Shown here: one piece after another, positions 1-64,000 of the stretch | Numbering within the stretch: the first letter of the stretch is position 1 | Layout of the letters: the number at the start of each line of letters is the position of its first letter | Source: Heterotrichella gracilis | Lineage: Eukaryota; Sar; Xanthophyceae; Tribonematales; Xanthonemataceae | DNA: 64,000 bases | NCBI GenBank assembly: GCA_032358255.1 | Contig: JAULBX010028382.1 | Coordinates: 66,329-130,328 of the forward strand | Reading direction: 5' to 3' | The notes under the pieces: model-generated | What the model was told of the DNA's origin: nothing | The model's input: only the letters and a program-made list of their open reading frames with translations | Databases searched by the model: none | Made by a program: the position numbers and the translations under genes

Positions 1-175
1 GACGATGTCTTATTTCACGTGATTTAATGAAAGTAAGCGGATGCACAGGCGTCCTTATGAGACACCCCATGCGCATCATCCGAGGAGCTCCCATTCCCTC
101 CCCTCATACCCCCACAACCACCACCCAGCAGGCAACCCCCATATCCCCACCCCGCCACCCCCCATCCCCGCACAC

Positions 176-2324
176 CTTGAGCGCCTGCAGCTTGAGCCTG
201 TGCAGCGAGGACAGCCCCGGCCCCAGCTTGTGCAGCACCCCATGGGCAGCATCTGAGGGCCGCAGGTTGCCCAGCCAGGCAAAGGGCCGCTCCGCTGGCA
301 GCAGGTGGTCGAGGAACATGATTCCCGTCACCCGCTCGCTGCCGATGACTGCTTTTTTGAGTGCCAGGAGGTTGGCCAGCTGGGTGCGGGCGTCCTCCAC
401 GGGGCCTCTGCAGGTGTGTGGGATGGGTCCTCATGTATTATTTCTTATTTATCATTATCATTATATTAGTATTAACCTTATTATCTTCCATCAACCCGTG
501 TTTGATAGTAATTGCGACGTTTCGCCCTGGTGTACATTCCCTCAAAACAGTGGTGTTGCTCTGTATATGCTTGTGGAGGGATTTGCATTGCAACTCACAA
601 GCCACACCTCCCCACCCACAACCCCCACACACCCACCTCCACCAACCACACCATCACCACCACCACACCCCTCCACCCACCTGAGCGCCACATCCGAGGC
701 ATCATGCTCCAGCAGCTTGCGGATGCTGAGCACAGTGACCAGGTGCTGCGCGCGCCACTGGTCAAAGGCCGCCTTCACATCATAGCTGCCACTGGTGGCG
801 TCGGTGGTGAGGGGGGGCGGGGCCAGGCCCAGGCCGTCGTGCGCAAACATGGAGGGGGGGCGGTCAGGAGAGACCTCGCCTGCGGGTGGGGAGCGGGGGT
901 GAGGTGGAGTGGGCAGGCGGGTTGGGGTGGGTGAAGGAGGGGGAAAGTTGCGGTGCCCAAGGGGACTAAAAGCAGGATTATTTTCTGGTGTGGTTTCTCT
1001 GCGGTGCTCTCCATGTGACAGGGTAAAGACGGGACTCGCACCCTGCCAAGTGGTGCATGCAACAGCGGGTGAGTGCTACCCATTGGCGACAAGGAGGTGG
1101 TGACAAGTGTACTCCCGACATTGCCCTACCTAGCGGCGCCGAGGAGGGCACTGCGGTGAACGCCGAGCGCTCCCCTCCCCTCCCCCCCTGTCCCCTGTGC
1201 GAGGTGTGGATGAGCGGCTTGATTGGGCCAGGCGACTTGGTGGCAGCCGCCATGCCGTGCATGCGCCCCATGGAGAGCAGGTCGGGATCCGGCAGCAGCT
1301 GGGGATAGCTGCAGGGGGAAACAATAATACATTATTCGATGAAAAATATCACTATCAATTATAGTCAATTATAGTAAATTTATCATTCGAAAATACTACA
1401 CATGATACGGTGGTGGTAAAATTGAATGTACATCAGTTGCACTGGGCTTGGCGCCGCATGCGAAAGGCTGAATTTTGATCCGACGGTATCGGTGGGACGC
1501 CGCGCATTCCCAAGCTCAAGCGCCACCCCTTGCCTCTCCTTCCCACCCCCACGCCCCACCCCCTGCCCCCACCTGTGCTCGCCGTGCGCGCTCCCGCTGT
1601 GGCGCTGGTGCAGCGGGTGGCCACCCCCCTCCAGGGTCAGGGGGGGTGCGGCGGGTACCTCTGTGGATGCCATTCTGGACAGGTGGGGCACCACACCCAG
1701 CTGCTGCTGCCTCAGCTGGCGGACCTGCAAGGGGTGGGAGAGGAATTAAGTATGTGTGTGTGTGGGTGAAAAGGGGGGGTGAGGGTGATGCGGGGGCAGG
1801 CATCAGCTGCTGCTGTCCCCTCAGTTTGCGGCCCACAAGGGGCTGTGTTGAATGCATGCATTTAGTGGATATCAAATGTACCACCCAACAATCCCCCTCT
1901 TTGCAGCTCCCATGTCCACTCCTCTCCCAAGTGCACAGCTCCAGATGAACAGCAAGCGCACCATCCGCTGGGTGTGCACATTGCTTGCGCCGCTGCATGC
2001 CTGCCGACACCGCCAGCTACCCTAGAATTTCCCTACCCACCGCAAAAACCCTACGCCACCCACCTCCTCCTCCAGCTTCTGCACATATTGCTTGCGCCGC
2101 TGCCTGCTCTTGCGCGCCGCCTCGCGGTTCTGCACCAGCCGCCGCCGCGCCTTTTCGTCCTCGTCCAGGTTTTCATCCCCGTCCAGGTTGTCGTACTCCC
2201 CCTCTGGGTCGTGGTCGTCGCTCATGCCGCCCCCCTTGCTCAGCGGCCGCGCGTCGCTGCTGTTGCCCCCCTGGCCGCTGCTGCCCGACTTGTCCATGCG
2301 GGCTTCGGAGTCGGGGTCCTTGCG
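176..2324 (-). CDS. TGA-type (group D) bZIP transcription factor, partial
   Basis: Nuclear DNA-binding protein of the TGA family, which pairs a basic leucine zipper with a C-terminal DOG1-like region. Exons (minus): 2064-2324, 1573-1724, 1130-1308, 681-879, 176-407; all join in phase. The first carries an acidic stretch and the basic region NREAARKSRQRRKQYVQKL; the zipper continues across the splice (KLEEE then VRQLRQQQLG, leucines seven apart). Exons 681-879 and 176-407 carry the DOG1-like part: YDVKAAFDQW, then ERPFAWLGNLRPSD, which matches the family's RCFMWIGGFRPS element. The gene continues left of the window after 176, and its 5' exon above 2324 was not found; the acceptor at 2325 shows the protein starts upstream. 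Known of the family: binds TGACG-type elements and often mediates stress responses. Family call is firm; the target genes are unknown. Confidence 0.85.
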
Positions 2325-2675
2325 CTGCGAGGGGTGGTGTGGGGTGTGGGGTGGGTGGGGTGTGGGTGGGGAGGGCTGGAATTGTCGCCAATGGGAGCAC
2401 CCACCGGCATGCGCTGTGGGTTGGCGGCTTGGCACTGTGCTTGATTGTTCCATTTGCAAAGCATTGTATGGTAGCCCACGCATAAAGGATGGGCGCAGTT
2501 CCTCCTCAAGAAAAACGATACAGCACAACCAGCCCTCTCCAGAAGGGCTATCTGAGTTGGCAGGACTAGCAAGGTGCAGCTTGGATTGACCCCCCGCATC
2601 ATGTGTGGACTAAGTGAGCAACGCCAGTGCAAGCTGTACTGGTGGTAGCTGAAATTCGTTAATAAATACTATCCC

Positions 2676-2704
2676 TGGCATGGCATGGCATGGCATGGCG
2701 TGGC
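2676..2704. repeat. TGGCA pentanucleotide tandem repeat
   Basis: Five to six head-to-tail TGGCA units, the last slightly changed (TGGCG). It lies upstream of the last bZIP exon found. Confidence 0.9.
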
Positions 2705-3685
2705 CTAACACTGAACCCTAAACACCCTGCGCCCACCTTCCGGGATGACTCCCCATTCATCGTGGTCCAGTGGCCAGCCACTTGCACTGCACACAGGGTG
2801 TAGGGTTTAGGTAGCATACCAGGGGTCTAGTGGGGGGCCCAGGGCCACAAACGGGCTGTGGGGACCTTCAGTTAGCGTTAAGGGGCGGTATACGCAGCAT
2901 CAGGACCTGCGTGGTGCCATGTATGCAAGTTTGACTGCCTAGTCTTTGCTGTTGTGGCGGAAAGGCATGCGACTGGCTGACTATCACTCATCCAAGGGGT
3001 GTCCGGCAAGCTTTGGCCAGTTACATGGGCTATCAGAACCCTAGGCAAGGGTGCAAGAGGTGGGCATACCAAACAAGTATTGCTTTGTTTGCTCACCACC
3101 TCTGTCCCTTGCTATACCCGTGCATGGATTTTTCTGTGCGTGCTGCTGACAAAACGACCCTGCTGGTCACTAAAGCCACGACATGTCTGCCCTGTGTTGT
3201 GAGCGGTTCGACTCTCTGTCCACTGTCTCCGTGCTGCGTTGGCTAACCCCCAGTTGGCAACACGCCAGCTCCACTAATAGGGTCGACGTATCACCGTGAT
3301 ACCGAGGGCAACCGAGCAACCCACTGTTGCGCGCTGGCAACAGCTGACAGTCAATGGCTGGCAGTGTAGTGGGCGAGGCTAACTCGTGTACGTCTCGGGG
3401 TTGACGCAAGCAAACGCAGGCGCCACGCCATCAAAAGCCATAGACTTGCGGGTATCGGTTAATCTGCCATAGTGAACGACGCAGGCGCGCAAAACCAGCT
3501 AAACAGCTGAGGGGTGCAACCACCAGTGCGCTTCGCGGGAAGCAACGACCTGGGTTTGTTCGAGCAGTGGGTGGCTTGCAACATCCCACACAACTCCCGT
3601 TCATCGACCCCTTCGAAAAACGATTAAGCACCACCTTTCACCGCGGTTTAAAGGGACAAAGAGTTCCACGGGCCACTTGTTGTGA

Positions 3686-3711
3686 AACACACACACACAC
3701 ACACACACACC
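3686..3711. repeat. CA dinucleotide microsatellite
   Basis: About twelve uninterrupted AC units in an intergenic stretch. Confidence 0.95.
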
Positions 3712-5692
3712 AAACCTCGTCGGTATTCTTTGCATCGCCTGTCGCCTAAAACGATGTGGAACCACCTACAGAGTCCGACGTAAATTTCAGCGCTCGAACA
3801 AGCAGGGCAGACCGATAGACCGAGCAACAAGCAGCCGTCCAACGACAGCTGCCCACGGTTCTGTACAAAGCTGCACTAACGGCAGGGCGTTCGCTTTGAA
3901 AACAATGCCCATTGCTCGTGAACCCAAAAGTGCTTTTAACCGGGTACCCAGCCATCCACCCACATGGCTGGGACAAAACTAGCGCGTACCCGGGGCCAAA
4001 TAAGCCCACCTTTGCTCTAGCCACTTGCTGTGTGAAAGCATTAGGGAGGTTTATGCCAGGGAGGTGTATGACGTTCTGCATCTCGGCCTTGCGCACCTCT
4101 CAAATCCCAGGCCGTCCTTTCACCAAACACAGCTCCTACTATGCTCTGCGCGTCCGCTGTCCATCAGCCAATAACTCGTGAGGAGAGAAAGACTGGAAAT
4201 CAGCCGCTGTCGGGGGCAACGATGCTTGGCTACAACCCTCCTCCCGTGATGATGGTCCTCACAACGACTGGGCTAGCGCAGTAACGCCGCACCCCAAGGC
4301 ATGGTCCATATCGGATAGCCCAGGAGCTATCGAGACAGATCCATACGGTCCCAGATCCTTTACGGACGGTTTCTAAGGGAAAGTACCATGCTTTCAGAGC
4401 GCCCTGCTTCAAGGGCCAAGCCCAGGTTTAGGTAAACAGGGCCAGCTGAAACACGCTGCTGATGACGCCTGCTATCGGGGCCGATCCAGGGCAAGGGATC
4501 ACAGGGTTTGAGTGCGTTCTGCACCGCTTCTTTGCTTGATATACACTCGCCAGCGTGCTGCTACACCGCACGTGGAGAAAGTATTGAAGGTGCATCCCCC
4601 ACTCCTGGGCTCCTCCGTCAGCTTCCGTACCAGCTCCATTAGAGGCGCAGGCAAAACGTTGCCCTGGCTGGGCAGTGGAGTACCCCCTTGTCCCTTGTTT
4701 GGGGCACCACGCGCGCACCACACTTTGGTTGCCTTTTGTTGGGGGTCGTGGCTGGCGCAGTGTTCGACAGGGTTTTGAGCGCTGGTATGTTTGCAACATA
4801 CCGATGTGGCAGTGCCGGTTCACCTGGGGCCCCTTTCATGCCATTAACCAGTTCCCAAAGCCTGTGGCCCCGTGAGAGATTTCTGACTGGTTGTTTGCTC
4901 ACTGCAAAGTGCCCAAGCGATGCACCTTTGAGGCATCCACTTGCAGAAATACTGCAGCTTCATACTCATACACTTGCGGGAAACCTTGCAGCTTAAATGC
5001 TTTCCATGCTGTATGCAACGCCCACAAACATTTTAATCACTGGCACAGGAACAGAATAGTAAAGACGCACTCCTCAAAGCCCTCCTAGGGTATGACGCAC
5101 CCCTGTGAATAAAGCACATCAACCCAGCATGGTGGCAGCAGTTACTGCTGCCAATCCCATGCTGTAATGGGTACACGCGCAATCCACGTGCATCCACATA
5201 GCGCACACCTAAACTACTGTACACGACGCTTCCCCCGCCCACTCACAACCCCCACACACTCAAAAGCCAGCCAGTACGGAGCTTTAGGTCCCTACCAAGC
5301 GCACTTGTATACACAAAGAGGGACCATGGCATGGGTTTGTACATATAATCGTTACGCAAACGCTGCATCCAGTCCACACATCGTGCGTACAGGTTGCTGC
5401 CAATAGAAGCATCGCCCTTGTATTTCCCTATCTCCCATCCACACATACACCACCTGGAAACAACCACCCACCCAACGGGGCCAGCCACCACCTCCCGCTA
5501 ACCCATCCCAGTCACCTATCGTGGTCCCTCAACCACCTCTGCGAAAAGCGCAGATGGGTAACCCGGGGTCTAAACCACCTACAGCGCCTGCACCAAAATC
5601 CCCAAATACCCACCAAAAATCCAAAAAATCTACCAGAAGCCCCCAAGCACCAACCCGGAATCCCCAAGCAACCCACTGGGATCAAACCCACC

Positions 5693-7343
5693 CTACAGCG
5701 GCTGCACCCTCCTCTCCCACCGCGGGTCCCCAAACACCCTATCCATCATGCGCGCATCGCTCACGTCCACCTCCCGGAAATCGGTGTCAAGGGTGAACCT
5801 GGCCCCACTGCCGCGGCTGACCAGCACCACCCTGCCAGGCTGCTCTGCGCTGGGCTGCACCTCCAGCCATTCCCCACCCGTGGTGCGCACAAAGGTGGTG
5901 TCCCCCTCCATGCGCAGCAGCACCTTGAGGCCGCTCACGGGGATGAGCTCTGGGGATGCGGAAATGGGTTTTTCGGGAGTGGGGACGCGGTGAAGCAAAG
6001 GAGGGAGGTGGGGGGAACGGGGGGGAGGGGAGAGGGGAGGGGATTTCAAATGCGCATGAATGCTGTGTCCCCCTCCATGCGCAGAAGCGCCGCTTTAGGC
6101 CACTCGCGGGGATGAGCTCTAGGGATGCAGTGATTTCAGGGCGGGCTGACGAAGGGGGGTTGTGGGAAGCCATGAGTGATGGGGGCCAAGTAAAACGAGG
6201 TTGGGATGGGAGGCATGGCAGGATTTGGGTTGTTGGAGGATGGCTGTGCGCGGCAGGGTTATGGATGACAGGGCTGGCACGGCGTGGGGAGGCAAAATGG
6301 ATGGCCATGGTGCCATGCAGTGGTGCGGGCAACACATGCATTGCGAGGGAATAAAATTTCGGCACAGCGCCATGGGCCATATGTTGGCGAGCTGGATTGC
6401 GTGCAGGGCTGCAGTCCTGAAGAGAGCACTACAACAAATGCCATGGCATACCCGGAATGAACAGCACCTGGCCATTGGCGTTTTAGGGTTAGCCTTGGCA
6501 CGGAGGGTATATGCAACCCTACCTGGTGTGAAAGGCACCCGCTCCACCTTTGGCACAGCTTGGAAGGCTGCTGCTGCGCCCAGTGCAATGCCCAGCAGGA
6601 TGAAATTCCGCCGGGTGCTGCCCTGCGCGGGAATACGCACTGGAATCGTCAGGCACATGGCTTGCTAGCGCACACGGGGAATGTGTGAAAAAGCGTAGTG
6701 TGGGCGCCATGTGCAGAATTGCAAGCTGGGTGTGTAACGTGTGAAGCTTGAATAAGTAAGACTTCGCACCGGATGCGCAATGTACATGTAAGGCTGTGTG
6801 AGAGCCCTGCGGGAACTGGGTCGCATATGCTCCGAAAATGAAATAAAATGAAAATAATGGCTCTGTGCGCAAGCGGTGGCATCTGGATGGGAGCGCCAGG
6901 TACATTGCAATGGGGTTTGTGTGAAAGACTTGCAGGAACGTTGCTGCATGCTCTTTCTCCAACATTTCAGTGAGAGTGCATACTTGTGGCTGTGCTACCG
7001 TGAGCCCAAGAATTGTTTCGGAAAATACTACCATGTTGCACCTGCCTACAGAATCAAGTGCTTTTATCTGTATTAGAGCAGCCCATACAGGCGACGGTGA
7101 AAATCTTTACTTATATACCCAATAAAGGGAGCTTTGGGTGGTCCATCGCCCACCTGAGCACATGCATGCATATGCAGCATGCATGCATGTCCGCCCCCTC
7201 CCAATGCGCCCCCAACTTACCGAGCTCTCAGGAGGTGGCGGTGGTGGAGGCGGAGGCGGAGGCGGTGCCCGCCGCACAAGCGGTGCCGGGGGCGGGGCCG
7301 GGGGCGGCGAAGTCCTGGGTGTGGTCCTGTTGGGCTTGCCGGC
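5693..7343 (-). CDS. Putative thylakoid-lumen protein, function unknown
   Basis: Three exons join in phase: 7221-7343, 6523-6622 and 5693-5949 (stop TAG). The first encodes a Pro/Ala/Arg-rich stretch with a run of twelve prolines, fitting a plastid transit region; its donor is GTAAGT. The second encodes TRRNFILLGIALGAAAAF, a twin-arginine followed by a hydrophobic segment, as in Tat-dependent thylakoid-lumen targeting signals. The third is a roughly 85-residue globular domain starting ELIPVSGLKVLLRMEGD and ending DPRWERRVQPL, with no family I recognise. A start codon was not found; one more exon upstream of 7343 is likely. Lumen location is inferred from the signal only. The intron before the last exon holds a degenerate second copy of that exon's 5' edge. 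Confidence 0.6.
5898..6130 (-). repeat. Tandem copy of an exon 5' edge in the lumenal-protein gene
   Basis: The start of the last exon with its acceptor (5898-5962) is repeated at 6064-6130 in the upstream intron. The copy keeps the CAG/TAG acceptor and LIPASGLK but then loses the reading frame. Confidence 0.85.
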
Positions 7344-8870
7344 CTGTTGACACAGGGTGAGGCGCCGCATTGCCGCTGGCTACAGGTGCTTGTGCGCAAG
7401 GAGGGAACAGTGCTTACGTGTGCGGGGTACAGAAGTTGTTTTGAGTTGGTGCTATTGCAGTATTGGGATTGCGGGAGGAGGCACGCCGACTGTGCTTCAG
7501 CCAACTTATTAGCTGGGCGTTAAAATAGTCAAGTTCACAGTAAGCTAGTAGTCGTGTGTAAGTTCCAATACGGAAATAGCAAGTCTGGAACAAGCCTTGC
7601 AACGTAGGTAGCACGTTCTTCACAAAGCTGCCTCAAGTAGAGGGTTGTGTGTTCATGTTGTGGACCCTAGCCAAGGGTGCACCCTCCCCCAGGCAGCGCT
7701 CAGCAAGTTGGGTTGCTTTGCCCTAGTGTGCTGGAGGACGGTCGCACCTCGGGGCTCTGCAGGGCTCTGCAGGGCTCTGCAAGAATGCACTGCAAGCCGT
7801 GAGGCAGGGGCTTACGCCAATAGCCACAGGCACCAGCACATGGCAAAGACGTCCAATGTGAGAGAAATATATAAGGGAATATAGGGGAAAGAATGAAAGG
7901 GGACGCACAGAGGCAAAAGGTAGAACTCTAGTTACAGCGCTGGAGCACAGTGCAGCTTGGAGCCACAGTGTGATAGGCTGCACACACACATAAGACATAC
8001 AACTACCACAGCCACCAGCCACTCAGAGACCCGCACGCCTGCGCCCTAATATAACAACCACTGCAAACATTTCCAAGACACTTGGTCCCACATGACCAGG
8101 TCCAGTCACGATGTCAGCTAGTGGGCCTCACATAGTGAACCTCACATTCACGAGACTTGTGGAAAAGACTGCCGATTGCTACCAGCACCCGGCTAGCAGG
8201 TACTACATACAAACACATACATACACCTAAAACCTAATCCCACTCAGCCGTGGCGTGAGCATATAAAACACAGCAGCGGCTCACACTTGCACACCAGAAA
8301 CACACAGAGCGCTGATTGCCTGCCACGCAACCACGCACATTGCGTTTGGATTGGTGATTGTCCTGGAAAACTAGCAAGCATGGTGGAGGCAAAAACTAAG
8401 CAGCAGCCACACATGTGCACACACGTGCACACACGTGAGCCACTGCTGGCTGCCACCCATGCACCATACAAAAAGGGGGAAGGAAATAATACTACTGACA
8501 CACTGGGGGAAATGTTTGCCATAAAGTGCTGCTTAATCAGCAAACCGGCAGAACGTCCGGAAGAAAACGCAGTACTTTCAAACCGTAAAAACAGTCTTTC
8601 AAAACCTGCAGGCGCAAACTAGAGCGGCCTGCAGAATACCATTGTATGAGAAAGGGGGGTGGCGACACCAAAAGGACCTCAACAACAAGGCCATGGCTGC
8701 ATGCGGTGGGCGGCGTTGCTGTGCTCACAGGCCGCCCCCCTCTTCGCCAGCCCAAACCACCTCCATGGGCTGTGCACTACCACGGCGAGCCACACACTGC
8801 ACTGACTGCTGCATCCTGGCAGTGCGCAGGATCCCGCGCCTGTCCCCGCAAGGCCTGAGCTCAGCCCCAG
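7344..8870. other. Intergenic region between lumenal-protein and LNK-like genes
   Basis: No gene recognised. Should contain the first exon and promoter of the lumenal-protein gene and the 3' flank of the LNK-like gene. Holds an 11-bp tandem (GGGCTCTGCAG, three units near 7754-7785) and an ACCCT...AAGGGT palindrome at 7664-7680. Confidence 0.4.
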
Positions 8871-11800
8871 TCAGGTCCCAGGTTCGGTCTTCTGGCGCTT
8901 GATGGATCCGCCCACGGTCCCAGCCTCGGGCCCAGCACCCATGGCTGCGTTCAGCCCCGCCCACAGCACCGGGTCCACACTCCCATCAGGCGCGCCCCCC
9001 TGGGCCAGCAGCATCTGCGCGATGGTGCTGTCCACCGCGCGGCCCACCTCCGCCTGGTGGGCGGACACCCCGCCCCCTCCGGCGGGCGGCGAGGCTGCGG
9101 GCTGGCCGGCCGCCGCAGCATTGCTGGAGCGCGCCATGCGGTAGAACGAGTCCTTGAAGGTGGCGTGCACCCCGGGGTCCAGATGGGAGATGAGGTCCTT
9201 AAGGTCGTGCATAAGGGCGTCGTCGCCGGCGCCCAGGTGCGTGGGGCCGGTGGGGGGCGCGGCGGCGGCGCCGGCGTCCCCGCCGTCCTCTGACTTGACT
9301 GTGGCGTGGAGGGCGGCGGCGGCGGTGGCGACGTCGGCAGGGAGGGGGTGCGGGACGGGGCCACTGATGACGGTCGCCACCCGCGTGTCCTGTACCTGGA
9401 TCATATGATGGTGTTGCTGCTGCTGTTGTTGGTGCTGCTGCTGCTGCTGCTGCTGGTGGTGCTGCTGCTGGTGGGCGGCCGCCACCGCCGCCTCCATGGC
9501 CACCACCGCCGCCTGCTGCTGCCGCGCTGCCGCCGCATCCATCACCGCCGCCACATGCAGCGCTGCCGCCTCCTGGTGCTGCGCCGCCGTCATGGGGCCC
9601 GTCACGCACACCGGCGGGTCCAAAATGGGCTGCCGCTGCTGCGCCTGCTGAGCCTGTTGGGCACCCTCAGCGTGCTGACCCTGCTGCCCGACGCCGGCGG
9701 CTTCCAGCACCGCAGCCGCGGCTCGGCTCTCGGCGGCGGCCTGCGCCACGGCGAGCGCCGACTGCGGCGTCCGCGGGGTGGCGGCCGCCTCGGGGTCCAT
9801 CCTCGCAGGGTCGTTCCCCGCTACCGCGCTGTGCCCCTGGCCAGCGTTGTTCCCCTGGCCCCCGACGCCGCCGCCGTTGTCCTGGGATTGCGCCCCGGCT
9901 GCGTTGTTGTGAGAGAGGCTGCCCAGCGACTCCCCCTGCTGCCCCGCCCCCGGCGCGCCGGCGCTGTGCGCCACGTGCAGCATGTGAGCGCTGGCGGAGC
10001 GCGCCACCGGCACGCCCATCATGCCCGGCTGCATGGCAAACGTCGGCGCGAAGGAGGTGCCGCCGTCGCCGCCGTGCATGGCCCCCGGGTCGGACGCCGC
10101 GTGGTGCATGGCCGCCTGGTGGCGCCCCGAGGCGTCGCTGGTGGTGCGCAGCAGCGCCTGGCGCCCAGGACTAGTGGGCTGGAGCTCGCCCTGCATCTGC
10201 TGCTGCTGGTGCTGCGGCTGCGCCATGAGCTGGATGGTTTGGCCCGGCACCAGCCCCGCCAGCTGCTGCATCTGGAAGGCGGAGAAGCCCGAGGTGGTGG
10301 GCTGCAGCTGCACCGCCTGCGGCTGGCCGCCGCCGGTGTTGATGGGGTTGAGCACGTGCGCGTACTGGGAGGGCATGCCCTGCGACACGTGGATCTGCTG
10401 CATGCCCCCCATGCCCTGCGGGTGCATGAGGTGGTGCGTGGCGTGCTGCTGCGGCACGTGCACGGTCACCACTTGGCCTGCAAGGGAGGAGGGGTGTGGG
10501 TGAGGAGAAGGGAACAGGGTGGTAGTAAGGGGTGGAGCGCCTGATACGTATGGGCCAGAAGTGGGCTGTCAGGCAAGGCGAATGAAGAACTCTTATACAG
10601 TTATATCAGGTATTATGACATATTCAAGCTTCTAGGGCGGTGAATGTTATTTATCAGAACCACACCTTTCCAAACACACAAAATTATTTGTGAAATCCAA
10701 AGGTGCATTCTGTGATAGCATAACATGATGAGATTTTACTGCTGGCTGGACAAACAGCGAAGCAATGTGTCCCAGGGCATGGTGAAGTGTGTGTGCTGGT
10801 AGGACGGTGCGCACACCTTGCTGGTTCAGCACCGAGATCTGGCGAGTGCCTTGCATGCTGCCCATGTTAGCCATGTTGATCTGCAGGCCAGAAGCACTGG
10901 ATTTTAGGGGTGAGGGCGTAGGGTTTGTGGCAGTGGGTGCCACACACAGGCGCAGGCGCAGCGAGGACAGGCAGCGGAGGCATAGGGTTTAGGGTATAGG
11001 GTGAGGTCCCTCACGCGTTGCGCCCTTTGCTCTTGTTCTATATGCATGACATTGGCGTTGGGTTTCTGCCATTGACGATGTCATAATATAAGCCAACACA
11101 GTTTGCACTACCCACTCAGCATTCCATCCGCAAAATGCCCTTCCGCCCTGATGCCTAACTTGCTCCTCGCGTTAACCCACCACCACTTTCAATCAGTCCA
11201 TCAACTGCCACTGCCGCTGCTATCTAATCCCTTCCAGAGATGGGCTTCAAACACAGGTCCCATAAGGGCCGTGAGTGTTGCTGTTGCCAGGAGGAATTCA
11301 ACGTACCACAAAATCATATCCAAGTGATGCTAAGAATATACAAATGATTCATCACGCGTTCATCTTCTTTGCTGTTGTTCATGTGGGAGGTGCCACCGGT
11401 GTGTGCCACCGGTGTGAACAGAGCAGGTGCATGACCTACGCTAGTTGGCACTAGGCGGGTGGAGCACAAAAGCAACGGCATGCACACCCGTCCACGGGCG
11501 GTACGCGTGAGGTGCGGGATTTCAGAGTTGACTGTTGAGGGTTGGGTTTGAGTAGACCATACCTGCTGCAACCCTTGGTTGCCCTGAGGCAGCGCATAGA
11601 AGGAGTTTGCAGGGAGGTACTGTGCGTTGAGGTTGGGGGCGTTCAGCACCTGGAACGACTGGTTGGGCTGCATGCCCTGCACACCACACCACAGAGATGA
11701 GGGTTTTGGTACTGCTAATGGGTTTGGAGGCCGCGCCACAAGACAGTCGCAAGGCTGACTGCTAGTCTGGCTGCAGTGCTGGCATGCATTGTACCTAGGA

Positions 11801-13038
11801 AAAAGGCAGTACCAGAGCGGGACAACACCCGTGCAACACAAGGCAGTAAGGGTGTGGCAGTGGGTATACTGTAAGTTCTAATTTAGGATACTGGTAGCCC
11901 AATCTTTAGCTTCTAGTCACTCCATCACAGCCACAAAACGTGGCTCACGCCTAGGCTAGGCGTGCAAGCCGTCATTGCAACTGTATTGCGAAAGTAGCTT
12001 GTGCTCTTGTGCGGCACGCACCGTGATCATGCCCTGTGTGCGCTGCAGGGTGTTGCCTCCTTGCAGCTGGTAGCCTTCCGAGGGCAAAATGTAGGTTATC
12101 TTGTACTGCTGGGGCTGGGCCATCATTTGGGGCGCCATGATCCTAGTCTGCTGCATATGGCCTGCAAACTGCTGGCTGTTTGCATCCATGATCAAAGCCT
12201 GGGTGGGAATGCCATCGATCAGGACCGTCTGGGTTTGCTGCATCTGCAGCGGGGCCCCTTGCATGAAGCTTTGGGAGCCCACTCGGGGCAGGTTTGTACT
12301 GCTTGGCTGGCCATCCTGGAGCGTGGGTTGAGGCTGGGAGACCTGCTGTGCGTACAAACGTGACGTGGGTTTAAAGACTTGCCAAGGCCGAAATGTGGGT
12401 GGGCGTGCCAAGTGTGTTGAGCAAAACGGAACGAAACATCCTAGGGCATCGAAGCGGGCATGGTGGGTGCTGCAGCCGGATGACGCGCTGCGTACCTGGA
12501 GTTGAATGTAGCCGGTGGGTATAGAGGCCTCGCCCTGGTTAAGACCCACGTTTCGGTGCCCTGCAACGTCCGAAGGTGCAGGTGCCTCCCCCCTGCAAAC
12601 AAGCGTAATCGTCAGCCACTGCGGCGCGGGGATCCGTGATTGGCCTGTGGTTGCGTTGGGACCCCACTGTAACTTACTGGTTGTTAGGCTGCAGCTGCGC
12701 TGATCCTTGCCGGGGTTCGATGAAGGAGCTGCTGGTGGTGGCTGCTTCGTTGTTGCTCAGCAACGTGAGCAAGCCCTGCTGATTTTGCTCGTCCTACGGC
12801 ACAAAGGTGAGGAGGTTGTTGCACCCTGTCCCCGCTGCCGTTACTCAGGCCACAGAAACAACGCACGCTGTGCCTACCTGTGGCTCGTTCTGAAACAGCT
12901 TGGAGACATCCTCAGGGAGCAGCATATGCAAGTCGTCTGTGGCTTGCTGCAGGGTTTGGTTGAGCCCGTGCATCTGCTGCTCCCCTTGCATCGTGTTGCT
13001 CATGGGGGAGCGGCGGGCCAGAAACGTGGCCAGCGCAA
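8871..13038 (-). CDS. LNK-like Gln-rich transcriptional co-regulator
   Basis: Seven exons join in phase: 12878-13038, 12678-12793, 12496-12592, 12022-12345, 11563-11676, 10817-10880 and 8871-10477 (stop TGA), about 827 codons. Most of the protein is low-complexity Gln/Ala/Met, including His/Gln runs. Near the C-terminus is LISHLDPGVHATFKDSFYRM, which resembles the conserved LNK motif of plants (LD....C/IRDSLYRLA.SA). The last residues, SIKRQKTEPGT, look like a nuclear signal. LNK proteins are co-activators that bridge clock MYB proteins to transcription in land plants. The match rests on one motif, so a different Gln-rich nuclear protein is possible. ATG codons occur in the first exon (MSNTMQGEQQ), but an acceptor precedes it, so the true start may lie in an unseen exon above 13041. 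Confidence 0.6.
9407..9475 (-). repeat. CAG/CTG repeat coding a His/Gln tract
   Basis: Imperfect trinucleotide repeat inside the last LNK-like exon; on the coding strand it gives runs of glutamine broken by histidine pairs. Prone to length change. Confidence 0.9.
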
Positions 13039-15089
13039 CTGTTGGGACAGGATGTGTGCGTGTAGAGACGGCCCGTGCTGTGTGCAACTACAGCTCGATG
13101 CTATTTACTGCGAAAGATTCCAGCTTACGCGTTCCACGCACGGCGGCAAGGGCATTGTTTTTTGTATTTTCGAAACACCCTTTGGCTGTCTAGGTGGCGG
13201 GGGGAGGTACGGCCAAAGCCCAGGAGTGAGGAGTGCTCAAGGGCATCGAATGCCCAAAACAAAAACGCAAACGGGGGGTACCCCTGATGCACCAACAACA
13301 GTTGCGTGCTTTTAACGTTGTAGGCCAATGCCAGATTGTGAGGGTGGCTGTCTAGGGCCAAAGTGGGTATGCCAACCGTCGAAAGAAGGCAGAAAGAGAT
13401 AGCACACGACACTGTCCGGGTTGGCCTGGAGTTGGATTACTGCTCTGATGTTGCAACAGCGCGAAGCAGCTTTTTGGCTGACTAAACGTTGCTCTGCAAC
13501 TTTTGGTAAAGAGGCCCCTTCGCCAACTCTGGCGGAAGTTCTGGTGCAGGTGGCCCCTGCCAGGGGAAAGATAAGCCTCTCGCCGCCGCCCATCGCCCGC
13601 CGATCATCACGGACGCTGCACGCGCGTTGCGTTTCGCATGTCACAGTGCGTCATGCTTCACGTCACTCTTTTACCTGGTTTCAGGACTTAATGGATTGAA
13701 GATGTGCCCAATTTGGGCAACTGCCAGACTGTTTGTGTGAGCACACCGCCATTCGAGGCCTGACGGTGGTTAGCCCTGTCTGCTATGTTGCTGGGTGTGC
13801 TATTGTGCTGGGTCCCCCATTGGGTGCCATCCCATTGACATGTACAAGGCAGATGATACGAGGCATCTGAATAGGATACTAGGCAGGGGTCTGGATACCT
13901 AATCGGATACAAGGGAACCCTATCTCTCAGTGTAGGCTGAGAGTCTTGTATCGTCCGGTTGGCACTGTCCAAAGCCTCGCTTATGCACATGAAGGGTATC
14001 ATCATGCTTATTCAGCCGAAAAGGTGTGCATTGGTATTTTATTAAAAATACCACAGCAACTGCTGTAACCCCAGCAAATGGTGCAGTGGACAGAGGAACA
14101 ACAGCATGCAGTGTGAGTTGTGGGTTTCTTGTGGTTGACAGTTTGTTGGACTGACAGCAGGTTGTTGATACCAGGGATCAGAACACACTGCCAATCGCCC
14201 ACAAGTATGAGTCGCCCACAAGTATAATGTGTACTTTGAATTGGAGGCGTAGACAACAACTCCAGCCGCAAGTCACACCAGGGACTAATCCACTGTGACT
14301 GGCGTAACACATTGCTAACGCAATACAACACACCGAACGCACAGCTACCAATACCACAGCTTGGGTCCTTGCTCAGGCTTCGGGGATGCCCAGCTTGAAC
14401 AAAAACCTGAGCTGTACCTAGCTTATTGCCTTACCTAGCTATTGCCTTATTAAAACACACTTTCGCGGGCAAGTTTCAAACGGGTGGGCACTCGAAAAGC
14501 CCGTGGCACCTGTTGTGAACGCACGTGATAATCGCCAATTGAGCTCAGCTGGTTGTGCACTACCTTGTTCCCTCTTTTGGACTGGAAGGGAGGTTGTTAC
14601 CACCCATAATAGTGCAGAGGTTGCCTGTTGGTGCTTTCAAGCCTCTGGCTGTATTTGCATGCACACGTTCACTCCACGTGCTCATCAGCGGCATTCGAAA
14701 CTACCCTTCGGAACTACAGGCTAATCAGGTGCCAACTGCAGCTCATCTCGATGCATACTTGGTCGTTGGCCAGCCCAATATGCAGGCGTGGCGTATGCTT
14801 GCCTCGCATACACTCCATGGCAGCGATATGACTCTAGGTCACTTGGTCGACACCCAAGTGCAAGTTTCACGTCACCACCCCTCCAATAGACCTCGTGCCG
14901 GACACGCCTAGTGTGCGCTGTACGTGTTGGGGTGAGGGGAGGTCACTGAAAGAGCACAGCTCCTCGCTGGACCAACCATGTGAGCGCAGTGGCAGTACCC
15001 ACCATGCCCCGCGAAACCCCACACTCGCGTGACGTACACCAAAGGGCGATGAGACGGCAACCGTAGGCACCGAACCGCCAGAGGACCAC
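13039..15089. other. Intergenic region between LNK-like gene and MFS transporter
   Basis: No gene recognised on either strand. It lies between divergent genes and so holds both promoters and probably the LNK-like 5' exon. The longest open frames lack any recognisable motif. Confidence 0.4.
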
Positions 15090-18000
15090 ATGGGTAAGCT
15101 GGCAGTCCGGGTTCTTCCACAGCTGGCGTTGCAATCTTATAGCTCCCCCGACTGTTCCCGCCTGAACCCCCAGAATGGATCACATGCCAATCTGCCCACA
15201 GCCTGTCCCCCACCCAGCCCTACAAACCACCTTCCCCTCCATATCTCTGCAACTCAAACCTCATACCATCACACATGCAGCGGCCCCCTGTCCTCCCAAC
15301 CCTGCCCCATGCCCCAGCATGCCACCCCTTCTCCTCAACCCTCGACCGCATGTCCCCCAACTGCAGGCTCCCAGCTGTTTGACCAACCAATCAGAAAGCC
15401 GCCCGCCTGGTACAGCAACGTGCGCCTGCTAGGCCTGCTGTGCTTTGTGCAGTTCTGGGTGTTCCTGGACAGGGGGGTGATCGCCAGCAACGGGGTGAAC
15501 GGGGGACCACCCAGCGACACCCACCCTGGAACAGGCATACAGGTAAGCGGAGTCGGATGCTTTTGCGGCATGCCTGACCCACGCGCATGCGCATGGGACC
15601 TTGATCAGTCAACAGTCGTCAGCGAAAGGATTGGCATGGCATGTCCCGCATGGCACACATTGAGCTTTCAACTGTAACAATCCCCATACGGCACCGACCC
15701 ATGGCCCGCCAATGACACCTCTTTGCTGCTGGGGAGCATCGACCCAACCTTAACCCCACCCGCCACATGCCAGCAAACCACATCCCCACCCGCCACGCCC
15801 ATCTGCGGTAAAACAATGAGTACTGGGCAAATTTGCGCCCATGCTGGCACTTGCGGCAATTCTATTGCAAATGCGGCAGCAGAGACCGTTTCCTTCTCAT
15901 CCACCCCCTTTCCCCCACCACCCCCATTGCCACCCACCCCGCATCGCAGGGCGAGTTCGGGCTGACCCTGACCCAGGACGGCCTCATCCCCGCCCTTTTC
16001 ATGGTTGGCCTCATGGTGGCATGCATAGCGGTGTCGGCTGCAAGCAAGACATGCAGCGCTTTCAGGCTGATAGGTGGGTGCGGCGGTGGTGGTGGTGGGT
16101 GTGGATGTGGGGGGGGGGGAGGTGGAGTGGGGGCTAAGTAGCCTATTGGACGGTTGCAACCAAATGGGTGGTGGGGTGTAGCGATGCACCACTGGCCCTG
16201 CCGCGGTGATCGTGCGTTGCCAGCAATGGCCCCTGCCCTGATGCCTTGCTGCAAGCACAAGAACATTACGTGATGCTGGGGCGCCATGCTGTGGGTGACA
16301 GACAACAGCGCCGCCTCACAGCCCCTCCCCCAGTTGCTCGTGTGCAGTGGACCCACATGCACCCACAAACCCTCCCGTCCTATGGAGACGCAGCCACCCT
16401 CAAAAATCCCTCCCAACACCCCACTAGGCTGGGGCGTCATGCTGTGGGCGCTGGGCTCTGTAGGCTGTAACTCCTCCCGCATCTTACCCCAGCTGCTTAT
16501 ATGCAGCGCACTCAAAACCCCCACCACATACTTCAGCACACACATGCACCCGCCATACACACGCCCGACAAGGGTACACAGTCACTACCACATTACCCCA
16601 CCCACTCGCACTCCCCCACACCACACAGGCTGGGGCGCCATGCTGTGGGCACTGGGGTCTGTTGGCTGCGCCTCTTCCCGCACCTTTCCCCAGCTGCTCA
16701 TATGCCGCGTGATCATGGGTGCGGGTCAGGCATCAATCATCAACCTCAGCGACCCGTTCATCGATGATATCGCGCCCCCCTCGCTCAAGAGTTCGTGGTT
16801 TGCGACGCTGTACCTGGTGAGAGTGGGCGGGGGCAAGGGAGGAGTTGGGACGCACGTGCACATGTATATGGGCTAGGAATTATATAGGGCATATATGCAG
16901 ATATATATTATGTGCATACATCGGCTTGGATGTAGGGCACATCATGCACACATTTATTATGTGTATATATTGGCTACAATTTGGGGCAGATCATGCACAA
17001 ATTTATTATGTGCATATATTGGCTAGGATATAGGGCATGAATGCACATGTATGTTATGTGCATGTCAATGGGGGCCAACGGGTGTGTGCGTAAAGGCCAA
17101 ACCACTTGTGACTGCTCATGGTTGCGCATGGAGCGCATTTCACCTTGCCAACTCTAAAACTAGATAGAATATTGATGGGTGTCCCTGGTCAAGGAGCACC
17201 CGTAGCCCTTCCACTTTGTGCGTTAGGTAAGTAAGTATCTGCATTTCCAACTTAGTATTCAGGTTAGCATGTCTGGGTAAGACCCACCCCAGAGCCAAGG
17301 CTTTGTGCGTAAGGTAACCCTGCCAGTTGTGTGTGTTTTGAGCGACCCACCCACCCACCCACCCAACCCCGTTTTCCTCCCCTGCGTTGCAGTTCCCCTG
17401 CATCGGCCAATCCACTGGCTACATGTTTGGCGGCTACCTGGGCCTCATATACGGGTGGAGGGTGCCGTTCTACCTGCAGGCGCTGGCCTGCCTCCCCCTC
17501 GCGCTGTTCATGGTGACAGCACCCCCTGTGCTGCTGCGAACGGAGACGCCTGCCAATGGCCCCCCGTCAGGTACGCTCGTCATACGCATTCACGCCTTAG
17601 TAATAAGGTAGGTATGTGCCACATCAGCTCTGGAAGCCAGATCAGCCCCAACATATACCTTGTATTAGTGGATGCAGGTGGACATTGCACCTGGGGCATG
17701 CATGTTCCTTTACCTGGAAAAGAGCTTGGATTTTCTTTTTATCTCATATGATCACTGTTAAGAGCTGACCCCTCAAACCAATCGTTGGCCATCAACACCT
17801 CCCACCTCCCCTCCTCCCCCCCCTCGCAGGCCCCATCCCCCCCTCCCCCTCCGACACCTACCTCCCCCACCCAGACTCCCTCACCGACCTCCTCCTCCCC
17901 TCCACGCCTTTCATCCCCCTCCTCACCACCTCCCCCTCCGAGCCCCTGCTCACCCCCGCACCCCACCCCCCCCAGGGGATGTGGTCGGACTTCAAGACCC

Positions 18001-20653
18001 TGTGCCAGCACCCCATGTACATCTACAACCTGCTATCGCAGTGCCCCTACTTCATGTCGGCGGGGGTGTACAACTATTGGGGACCTCTGGTGCGTGCTGA
18101 AAACCCTGCCCATGCTCCTACCCAAGGGTGCCTGTAAACCCTTGGCAAGGGTATTTGAAAGCCTATGCAAGGGCACTGAAAACCCTACACAAGGGCACCA
18201 CCCAATGTACATTTTACACCCTGTTGTCGCAGTGCCCCTACCTCACGTCGGCGGGGGTGTACAAATACTGCAGGTTTTGGGTTTCCAGATGGGGCCCTCT
18301 TGTGCGTGCTGGAAACCCAAAACCCTAAATAGTAAACCCTAAACAGCGCCCATACTTCACGGTCACGAACTGAGAACCAAAAATTCACCCAAAAGTACTG
18401 ACAACCCTCTGGAAGGGTTCTGAAAACCCCCCCACCGCTGATTTCACTGATTCCACTCTCCCCCCTTGCAGGCCATCTCCCAGCTTTTCCACCAGGACCC
18501 CGAAATGGTGGATTTCACATTTGGCCTGGTCACCCTGGCGGTGTCCCTGGTGTCCGTCATTCTAGGGGGCGTAATCCTGGATGTCATGGGGTCCAGCATG
18601 TGGAACGGAATGCTGCTGAATGCCATCACCTGCGGGGCGGCGTTTGCGTTTTTGCTCATGGGGTTCATGGGGGCAACCAGCCTGCCTGTGTTCATGGCGT
18701 TCCTCAGCTTGGGGCTGCTCATGCTGGGCCTGGGAACCGCCGCGCAAGGTGAACGCAACGCTAAACCCTAAAACTGACAACCCTACACATTCCAAACCTA
18801 AACCCTAAGCCCATGCTGCCTGTTTGTCCATGGCGTTCCTCAGCTGGCTGCTCATGCTGGGCCTGGGAACCGCCGCGCAAGGTGAACGCAACGCTAAAAC
18901 CCTAAAACTGAAAACCCTACACATTCCAAACCTAAACCCTAAGCCCATGCTGCCTGTGTGTTCATGGCGTTCCTCAGCTTGGGGCTGCTCATGCCAGGCC
19001 TGGGGACCGCCGCGCAAGGTGAGCAACCCTAAAACCCTAAAACTGGAACCCTGCTGTAGAGTTTTACATTATGTCAAAGCTCAACCCTAACCCATGCTGC
19101 CTGTGTTCAAGGCGTTTTTCAGCTTGGGCCTGGAAACCGGGGGCAGCCCTAAAATGGTCTTACCCGTAACCCTCCAAAGTGGCACAGGTGTACGTCATTT
19201 CTGGGTTTGGCATCTTCTCATATATCTGTTTCTCATTCAGCCACGTGGCCAACCGTGTGACTGAACTCTTTGACTGAATTTCATTCCACATCACCGATAC
19301 GCACACTAACCGACCCCACCATTCCCCCACCCCCCAGGCCTCATCAACATGGCTGCCGTGCCCCCCCACGTGCGCGCCATGGCCACCACCTGGGTGACCA
19401 TAGGGGTGCACCTGCTGGGGGATATACCCTCGCCACCGCTGGCAGGCGCGCTGCAAGGTGCGAAGTTCTTACCCAACGCCCTACTAAGTCCATACGTCCC
19501 AAGCAATCCTTTGAAACCCCGTTGCATAAGCCCTACAGAGCCCTGTCAAAACCTAGCAAAACCCATGCACGCCATGGCCACCAGCGGGGTTAAAGCATTA
19601 GGGTGCACCTGGCGGGGGACCTTGCCCTCGCCACCGCTGGCAGGCGCGCTGCAAGGTAAGAAACCGTTACCCAAAGCCCTACTAAGTCCATACGTCCCAA
19701 GCAATCCTTTGAAACCCCGTTATAAGCCCTGCCAAAACCTAGCAAAATCCTTGCGCGCCATGGCCACCAGCGGGGTTAAGCATTAGGGTGCACCTGCGGG
19801 GGACCTGCCCTCGCCACAGCTGGCAGGCGCGCTGCAACATGAGGGCCGCCAAAATACACCTGACAAACCATGGCAATAATAAACCCTTGCACAGCCCCTG
19901 ACGGACACTCACAGTCACCTGTCCCACTCCCCACCCCACAAAGACCAGTGATCGGCCATCGCACAGTCAACCCCAACCCTTTACTTTGTGTTTCACCCCC
20001 TCTCCTTCCCGTCTCTCCTTCCCGCCTCTCCCTCCCCCTCCATCGGCATTCCTTAAGGTCCCCCTCCCCTGGTCCCCTCCCCGCAGAATGGTCTGGCCAT
20101 TGGAAGGTGACCCTCAGCGCATCCACCCTCCCACTTATGGTGGCCACGATGCTGTACATCATGGGACTCATTGCGTCATGTAAGTGTAATCATGGTCTCA
20201 TTGGGACACTTTCAGTACAAATCATGGGACTCGTTGCGACACTCGTTGGTTACCGGGAAAAGCTCGAGGTGGCTAACAGGGACACCTAAGGGACAAAATC
20301 TGAGTACTTTTGCGCGCCATGTTGGCGGGCCTCCGGTATATCATTATGCTCAAATGTATGTTTTTGTTCCGCTGTTATCCACATGTGCAACCCCTGCTGT
20401 TGACATCTGCACCATCGCACCCTTTTCCCAATCCTCCCACGCACACCCACATCACCCCCACCCACCATCCGCAGTGAGTGCCCCCGACTACCGCCCAGAG
20501 GTCTCCGCGCCCCCCACCCCCACCCCCACCCCCACCACCCCCCGTCCCATCCTGTCCGCCAGCCAGCTCCATCGGGAGGCTTCCATGCACAAGCTGATGC
20601 GCACAGCAAGCTCATCGTCAGGCATGTGGATGAGCGGCATGAGCCCGTGCTGA
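15090..20653 (+). CDS. Spinster-type MFS transporter
   Basis: Membrane transporter of the major facilitator superfamily, spinster branch (lipid or sphingolipid export in known members; substrate here unknown). Exons joining in phase: 15367-15542, 15950-16073, 16629-16816, 17393-17570, 17830-18089, 18472-18748, 19338-19457, 20087-20179, 20475-20653 (stop TGA). Hydrophobic segments are spread through all exons (for example LLGLLCFVQFWVFLDRGVI). Exon 3 has RVIMGAGQASIINLSDPFI, the spinster form of the helix 4 region. Exon 5 begins with a Pro/Ser/Thr-rich cytoplasmic-type loop. The ORF is open from an ATG at 15090 through exon 1, but an acceptor at 15364-15366 suggests an alternative upstream first exon, so the N-terminus is unsure. 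Introns are swollen by tandem copies of exon edges. Confidence 0.88.
16275..16710 (+). repeat. Three tandem copies of the exon 3 start, MFS gene
   Basis: The first about 80 bp of exon 3 occur at 16275-16351, 16428-16507 and 16629-16710; only the last is the in-frame exon. The middle copy keeps an AG acceptor and an open frame (GWGVMLWALGSVGC), so it could be used as an alternative exon start. Confidence 0.9.
16870..17060 (+). repeat. AT-rich intronic tandem repeat, about 55-60 bp unit
   Basis: About four diverged units, each with TTATGTGCATA, a TTGGCTxGGAT-like stretch and GGGCA(T/G)xxxATGCA. Lies in the MFS intron after exon 3. Confidence 0.75.
18005..18315 (+). repeat. Two copies of the exon 5 end, MFS gene
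   Basis: The 3' edge of exon 5 with its donor (18005-18100) is repeated at 18193-18315 in the following intron. The copy keeps the GGTGTACAA core and GTGCGTGCTG donor context but carries an insertion. Confidence 0.88.
18682..19140 (+). repeat. Four copies of the exon 6 end, MFS gene
   Basis: The last part of exon 6 plus donor and about 60 bp of intron repeats with starts near 18682, 18816, 18951 and 19097 (period 134-146 bp). Each unit keeps GCGCAAGGTGA-type donor sequence (the last is degraded) and carries AAACCCTAAA tracts. Confidence 0.92.
19369..19840 (+). repeat. Three copies of the exon 7 end, MFS gene
   Basis: Units start near 19369, 19564 and 19750 (period about 190 bp). Each includes GGCAGGCGCGCTGCAA at the exon end. 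Intron parts of the first two units are nearly identical, suggesting a recent event. Confidence 0.92.
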
Positions 20654-22203
20654 ATACCCCGGACAAGGGTTCTGGGGCGATGGGAAGGAATAAAGGATTT
20701 GGGGACAGGGTCAACTTTAGAGGCGCGTATTGTTGTGAAAGTAGAGCACATTGTATATTTTCTTCTTTTAACCCTTGACGGGGTGGTCAAGCAGCTGCTG
20801 CTAGCGATAAGCCAACAGCATTTTCCTGTTACCCTGAGTACCATGTAACAGTTATTGTTTGCCCCTGAACTTCAGTTATTGAATAGAATACTATGAATGA
20901 AAGGGGGTTTTTAGGCCTTTGCACAGCTTCAGCTTAACACCCAGTGTCACCATATCAAACCATAATGGCTGGGCGTCACGAGATGCTGAAACCCCAGGGA
21001 AGGGTTCCGAGGGGACTGGTGGGTTTGCCAAATGGACAATTACACAACATAGATAATATCACTTATCCTTGATAATATATCAACACAGATAATATCACTT
21101 ATACGTGATACTTCAACAAGGTCCAACAATGGACAGCAGAGCTATAAGTTCAACACCAATCAAGTAGACGTAATGGTTGTTCGAGTGCACTCGTAACAAC
21201 TTTGGCAAACCGCTGAATTAAGGCCCAAGCTTCAACATGTGAACAGTAAAATGGCTGTGGAAACCACATGTGGTGCACCTTGCATCAAGCACTGCACCTC
21301 TTGAACATGTCAATATTAGACCTACCTGTTCAAATTAGGCAACCTGCCTATAGTATAGTAATAACCTGCCCCACCATAAAGCAACATCAGCATAGCGTAC
21401 CAACAGTGTCAACACACATGTTACCTATGTACTACATGAAGTTCCCGCGTCGCTCGTTGTGCACCATGGCAAGGTTCGTTTGAACGGTCTTGATTGGTTT
21501 GAAACTTGAAATGCAACATTGGCCGCAACAGCGCACACACTGGGAACACCAGGAAAGAAAAAAAGCTTCAACCGTTGTGCCGGAAAGCGGCATACGTCTT
21601 AAACACCTAAAACATGTTACTAAAACAGCGTCACAATCACTCACTGCAACAGCTAACAAAAACCGGCACAAATGTGCTCCGGCGCTAGTATTCTATATCA
21701 GTATCAAAATGCACTGTGCCACACATTCCACTGGAAGTGCTGGCTGAGCGATGGTGCCCAACAGCTGTCCCAGGGCTGTGTCAGCACAGGCTGTGTCAGT
21801 TCGGAAACCAAACCACAGCGGCCTGCTCCTTCTCGCTGCCCCCAAAAGCAAAGCAGCCCTCTTATTTGCCCTGCGGGCCCCCAGCCAGCTCCACGGCTGC
21901 TCGTCAAAATCTGGTTCCCGGAATCGGGTGACACCCACTAACTCGGCGGCCCACTGGCTCACAAGCTATCCTAATATCCGTTTGGAGCAGGCAGTGCCCT
22001 CAACCTGCAGTCGGTTTGCGTTGACTTGCTGTGAAAAAGGAAAAAAGGAGAAAGAAAACTCTCAGGGTGAGAGCTGTGTTCATACGCTGCAGCAGTGCGC
22101 TGCAGCCGCTGTCCATCCATATGCGGCTGCTGAGCGTCTCTGCCAGCATGAGTTGGCGCTGCCTCGCTACCCAGAGGTGGCAGGACAAGGGTGGTGGCAC
22201 GCA
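20654..22203. other. Convergent intergenic region
   Basis: 3' flanks of the MFS transporter and the secreted-protein gene. TGTAAC, the usual green-algal polyadenylation signal, is seen at 20844-20849, about 190 bp after the MFS stop. The stretch 21040-21110 is AT-rich with a two-unit tandem (AGATAATATCACTTAT). No gene recognised. Confidence 0.45.
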
Positions 22204-22868
22204 TCACTCCAGTACGCGCATGGGGACCAGCTCCGGGAGAAGGTCATAGGCGCCCTGCAGACAGACAGACAGCGACCTCAGTTTTTGTAGAAGACAAGGG
22301 TTTGGACGAACAGAATAAGTACCCAAAGCGCAAGCTTTCCAAAGCAGCAAGCACTCCTGGGAGGGCACACATCCTAGCTACCAACACAAGGGTCAAAACT
22401 CAGTTTGGAGGTGGGGGTCCAGTGGTGCAGAAGGGTTCACTCAGTGGTTCCAAACGCGAGAAGGCAAGGCAGAAGCTGGGTCACCCGCTCAACTGGCAAG
22501 CCAAGGGCAAGGGGGGAGGTGGTGCGTACCCAGGTCTTGGCGTTCACAGCCTTGCTGGGCGCACTCGCGCTGCTGTCGTCGCCCAGGTCCACAGCTGCAG
22601 CGCCCAAGCCCTGGACAAACCTCGGCGCAACGGGGTCGGTCCCCTGTGGTGACACCTTCTCAACTTCAGGGAGCGGCTCGGAGATCGAGCCGCCGACGGG
22701 CAGGGATGACTTGGTGGCAGGGTCAAACGCAGCGCTGTCGGCTCGGACATCATCAGCAATGGCAATCACATCGATGGATGAGCTTCCCCGCAGGCGCGGG
22801 GTTGCTTGCGCCGTAGAGGCCACCAGGAGAGCCAGCATGGTGACAAGCACCCATGATTGCGTTGCCAT
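22204..22868 (-). CDS. Small secreted protein, function unknown
   Basis: Two exons, 22530-22868 and 22204-22254 (stop TGA), join in phase 0 and give 129 residues. The N-terminus is a clear signal peptide (MATQSWVLVTMLALLVASTA, likely cleaved after AQA). The mature part is acidic, Ser/Ala/Pro-rich and without cysteines or known domains; it ends LLPELVPMRVLE. The product is probably exported or enters the endomembrane system. No homologue is recognised. The last exon is only 51 bp, so the end of the model depends on one splice call (donor GTACGC, acceptor CTGCAG). Confidence 0.6.
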
Positions 22869-24536
22869 GACCGTCGAGTGGTGGTGGGGGGTGTACGTGG
22901 CACCAGTGCTTGCTCCTGAGCACTTGCGAACAACGTGGGCTGCTGTACGGTGGATGGCGGCTGGTGTTGTTCAGTCGAGGTTGAAATGTAAGACCCTACA
23001 AAAAGAAATGGAGGTATTATTAGAGGATACAGTCGAACGGGTGCCACCCAGGTGCACATGACTGACTGAGTGTGAGCAGGCCTGAAGCTGACCATGGCAT
23101 GTGCACAGTGTGCCCGGCATGCCGCTCGTGGTGTGCAAAACCACAACGAGCACCTGGGCTGCAGGGCCCACTCCTTGGAACAGTTGCAAACCGTAGAGGG
23201 GTGTCGGCAATTCACAAGTCTGCTGTCAAGAGCAGGTGTGATGCATGGTGGTTGCAAGTGCGAGCGTTTAAACGATGGGTGACGTCAGCAGGTCGAGTTG
23301 GACAGGTGTCTGGATGGATGGGGGTCAGATGGGGGTGTTTGTGGGCAACACCGCAGCAAAGGCGGACTCTAGGGAGACTACTAGTTGAAAACCCCTGGCG
23401 TGCGCATTCCACCGCAGTATGCTGAGTCATACGCCTGTGGTTGTCAGCCGTGGGCAGCTGCCACATGCGGGCACCAATAGTTTTATTGGCCACTAGAGCA
23501 GGGGTGCAGGACCTCACCTTAAGAAACAAAGGGGCAAGCGAGGGATGCTTGGAAGCGCTGAAGGAATGCTCCGGCTGGTGAAGAGCAGACACAAGCACGC
23601 AAAGCCACGCTAGGTAGCCCCTAGGAAGTCGGATGCTATTCGAGTAGGTGCGAAGGTCGTTGACGTGTCGAGAGGCTGGGTGTTCCAGACTCTGTGTGTT
23701 AACCGCGATTGACAGGCGTTCTTAAAAAGGCGAGAGCTCTCTGTAGTTGTCACGAAGAAGCGAAATGTGTCAAAAAGTAGAGCGTTTAACCACTCAAGTA
23801 CCACCCAAAGTTTCGAAGGCGTGGGCCTCCCATAGGTGAACAGGCAGCCACTCAAACGTCGGAACCCTACATTAAACCCTAAAATCCTAAACGTGAAAAA
23901 CCAAAAAGGGTTTTTAATGTGCACACAGCGCTGGCCATTGCTGGCAAGCTGACTCAGATCCGGGAAAAGCTCATGCCAACGAGCGACAACCCATGCACAC
24001 TACACTAGCCACTACTGTATTGTACCCATAGGTACCTTGAAGCGATGGATATGAAGCGCTGGAATGTCGTCCTGCCCCTCTTTAATCCTCGTTTTTTCTC
24101 AATGGCATCGGTTCAAATCACAACCCAGTAGGTAACATGTATTAAAATATTAACAACAGAAACACTGCTCAGGCCTTCTTTCGCAAGTTTGCAGCCTGCC
24201 TATTCTGCCTCACCCCTCCACGCCGCATCTACACAGGTACATCACGGCCACCACCGCACATAAAGTTAACCACGGATAACAGAAAAAACGCAATGGTTCA
24301 TACCCCAAAGCGCCACACTCATAAAAAACAGGAAGGGAGGAAGCAAACAAACACGAACAGACGCCCTACCAAAGGTGGCATGTGCAACCACACCAAGCAG
24401 TGTTGGAAAAGGACCTGACAATTAGTTGCAGGGCAGCAACCAGTTGGGCATGGCGCGATGGTCATTGTGCCCCTGGTGCAGCTGACACCCTGGGTGATGT
24501 AGGAACACACACATCACGCAGCATGATGCCCCCGAG
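22869..24536. other. Intergenic region upstream of the secreted-protein gene
   Basis: Holds that gene's promoter and the 3' flank of importin alpha. A CCCTAAA-type tract with two to three units lies near 23867-23890. No gene recognised. Confidence 0.4.
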
Positions 24537-27500
24537 TCACTCCACTCCATAGCGTGCCCCAAAGTACTGGTCCACCAGCGCAGCTGCCACGCCCTCGAGT
24601 TCCGTGTGACCCCTGCAGATGGGTAGATATTGATTAATAGGTGATGACAATATGGAATGATGAAAGGTAGTGGTGCTGATGTTGTAGTGTGCACATGTTA
24701 TTTCAAGTAAAGGCATGAAATACACAAACATTTACATAACATAACATGACTAGCTGACCCTGAAGAATCCACACAACTTCCCTCTCTTGTGCATTCTATA
24801 TTTTCTTCCACCTTCTCGCATTTCATTGTGCATTTCCACTGCAGCTTTCAGTCCAATTCTTGTGCCCAGTCCCCGCACCCACCTGAACTGCAGCGCCTCC
24901 AGGGCGTCGATCCCGTCCCCTGCCTCCACCGCCTGCGCCCCCCCTGGCATCATGCGCAGCACCAGCTCGCACACATGCAGCCCAAGCCTGGCGGCCTCGG
25001 CATCGGGGGACCTGCGATTGGTGCATATGTGAGGATGAATGATGGCATAAAAAGGGTTCTGTAGGGTAGTTGTGGCTCAGAGGAGGGTTTGTGTGGGGCA
25101 TCATCATGCGCAGCACCAGCTTGCACACGTGCTGGCCAAGGTAAAAAGTCTTGGTATTGGGGGGACGTGTGGATGTTGAATTTTCAGTACAGGTTTGGGT
25201 GCATATATATGCAAGGATTACTGATGAAAGAAAGAAAGGGGGCGCGCAAAGGGGGAGTTGGGGGGCCACTGGCTCGTGCCAGGGCACCACAGATGACCTA
25301 GACAAGGGTTCTGCAGGGCCCGCGCACAGGGCTTCAGTAGGGTATATGGTGGCCTACAGAAGGGTTTGTGTGGGGTATCTGGTGACCTGGTGCCGGGTTT
25401 CTGTAGGGTATCAGTCTGTAGGGTATCAATCGCTGCTCCAGGTTGTACCCATACAGGGTCTCGCACTCAACCCACGTCAAGCTCAAATATGCCCCAATAT
25501 CCTAGGGATTAGGGTTTCACATTTGTACCTCATAAGTTCAGGTACACCGAGAGGGATCCTACCTCGGGGTTTAGGGTTTCGCACTAGAGCCCAGGCACAC
25601 CCTAGGTATGGAGTTCCACATGCGTACCTCATGAAATTCAGATACACGTCCAACACCTTGGCGTTTTCTCCCAGGATTGTGGTCAGCGCCTGGGGATCCC
25701 CATTGCCTCCCCCACTCCCCGCAAAAATGTTGGCCATTGCAAATCCCGCTTCCTTGCGCACTTCAAAGGGCGATACAAGCAGAGCCTGCACGAGGACGGG
25801 GATGGCTCCGATCCCCACCAGCAGGTTGACTCCATCCCTGCCAAAAAAGGTGGAAAGGGTGTAAAACACTTTGTGAACTGAAATGCGCGGTCTTGAGCCC
25901 CTGCTATGCTGTCATCCTCCCTCGCATTACTCCCCTCCTTGCAATTTACTACCCTTCACTCCACTTTATTCCACCAGTGCAACAGCAGCCAGCAAACGGG
26001 TACAGGGGTGGGATAGGCACCATTCAACACCCACACCCACCACGTACATTTGCGTACCGGCAGGATGCACATGTGGGTACAATAGTGGGGTGTACGATGT
26101 AACGCCCAGACGCTCCCATTGCAAGACTCCCACCCCATTCCATGCCATAACGCACCCACCTGCCGGGCAGACCCGCGACGTTGGCCAGCGCCCATGCTGC
26201 CTCCTTGGCCACAACCCGCGGCTGTGCCGACAGGCACCACAGCAGCGCCGAAGTCGACGCCGAAGCCAGGTCAGCAGCACCCACGCCACCTGGCGCCGAT
26301 GCCGGGGAGGTTCCGCCTGTTGCCGCCGACGGGCCCACCAGCACGGCGCCAGCTGGCGCCAGCGCGTGGTGCGCGGATTCCTGCGAGGTTGGGGTTTTGC
26401 CTGTGGCTGCCGGCGCGGGCACCAGCTGGGCGCCAGGTGGCGGCAGGAGCTGCGCCGCGGCCTTGGCGGTCCCGGCTGCCGCGATGTTTCCCAGAGAGCG
26501 GAGCACGGGGATGAGGAGGGCGCGGGAGGCATCTGGGTCATGCTGCACCTGCAGGGGTGGGATGGGGGGTCCATGGTCTCTGTATAAGTAGTATTTGTTT
26601 CCTTCTGCTTTTGTTATAAAATACGAATGGGCAACCCATTTGACCTATTGTTTTACATGAAAAATAGATGTGCAACCCATTTGATCAGGTTGCCCATGGC
26701 TGTAATTCTTGGATACAAATAAGTAATAGTAATATCCCACCTTTGTTCCAGCAAAACAGCCAAATTGGCAGACAGCTTACTACATTCCGGTGTCAGCAAT
26801 AGGGGAATTGGCTTTCATGACCACCCAGCAACAACTTACCTTGGCCACTGCATGCAGCAGCAGGCGCTGCAAGGGGGGGATGACACCCAGTGCCACCAGG
26901 CGGTTGAGGTGCGTGTCGGGACCTGCAATGCAGTGGGTTTGGGGGGTTCATAGGGCTTTCACGCTCGTTTTGAAGAACGTGCTTTCCCACTTCCTTTGCA
27001 AACAAGGCCACATACTACTCATGCATGCATGCCTTGTTTGCCTTCCCCGTTTGCTTGTCCTTGCACACCATGATGAGCGGTCATTATATACATGCCTCCC
27101 GCTGGATTTGACACCGCCGCCATGGCAATTGACTGTGGTTGGGCTCAAGTGCAGCGGGCTTCCCACCATCAATTTGTTTCTCATCAGCTGATATATAGGC
27201 ATGTATTTGTTTCACTCAATTGGAAGATGCAGATAATTGCAAGTTTTCTTCATGTGGTTTCTCATATGGTTTCATTGCTTGTATCATGCGATTTCCCATA
27301 CCTGCAGTGATGTACACCGCCACCCACGCCAGTTCCACAGTCACCTCCCAATGGACGTTGGACTGCAGTAGTGCAACCACATGCTCCGGAAAGTGCGGCA
27401 CATTTAGCAGGTCGCCGATCTGCAATGGCACAGAGCACACCTTCATTGCAGTGCAAAATTACATCAACATATATCTAAACTCAATTATAGTATGCGACTT

Positions 27501-29395
27501 TTGTCACTTTTGCGCGGTATATTTCCTAATCAGAAGCCATGCTTCTACGTTTAACAACTCCGTACATATGACTCTAGAGTGCAATACCCAAAATATGTGG
27601 CCTTTGCTCGAACCTAGCAAAGATCAGCATCAATCGCTCCCCTTCCCCATCGCAAACTTCCCAATATCCCAATATGCACTTGATTATGCAGATTGTTTTG
27701 GGGATCGCAACATACCGCGCGCTCGGAACCCTTGATTAGATTCGACAGCGCCCACGCCGCGGTGCGTGTCGCCTCCACAGTTGCTGCGCTGCCGCCACCT
27801 GGCGCCGTCCCCTTCAGGTGCAGCACCAGGTGGGCCAGGGGGAGTAGGGCACCATTGGCCAGCAGGGTGTGGCGGAATTCGAGGCAGTCCCCAGCGATGT
27901 TGCCTGGGACAGCAGAGATATAGGGGTCAGGGTTTGGAGGTGTGCCGATTAGGGTGCAGAGGGGGAGGAGCTTGGGGCCTTTGCAGCAAAATGCTGCCTG
28001 GGGCAGTAAGGGTCCAGGCTTCAGGGTTTTGCTCAGCAACGAGGATATGGTGCCTACATTGAGAGATATCCAGACGCCTACAAACACACTCATGATGCAA
28101 GAGGACCTGCAATTACACGCAAGATTGTGCCCCAACCAAATTGCATGGCCCAATCCGCCCCCTCCCAGTGACCCACCAACGGCCCACGCGCTCTGGTGCA
28201 CCACGGGGGTGTCCGGGCCCCCTCCCAAATGGGCAATTAGCAGGGGGGCAGCGGGCAGCACCGCCTCTACTGCTGCGTGGTCCCCTGCCGCGATGTTGGT
28301 TAGGGCCCACGCGGCCTCAAACACCGTCTCTGAGGTGGTGGCGTCACCCCTGCGCGTCCAAATCCTGGATAAATTATGAGTGCAAGCGCAGTTACAGTTA
28401 CAATTGCAGTGTTGGTCAGAGCCCACGCAGCATTAAACAATGTCTGCCAGGTGGTTGCATCACTACTGAGCATCCAGACAGCAGCTGTTGTGAATAAAGT
28501 GGGAAGTTTTCTGAGTATACAGCCTGCTTTTCCAAGCTTGCCGGCTCGATACCTCCCCTTGTTCCTCCCCCCTGCCCCTGCCCCCCACCTTGCCACCTGC
28601 AGCGCCTCCACCAGCGTGGGTACTACCCCCTGCTGGGCCGCCACCAACAAGGGGAGGTCATCGCCATCACCTGGGGGCATGTGATTGAGCATGTGGGGGA
28701 CATTTGGCGAGCATTTGGGGGCGCTGCAGGGGCCACGTGGAGAGTTTGCTGGGCGGGCCTTTTTATCTTCATTTTTAAAATGGGGGCACATTTTTGGCAA
28801 GATATGGGACAAGCATACCCTAATGTAGGGTTTTACAATACCTGTCGACAGCAGCTGGCGCAGGGCTTTGAGAGCCTCCAGGAAACCCTTGGTGCCCGCG
28901 GGGTGCGCCTGCTGCAATCGCTCCACGGCTGTGATCACATTGGTTTGGATGGTGGCCTCGTCGAGTCCGATCGGCTCTGCACCACACCCTTGCATGCGTC
29001 ACAAAACGGGCAGCAGCTGTACGTGCATGCGTTCATTTGCCCATCCTGTGGGACGTGTGAAGAACAGGGGGTGCATGGTGTTTGGTCAATTTTGAGTGAC
29101 CAATTACTGATTTCAACTGAATTCTTCAACCGAATGGCATCAGATGAGCTTAACAACACCTCCAACAGCATACCCAGCCTGGATTGGCTCTTTTGTGCCT
29201 GTTACCAGTATTCATTTCAAGCTTAATACTGATTCGCAATGCACTATATTGCACATGAGGTCCCGCCATCTACCCTGCCGCTATGCGTTTCGCACCCTTG
29301 AGATTTTCCTGGGATGCTGATTCCTGCAATTGGTCCCTGCGGACGCGCTTTGACCGCAGCAGGGCCTGGCGCCTGTCGTGGGTGACCGCTATAGA
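24537..29395 (-). CDS. Importin alpha (karyopherin alpha)
   Basis: Nuclear import adaptor that binds nuclear localisation signals and importin beta. Exons (minus), all in phase: 29296-29395, 28842-28976, 28589-28670, 28177-28364, 27716-27903, 27302-27419, 26840-26922, 26160-26548, 25628-25837, 24883-25011, 24537-24612 (stop TGA). The first seen exon has the basic importin-beta-binding region (DRRQALLRSKRVRRDQL). Armadillo repeats follow, with hallmarks FEAAWALTNIAAG, QSAWAV-GNIAGD and TAAWALSNLIKG, and the end (ALVDQYFG) matches the usual KIIETYFG. Odd: exon 26160-26548 carries a Pro/Ala/Thr-rich insert of about 60 residues inside an armadillo repeat, with palindromic GGCGCC blocks in the DNA. 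The start exon lies above 29395 and was not found. Introns hold copies of two exon edges. Confidence 0.93.
24940..25175 (-). repeat. Copy of an exon 5' edge, importin alpha gene
   Basis: Sequence from exon 24883-25011 and its acceptor is repeated at about 25090-25175 in the upstream intron, sharing ATCATGCGCAGCACCAGCT; the rest has diverged. Confidence 0.8.
28280..28490 (-). repeat. Copy of an armadillo exon 5' edge, importin alpha gene
   Basis: The start of exon 28177-28364 is repeated at about 28408-28490. The copy still reads open as VWMLSSDATTWQTLFNAAWA beside the true IWTRRGDATTSETVFEAAWA, so several changes are conservative. Confidence 0.85.
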
Positions 29396-30933
29396 CTGCA
29401 GAGAGGGGAGGGGGGAATGCAGGGGTGTAGTGGTAATGTAAGTTGCAAATCGGGGCTGGGTATGCTGCTGAGCGACGTAGGGTAGCATTAGGTGGGGAAT
29501 GGCCCTGCGTGTTGGCCATTTATTGCTTTTAATGTGGTACATGCATAGAGCGAGAGGCGAGTCTCAGGCAGGCAGAACATACCATTCCATTCATCCCACG
29601 GGGTTGCGTGCACCCTAGGTAAGGGTTTTTACTAGGGTTGCCACAACAGCAACTTGTGACGTTAAGCATCGTGCAACAACACCTTGCAATACACCCACTT
29701 TGCACCAACCCTGTCACGATACCAGAGACGCTCTCTGGCCTGGCCTACCCCACAGCAGTATCGGTAGGTTAGGCAACCACCCTCACCTCTGCACGACGCC
29801 TCTCCGTGGACGCAGCTGCGCTCAAACTCGTATGCTTGATGCTTTCTCGCCTGTAACGACAGTCACGAACGGTTCAGTTGACGCCTGCGGGCTGTTCTTG
29901 GAGGGGCATGTGATGGCGATATGCATGCATATGAATTGTGGTACTCCGACACCGATGTCATGCCAGGGACAGACTCCGTACTAGGTGAGGTGTTGCCTGT
30001 GTAGTCTACCTGGGAGGCGGCATCGTGCGCGTAACGCGTGCTGACTCGACTCAGATGCGGGGGGTTGCGAGGACGGTCGTATAGAGAGCACCCATGGGTG
30101 CCCATCTGTTGTCCTCGGGAGGCATCAAAAGACGACTCAAGTGGAGGTGTGAGCCAGCAGATAGGGAGGTGGACTCGACTGGCAGACTCTAGTGTCACGA
30201 AGCCGTGAATGCTGTCAGTACTGTTCACGTCACTTGCAAGAGTGCGGGTGTAGGCAGCGATAGGAAACAGGTCAGGGTTCCACAACGCTGTATCTTACTG
30301 CACCGAACGTAAGATGGCTTGCGAAGTTGAGGGCGTCGTTTTAGCCAGGCTCAAGTGCAGGCAGGGCAATTTGGGTTGCTTACAAATGAGTGGCTATACC
30401 CTAAGGTAGGGTTACCCAGCACCAAGCAAGAAGCCAAACGCACACCATGCCCAAGCCTTGGGTCAAGGCCTTGCAAGTGCCTACAAACAAATTCCATTGA
30501 ATTTTTTTTAGAAAGAAGACAAGTCTGTGAATAAGGAAGGGATGGAAGATACCCACATAAATTGTAAATTGAAGTCATGATGAGCAGGATAAGCACTTGT
30601 ACTTGCAAAGGTTATGCGTACTGTGTCAACCAGCTTCTGGTGAGTTTCCTACTAATAAAAAATACCCATAAATTTGCTACGAAAACTCTGAAAAATGTGA
30701 CTGAGTATCTACGTTGATACAAAATATATCAGGAGCTTGAAACATAACTGTATACGAACGCCAGCCAGCCATGCAGTAGGCAGCACAATAATTGGAATGA
30801 AATGCCCACATCAATGCTGTTAAATCAATAAGGGACTTTGAAAAATTGCAAGTGCAAACCTGATGTAGCCCATGGCTCAGTGAATAACGCAGTCTATCCA
30901 GTCTGCTTGAAAATCCTAGGGTATGTCCACACG
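29396..30933. other. Region between importin alpha and OvoA genes
   Basis: Should contain the importin alpha 5' exon and promoter and the OvoA 3' flank. Two ACCCT...AGGGT palindromes occur at 29612-29629 and 30397-30413. No other gene recognised. Confidence 0.4.
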
Positions 30934-33900
30934 TCATACCCTCCTCCTCCACACGGTGGCATGCGCGATGGCCACCCTGTACCCCCGCCTCGACTCCCGT
31001 GCCACATACGGAACCTCGTGCTCCTCCAGCAGCTCAAACTCCCCCTTGAACACCGATTCCAACCCCTCCCTTGACGATATCCCCTCCCCTTGCGCATTAA
31101 CATACCCTCCCAGCCACAGCTTCCTGTCTGCAAACTTTTCGGACCAATCATAGGTAGATGTGATCATCAGGATGCCGCCTGGTTTGACCAACCCACATGG
31201 GCCGCCCATGCGAGAGAGGGGCGCTTTTGGCGAGGGGGCCCGCTCCAGGACAGTTGACAGCAGGGCGCAGTCAAAGGGGCCCAAATCGGGGGCCAGGCAG
31301 CAGGGGTCCATTTGGCGGAATGCGACACGAGCGCGGGTGGCAGGGGGGTGCGGTACAGTGAGGGATACACGGGAGGTAAGCAGCCCTTCATCCTGCAGGA
31401 GTACAAATGACATTTCCACACAATTTCCAGAATACTTGGTAGCACATTATGCATGCACAGACAGATTTACATAAATGCTAGCATAACATCTTTGTCTGCA
31501 CTTGAGAGCGATTCAACGCCCACGCAAGCACACACACATTTCCCCCCTCAATGGTTTTGACAACACCTTGCCTTAGCGCCATCGCCAGCAAAGCCTTCCG
31601 AGCCCTTCACCATGAACAATGCTCACCACCCCGTATCAGTGGGTCCCCTCCTACCTTGCACTCTATCTCCACCACCCCTTCCTGCTGCAGCTGCCTCGCC
31701 ACCCCCACCGCTGCACCATCCAGGTCCACCGCAATGACATGCTGGAAGGATGCAGCCAGCGCAAAAGCAGCGCCCCCCACACTGCAGCCCACCTGTGGCG
31801 CGAGATCACAATCATTGATGCTGACAAATGAAGCGCAGTCGGCCTGATTTGCTTCCCTTTGTTTCAGAGGGGTACCGCACAATGAGCAAGGAGTGGAAGC
31901 ATGGGTGACGAGATAAGTGTTCCGTAATTACAGGCAAGCTGCTGCAAATGCCAACCATTGGTGGCTGCACTACTCCTATCCCACGCCTACAGATTGGTTG
32001 TGGTCAGACGCCACATGCAGATCTACAGCACGCATTGCTAATCCTTTGGGGTTTCCCTAGAGTTCCTTATCCTTATTTTTCCAGCAACTGCTAGGGTTCC
32101 TAGGGTTTTACAGCGCACCTCCAGGACGCTGCCACATGTCGCTCCCAAACGCGCCGCAGCCGCGGCCAGCAGCTGCGCACATCGCTGCGGGACACCATGC
32201 CACGTGGCGGGGAATGCAACAACGCCAGGTGGCAGGCCCAGGGCAGCCTCCCCGCCATAGTGGAGCAGCAGCTGCTGGTGCAACAAATCCTGAAGGATAG
32301 GTAAAGGAAGGGTTTAGGACGTCGGCCATGTAAAATGGGCAATTGCATCCCACCCGCGCACATGCATCCCCAGACAGGGGGATCCACATGCCATGTAGCC
32401 TTGGACTGGGCTTAGCAGGTCAGATTTATCCTTCAGAAGACGTCAAGTGAGTAATTTGGCAGCTCCTGCAAGGGTAAAAGACAAAGATCCCTCACCCAAT
32501 CCCCACCTGGGCCGTAGATCCTCCCAGGGATGGCGTGGTGCTGGGGTCCCAGTTGCCCACATGAGGGGGAGGCGAATCCCTGCAGCTGGTTTGGGCTGGC
32601 CCGCTGCCACACACCACTCTGAAACCAGCGTGCTGCGCAAAATGAGGTCGAAAATGAAATCTCGCAAACACACTTGCTTCATCCCCGGTGCTCATGAAGG
32701 ATCCCCCGATGATGATGTGGTGCTCCCCGTCGTAGCAAGGGGTGGAAAAGTCGTCGTAGAGTAGGTGGATGCCCCGGCTCTCGGGCAGGGAAGAGAAGCA
32801 GTCCAGGCAGAGCTGCGAGGGGAGGGAGGATGGTCATGAATGGGCAGGGTGGAAACAGCTGCAAGGAGAGGGAGGATGGGTATAGAGAAGGTCACCTGCA
32901 GTGAAGGTGAAAGGAGCTGCAGATCTTGTATAAGCCACCAGCGCCTTGAAAGCGCTCATGCATGACAAGCTTCCCATATATTGTGATGCCTTTAGGGTTT
33001 TTGCTTGGGCAAGAGGAACCCAAAGTACATGGTTGTGATCTGTTGTGCAGGTCAAGCAGAGTACAAGAATGAGGGAGTGGGATTATAATTTGAGAAATCC
33101 CAGCACCACATCAGCCGCACCTGCCACACATTCCCCAACACGTCGTTGAACCCAGAACCGCTAGGCTCCATTGAGTTCACAGCACACTCCGACCCATAGG
33201 CCAGGTTGGCGTTGCACAGCCCCCGCATCTGTGCGCCGCTGGCATGCATCACAGCGTCAAGGGCCGCCCTCCCCGTCCCGTCTTTCAGTATGTGCCCCCT
33301 CAGGCGGTGGTGCTCGGGTTCGGTCATCAGGCGCAGCGCGGCGTCGCCCTGCAGGAGATAAAACCCTAAGGAAAAGCCTAGGGTAGCCTAGGAGGAAGCC
33401 TGTGGCAGCAAGAAACCTACGGCAGCCCTGACTGGAACCCTACAATAATCCATAGAAAACCACAACACCGCAATGCTGTGTCCGTTTATTGCATGCCACC
33501 TTGACTCAATGCAAGTGCACACGCGTCATGATGCCTAGAAACGCACCATGCAAGTGGACTTCAAGACCCATATCTTGAAAATAATTCATGTATTTGCAGT
33601 ACATGTTCTTGTGTGCCAAGCCTCCCTACCACTTGTGGCTTTCAACCGGTGAAAGAGGTCAAAGAGGAAACATTACGTGCAAGGAAAAGCCCAGACTTGC
33701 ACCCTTCCACCCATCCCGCCATCCCCTTTACTCACGCACAGCACCCTTCCCCACCTTGAGGCCATGGCTAAGCGACAGCCAGCGGCAGTATGCCTGGGCT
33801 TCGTGGTGGGTGACCACAGCTGGCAGGGCCAGGGGGAGCGGCACAGCATCAAACAGCAGGCGCAGCTTGTACTGGCGCAGGCCTGCAGGGGTGGCATACA

Positions 33901-36900
33901 TTGATTTTCAGGGTTGACTCCGCATTAGGGTTTCCTGTCGCGCTGCAGGCCTGGCAGGTGTGCCACAGGACACACAGGCGTAACACTAGGATATAAGTAT
34001 TTCCCATACGGGTATTCTGGTCAAGGGTGATACAAGGCACAGACCCTGCACGTTATGATTTCCTGTGCACGGCAATGCCCTAATCTGCGATGGCCTGCTG
34101 GATTTCAAAGTGGTGGACTCTGGTTATGGTAATTTCGATTCAATGCACTGCGCAAGTCTTCAACCCCAACCCTTCCACCCCCAAGTCCTAACCCCCACCT
34201 GCAGGCCCGTCTGGGAGCCAGTAGGGCGGCCAGCGCGCGTTGCGGAATGTCCTCCACCGCCACCCCTGCTCGCTCCACCACTGCGCTGTGTGGTAGCCTC
34301 CCCCCGCCACAAACTGCAAGAACTCCCCGTTGCTGCAAGGAAGGGGGAAGCAGGTCGGAGCCAACAACTACAGCGCCTGCCATCAATCCAATTGTCAAAA
34401 TTCTATAGTACTATGCTTTACATCCACTGGTTTTTAATGATGACCAATTCCATGAATTGGTCACAAACCAGTACATCCCCCTCACCATGAAACGATCCCA
34501 ACGATTCAACAAAACCAGGCTCCGTGCAGCGCCATGCATCACAGGCTTAACCATTGGCAATAAAGGTGAAAACATAAATTGGAAATATTTCATGTATAAC
34601 CTTGCGGGCAACCACCTGATCAGGAACTTAGCCGCCTGGAAGGTGCGCCTCCCATACCCATACCCACCAGAAGGCTCTTGTTTCCCCCACAAAACAGAGC
34701 ATTCCCCCAGCATGACAGTCCTATTCCCCTGCCACCCGACCCTTGTTTCCCGCCAGTCAGGCGCCGCTTTCCAGCCCACCAGGCCCTTGACCCACCCGCA
34801 CCCACCTTATCAGGTACTTGGATGCCTGGAAGGCGCGCACGTGGAAGGTGCGCCTCCCATACTCGTTGTCCCACCCAAAGCTGGGGAAATCATGCGGCTT
34901 GCCCAAGGTGGCGTCGCCAGCTGGCACCTGGATCAGCTCGTTGGTCGGAACACCCTCCGCACCTGACCCAAACCCTAATCGCAGCGCCGAACCTGCTGGT
35001 GTCACAACCCCATTCCCTGATCTTGGTGCAAGCGCTGGATCGACACCTGATCCTGGTCCCCATCTGGGCTTCGAATCCACACCCAGCCCAGACCCCTCTC
35101 GAGGAGTTGATGAGGGGTTGAGGGCGGAGGGGTGGGGCTTAGGCCAATGCAGGGGGTGGCGCACCAAGCGGAGGGGGGTCTCACGGATGAGCACTGAAGA
35201 GGTTTCCAGGTGGATGCGCTCATGCTCCATCGCCATGAACAGGCTCCAGCATGGGCTATCCTGTGGGGGCAAAAAAAATTACGATTGACGGGGCTTTAAT
35301 GAGGTTCAGATGGGGTTTGTTAGGGTCTCAGCAAGGCTTTCCTGTGGGACGCAAAAGGAATCGGAGGGTTTTGGCAGGGTTTGGTAGTGTTGCAGGGTTT
35401 GTGAGCTGCAGCGACGCGCACTGAAATGCAGTGAACCAAATTGACTTTCAGTGAAGGGCAACGCCAGTGTCATGACATCTGGTGACACAGGTGCCATCGC
35501 CACTTTTTGAAGGTACTGCACAACCGGACACCAAAACCTGATGCAGCAGTGCAGCGGCGTACCCATGTGATCGGCAGGCTGTCAAAGCCTGGGTGCGCCA
35601 TGATTGCCTGCTTGACCACCCCATACACCGTTCGCCGATAGGACGCCACCTGGCACAGGGGGCAGCTAGAGATCACTGGGGGCGTGAGATTATCGAATTC
35701 AAAGAAGTGTTACTTCAACCCCAGATTTGGCTCAGGGCAGGGTCCCATGCTATTTATACATCCAAATTTAGAATGAGGAGAACATTCCAACAACATTCCA
35801 TGGACAGTCTAATAAATTCCGCGCCAATTTAATGTTGCTCGTTTTCAATTTATTTCGCGTGCTCAAATCACACCCAACACTCACCTGTTGCAGGGAGGGC
35901 CAGAGCATGTCATTCTTGGACAGGTCATCCCACGACATCTCATCCACGCCGGTCTCAAAAATGTGCTCAAAGTGCGCATTCACTGGCTCGGACACAATAC
36001 CCGCCACCCGCAGCTGTGGGGTATTTAGATTCAAGTCAGATGGCATACACTGTGGATAAAACATATTATACGGGAACATGCAGGGGGACATGCGTGCTGC
36101 ACCAGGCAACTATGGAAGGACAGGCAGCACTTATTATACAGCAGCATTTATACAGTCTAGAATTTATTCACATAGTACATAATTTAAATGTTTATTTGTG
36201 TTTTTCCATAATTTGTCTGTTTTTTCTGCTTCTAGATTTCCTATTTTAAATACTATTATCTTGTTTATTTCTGTATATTAATAATTAAAAGCTGGCATCG
36301 TCTTAAATCTTGCGGTGGCTGTCATTGGCACCCCTTTGACAGTAACATGTGCGAGGCTACAACATCAAGTACTTCCATGCCATTGCAGAGGTGCAACTGT
36401 CGAGTTGGGCGGGATGCCTGACATGCGCCATGCACTCACACAGCCTGACACGGCATTCAATGCAATGTGTTTGCCAGTTACACAGGCTACCATACCTTAT
36501 TGATGTAGAAGGCAGCAGGGTGGCCGTAGTAGAAAATCATGGGGTGCCGCAAGTTGTGGGTGGGCGGGCGGTAGTAGGCTTCCTCCCCTGCGCCAGGGGA
36601 TTTTGTATTGACCCCCCTTTCCTTGAACGGCCCCCAACACTCAGCACATGTGCACATTGGGTGCGGGTGATGTGCCAACCCAACAGGGGTGAATAATATA
36701 AGTAAGCGGGCGCTAGCAAGCTGTTGCATGATCCAGCAGGGTTGCGAAAACAGGTGCTTGAGGATAGAGCCCGCAATCAGCATTACATTGCCTAATCCTG
36801 GCACACACCACGTTGGTTTTGCTGTGCCTGGAGAGGACGACAACACCATTCAAAACCCAAACCCTAAACAATAAACCCTAAACCCTAAACCCTAACCCAT

Positions 36901-37613
36901 CTAGGCCAGCTGGTTTTTACCTTGCAGGGATGAGAACAGCACCTCTGTGAGGCACCACGTGTTTTCAAAGTAGTCCAGTGCCTGCTGGCGGGTGCAGGTG
37001 CTGAGGTTAAGGGCAGGCAACGAGGTCATGGTGCCTTCGGCCAGGTAGCCTGGGGTGCCCTGCTCAGGCCTTCGCCCCGTCCAGAACCAGTCGCCTGGTG
37101 CACCATTAGGTGCGCTGGTGAAGTTGGTATCGCCCCTGTACCACGTTGGCAGCAATTAAACTGGAAGGGTGAGGGTTGATAAGTTATCAATGATAACACA
37201 TAGGCTAACCTGGCCAAGATCGTGCAAGATCAACATCCGTACAGGCAGTGCCAGGATAAACCCAACCCACGCTGTATGTGCACTACCGAATTGTGATCCT
37301 GGGCGTACTGCTGGAATGCACGCAAGTAACTAAGACTGGACATATGCATGCATGCAACATTGCAGATGCATGCACATACTATGCATTGGAGTCCAGGCAA
37401 TTGCAAGCCAAGAGAACCAAGATGACACGTGCCCCACCTCAGGTTCTCCCTCCACGCTTCGTGTGCATCCACGTCGTCACTGTGGGTCAACTGGCGCTTT
37501 GCTGGAACAGCAACCTCCAGGCACTCCTGCACCATGGCACTGGCCGGCATTGCGACGCCCCGCGCAGCACCACGCCCCTGCGCATGCACTGTATACAAGC
37601 CACGGTTTTGCAA
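30934..37613 (-). CDS. ovoA: Ovothiol synthase OvoA (sulfoxide synthase plus methyltransferase)
   Basis: Joins cysteine to histidine through an oxygen-dependent iron centre to give 5-histidylcysteine sulfoxide, and carries the domain that later N-methylates mercaptohistidine to ovothiol, a redox-active thiol. Exons in phase: 37438-37613, 36921-37135, 36496-36587, 35885-36013, 35563-35649, 34806-35260, 34199-34332, 33755-33882, 33121-33348, 32507-32812, 32119-32289, 31655-31792, 30934-31392 (stop TGA). Order: DinB-like part (FENTWCLTEVLFSSL; RHPMIFYYGHPAAFYINK; FETGVDEMSWDDL), iron motif HERIHLE (H-x3-H-x-E), formylglycine-enzyme-like part (GWDNEYGRRTF; NGEFLQFVAGGGY; GGSFMSTGDEASVFARFHFR), then SAM methyltransferase (VGCSVGGAAFALA; WLGGYVNAQGEG). 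Exon 34806-35260 carries a Pro/Gly/Ser-rich insert of about 70 residues after the iron motif. The start is the upstream ATG at 37611-37613; a later one (MPASAM) is possible. Confidence 0.95.
34608..34865 (-). repeat. Copy of an exon 3' edge, ovoA gene
   Basis: The 3' edge of exon 34806-35260 with its donor is repeated at 34608-34665 in the next intron. The copy reads RRTFQAAKFLIRW against RRTFHVRAFQASKYLIRW in the gene. Confidence 0.88.
36846..36898. repeat. Interstitial telomere-type repeat (CCCTAAA)n
   Basis: About six CCCTAAA-like units, three of them perfect and adjacent, in the ovoA intron just upstream of exon 36496-36587 (minus sense). The clearest telomere-type run in the window. Confidence 0.9.
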
Positions 37614-38580
37614 CCTCGTGACCTTTGGGCTGCGCCCCGCGCGTGCTTAGGAAGGTTGGTCTGACCGCAGGTGGGCAGACAGTCTCGCAGGTGCTGGGCC
37701 ACCCAAGTCTAGCCAAGGCCCATGCAGCCTCCGGGCTACCCTTGCTAACGTAAGCACTCCTTGATGGTGACAGCCACACGCAACCCGTGCCTGTCAAGGG
37801 CCGATCCACCGCCTCGACAGTAGACTGCAGGGTCTTTTGTATGTGTGTTCAACTTGTGGCCACTACACAGGAGTGTGGAGTGTAGGGCTAGAGGGACGGG
37901 GTGGCATGTCACAGCACTGTGAAGCATGGCCACACGGCCGTGTGGTGACTTGTCCGCAACAGCACCCATTGGTTTGTTCATGACCTGTATATGCTGCTTT
38001 CTGAGGCCAGCAGCACCTTATGGCCTGCATTCAAACACTGCTTGCATTGCAGCCAGGCATGGAATATACCCCCTTTTTATAGCTGTTCTTCTAAAAGCTT
38101 GCTTCTTTGTCATCTTTGGATGGACGCGCTGGCCAAGTAAAGGAGAAACACTTTCCTAAACTCCTGACAGATTCTTTAAAATTCGGTGTTATTGGCCAAA
38201 CGTTGACCACAGCGCGGAATTTTTTCAGTTCCTATTTGCCCCCGCCTTGCCATGGAATTTGGTTTAGGCAGTGGATGTGACTCAGTACTTGCTGTCCTGT
38301 GTGTGCTCTGCCCTATGTGACTTCAAACCCCTCCCTAGTCACGATAACTGCAAAGGCAAATATATGTAGTAAAACAATTGTTGTGGCCCCCGGCATGTGC
38401 ACTTGGTATGACAGGGCGGCGTAAATTCACTGTTGAGGCATTTCTCCTGGGATGATAATAATACTTGCAATGGTGACACAGTCTGTCTGTAGTAACACAA
38501 AGACACCAAGACAACAGTAAATACCATTCATCACATAAATCTAGTGTTGCGCGCCACATGGACAGGACCAACCATGCCAG

Positions 38581-39182
38581 TCAAATCATATCATCCCACT
38601 TCCACTGCAGCCACATAAGCAGCACCTTGTCCACACTTGTGCCATCCTGGCAAGCTTACCCTGTAAATCCTCAGGAGGGCAGGACAGCTCAGGATAGGCA
38701 TCCTCGTCGAAGGAATGCACAAAACGCAATGCACCTTCTAAATCAGGCAAAGCGCCGCCACCTGGTCGCGTCAGTTTTACAGACCACCCATACAGGAAGA
38801 TGAGGGTAAGCTTATTCCACCTCCAGGTTAGACATCTACGGAAGCTAGCAAGCCTAGATGGCAGGGCTGGTCAAAGAGCCACAGGCATGTGAGTGACGTC
38901 AGGCTGTGGAGCTGATCTGATGCCTACTGGCTCAACCTCCAGAGGTTGCCAACCCGGGGTTAGCCTGTCCCCTTGTTAAGCGCTGGAAACCTCTCAACCC
39001 CAGACACAGATGCTGCTACAGCCTGCCAGGGTCAGCGTACCCACCGCCGCCAGACCGCCCTGCAAATCCCCCATGCCTGTTGCCAGATTCCTGCACTGCA
39101 TGTCTTCCAGTACCATGCTGGTGAGGCTGGCGCATGAGGCCACTGCTTCAGCGTGCTTGTGCACATGCAGATCAAGGGCCAC
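38581..39182 (-). pseudogene. Broken LRR/F-box family copy (minus strand)
   Basis: Its C-terminal part is homologous to the plus-strand locus ending at 42068: RFVHSFDEDAYPELSCPP beside RLVHFFDKEAFPELYCPP, both followed by LQGKLA. After that this copy needs a one-base frame change to reach the shared end (SVDKVLL..WKWDDMI beside NVDKWLL..WQMDDLF). Upstream on the same strand, 38994-39182 reads as a leucine-rich-repeat-like piece (ASLTSMVLEDMQCRNLATGM). No F-box is visible. Likely a dead member of a dispersed gene family. Confidence 0.55.
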
Positions 39183-41150
39183 TAGAAACTAGGACCACCT
39201 GCCTACACCGCTTCACCACAGACAACATGGCGGGATTGGAGAGGCGAGGCGCCAGGCACAGGGTGGGGATGCAGGCCCATAGTGTGCATTGCAATGCACA
39301 TATGCAGGCCATCTACTGGATAATTGCTTTAGCGCATAGAGAATGTAACTGGCTCAGGCCTGAATTGAGGCCAAGCCGGGTACACTTGTAAAGCTATACT
39401 ATACAGATGCATGTCATGAACTCCTGTCAATGACATGGCAGTTCATACTTTCCTTGTTTGAAAACAATGCAGTGCAAGGCGCTGGCGCTGGTACAAGTGA
39501 CCAGGTGCAGGTTGCGAAGGGAGAAAATAGAACCTTGAAGTCTTTGGCTTGTCGGGTCTAGCTGATCATCGTCATGGGGCTATGTGTAAAATTCACTTAC
39601 TCAGTACTACTAGGATACGCATCACAGGTAAATCTCTGTCGTTAGGCCATCCTGTCTCTGAGACCTCATGATGTAACAGATGAATACTAGTTTATGCATT
39701 GGCTGACTAACTTTACAATAACATGCTCATGAGACTCAGACTGAGTGTCAAGCATTTCCTTTGAGACAGGGATGGTAACAGAGCATGTGCGTGTCATTGA
39801 ATGCGCTGTTGAAGTTGTTAAGGGCTAACAGACAGCATCTACATGCATGAAAAGCGTTATGATCCTTGTTAACTTGCAGTCACAGGTGTTTCCATGCTTG
39901 TCCTTCAGCCTGAGGTATTCAAAAATAGGTGTGGGGTTTCAAACTCCCAAAATGGCGTTTGTTGCCACACGGGGTGTTGTCAGCAAAGTTTGATGTCAAC
40001 CACTGGTTGCTGACCCCACTTTGCCTGTTAGGGTTTTTGTGCACCGACGACCTCCTCGTTTTTAGTGGCTCTGTCCTCGTCATCGAAGCACCTTTTTCAC
40101 AGATGATGCTCAGCACAAAAGTCTTAGAAAATAGCTCAGGGGATACGTATCCTGGGGTGTGTCGCACCCTTTTAGTCCCATTGTTCAGTATTTGGATATG
40201 CATACGGTAACGACCTGAACCAAGCCTGGAAACTGTGCCATGTTTGTGTCGCCCAAGCCAATCTTTTAAGCTGAAGTCTACAACTGTTGTTACATCATGA
40301 AGTTTACGATGCTGCTCAGTCTTGTGAGGCGCATGCAAGCGCTGTTGCTGTCCTTCTGTTACCTAATGGTTTTCATTTGCGTTGTTTATATGGCCGGCTC
40401 ATTTTGCTCACATGTTCTACTATTGATACTGACCCTGCTGGGGCTAAGTGACGAACTCAGGCAGCATCCATTGTGCGTCCTTCTGGTCTGTCTATTAGGT
40501 AAGTTGGTGAACAAGTTGGGCATATGGCCAGCAAGCTTGGCATGCTGCCGTCCTTCTTCACCACTGCTGACTCAGCAATAGCGAAGAAGGGCGACAGGCC
40601 AGTACCTGCTGCTTCAGAGTCAGACGGTATTTTGTGACTTGTCCTGGCCAGCTTGAACATATCAATGAGCATGCTTGCGCATGTCTTGGGAAGAACATTA
40701 CATATATCATGATGCATGGGCCCGTTGGGTCGCCAATACCATTGGGTGGCACAATAATGCGCATTATTATCAAAAGGTGGACATTGAACAAGGCCCTGCC
40801 AGGCTGCACAGTGGCCGCCAAGCAGGATATAGCTGCTGGTCTGTCCTTCAAGTTGGCACAATGTGATGTCATCTGCCGCAGCGGCTCACTGACAGTCAGC
40901 AGCATAGTGAGCCGCAAACTCAGATACCCAATTGCAAAATCTGAATAGCTAGGCATGCCACTGTTAACCTTCACCACAGCCTGGCAATCCCCAAGCCTTG
41001 TCATGGATTTGCTTTGTTAGAAAAACTTCCAGTGAGTGATGAGTTCATGCACAACTGTGACAAGACTGCACCTCCTGTGGACCATGGCAACCAAATTGAA
41101 TTTGCTGCAAGCTGACTCAATCCCCGTAGCGCCACGGACGCGTCATGATC
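39183..41150. other. Gene-poor stretch with a foldback sequence
   Basis: Open frames on both strands near 39.9-41.0 kb have no motif I recognise and overlap antisense to each other. The main structured element is an inverted repeat at 40548-40595. The F-box locus promoter may lie at the right end. Confidence 0.35.
40548..40595. repeat. Short inverted repeat (hairpin)
   Basis: Arms 40548-40570 and 40572-40595 are imperfect reverse complements around CCTTCTTC / GAAGAAGG, with almost no spacer. Confidence 0.75.
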
Positions 41151-41179
41151 ATTGACCAGATCTGGCTGTCTTGCTTGCA

Positions 41180-42068
41180 GGAAACTTCTTCCCCTGGGTC
41201 TGGGTGTACCGCCAGGGTTTGAAAAGGGACCTCTCCGGCGTAGCCCCCCCTCGCCGCCTCCGACGCACAGTGATACAGCCCTGTGTGAAGATCACAGGCC
41301 TCATCAACGACCTGCCTCAAGACCTGCTCCTCCCCATGCTTGGCCTCCTCCCCCTCCAGGAGCGCCTCACCACCCTCCCCATGGTGTGCAAGCACTGGCG
41401 CGAGCTCACCCAGAGGCCCTCCCCCATATGGGCCCAGCTACAGCTCACACGCACCCGACCGACGCACTGCAGAGGCTGAATATACATGCCAAGGAGTGGG
41501 CTACGCACTGCAGTGCAGGGGACTACATCACCGCACTGGCGGCTCTCACCCATCTGAGCCTGTACCATGATGTACCCAGCCTATCAGTACCATCAGACAT
41601 CACCACACTAACCAACCTCAGCCAGGTGAACCTCCACAAGTACACTGAGCCTGTTTCTCATGCAATTGATGCGTAGTGTTTTCTCCAGAATACTTTGTTG
41701 CGATTCACAATGTCTGGAACCCATGTTCTGATCCACTACCAAACACTTCCAAGGGAGCGCCCAGATTTGGCTACATCGTGGTGCGTCCAAGAACTTCTGA
41801 AGCTGTGGATTGGAACAGTGCGTCCAATGTCCTCCTATGGTTGTGGGACAAGTTGGACATCTGCCCTCGCCGAGTGTGCTTCCAGCCTTTTGATGCAGTC
41901 TCCGGTGGGGCAGGAGGTGCAGTGAGACTGGTGCATTTTTTTGACAAGGAAGCCTTTCCCGAGTTGTACTGCCCTCCTGGGGAGTTGCAGGGTAAGCTGG
42001 CTGAGGTGGCCACAAATGTGGACAAGTGGCTGCTTCTCAAGCCATGGCAAATGGATGACCTGTTCTGA
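41180..42068 (+). pseudogene. F-box/LRR-type gene, probably broken
   Basis: After an acceptor near 41180 the frame encodes an F-box (LINDLPQDLLLPMLGLLPLQ, then MVCKHWRELTQ). F-box proteins link targets to SCF ubiquitin ligases. The leucine-rich part that should follow (ALQRLNIHAKEW, then ALAALTHLSLYHDV) is in another frame, with the switch near 41440-41460 and no convincing intron there. The third part, 41690-42068, is open to a TGA stop and encodes FGYIVVRPRTSEAVDW and a C-terminal domain of unknown role shared with the copy at 38.6 kb. Either a frameshifted pseudogene or a gene with an unusual small intron. Confidence 0.5.
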
Positions 42069-42949
42069 ATTGCAGATTGTTGTTTTTGGATGGCTTACAT
42101 GTGTATTTCGCTGGCTCAGAGTACTGAGTTGCTGAGTACGGATACTATGGCATACTGCATGGCATGTGCCGCTGCCTGACACATACTGCCTTTATGTTTG
42201 GCAAGGTACTCCAGACATATCTCAAAGTTTGGCCATGGTATTGTAGTTAACTACAAAGCATGTGCTTTGAGGATGCGCTTTCATGAGTATTTTTCACTTT
42301 TATTACATAGTTGGTGTCAATGGTACATGGACCGTTAACCCTTTCGCTCCTAAAGGACAGATTTGTCCGCTCTAAAAAAAGCTCTTCACTTCAGTAGAAA
42401 GTGGTGACATTGTTAAGCACTTTGTGCATTGGCGCCGCCAATCAAAACTTTCCATGCAAAGGGCAATGATGCGCGTCAGGCTGTAGGTATCAGCATTGCC
42501 ACGGTGACCGCAATCCATCATGCCCCCAAACACACTTCAAGTGACAAAATCACAATGCTAAATGGCTCCCAAGCAGAGCAGCGTGTGCCACACGTCCAAA
42601 CGCAGGTCCAGGCAGCAAATGCCAATGCATGCTTTTGTCGGCTGGGGCAAAACCCATGATGCTTGCACCCTAAGCAAGTGCACCTGGTTGCCACGCTGAA
42701 GGGAACACGTTAGTTGGGCTAAAACGATGAAAGCTGGGCAGGCTATTGGGATGGGAGCCATATTATAGTGCATCACTGTTGGCGCTGAGAGCGTAGTAGC
42801 TACCGTGCATGCTAGGTACTATCCACCCCATGTATTCCAGCACCATAGCCAGATGATGATGGCCACGTAGTACAAAAATGCATTCTTCAGTACACCCCCT
42901 GCCAATCGGCATGAGGGTATTGGGTGACACAGCGGTGATGCAAACCCCC
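42069..42949. other. Intergenic region
   Basis: 3' flanks of the F-box-like locus and the FYV7-like gene. No gene recognised. A TTAACCCTTTCGCTCC stretch at 42336-42351 resembles a transposon end but has no visible partner. Confidence 0.4.
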
Positions 42950-44729
42950 CTATCCCAGCTCCGCCTGCAGCTTGCTGAGGATGTTGTTGATGCGGTACTT
43001 CATCACTGGCTGCCCCGATTTCGTCTTCTTCTTCAGCTGCAGCCCCCGCTGCTTGCGCCCTGCTTCCACAGCCGCCACCCGGGCCTGGTGGTCCTCAAAG
43101 GCCTTCCTCCTAGCCTCCCTCTCCTTCTCACGCTCATCCTGCGCACGCCAGGGGGAACGTGCTCAGGAAAAGGTGCCAAGGGAAGGAAGGGGTATGTAAT
43201 CTGATTGGCAAGATGGGGAAGTGCCTGGCACGTGCATGCGACGGTGCTGTGGGGAGGTGAGACGGGCACTGGCATAACGTTAGGAATATAAACATGTGCA
43301 ATTTCAACCCCTCGCCTGCTCATGCTTGGGTGCCAGATTACCCACCTTTTCAACCTGCTTCTGAGCTGCCAAGCGTTGTAAGGAGGACTGCGGCTTGGGT
43401 GTGTGCTTGCGCCTGCCTGGCTTGCCTTGTTGCTGCGGCTCTGAACCTGCACCGTAGCAGAGCCTTAAGCCAAGTGTGCACGGCGCTGTTCATGGTCCAA
43501 CCTCAATGGTTGTCCAAGGAATGTGATGGCTTCCTCCATGGTGTAATGACTTTGTTGCAATGTGCAGTTGCAATGATATTCCAGCATTTGCATCCCTTCA
43601 TCGCATGCCATATGCTTATATTTGCAGTAATCATCACTGCATCTCAATCTGCATGTAATAGTGATTCTACGCGTGGAGGAACTCCACCAAAATTGACATA
43701 AGGGCAGTGGGCCTACCGACGGGGTTGGATGTGCTTGGAGGGTGCTTCTCACTGTCATGCGAGGGATGGCTGCTTCTATCGTGTGAGGGGTCAGCAGGTG
43801 CGCTGTGAGCCGTCCTGCACAGAAATTGCGCCTAGTAAAGTCACACAATCATGGTATTGGATGCACCAGAATGCATGTTTATCTTGAGGGTGAGGATGGG
43901 CATGCGTGCCAAGTGTTGGCTTCTAAATTTGTGATGCCGTTTGCCTATGTATGTGCAGCAGCAGGCAAAAGGCAGCACAAATTCAGAAGCCAGTACCTGG
44001 ACGCAGCAAACAAGTAGCCCTGCATGTGCAGTCTGCATGCAACAGAAGCACACGGCAAGACATGAAAAGTTTTTCAAGTTCACATATGTTGATGTGAGGA
44101 GCCCCTACCGCTGTGGGTTGTGTGCGGGGGGATGGGCCACCCCCGAGGATGCTGCCACACCCTCGGCCCTTTGCGAGTGCTCTGCTCCCTCAGCTGCCTG
44201 CACAACCACAGACATGCCCCTTGGTGGATGGCGCAGGCATGTGGAGCACCGCATGCAGCGCAGCGCAGCGCTATGCAGTGGATTTGTTGATACACGAGTT
44301 TCTGATGGTCAAGCCATGGACTTGGAACCTGGTGTGAGACTTACCCAGGAGGTTCACCGTTCACGGTAACCACCACTAGCCTTGACCTCAACTGGGTGGT
44401 AGCATTGTTGGCGCATGCACCAGGTCGTGCCCACTGCTCAGTGTGCGCGCCAGGCCAAACCAAAGGTGCAGAGTTCTGTGCCATTACATTACCTGTGGCT
44501 GTGGTTGTGGCTGGCTCAACGGTCCCTGGCTGCCTTGCTCCTGCTTGCGAAGCTTCTTCTGGAGCTTCCTGTACTTGTGGACGTGCTTTGACACCTTGTC
44601 CAAGTTGGCTGCCTTGCTGTCCGCGCGGTTGTAGGTGCTCTGCTTGGCTCCTATGAACTGCTGCAGGGAGAGACCCGCTCCCACTTTCCTAGGCTTCCTG
44701 GCTGTTGCAACGTCCTTTTGTGGCTTCAT
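42950..44729 (-). CDS. FYV7/TAP26-like rRNA-processing protein
   Basis: Small basic nucleolar protein needed for 18S rRNA maturation in yeast. Exon 1 (44493-44729) starts MKPQKDVATARKPRK and has the family's KHVHKYRKLQKKLRK stretch. The last exon (42950-43138, stop TAG) has the C-terminal signature KTKSGQPVMKYRINNILSKL, close to the FYV7 form (GQPVMKxRIxxLLxKI). Exon 43346-43446 (HTPKPQSSLQRLAAQKQVEK) joins the last one in phase. Exon 1 ends in phase 0 while 43346-43446 needs two leading bases, so at least one small exon is missing from the roughly 1-kb intron between them. The start at 44729 is the first ATG of the basic domain. Confidence 0.8.
43909..44000. repeat. Foldback element, arms about 40 bp
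   Basis: Arms 43909-43950 and 43961-44000 are about 80 percent reverse-complementary by eye, with a spacer of about 10 bp. They sit in the large FYV7-like intron. Could fold as a hairpin RNA or be a MITE remnant; no target-site duplication seen. Confidence 0.8.
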
Positions 44730-45475
44730 CGCGGTGAAAGGTTGTGCAGAGGGTGTGTGTTGAGGGTGTCGTGCCCACAACGGTGTATAGCCGTCTGCGT
44801 TGGGTTGGGCTGGTGTTGTCTTTTACTCTGGATCCAAAAGCTTTGCCTGGAAACTGTTGTGTATACTGAACGAGGGCTAGGGTTATAGCCCTGCCCACGG
44901 TGTGGTGTGCAGCTGGGTTCCCAAGCCGCCACAAGTGGAAGTGAACATGTGGACCCGTGCACGACCAAGTAGGTATCAGTGGATATGTACGCTGTTATAG
45001 TTGCTCCCTGCCGAGCGGTAGCAAGCTGTCACAAAGTGCGAGTACCCACACAGCATATGCATGCGTTTTGCAGACGCATGCATGCATGCGGAAAAGGAAC
45101 GAATGATGGCAAGCAGCAACCGAGTGGGCACAGGGGGACTAACGTTGCAGCAAAAATTCAACGTCGTCACAAGTCTGTGTCGTGTTCCAACTTTATAGAA
45201 AGCCGGATACACGTGCAGCACTTCCAAAAATCCCAGAAAGAGGTCGCCTGAGTAGGATGGCAACAGTATTGTAACTGCACGTATACCTAAGCACAGTTGT
45301 TTACTGTGGTAGCTACAGTCCCTCTCGCCCTTTTCAAGTAGTGATAAGCAGAGTAACCCCAGTATAGGTACTTGCCGTGCCCTTCACTCTGGTCTAACTT
45401 GGTGCACACCTCCTCCCTGCAGCTGTGCAGTGGTGCTGATACTGCTGCGACCTGTACCCTTCTTCCCCCGCTTCC
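44730..45475. promoter_or_regulatory. Shared head-to-head promoter region, FYV7-like / CobW-type
   Basis: 746 bp between the two start codons. No TATA box or paired motif stands out; ATGCATGC-type repeats occur near 45056-45090. Confidence 0.4.
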
Positions 45476-48238
45476 ATGGATGACGATGATGACTTCCCGC
45501 CAGAAGCTGTCGCTCTGGACATATCACTCCCCGCAGGTACTGTGCGCACACCACCCACCCTGCATGCCACCACCTACCAACCAACACAGCCCTGTACCCT
45601 TACGATGGTTCACTGATATGGTTCAATGACATAATTAAACCCTGCACCGACAGAAAAAGAGGCTGCTTTGAAGGATGCGCCCAAAGGCAGTGGTGCTCCA
45701 AGGGGGAATGGTCGAGAGGGTGGCAGGCCACCGGTACCTGTCACTATCATAACAGGTGAGCACCTCTCCCACTGGCGTTGCAACCCCACGTGTTGACCAT
45801 TCACACTCATAGTGCAACCTGTTGTGCTCTTGGCAGCGGGTTGTATGGATATGCATGCCCATGGCATGTTTGCCACTGTCCTCTTACCTAGTTCCCTGTG
45901 CACATCTAGGTTGTTACGCTAGTCATCATGTTTCCACCAGCAGAATAAAGTATCAGGGGTCCTATGCAAAGCATGAGCCATGCGCCTGCTGAACTCACCT
46001 TTGGGAGCTGGCACGACCCTAAATCTTAAACCCTAAACATGGTCCAGGTCACTTGGGGTCTGGCAAGACCCTAAATCCTGAACCCTAAACCCTGGTGCAG
46101 GCCACTTGGGGTCTGGCAAGACCACCCTGGTGAACTACATCCTCACCGCCAAGCACGGCTACAAGGTGGCCGTCATACTGAACGACGTGGGGGAGGAGAC
46201 AGGCATAGAGAAAGTACTCCTAGAGAATGCAAAGGTGGCCAGCCTACACCCTAAAGTCGACACCCGTGCACTGTCGTTTGCCCCCTTGTGTTGGAGGACA
46301 CAAGGCCTTGCCTGCTTGGGCTCATTTAGACAGAGTGTATATTGTATCTGGTCATAACTGAATATAGCTGAATTTCCAGCATGGCAGGCCAGCCCCTGTT
46401 TCATATGTACATGGGTACCCCATTATATAATTTGGAGGATATCAATAACCCTCTCCCCCACGCAGGATGGCGCCGTCACCTCCCTTGAGCAGTGGGTTGA
46501 GGTGAGCAACGGCTGCCTGTGCTGCAGCGTGAAGAGCGAGTTTGTGCACGCGCTGGAGTCGCTGATGGAGCAGCGCAGCAGGTTTGACTACGTGCTCATT
46601 GAAACGACAGGTGGGTTAGGATTTAGGGTTCATACTTTAGGGTTTAAAGTTTGTGCATGCGCTGGAGTCGCTCATAAAGTAGCGCAGCAGGTTTGACTGC
46701 GTGCTCGTTGGGACTTCAGGTGGGTAATGGTTTTAGGGTTCATGATTCAGGGTTTGGAGTTTGTGCATGCGCTGGACTCGCTGATGGAACAGCGCAGCAG
46801 GTTTGACTACGTGCTCATTGAGGCCACAGGTGGGTCAGAATCTAGGGTTTAGGGTTCAAAATTTACGATGTACTGTTTGTGCATGGCGCTGGACTCGCTC
46901 ATGGAGCTGCGCAAGCAGGAGTTTGTGCTCGTTGAGACAACAGGTGGGGAGTGGGCGAGGGAGGTGGAGAGGGTTTTTGGCACCATTAAAGCTTGGCATG
47001 CTCATTGAAATGCAAAATCATGTAGTTTTTGCAGGCCAAGCGGACCCTACACCCCAGACCCTAGACGCTGTCCCCAAAATCTCAAACCCTAGATCATCAA
47101 CCCTAAACCCTTAACCCTAGATTCCTGGCGCGCAGGACTGGCCAACCCCGGCCCAGTGGCCTCTGCCCTGTGGACCGATGCCGAGCTTGAGGCCGCTGTG
47201 TGCCTGGACTCGATCGTGACGGTGGTGGATGCGCGCAACGTGCTGCGCCAGCTGGGCAGGGAGGTGCCAGGTGGCGGCGCATCGGAGGCGCAGCTGCAGA
47301 TTGCGTATGCGGACGTGGTGCTGCTCAACAAGGTGTGGTTTCAGGGTTCTGGATGTAAGGCGCAGGGAGTTAAGGGTTTATGGGTTCAGGTGAGGATGTA
47401 GGATACGTTCCATTACCTGTGGACAGCAGGCGGTGCACCCTGCAATCCCCGGTATCCCTGAGCCGGGCTTCCAGTAGGAAAACTAACCAAACCCTCGTGG
47501 TTTCCCTAGGTGGATCTGCTTCCGGATGAGGCCTCCATCGCCCACATAGAGCACCACATTCGCCAGCTCAACCTGGGTGCTGCCATCCACCGCACCACCC
47601 GCTCCCAGCTGGACCTTGGACTGCTGCTGAGCCGGGGGGCCTACACCGACGCCGCCTCGCTTGCGCAGTTTGCTGCTGTTGAAGAGGATGGTAGTGGAAG
47701 TGGCGGTGGTGGTGGTAGCGGCGAGGATGGTGAGGGGGCAGTTGAGTGCAGCATGTGTGGGCATGATCATCCACATGACCATGCGCATGCACATGGGGGG
47801 GATGGAGGCTGGGCAGGCGGTGAAAGGGAACAAGGGGGTGAGGGAGCGTCGACAGCAGGGGAGGGAACGCACGGGGGCAGCAGCGTTCATACCGCCCACG
47901 GCGGGGTGGGGACGGTGAGCTTTAGGGTTCCTGGGAGGGTTTCTTTGCCCAAGCTGCGGGCGTGGCTGGACACCATTCTGTGGGAGAGGGATGGCCAGCA
48001 TGACGACATTTTCCGCATGAAAGGGGTGCTTTACCTCGACGGCAGCCCATCAGTTCATGTATTGCAGGTTGTGTATGAGTTGTATGACATTCTGGAGGGG
48101 CCCAGGATGGAGGGGGGTGAGGGTGGTGGGCAAGGGAGTGAGGGGGAGGTGGTGTTGAACCGGATGGTGGTCACCGGGGCGCACCTGTCGAGGGAAAGGC
48201 TGGTTGCAGGCTTCAGCTCCTGCTTGGTAGACACATAA
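45476..48238 (+). CDS. COG0523 G3E GTPase, CobW/ZNG1 type (metal chaperone)
   Basis: GTP-dependent metallochaperone family; ZNG1 members deliver zinc to client enzymes. Exons in phase: 45476-45536, 45654-45755, 46101-46234, 46466-46610, 47136-47332, 47510-48238 (stop TAA). It starts [20 protein letters not shown]. Motifs in order: Walker [16 protein letters not shown], the metal motif CLCC (NGCLCCSVK), IETTG, the guanine-specificity NKVD split over a splice site (LLNK then VDLLP), a Gly-rich linker, a His-rich loop [11 protein letters not shown] after CSMCG, and a CobW C-terminal domain ([28 protein letters not shown]). The N-terminal CPELVP motif that docks ZNG1 on methionine aminopeptidase is absent as such (FPPEAV sits there). 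Two introns are filled with exon-edge copies. Confidence 0.93.
45995..46125 (+). repeat. Three copies of the Walker-A exon start, CobW-type gene
   Basis: CACTTGGGGTCTGGCAAGACC, the exon 3 start, recurs upstream at about 46049 and, degraded, 45995, with period of about 52 bp. Each is followed by CCCTAAA tracts, and the two clearest have CAG-type acceptors (GTCCAG, GTGCAG). Confidence 0.9.
46550..46945 (+). repeat. Four copies of the exon 4 end, CobW-type gene
   Basis: The last about 60 bp of exon 4 with donor recur with starts at 46550, 46659, 46769 and 46886 (period 109-117 bp). Copy 2 has an in-frame stop, copy 3 is fully open ([21 protein letters not shown]), copy 4 is diverged. All keep CAGGTGGG and are separated by TTTAGGGTT tracts. 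Confidence 0.95.
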
Positions 48239-49289
48239 TGCATGTGATGATTCATGCGGTGCAGTTGCAGGTGGCATATGCTGTCAATCCAAATTACATT
48301 TGCGTCAACTTGGACCATGTATCCGATATATACGATTCGCATGCTGCGTACCGTTGCATATCAGTGTGCACCGAGGCCATGGCAACATTCCGTGCAGGTA
48401 GCCGGACGCTGAAATATTCACATGGGCAAGCTGCCAGTGCGGTTCAAGCAGACGCAATTATTTGACTCAAATGATTTACTTTTCATTAAATAGGCGCTGC
48501 AGCACTCTCGGAGTCCGTCAGGAGCTCCCCCTTAGGGCTAGGCTAGCAACTGTGGTACCCATAGGGCTTCAAAAACCTGACATGGCAGGCCGCTCTGCCG
48601 CAGATGGCAATGCTTGTCAAAAATGCCTCGCAGTAGAACCTCACTTGACTTATCATGCATGCAGAAAAGGAATGAAACTGCTTCGTTGCATCAGTCCTTC
48701 CAAACGAGACAAAGAACGATGAAGTCAAATTTGTCACTGGCAGCTCACGCGATGGGAAATGCCTTCTAAAAACGCCTACTCCATTGTCTGTCTTCTCCTA
48801 TCTACTGGACAGTGTGTAGAGCAGCCAGTGCACAGCTCTTCCAAATTGGTGCAGCACCTAGTGCAATCCCAACTGCACGAGGCAGCCATGCACCCTCCCC
48901 ACCCACCCCGCACCCCACCATGCATTCAAGACCCGCTGCTTCCCAAACAATGTAACAAAATCGCTCCATTCTGCAGGAGTGCGGCAGCATGAAACCCCAT
49001 CCTGCGGCCTTGCGGCCCCTGGCGCTGCAACCCCTCCAGTATTCACCCCGCACTCAATGTGGCTCGCTCATCACTCCAATACCCCGCTGGCTGCAGGCAT
49101 GCGCGTTGTATTCCCTCATCCCCTAGTCCCTCATCCTCTTGTCATTGTGCCTGTCCCAATTCCCCTGATGCGACCGCTCCAGCACCCCCGGCTGCAAGGC
49201 CAGCAGCAGGCCTGCTAATGACAGCCCACCCTTGCGCCTCCAGCACAACCCATCGCCACCCAGCGTGTCCATGCACCGCCCCCTCCCTG
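48239..49289. other. Convergent intergenic region
   Basis: 3' flanks of the CobW-type and GTP cyclohydrolase genes (1,051 bp). TGTAAC occurs at 48950-48955. No gene recognised. Confidence 0.45.
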
Positions 49290-50892
49290 TCATTGCGGCT
49301 CGCCATTCTCACTATGGTTCTCATGCTGCAACTGCTCCAGCACCTCCGGCTGAATGGCCAGCGGCAGGCCGGCCGAGGAAGGCTCCCCCTCGTGGTTCCA
49401 GTAGCAGAAGCTGCCGTCAAAGTCGTGCGACATCCGCGCCTGCTTGGTGGCCAGGTAGCCCTTGCTGTACTCCTGGGCCTCAACGATGCATGGGATGCGG
49501 TCCACCACGTTGATGCCCAGCCCCCGCAGCTGGTTGATCTTCCGGGGGTTGTTGGTCTGCAACACACGGAACAACAATCCATCAATACGGTTGTAATATT
49601 ATAATTCAATTAAATGCACATATGTGTATATATGTATTTACTTGGATCAATGCACCATGCAACAGAGTGTCCACCCAGGCCAGACAGGTTCACAGCGTGT
49701 GATATAAAATATGACTATTAACCTGCAAGTCACTCAGTGCATCCCGCCATACAGCAAGTTAGCAGTCCGCCTTGCATGCACAGCGTCAGGCAGGTATGTC
49801 CTTACAATGGCAGTGTGTGTGTGTAACGAGTACATACGCGCAAGCAAACATGCATGAGCGCGTTCAGCAGGTGTTATTGTGTGTGTTGCTGCACGCACAA
49901 TGAGTTTGATGCTATTTATGCCCAGCTCCTTGATGATGTGCTGCACCGAGCTGTACTCGCGGCAGTCGTCAGGCAACCCCAGGGCGCGGTTGGCATCCAC
50001 AGTATCAAGCCCCTTCTCCTGCGGGGAGTGGAGAGGGTGGAGTTCAGGCATACACGCACAAGCCAGTGCCGTGCGTTTGCAGACACAAAGCGGGCTGTGG
50101 CCAAACACAGTTGTCAACAATACAATTCGTCCTGTGTGCACTTTCTAGCAGCGCCTTCAAACTGACGGCCCACATCCCCAAACACACCACCCACCATCAC
50201 CACCACCACACCCACCACTGGCGTACCTGCATGGCATAGGCTGCGATCTTGTTGGCCAAGCCGATACCCCTCCCTTCCTGCTGCAGGTAGATGACCATGC
50301 CTGGCGGGTGGTCTTGGATGTACTGCAGGGAGAGCTGCAGCTGCTCAGCGCAGTCGCACTTCATCGAGCCCAGCACCTCTGAAGTGAAGCAGGCGTCGTG
50401 GACCCTCACGGCCACCCCCTCGCCCCCCTCCACCTGCCCTTGGATGATGCAGCAGGGCTCGGTGAAGGTCTTGCCCCCGTCCACCGAGTGCCTGTACCCC
50501 CGCAGCCTGAACTTGCCCTTGTGTGTGGGTAGCAGCGTCTCAGCTATGAACTTGGTGGAGGTTGATGAAGAGGTGGAGGGCCCATCTCCAAGGCCTGGGT
50601 GGCCCTCAACGTGGGCTATCCCAACGCCTGAGATACTTGTGCCGTTCAGGTGCTTGCCGTTGCTGTGGCTGCTGCTTGTGGATGGGTCAGTGTGGCTGTT
50701 TGCCAAGCCATACACTTGTTGGATGCCCCGCCTGCCAACGCCACTGTTGGCCTTGAAACCCCTGGGTTGCCGGGACGGTCTCCACCCAGCAAACGTCACG
50801 GTGTTGGGGGAGCAACTTGCCACCATCCCGCTCCGAGTGCTGCCCACGCTTCCAACATCCAGATGCATGGCCTGCATGCTTGTGTGTGCCAC
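49290..50892 (-). CDS. ribA: GTP cyclohydrolase II, stand-alone (riboflavin synthesis)
   Basis: Opens the GTP imidazole ring in the first step of riboflavin synthesis, normally in the plastid in plants. Three exons, 50227-50892, 49899-50018 and 49290-49556 (stop TGA), give 350 residues, all in phase 0. About 110 N-terminal residues are Ser/Thr-rich and could be a transit region. The catalytic domain shows the zinc cysteines in HDACFTSEVLGSMKCDCAEQ, then YLQQEGRGIGLANKIAAYAM, DTVDANRALGL, DDCREY, and TNNPRKINQLRGLGINVVDR. Odd: there is no DHBP synthase (RibB) domain on either side, although plants and many algae use a fused RibBA. The C-terminus (SHDFDGSFCYWNHEGEP) differs from the usual GHLL end. 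Confidence 0.93.
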
Positions 50893-51619
50893 AGGGAGGC
50901 TAACACCACAGCCAACTCACAGGCACGCGCGCTGCACGCTTCCGGGACAAATACGATAGCCAGTAGGTATGGTCCGGCACAATTAGGTGGACTAACAAGT
51001 CGCTGAGGCCAATACTTGAGGTGAAACAGCGCTGAGTGGCTGTGGGCTGTCCGAGATATGTTGCCACGACAGTGACTCAAATTCAGGTTCAAATTCCACC
51101 CCAATAGCGGGCATTTCGCTGGTAACTCAGCCACTGGTCGAACTCAACGTCAGCAGTGAGTAAGGCGTTGATGCAAACGCCAGACTGAGCCTCTCGTAAC
51201 CAGGAAGCAGCATGCCCACCTGGGACAAGTGTACCGGAGCAGCGAGAACCGACTTTGAAGCTTGCAGTGATAAACGACACCGGCAACAAAGGATTATTGG
51301 TGGGCGTCCAATTACCTGCCTTGTTTTTGGCCTGTGCACCAGAAGAACCGGTGTGTCAACTGTTTGTGGCCTGGACGGCTTCATTTTCCCGCGGAACCTA
51401 GTCGTGCGAAAACCCTTAGGGTTCACAAGCCATGTGGCACGCACGTGAAACGGTTTCGGGGGAAATCGGGTTCTGTGGCGGCTCTGCATGCATAAGCAGG
51501 CAAACCTCAGTCTATCCTTGCCTAGACGTTGAACACAGTTGCAAGACAGCACACGTCAGCTGCTACCTTGTGTCTACCAAGCAGAACTTTGTGGTTGTGT
51601 GCCCTGACAGTGCGCCAGT
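50893..51619. promoter_or_regulatory. Shared head-to-head promoter region, ribA / EBP1
   Basis: 727 bp between start codons of divergent genes. No specific motif identified. Confidence 0.4.
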
Positions 51620-53349
51620 ATGTCGGAGTATGGGAGTGATGGAGAGGAGGAGGTGGAGCTCGACCTGAGCAACGTATGTGTGCACACTGCTTTCGCATCG
51701 ACACAGCAACCCACAAGTCGCTTCTCCGACCCACACCAACGTTTTCTTGTTGTGCAGTCGGATGTGGTGACCAAGTACAAGGCAGCTGCCGACATCTGCA
51801 ACAGTGCGTGGTTTCACGCTTATGCATGCAAATGCCATGGGATTGCAAACCACAAGAACATGCTGACGCCTGTGTTTCGCAGATGCTATGGCTAAGGTGG
51901 TTTCGCTGTGCAAGCCCGGTGTCAAAATCGTGGAAGTGTGCCAGGAGGGAGACAAGTCTATTGAAGAGTACGTGGGTCATTGGAGGGCATTGTATTTGAA
52001 TGTGGGCCACTGCATGCTTCACCCAGTGAAGCTAATATACGTGCTCAACAATCGCAGGGCCTGTGCCAAAGTATTCAAGGGGAAGAAAATTGAGAAGGGC
52101 ATAGCTTTCCCAACGACGATATCTGTCAACAGGTGTGAGCATGTCTGCTAGATTACCTATGCATGCGTATGCACAATTGCTGTGTTGCTGCACCTTTTTG
52201 CAGCAAGATGTGTTATCCGCCAACCAGCTGAGTGATGATTGCTTCTGCAGCGTTGTCGGGCACTTCTCTCCCCTCAGTGACGACACCACAGAACTCAAGG
52301 AGGGCGACTTGTTGAAAATGTGAGTGCCCTTGTAGCAGACTATACTACAACATGAAAGCACTCGCACTTGCATGTCACATGTGTGCCACAAGTGGGTTGC
52401 ATCCTCCATAAAGTATTGCAAAAACATCATTGCTGTGTGTCAGCATGGTCTGTACAGCCAGATTTGGCAAGCTAGGTCTGCACTGCCACGACTGACAGGC
52501 TGTTGCACCCCATGCAGTGATTTGGGGGCACACATCGACGGCTTCATCGCCCAGGCAGCGCACAGTATTGTGTTGCAAGACCCCGACACGCCAGTCACAG
52601 GCAAGGCAGCAGACGTGCTCCAAGCTGCAGTAACGTGCTTTGAGGCCGCGCTGCGGCTGATCAGGCCCGGCAAGTCTGTCGCTGGCGTGGCCGGCCCCCT
52701 GCAACAAGTGGCTGAGGCCTATGGGTGCAACCTGGTGGAGGGTGTGATGACGCACCAGCTGAAGCAGTTCATTGTGGACGGGAACAAGTGCGTGCTGAAC
52801 AAGCCCACCCCGGAGCACAAAGTGGAGGACGCAGAGTTTGAGGAGAATGAGGTGTACGCCATCGACATTGTGGTCAGCACAGGGGAGGGCAAGCCCAAGG
52901 TGCTGGATGAGAAGGAGACGACCATCTACAAGCGGGCGCTGGACGTGGAGTACAACCTCAAGCTGAAGGCCTCGCGGGCTGTGTTCAGCGAGGTGAATAA
53001 GAAGTACCCAACCATGCCCTTTGCCATCAGGACGCTAGACAACAAGCAGAGCCGGCTGGGGCTGGTGGAATGCCTAAGCCACGGCTTGTTGTCGCCCTAC
53101 CCCGTGCTGCACGAGAAGAGCGGCGAGCTGGTGGCGCAGATCAAGGGCACAGTGCTGCTGATGCCCAACGGCTCGGACAGGGTCACCAACGCACCGCTGC
53201 AGGCGCTGGACACCGACAAGTCTGTGGAGGATGAGGAGCTCAAGAGGCTGCTGAGCTCGAGCATCAAGAGCAAGAAGAGCAAGAAGAAGAAGGGGAAGAA
53301 GACGGAGGGGGCAGTGGAGGAGGCTGCATCCGCTCAGGAGGCGGAGTAG
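51620..53349 (+). CDS. EBP1/PA2G4, methionine-aminopeptidase-like growth regulator
   Basis: Proliferation-associated protein with an inactive aminopeptidase fold; it binds RNA and pre-ribosomes and controls organ growth in plants. Exons in phase: 51620-51673, 51758-51803, 51883-51967, 52058-52132, 52251-52319, 52518-53349 (stop TAG). The start MSEYGSDGEEEVELDLSN leads into VVTKYKAAADICN, as in EBP1. Later: GKKIEKGIAFPTTISVN, VVGHFSPLSDD, KEGDLLKIDLGAHIDGFIA and VEGVMTHQLKQFIVDGNK. The C-terminus is a Lys-rich tail (SKKSKKKKGKK), the nucleolar/RNA-binding end. For exon 5 the acceptor at 52248-52250 was chosen because an upstream CAG breaks the frame. Confidence 0.96.
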
Positions 53350-53899
53350 CGCAGCCTGGTGTACAGCGATCCCTGGGGGATTGGTGGCGTTCATGGGGAA
53401 GGAGCAACCTTCCATATGGCCACGCTTGACGGATGTGATGGGCGTTGACGGGAACAGGGTGTTATGTTACAGACTTTGAAAAGCACTTGTTGGTTGTTGC
53501 AAAACTGAACGGCTGGCAGTTGACGCAACCACTGGAAAGGATAGACAGGGAAGCACACGCATGTCTGAATACTCAAGGCTCTGCCCGGAGTATGTCATGG
53601 ATTTTGAAGCACAATTTGTCGCAATGCATTGCCTAGGATGACAGGTTGCTCAGCAACGATTATTGCACACCCAATTGTCCACAGACAAACTCAAAGTTGC
53701 ACAGCAGTGCCTTTGGTTACGCCGCGCATTCAGCGGTTTTCTTGGGTTGAACATTACAAGAGTATTGCTCAATGCTGTGAGGTACCAGGGCAGCATCAGG
53801 TTGTTGACGCCAGCTGCAGTTGATGCACTGTACCCGCTTTATTGAAACTGTAACACCACAGCCTTCCTTTGAACATAGCTGGTCCGAGCCTCACTTCTC
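53350..53899. other. Convergent intergenic region, 550 bp
   Basis: 3' flanks of EBP1 and the YOS1 gene. TGTAAC at 53850-53855 is in EBP1 orientation. No gene recognised. Confidence 0.5.
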
Positions 53900-54416
53900 C
53901 TACCCAAACACCAGTTTTACCAGGATGATGATGGAGTTGACGAAAATCAGCGGCCCTGCACCATACAGACTTAGTGAGCACTTGGCAGCATTCTGATGTA
54001 CCCAAGGTATAGCGCACGTGAGGAGGGCAATTTGCAGGGGGTTCAAAGGCTTACATCGAAAGTATGACATGAAGTGAAGCCAGCCAATGACTTGCGATTT
54101 CAACAAGTTCCTGCTCTGCCCAGTGTAGTTTCCCCCAAGCTGCGAAAAACCCCAACCATCTGCAGTTGCATAGGACCTTGTGAGTACACCGCATGGAACA
54201 CGTGCCCAACAAAATACCCAGGCACCTGGCCAGTGTGGAACTCACATTTCTCAAGGAACCTTTTGTTGTCCAGTATTGCCACGCTGTTAACAAATAGGAC
54301 CACCGCCTGCAAGAGTGCAAGAGGCTGTGTCAACGGCCTTGCTGCAGTGCTTGCATGAGGAGCAGATGGCCACCATCAGTGTGTGCCCCCACCTGTAGCA
54401 GTGTCCACAGTGCCAT
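53900..54416 (-). CDS. YOS1 / IER3IP1 family ER-Golgi transport protein
   Basis: Small two-helix membrane protein of the early secretory pathway (partner of Yip1/Yif1 in ER-Golgi vesicle traffic). Four tiny exons, 54393-54416, 54246-54306, 54055-54159 and 53900-53955 (stop TAG), give 81 residues, the usual family size. It reads MALWTLLQ, AVVLFVNSVAILDNKRFLEK, YGWGFSQLGGNYTGQS, LKSQVIGWLHFMSYFR and WPLIFVNSIIILVKLVFG. These match the family's LLQAxLLxVNAIAVLxEERFL and PLIIVNS elements and the hydrophobic end. Exons are too short to stand out as open frames; phase agreement at all three joins supports the model. Confidence 0.92.
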
Positions 54417-55152
54417 GGCGCCGTGCGCACCAACCAATTGGACCTCCGCAAATTTTACAACTGTGAAGGAACTCCAGGTGTAGGCAAGAACTGCTGTTAA
54501 CTTGCCCTCACTTAGCCCAAGAGCTAAATATCAGGCACCTTTTTCATGCACGAATCCCTTCAAGTGGCATATGCATGCATATGGTTCAACCAACCCACAC
54601 TGCTGTTTGGCGTGCCAAGATCCCAACAATGCCTGATATGTCAAAGGAAAAAATAGATTGCAGGCCCCTGCTCAAAGGTAAGTTGACAGGTGTTCATACT
54701 CAACAGGTCGCGCTGTGGCCGATATTCCGCGACTCTAACAGCCAGAGTGTGCACGTCAAATGCAGTTGGTTGCAACCACGACACCACAAGCCAAGGAAAG
54801 TATGACGTGCGTGGGTTTGAAGGAGCTTAAAACCCAGTTTGACTTTACTAGTTCAACTTTTGGTGCAGGCAAAGAGGACACCCGAGGAGTGGGCGAACTG
54901 TACAAATAATGAACTGGAGAACTTGAATGAACCGTTTAACATAGACTGCTGTTTCCTGTTTTGTGTCCTGAGAAGTTTGTGTCGTCGTCGTATTCTACTG
55001 GGTTTTGTCGATACATAGCCGTGGCTTCAATTGCCGCTGTCCCTCCCCGGCACCAGTGAGTGGCTGTCACCTGTTGGGTCTGTTGGCAGCTCGTAAAGGC
55101 TGAATAAGACCATAGCCTGAAGTCTGCATCTTGACAGCAACCCCACGGCGCC
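54417..55152. promoter_or_regulatory. Shared head-to-head promoter region, YOS1 / ABC transporter
   Basis: 736 bp between start codons of divergent genes. No specific motif identified. Confidence 0.4.
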
Positions 55153-58100
55153 ATGTCGGTCGTCAAGGGCTCTATCAGCCCCAGGGGTGGCGCCTTCACC
55201 CGCAGGCTCCCTGCATGCCAGCACCTGCACCTCAGCAGCTCGCACAGGCCTCTCGATAACAGCACGTTTGTTGGGAAGCCTGTAACATCCCCAAGAAGGT
55301 TGTTTCAAGTGCGGGCAACAGCACAGAGTGACAGCAGCGAGGCAGGAACCTCTGCTCGCCCATGGGGCCTAAATGGCTCCAAAAAGCAGGAGGGCCCTTC
55401 CACTGACTTGTCTATCATATGGGACCGGTTCATAAAGGTAGGGCTGATTTGAAGCCAAATGACTTGCATAGCAATCGCCCTCTGGCTGGGAGTGCCTGGG
55501 TTTGAATGATTTCCTCTTGCATTGATGTGGGTATTGGGCGCGTTCTCTGTGGGTGGTGGTTGCCAAACGTATGCTATGCCAGCAACGCATATGTTGCTTA
55601 ACCAATATGCGTGGTGCGAACGCCAAGCTGGACAAGTGTCATATGCATGGAAGACAGCTCCTTGTTGTTTGTTGTACAACACACCAGTTATCATGGGCCA
55701 TGACTTGTACCCACAAATTGAGTGCCGATCACTTGGGTGCAGCTGAGCATCCCCTACTGGACCTCCTCCGAAGAGGCCACTGCTGCACGGTGGAGGCTAG
55801 GAGGGGTGGTGGCGCTCACACTGGGGACCACAGGTGTCAGGTGGGTCAGCTGTCATGCCAGGGTACACGGCGTGAGGCGCCATGCCCTTCCTGCACCCAC
55901 CTATGGGATAGGGTCTGTTATGGGTTGGCCCTGCTTTGTGACAGCACTGTAACCCAATGCAGGCACTGACCCTGTTATGGGAGGCGCCACACCATGCTGG
56001 CTGCTTAATCTGCTGCACCCAAAGCGTGCACTTTTGCTGATCACCTTGTGCCAATCCAACTCCGCATGACCAACGCATTGAACACCGAGCCCAGTGCATG
56101 TACTGCTACTGATCACGCTGTGCAACATCACACCCCCAATGCATGACCCACCAGCCCAGTGCATGGTCACATGCCAGCGCCTGAGCATTACATGCCACCC
56201 CCATGGCCCTGCAGCGTGCTGTTCAACTTCCTTGGGCGCGACTTCTTCAACGCCATCTCCGAGAAGGACGCCGAGAAGTTCACTGAGATGCTGATCAAGT
56301 GGCTGGTGTCCCTGGTGCTGGGGATCCCCGTGTTTGTCTTCCGGGACTACTACAGGGACTGCCTGGCCCTGGAGTGGCGGCAGTGGATGACCAAGGACCT
56401 GACCGCAAAGTACTTCAAGAACCGCAGCTTCTACCAGATCCAGGTTGGGCAGCTGGTGGACAACCCCGACCAGCGTATCGCCACGGATGTCAGGTTGGTG
56501 ACGGTGTGGGTCCAAAGGTTGGAATTATATTGGCAAGCTTGATGGAAGCATGCCAATGTGAAATTGCAATATCTTGAGTACTGGAGATGGCGATAGTTTT
56601 CATGGCCAATAATACACTGTTCCAACTTGGGGCCACGTGCACATGCTCCATGTTGCCCTGCACTAATCCCATTCCAAGTCCTGGGTATCCATGGAGACAT
56701 AGAAGAGGTGCAGCGGGGACCCGTCTGCACACCATATCACACGCTGCATGGTACCACAGAGGGCAGGTAATATCCTCAGGGCTTTTGACGGCCTGCGCTT
56801 AGCACACCTAGTCACCTGCCTCCCCGCCAAGGAGTCTATGTACCATACCTATATATCTTTATTTGTATTTTATTTTCAACTATTTTATCATGCTTTTTTC
56901 ATATGTTAGCAAAATGAGCATTACGGTAGTTGATACTAATATCCATCAATACCCAGAGTTTTTCAATTTCCCCCAGGGTGTTCACCGACACCGCCATCGG
57001 CTTCTCCATGACCATTCTCAACGCGCTGGTTGACCTGGTGTCATTCTCAGGCATACTCTACTCAATCTACCCGCCGCTCTTCACCGCGCTGCTGCTGTAC
57101 TCCGTGGGGGGCACATACGTGTCACTGGTGCTGGGGAAGCCCCTGGTGGGGCTCAACTTCCAACAGGAGGCACAGGAGGCGAACTTCAGGTGCGCCGGAA
57201 TTACCCTACGAAATACCCAATGGAACACACAATGAACCTCAAAAAATAAAATGTACTGCGTGCCTGTGGCCTGTGGGGCGCCCCACCCGCTGTTCATAGC
57301 CCTGATGCTGTCCGTCATTGGGGTACATGCCCTGCAGGAATGACATCTGGACAACGTTCTAGGGCATGCGCTATAATGTAGGGGCGCACAAAACCTTGGA
57401 AAAGTACATGCTGGAAATACTTTGAAAATCGCATTGTGGTCAGCTATGTCTTGCTGGTGATGGACAATCTGCTGGTGGCGCTCCATCTCCAGCAGGCGAA
57501 AAATCCCAATTCTACCCCCTGCAGGTACGGCCTGGTGCGCATCCGCGAGAATGCCGAGAGCATCGCATTCTACGGCGGCGAGGACAGCGAGAAGCGGCTG
57601 CTGTATGATCGACTGGTGGCGGTGGTGACCAACTACGCACAGATACTGGTCACATCAAGGAACCTGCAGTTCTTCACGTCCTTCTACAGGTGGGTGGGCC
57701 CTTGCTTAGGGCTTTAGGGTGTACGCAGACCTACAACCTGCAGATTGGATTGCTGTTCTGGCAGATTGGATTGTTCTACAAGTGGACGGCTTTTGAGTAC
57801 TCAGGGTGTAGGGTGTTTGCTCGCTGCCAGCATCCATGGGGTAAGGTTTAAGGTTAGGCTCAGCCATTGCTTGGTCAAAGCGTCATGTTGTTGCCATCCA
57901 CTGGATCTTATCACTATTGCTGCCACCACTGCAAGCCTATGGCCAGCAGCACGTCACCTTGTCACCTCCCACCGCAGGTTCATGATCCAGATCCTTCCAT
58001 CTGCCGTGGTGGCCCCCTTGTACTTCAAGGGGCTGATTGAATTTGGGGTCATCACGCAGAGCGCATCCGCCTTCAACCACATCCTGTCCGATGTGTCGCT

Positions 58101-60616
58101 GGTGGTGTACCAGGTGGGGACCAGGGATGAACCTGCTCTTTGTACCAGGAATCGAAAATGAGAACCGAAATTAAATAGTGAAATTGAACTGAAAATTATT
58201 GTTCAGTCTTCAGACGTGGTGGTGCCGCAGGTGGGAACCAGGGATCAACCTGTTTCGTGTAGCAGGAAAGCGACAAATTTGTTGAAGGAGTTCATGACTC
58301 GTTCAAAATCCAACCAGGTCTTAGAATGTGCATGCTCCTTCTACCAAAACAACAACATTTATTCATCGTGACACATCAATGAGTAATCTGGTAATGGCAA
58401 TTTGTGATTGTGGCGCAGTTTGAGAGCCTGGCAGGGTTCAGCGCTGTGGTTGACAGGCTGGGGGAGTTCAGTGAGGCCATTGATGCGGCGGGCACCAGGG
58501 GGGCTGTAACAGCCAGCACAAGCACAAGCAAGGACGGGGAGGCGGAGGTGGAGCGGGGCCCAGTGGAGGGGCAGATCTTATTGGTGGATGTGGAGCCGCA
58601 AGGTGAGGGGTGGGGTGTGTGCATGCTATAGCCCTGAGCGTGGATTACCGACACATCAACATGCATGCAATCATGCTGTGGTCAAGGTCTGCCACTGATC
58701 TACCTGCATTGGTACAGGGGTCACTCGGAAGTTGGGTACATTCCGCCTTGCCCTGTCCCCTCTTGTGCCTTACCAGTGCCTTACTCGTGCCTTACCCTAT
58801 GCAGGGCCTCGGCTGCTTGACCTGGAGGGTGTCACCCTACGAACGCCTGACGGGAACAACACGCTCATCCACGACCTCAACCTACAGGTGATTTTGTGAT
58901 TGGGTTGAGGTTTGGGGATTAGGTTGTGGGGTTCTCAACGGGAACAGCACGCTTATCCATATGGTGAGGGGCTGTGAGGGGTGGGCATGTGAGGGGCGAC
59001 AAACGATGTGCTTCCACGCTTGGACCAAAAGCGCCCCTATAGGCATCCTGTAGCAGCACCCTGTAAACGTCCTGTTGCAACACGTGTAATAAATTCTCTC
59101 CCCCCAGCAGAGTGCCATGCTCATGCCTTTCCCCCCTTCCCTCCCCTTGCCAGGTGTCAGAAGGTGAGTCGCTGCTCATCATGGGCCCCAGCGGCACAGG
59201 CAAAACCTCGCTGCTGCGTGCGGTGGCGGGCCTGTGGAGCAATGGCGACGGCACCGTGCGGCGGCACGGGGAGCCAGTGGGGATCCATGGGAGCGATGGG
59301 GATATATTTTTCGTGCCCCAGAGACCCTACGTGGTGCTAGGAACCCTAAGGGACCAGCTGCTTTACCCTACCTGGGCCACGCTGGAGGCTGAGGAGGGGG
59401 GGGATGGGGAGGCGGGTGTGAGCGGGGAAGGGGACGGGAGCGTGGTTGTGAGGAGTGGAGCAAATGGCAGCGGAAATGGGAACGGGTAGGTTGTGCGGGG
59501 GGGTATTGCTGCCTTGACATGTTGTTGGAAATCCTAGCCTGCCGTCACTGGGTGTCTACCCATCCGTTGCGCAGCAGATGATTGCACTCAATGGTTACAT
59601 GCCCCGTCCATTTTTTAAAGGGCAGCTGAAATTCTATTTGAGTAGCCAATGAGGGCAAACCCAGAACCACCACAATTGACAGCACCCAACAGAGAACCTT
59701 ATTCATGGAAACATTTTGAGACTTTAACAAGTGACCGTCCGCTTCATGTGCAGCAACGGCGCCTCCTCCTCCTCCCCCTCCCGCCCCTCCCCCACCGGCG
59801 CCGCATCTTCCTCCCGCCCCTTCCCCACCGATGTGCAGATGGAGTCGGCGCTGCGGCGGGTACGGCTGGGTGGCCTGCTTGACCGTGTGAGCGAAGACTC
59901 TGGCGGGTGCGGGCTGGACTATGTGGCGGACTGGGCCACCATGCTGTCGCTGGGGGAGCAGCAGCGGCTGGCGTTTGCAAGGTGGGGGTGGGCAGGGTTG
60001 GGTGGATGGGCGGGAGGGATTTCGTGGTGGGAGTGAGGCATGGGCTGGGATAGGTGGGGCATGGGTGGGTGGGGCATGTGTGGGTGGGTGGGGTGGGGTG
60101 GATGGCGAGGAGGATTGCAGGGCACGTCGATGGGAGTCTGCTCAGGCCAGGCGCTTCAGGAGCGATTGGTTGGCGAGGCCATTGCTGTTACTGCATTGCT
60201 CAGCATGAACGTCACTACCTCCCTGGACATGCCACACACTTCCTATCCCCTGTATGCCCTGACGCCACACACACACATGCACACACACACGCACCACATT
60301 CTAGGGTTCTGCCCCCCCCCATTCAACCCCAATTTCCGCACCCCCCAGGGTCCTGCTCACCCAGCCACGCCTGGTCCTCATGGACGAATCCACATCTGCC
60401 CTTGACACCACCAACGAGCGCAGCCTGTACCGGGAGCTGGCAGCAGACAGCATCACCTACATCAGCGTGGGCCACAGACCCACCCTCACCGCCTACCACC
60501 AGAATGTGCTGCAGCTGGGGGGTCGTGGGGAGACAGAGGGTGGGGAGGAGGGGGTGGAGAGGCCCAGCTGGCGGTTGCTGAAGGCGGAGGAGGTGGTGGA
60601 GCCTGTGGGGGTGTGA
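55153..60616 (+). CDS. ABCD-like (YddA-type) half ABC transporter, probably plastid
   Basis: Half transporter with one membrane domain followed by one ATPase domain. Exons in phase: 55153-55437, 55743-55840, 56215-56493, 56977-57189, 57525-57689, 57978-58113, 58419-58602, 58805-58887, 59154-59485, 59754-59981, 60349-60616 (stop TGA). The first 75 residues are Ser/Arg-rich with little acid, like a plastid transit peptide. The membrane domain has YWTSSEEATAARWRL, LLGIPVFVFRDYYRD-type and EWRQWMTKDLTAKYF, typical of ABCD/YddA. The ATPase domain has Walker A GPSGTGKTS, Q-loop PQRPYVVLGTLRDQLLYP, signature LSLGEQQRLAFAR, Walker B LVLMDESTSALD and switch ISVGHRPTL. Odd: a Gly/Ser/Glu-rich insert of about 60 residues lies between Q-loop and signature, at an intron position. 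Closest known type is plant ABCD2; substrate unknown. Confidence 0.93.
58096..58267 (+). repeat. Two copies of the exon 6 end, ABC transporter gene
   Basis: The end of exon 6 and its donor (58096-58150) recur at 58213-58267, 117 bp apart, sharing GGTGG(T/G)-type and CCAGGGATxAACCTG sequence. Confidence 0.85.
58846..58965 (+). repeat. Partial copy of the exon 8 end, ABC transporter gene
   Basis: ACGGGAACAACACGCTCATCC in exon 8 recurs as ACGGGAACAGCACGCTTATCC about 87 bp downstream in the next intron. Confidence 0.85.
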
Positions 60617-61726
60617 GTGTTTTGCAATTGGATTATTGCACTTGGATCGTTGTGTATATTTTTGGTTGGGGTGAGGGGGAGCGGTTGAGTGGTTCCTCGT
60701 GAGGTCAAGGGGCGAGGTGGGTGTATTTTTACAGCAGGTGGTTGTTTTGGTAGTTGGGAGGTTTTGACTGGGAGATGGGGCCGGGTAGGAGGAATTCTGT
60801 AGTGTGTATCGCGTAATGCTGTTTGATTTGATGCGTGGAAGTGGCTGCCCTCCTGGCTGACAGGAATTGGTGTGGCCATTGTAGATTGCAATGCCCTAGG
60901 CCTGTTGGCCACCGAGGTTGCCAATTGTATTTTGATACCCTAATTTATCACGGTAATCACCAAATTTTGCTGTTGCATGGCAAATACCGCCAAGAGTCCG
61001 TGGCAACGAGATTAAGGAACAGTTCCTCCTGGTGAAAAGTTTAGGTGCAAGCCGAAGCTAGCGTGGGTTGTGGGTTGATGTGATCACCAAAAATAGCCTT
61101 GTAACATTGTGGCAACATATCAACGAGGACGACCCCCACACAGCTTTAGATACGTGGTGCGGATGCAATGGCCATGCATTGGCCAGATTTGCCGTCACCG
61201 GGGTTTAATATATCGGGGATAGGGGATGCAATACAAATTTGATGTAATTCCAATAACTGTGGTCCAAACCGTTTTCAAAGTATAAACAAGAGAACTCTGT
61301 TTCTGGGAATTCCCAGCAGGTTCATAAGGAGCCCGAAGGACCTAGGTTCTAGATAGGTTTGGTACAAGCATTGTGTGGAATGCGTGCATGTTGAAACAAG
61401 TTTTCAAGATGCATGCATGCATGTCGCCGAGGTGCACCTCTAGGAGAAGTCTTGCTCAACTGATGCATTGAAAGGGGTGCACGTAGACAACTAACTGCCG
61501 ATCTATATTTATTACCACGGACATCTGTCTCTGAAGCTGCGAAATTGATGTCAACTGTGACTTGACAAACAGGACGTTGTCAAGTTGAATCCTACCAAAG
61601 CCAACCAAAAGACGGCCACTGTGCAGGAGCAAGGCTGTTTGAAGCAGTGTGGAACGAGCTTTGCCTTAGTAACCAAAGTAACCAAGCGTAACCAACGTTA
61701 GTTTGCAGACAACACTGGCGGACGCA
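60617..61726. other. Region between ABC transporter and Gln-rich gene
   Basis: 3' flank of the ABC gene; 60617-60960 has a diverged twin at the window's end. TGTAAC at 61098-61103 may be the polyadenylation signal. The right part holds the promoter of the Gln-rich gene. No gene recognised. Confidence 0.45.
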
Positions 61727-63113
61727 ATGAGTGAAACTCCAGACGTCAAGGTGGAGCAGCGCCAAGAAACTGTGAAAAAAATGTAAGCGGCTTGTATTCC
61801 TGACTGTATTGTTAGACTTTTATCCATTTTTTTGCTTCCTGTGTCACACTCTGTGCTACTTGGTATATACAACTGTTGCTACGGAGCCAACACCCTGTGC
61901 AATGCAGCCTGGAAGCTGTCCTTGCCATCCACGGGCGCCCGGGGTGCAGGTGGAGCGGATATGAGCCAGCGTACGTCGCTGAACGGATGGAGCTGCGGGC
62001 TTACAGCAGGTCACGAACGGCGGTACGTCCTTCTGCTTGCTCCCCCATGCCCAGCCCATGCCGCAGCAATGTCACCATTGAACTGCCAATAACTTTGACC
62101 GCCCTCCCCTGCAGGAAGAATACCACCAGAGAGTCGTCTTGGGACTTTTCAGGGCCAAATACGAGCGTGAGTTTGGCCTGGTGCAGCAACCTGTGCCACA
62201 GCAAGGTCCAGTGCAGCATGCGCAGGTGGCGCAGGTGGTGCAGGTGGCACAGCAAGTGGCGCAGCAAGGTATATCGTTGCAGCAATGCATACTGGTGCAG
62301 CAAGCAGCGCACCAGATGGCGCAGCAAGTGGCGCAGCAAGGTACAGTGGAGCATGCGCAGGTGGCGCAGGTGGCACAGCAAGTGGCGCAGCAAGTGGTGC
62401 AGCAAGGTACGTATGGATACACTTTGCTGTGTCTTCCACCGGTACCTGCCCCTTCCTCCCTTGTGCACCATACCATGAGGGGCTCCCTGGTGCACGCGCA
62501 GGTGACTCGCGGCCTGCCATGGTACTGCAGCCTGTGACCATGGGACACCAGTGGAACGAGCTGAACATGCTGCAGCAGGCACCCGGGAGCGTTCTGGTGA
62601 TGCAGTATGCCCCTTTTAGCCTGGGGCAGCCGCCTGCTGTCGCTCCTCTCCCCTTGCCCTTCGAATTCCAGCAGGTGCAGCCGTTGCTCACCCATGACCA
62701 GTAGCAAGTCTTGGAGGCGGCAGTGCAGCAGCTGGAGGGAATGTGCCAAGACACATACATGCCCCTCCAGCAGCTGCAACAGCAGCAACTTCAACAGCTG
62801 CGCAAATCTGGTGCAGCCCTCATGATCAATCAGCCCCTGCAGGACGCACGCGATTGTGTGCTGTATTGCCAGCTGGCAAAAACACGCGTTCATTTACCAA
62901 TACTGCTCCCCCATGCAGGCCCCTGCCCCAGACCTCCTGCCCAGCGCCGATGACTGCGAACACAGCATGGATTCTGACACCTTTGCTGCGATGATCGACT
63001 TCTACCTGCTCTCTGGAGGGGACAACGGGGCACAGGAGCAGGCAGAGCAGGAGCATGAATCATGTAAGAGTCATGATGAACCAGATGACCCTGCCAGGCA
63101 GGATGGAGCATGA
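61727..63113 (+). CDS. Gln-rich protein of unknown function, model incomplete
   Basis: Candidate exons: 61727-61782 (MSETPDVKVEQRQETVKK), 61908-62009 (LEAVLAIHGRPGCRW, VAERMELRAYSR), 62115-62406 (EEYHQRVVLGLFRAKYEREF then VAQQ-type repeats), 62502 onward (VLQPVTMGHQWNELNMLQQ) and 62927-63113 ending DSDTFAAMIDFYLL and a TGA stop. The first two join in phase; the second and third do not, so an exon is missing or a frame is lost. The frame from 62502 meets a TAG at 62702-62704 between two glutamine codons, then continues Gln-rich; a 54-bp in-frame intron (62675-62728, CAG|GTGCAG to GTGCAG|CAG) would remove it. VAQ/QQ repeats suggest a nuclear transcription cofactor, but this is a guess. It could equally be a decaying gene, as it lies within a duplicated segment. 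Confidence 0.45.
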
Positions 63114-63306
63114 CGGCACTGCCCTCCTGTGCATGTCACTCCATGCACTTGCCTACTTTTGGGTTCATTTAATGGAAATGAACTACCAAGTTGGTTGAAC
63201 CTGCCCTGCCATGCTGCCGCACACAACAACACCTGACATAACCTGACATGCCAAATTCACTCAACACATGCTCATCCTTACCCACTTTTTCCTCTTCCCC
63301 CTCCAG

Positions 63307-63600
63307 GGTCCTCCTCATCCAGTCCCACCTAGTCCTCATGGACGAATCAACCTTGGCGCTTGACACCGCCAACGAGCGCAGCTTGTACCGGGAGCTGGCA
63401 GCAGACAGCATCACCTGTAGGCAACACATGTCGACATCAGCCTGGGGCACCGACCCACCCTCACCTCCAACCATTGTGAACATGCTGCAACTGGCGGTGG
63501 GAGGGGAATGGGGGGAGAGGCCAGTTGCTGAAGGCAGAGGAGGAAGTGGAGCCTGTTGCGAGTCACATGAGATGCGAGAGCGATGCAGGGTGAGGAGCAT
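63307..63600 (+). pseudogene. Decayed copy of the last exon of the ABC transporter
   Basis: Starting after an acceptor-like CTCCAG, it matches exon 60349-60616: RVLLIQSHLVLMDESTLALD beside RVLLTQPRLVLMDESTSALD, then the identical RSLYRELAADSIT. It then carries small insertions that disturb the frame, although the H-loop region (GTDPPSPPT beside GHRPTLTAY) and LQL end are still traceable. No other ABC exon precedes it, so it cannot make a transporter. Confidence 0.9.
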
Positions 63601-64000
63601 TGGGTGCGGGGCAGGGTGATCACATGACGGTATATAGAATGGACGCGTAAGCTTATCTCTGTGTGTACACCTCGTGGTGAGGGGTAAGTGAGGGGGATGC
63701 GTCGAGTGATCTGTGTGAGGTGGGTGTATTTGTACAGCACGGATTTGATTCAGTAGTTGGGATTATTGACTAGGGATAATCATTAGTTCCCTTCTTTTAT
63801 AAAGCATATCAGGAAAGACTTTCATAGAAATAACAGCGTGATGTAGCAAAGAAAAAGTCGATTTTTTGTTTGATGTGTGAAAGCGATTGTTCTCATCATG
63901 ATGTTTGGGATGGCCAATGTACGTTGAATGGCCTTAAAGTGTTGGTCACTGTAGTTGCCAATTTTGTATTGCATCACCCTTGGCTGTTGTTTGTCGCGAT
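63600..64000 (+). repeat. Copy of the ABC transporter 3' flank
   Basis: Similarity to 60617-60960 continues past the pseudo-exon: GAGGTGGGTGTATTT near 60711 and 63715, and GTTGCCAATTxTATT near 60916 and 63954. So the duplicated segment is at least 650 bp and runs to the window's edge. Confidence 0.75.

What the first reader, a model, noticed from the sequence alone, without database searches (positions are those of the whole stretch)
5898..60616. Exon-edge tandem duplication is a genome-wide habit here
Beyond the CobW-type gene the same pattern occurs in the lumenal-protein gene (6064-6130), the MFS gene (four exons), importin alpha (25090-25175, 28408-28490), ovoA (34608-34665) and the ABC gene (58213-58267, 58937-58962). 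Copies are always direct, adjacent, and include the splice site; they occur at either the 5' or 3' exon edge. Such uniformity suggests one mechanism, for instance repair synthesis slipping at splice junctions, acting on many genes.
Basis: partly seen in the sequence, partly recalled or inferred. Interest (0 to 1): 0.85.

Follow-up and report, generated by a model that had tools for sequence, protein, structure and literature searches.

The report
Dead exon-edge copies in algal introns
In this alga-like genome many introns carry a decayed partial copy of the neighbouring exon's edge, best read as scars of break repair that duplicated a short stretch of DNA, sometimes with telomere repeats at the joint; they matter as raw material for new splice sites and introns.

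Summary
In 152 kb of this assembly I found 43 clusters of local direct repeats (none in shuffles) and four inverted pairs. Of 38 clusters spaced 50 bases or more, 27-29 lie within 12 bases of an exon-intron junction; rotated gene models give 14-17, and 0 of 1000 reach it. 32 of 202 complete introns carry a copy. 'Adjacent' and 'always includes the splice site' do not hold: 18 of 35 pairs lack clear intron-side homology, and some copies stop inside the exon.

The intron copies are dead (mismatches 67/75/140 by codon position; 22 of 25 gaps shift frame). Faster intron decay hides intron-only duplications and explains part, not all, of the junction excess. TTTAGGG, apparently the telomere repeat, is the strongest intron word and lies within 10 bases of the duplication's new joint in 8 of 35 pairs (control 2-6%), against 1 of 35 at the other end; within 40 bases the flanks differ less.

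Best explanation: tandem duplication during break repair, sometimes with telomeric repeats, then neutral decay. Targeting of splice junctions is not shown. No related genome was available.

The parts
5884..5959 (-). Functional exon edge (acceptor side, exon 5693-5949, lumenal-type protein)
   Evidence: 83% over 78 bases to 6051-6128; gene model
6051..6128 (-). Dead copy of that edge inside the intron
   Evidence: 10 mismatches, one 2-base gap
16614..16709 (+). Functional exon edge (acceptor side, exon 16629-16816, MFS gene)
   Evidence: 84.5% over 97 bases to 16412-16508; MFS_1 3.8e-18 for the spliced model
16412..16508 (+). Dead copy in the upstream intron; a further fragment at 16275-16295
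18006..18079 (+). Functional exon end (donor side, MFS gene); homology stops 10 bases before the predicted donor
18196..18270 (+). Dead copy in intron
   Evidence: 85% over 75 bases
18677..18810 (+). Functional exon end, donor and intron start of a 134-base unit (MFS gene)
18811..19132 (+). Two full and one partial dead tandem copies with telomere-like repeats
   Evidence: gaps in the copies; donors at 18744, 18877, 19014; CCCTAAA runs
19371..19565 (+). Functional exon end and intron start of a unit of about 195 bases (MFS gene)
19566..19837 (+). Dead tandem copies
   Evidence: 86% over 287 bases
24948..25026 (-). Functional acceptor-side exon edge (importin-alpha-like gene)
25102..25181 (-). 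Dead copy
   Evidence: 72.5% over 80 bases
28294..28360 (-). Functional acceptor-side exon edge (importin-alpha-like; Arm 4e-13)
28410..28476 (-). Dead copy
   Evidence: 76% over 67 bases
34798..34862 (-).
   Evidence: FGE-sulfatase 1.1e-8 for the spliced model
34608..34657 (-). Dead copy
   Evidence: 83% over 41 bases plus 21 exact bases
46101..46123 (+). Functional acceptor-side exon edge (CobW P-loop exon)
   Evidence: TRF period 52
46001..46071 (+). Dead copy with AAACCCT runs
46538..46647 (+). Functional exon end, donor and intron start of a 109-base unit (CobW gene, cobW 1.4e-34)
46648..46965 (+). Three dead tandem copies with TTTAGGG runs between them
   Evidence: CAGGTGGG donors at 46608, 46717, 46827, 46941
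49318..49401 (-). Functional donor-side exon edge (GTP cyclohydrolase II 1.7e-55)
49160..49243 (-). Copy, read as dead; the gene model places part of it in a predicted last exon (49123-49211)
   Evidence: 75% over 84 bases
58100..58151 (+). Functional donor edge of ABC transporter exon 57978-58113
   Evidence: 81% over 52 bases; ABC_membrane_2 4.2e-49
58217..58268 (+). Dead copy, mostly intron and donor
58850..58871 (+). Exon-internal source of a 22-base copy
58938..58959 (+).
   Evidence: 20 of 22 identical

Best explanation
The copies are scars of local tandem duplication made by DNA break repair. A break with long overhangs, or staggered nicks, near an exon is filled in on both sides and rejoined, so a unit of roughly 100-200 bases ends up twice (inferred). 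In about a third of cases telomere-type repeats were added at, or lay beside, the new joint (association shown; telomerase as agent inferred). If the unit spans a splice junction, the copy nearest the exon body keeps the splice site and coding role and the outer copy is spliced away with the intron, so the mutation is nearly neutral (inferred). The outer copy then decays freely (shown). Duplications inside exons are purged and those inside introns become unrecognisable sooner (inferred), so a scan mainly shows exon edges. That filter explains part of the junction excess; the rest is open.
For: 43 clusters versus 0 in shuffles and 4 inverted pairs. The MFS1, MFS2 and CobW arrays copy exon end, donor and intron start as one unit. 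The one unit searched genome-wide is locus-specific apart from one 47-base match of its telomere-like part. Introns with a copy are longer (median 435.5 versus 287). Dead copies: mismatches 67/75/140, 22 of 25 gaps frameshifting, 5 stops in 595 codons. Telomere: heptamer permutations head the list of enriched intron 7-mers and 8-mers (AAACCCTA 65 versus 3.0 expected); TTTAGGG runs open contigs C70 and C140; a telomerase RNA-binding domain is encoded; heptamer within 5/10/20 bases of the new joint in 5/8/11 of 35 pairs versus 1.2/2.1/3.5% (introns without a copy) and 3.9/6.0/9.4% (introns with one), but 0/1/4 of 35 at the copy's other end; 17 of 41 intronic runs of 10 bases or more lie in duplication intervals covering 8.8% of intron bases, 10 of 34 without the two big arrays, P 5e-4. 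Precedents: small tandem duplications from CST-guided fill-in at 3-prime overhangs (PMC8355091, passages); telomeric insertions at breaks with direct target duplication in horse, primates and rodents (PMC7215372, PMC2246262, passages).
Against: In 18 of 35 pairs intron-side homology is near control level although the exon part is often 80-93% identical; neutral decay at the array-measured rate predicts more. A junction share of 0.77-0.81 exceeds the 0.48-0.56 simulated for intron decay 2-3 times faster. 21 of 35 joints have no telomeric heptamer within 60 bases. In 40-base windows the enrichment is not confined to the joint: 13 of 35 there, but also 12 of 35 beside the functional junction and 8 of 35 beyond the copy's junction end, partly because spacers are short and repeats lie inside tandem units. 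Runs inside a tandem unit are counted once per copy. Telomere-like tracts could be the cause (fork stalling) instead of the product. No empty ancestral site could be compared.
Confidence: 0.57

Rival explanations
1. Copying is really aimed at exon edges: a transcription- or splicing-linked process (R-loops, nicking at splice junctions, RNA-templated repair) copies the exon end up to the splice site into the adjacent intron, without the intron flank.
For: 27-29 of 38 clusters within 12 bases of a junction versus 14-17, or 21-24 overlapping one versus 10-14; little intron-side homology in 18 of 35 pairs; 24 of 34 edges are donors; no clusters with spacing of 50 or more in 25.9 kb of predicted intergenic sequence.
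Against: The MFS1, MFS2 and CobW arrays and several other pairs copy intron sequence too. Exon constraint plus faster intron decay gives much of the same picture. Intron-only clusters are also rare (7-8 in 85.6 kb), so none in 25.9 kb intergenic is not a strong signal. A mature-mRNA template would run into the next exon.
Confidence: 0.2
2. Old random tandem duplications whose exon parts are refreshed by gene conversion with the functional exon, so only the exon edge still looks young.
For: Exon parts far more alike than intron parts in many pairs.
Against: Frameshifts and a roughly 1:1:2 codon pattern accumulate in the copies as in free decay; copy-versus-copy intron parts in arrays are only about 1-3 times more diverged.
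Confidence: 0.12
3. The copies are alternative or mutually exclusive exon parts kept by selection.
For: About half of the donor-type copies still carry GT (by eye); some pairs differ mostly at third positions, e.g. L030 7183 (0/0/4) and L030 7021 (3/4/14).
Against: 22 of 25 gaps shift the frame, stops occur, and the overall codon ratio 67/75/140 fits a dead copy beside a constrained exon.
Confidence: 0.05
4. Assembly artefact: unmerged haplotype overlaps.
For: The assembly seems mixed (C331 has 35% GC), and no reads could be checked.
Against: Copies with frameshifts, mostly 4-26% mismatch, up to four units per array; where checked the gene's own exon reads through.
Confidence: 0.06

Closest known systems
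Tandem genomic duplication crossing an intron-exon boundary, potato RdRp gene (PMC4974935; abstract and Results and Discussion section read)
   Same: Direct tandem duplication that includes a splice junction; the two copies differ; confirmed there by reads
   Different: Single case that produced a new intron; here tens of cases in 152 kb, copy silent inside the old intron (inferred, no RNA), telomeric repeats near some joints
[quoted passage not shown] PMC2891723, passages)
   Same: Local tandem duplication in genes as source of splice signals
   Different: There the intron has the size of the duplication and starts from exon sequence; here the intron is longer than the duplication and holds the copy
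CST/Pol alpha-dependent small tandem duplications at breaks with 3-prime overhangs (PMC8355091, passages)
   Same: Direct, local, short duplications from break repair; telomere fill-in machinery
   Different: Shown in mouse and human cells, short (overhangs of 43 bases used, under 100 bases described); no telomeric repeats or introns reported in the passages seen
Interstitial telomeric repeats inserted during break repair (PMC2246262, PMC7215372, passages)
   Same: Telomeric repeats at repaired breaks, sometimes with direct duplication of the target; none in exons in human
   Different: Target duplications are a minority there (6 of 130 rodent, 4 of 25 primate, 3 of 66 horse loci) and not tied to exon edges
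Introners (recalled, not tested against a reference)
   Same: Many introns changed by one process
   Different: Introners are dispersed repeats; the one unit searched here is locus-specific, and one cross-locus intron match was seen in the sample

Membership tests
Local tandem duplication by break repair | Copies in direct orientation at short distance | tested here: met
   43 direct clusters versus 4 inverted pairs
Local tandem duplication by break repair | Whole unit, intron part included, repeated head to tail | tested here: inconclusive
   Intron-side score strong in 7, weak in 10, near control in 18 of 35 pairs
Local tandem duplication by break repair | Empty ancestral site in a relative | not testable with these tools
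   No related genome is held (stated)
Telomeric repeat insertion at breaks (short ITS) | Exact runs of the organism's telomere repeat at internal sites | tested here: met
   41 intronic runs of 10 bases or more, 0 in 40.3 kb of exons, 3 intergenic; 101+108 four-unit hits in the assembly, control 0, contig-end runs included
Telomeric repeat insertion at breaks (short ITS) | Located at the repair joint | tested here: inconclusive
   Enriched but in a minority: 8 of 35 within 10 bases, none within 60 in 21 of 35
[quoted passage not shown]
   As a set, introns with copies have median 435 bases while spacing is 41-229; not tested pair by pair
Introners | Dispersed similar intron sequences | tested here: inconclusive
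   One MFS unit hits only its own locus plus one 47-base telomere-like match; only one unit was searched genome-wide
CST-guided tandem duplication | Dependence on CST/Pol alpha | not testable with these tools
   Needs mutants; CST genes were not searched for

The most novel reading that the evidence does not exclude
In this lineage breaks near exon-intron boundaries are routinely repaired by telomere-type end processing (telomerase addition plus CST-like fill-in), which duplicates the exon edge with its splice site and drops telomeric repeats at the joint, so that introns are steadily lengthened and supplied with spare splice sites.
Probability: 0.26. Interest if true: 0.8.

Novelty: new variant of a known kind. 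Interest (0 to 1): 0.57.

Why it matters
About one intron in six in the sample carries a recognisable dead copy of the neighbouring exon edge (32 of 202). That makes intron remodelling by tandem duplication, often argued from single cases, countable in one genome, and ties it to telomeric repeats near the joint, a link that a whole-genome scan or a telomerase mutant could test directly. Such copies also supply extra donors and acceptors for alternative splicing and intron gain.

Tried and rejected
Rejected or replaced: a dispersed element as source (one unit only). Coding constraint on the copies: a first uncurated count (199/202/254) contained spurious alignment tails and was replaced by trimmed local alignments. 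In one search two of 35 rows (window 58113 and L030 3706) aligned to another part of the exon (101 and 66 bases from the junction) and were left in. blastn self-comparison missed many short-spacing repeats near the main diagonal, so I added an offset scan; conversely that scan misses gapped pairs which blastn sees (24948/25102, 58100/58217, c35b 2478/2612). Uniform random placement as sole cause was rejected. The class with two junctions in one unit was assumed purged in the second simulation. Register errors remain in some rows (18748 among them); the extension alignments allow shifts.

Inverted pairs: one of the four has an arm (46838-46879) inside the CobW array region, and one (L034 2180-2219/2226-2265) runs over a predicted exon end; none pairs an exon edge with a distant intron copy as the direct ones do.

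Limits: gene models come from my own hidden Markov model trained on the same sequences, with no RNA; mini-exons predicted inside copies were relabelled as intron by rule and by hand. I picked the 35 pairs by hand from the scan and blastn. Clusters with spacing under 50 bases (5 of 43) and exon-interior sources (2-3) are left out of the 35-36 used for the junction share. 200 kb of contig C331 turned out to be 35% GC, presumably bacterial, and was dropped.

Papers: passages of PMC8355091, PMC2246262, PMC7215372, PMC2891723; abstract and one section of PMC4974935; all others seen only as search listings. Nothing like this in green algae appeared in the listings of searches (listings are capped, e.g. 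12 of 385); searches returned no paper. The library holds open-licence papers only. The alga identity is inference: no call named the organism; the rRNA family search failed and no Rubisco large-subunit match was found.
Full report
What was checked. The window (C586:66329-130328 of an unnamed 68.5 Mb assembly) is intron-rich. I compared it with seven further 10-kb stretches (L029-L035) and five short stretches around other CobW exons: 151,842 bases in all. A gene-finding hidden Markov model trained on these sequences gave clean splice signals (donor CAG|GTGNG, acceptor YYTGCAG|G), 421 junctions, and seven predicted proteins or parts that were scanned all matched Pfam families.

The repeats. 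An ungapped offset scan (spacing 12-600, score at least 20) found 103 hits in 43 clusters, against 0 in three shuffles; in the window 52 hits against 0 at offsets 3000-3588. The matching scan for inverted pairs found four: 46838/47083 (its left arm lies in the CobW array region), 43909/43963, L030 2937/3021, and L034 2180/2226, which runs over a predicted exon end. Of the 38 direct clusters with spacing of 50 or more, 27 by best hit or 29 by any hit lie within 12 bases of a junction, 7-8 are intron-only, 2-3 have an exon-interior source and none is in predicted intergenic sequence. Rotating the gene models gives 14.1 and 17.1 (sd 2.9); without the 12-base margin the figures are 21 and 24 against 10.4 and 13.8; no rotation of 1000 reaches any of these four. 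Without the CobW-anchored loci the largest P is 0.001. The window alone is marginal (P 0.03-0.07), the new loci are strong (17 of 21 with margin, 13 of 21 without; P 0.003 or less). 32 of 202 complete introns carry a catalogued copy, and these introns are longer (median 435.5 versus 287, P 8e-4).

Anatomy. I curated 35 functional/copy pairs at 34 junctions (24 donor, 10 acceptor), from the scan and from blastn. Spacing is 41-229. The exon-side match is 17-99 bases long, and 18-165 bases lie between the copies in 34 of 35. On the intron side 7 pairs score 20 or more, 10 score 10-20, and 18 score under 10, near the control level. So the copies are not always adjacent. In 12 of 35 the trimmed alignment ends 2-10 bases inside the exon, though in several the match resumes across the junction. 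Two MFS arrays and the CobW array are head-to-tail repeats of exon end, donor and intron start.

Fate. In the pairs, mismatches by codon position are 67, 75 and 140 over 639, 635 and 636 sites; 22 of 25 gaps shift the frame; 5 of 595 codons are stops. This is what is expected if the intron copy is free and the exon changes mainly at silent sites. By eye about half of the donor-type copies keep a GT, so I see no sign that their splice sites are conserved; this was not tested formally.

Why at junctions? If units of the observed size are duplicated at random and decay equally everywhere, 38-43% of detected events would span a junction. If intron sequence decays 2, 3, 4 or 6 times faster, the share is 0.48, 0.56, 0.61 or 0.75, and intron-side homology is lost accordingly (share of strong pairs 0.52, 0.42, 0.22, 0.18). 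Observed: 29 of 36 by any hit, 27 of 35 by best hit, with 0.20 strong. Comparing copies inside arrays, intron parts are about 1-3 times more diverged than exon parts and richer in gaps. So ascertainment explains a good part of the pattern, not all. The remainder could be targeting, gene conversion, or errors of my gene models.

Telomere repeats. The words that head the list of enriched intron 7-mers and 8-mers are permutations of TTTAGGG (AACCCTA 102 versus 10.4 expected). TTTAGGG runs open contigs C70 and C140, so this is presumably the telomere repeat; four-unit runs are common in the assembly (101+108 hits, contig-end runs included, control 0). Runs of 10 bases or more in the sample: 41 in introns, 0 in exons, 3 intergenic; 17 of the 41 lie in duplication intervals that cover 8.8% of intron bases (P 2e-8; without the two big arrays 10 of 34, P 5e-4; runs inside a tandem unit count once per copy). 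18 of 32 introns with a copy hold a telomeric heptamer versus 51 of 170 without (P 0.007). Within 40 bases of the copy's exon-inside end a heptamer occurs in 13 of 35 pairs, versus 5% of random windows in introns without copies and 13% in introns with them; but 12 of 35 functional junction flanks and 8 of 35 outer flanks of the copy have one too. Close up the ends differ: 5, 8 and 11 of 35 within 5, 10 and 20 bases of the exon-inside end, against 0, 1 and 4 of 35 at the copy's junction end. The exon-inside end is the new joint of a tandem duplication, so the asymmetry points to addition at the break. 21 of 35 joints have none within 60 bases. A telomerase RNA-binding domain is encoded on C626.

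Mechanism. The best fit is break repair with long overhangs or staggered nicks, fill-in, and end joining, sometimes with telomeric repeats added. CST-guided Pol alpha fill-in makes small tandem duplications in mouse and human cells (PMC8355091, passages), and telomeric insertions with direct target duplications, explained by staggered breaks, are described in horse and, as a minority class, in primates and rodents (PMC7215372, PMC2246262, passages). Shown here are the repeats, their decay and the telomere association; the break, the fill-in and telomerase are inferred. A single tandem duplication across an intron-exon boundary is described in potato (PMC4974935).

Verdict. The pattern is real and present at most sampled places, the copies are dead, and 'one mechanism' is plausible, but a mechanism aimed at splice junctions is not shown. 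The telomeric repeats near the joints are the new lead.

Noticed in passing
G000 contig C331 (L009-L028): 35% GC, with a CobW match in an open frame of 1143 aa: presumably bacterial; the assembly seems mixed.
   Followed up: partly
60341-60772 and 63299-63774: Second, diverged copy (66% over 487 bases) of an ABC transporter exon region 3 kb downstream, same strand.
   Followed up: no
38575-38739 and 41912-42074: Inverted intergenic repeat pair (73%) about 3.4 kb apart, possibly a transposon remnant.
   Followed up: no
43903-44005: Strong imperfect palindrome in a predicted intron (arms 43909-43946 and 43963-44000, loop about 17 bases).
   Followed up: no
46838-46879 and 47083-47124: Inverted repeat pair about 200 bases apart in the CobW intron; the left arm lies inside the exon-edge array region near a TTTAGGG run at 46843-46856, the right arm near a CCCTAAA run at 47099-47111, so opposite telomeric runs may form it.
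   Followed up: no
16865-17063: 49-base minisatellite inside an MFS intron, near-palindromic (65% over 175 bases).
   Followed up: no
62153-62406: Predicted exon of Q/V/A-rich repeats, tandem at DNA level with period 138; may also be an exon-edge duplication. Not among the 43 clusters.
   Followed up: partly
G000:C173:89224-89497 and C120:45692-45792: Internal clusters of exact TTTAGGG arrays.
   Followed up: no
L030 (C110:20001-30000): Unusually dense in such duplications: twelve of the 43 clusters lie in these 10 kb, around a saccharopine dehydrogenase-like gene; L029 has three.
   Followed up: partly
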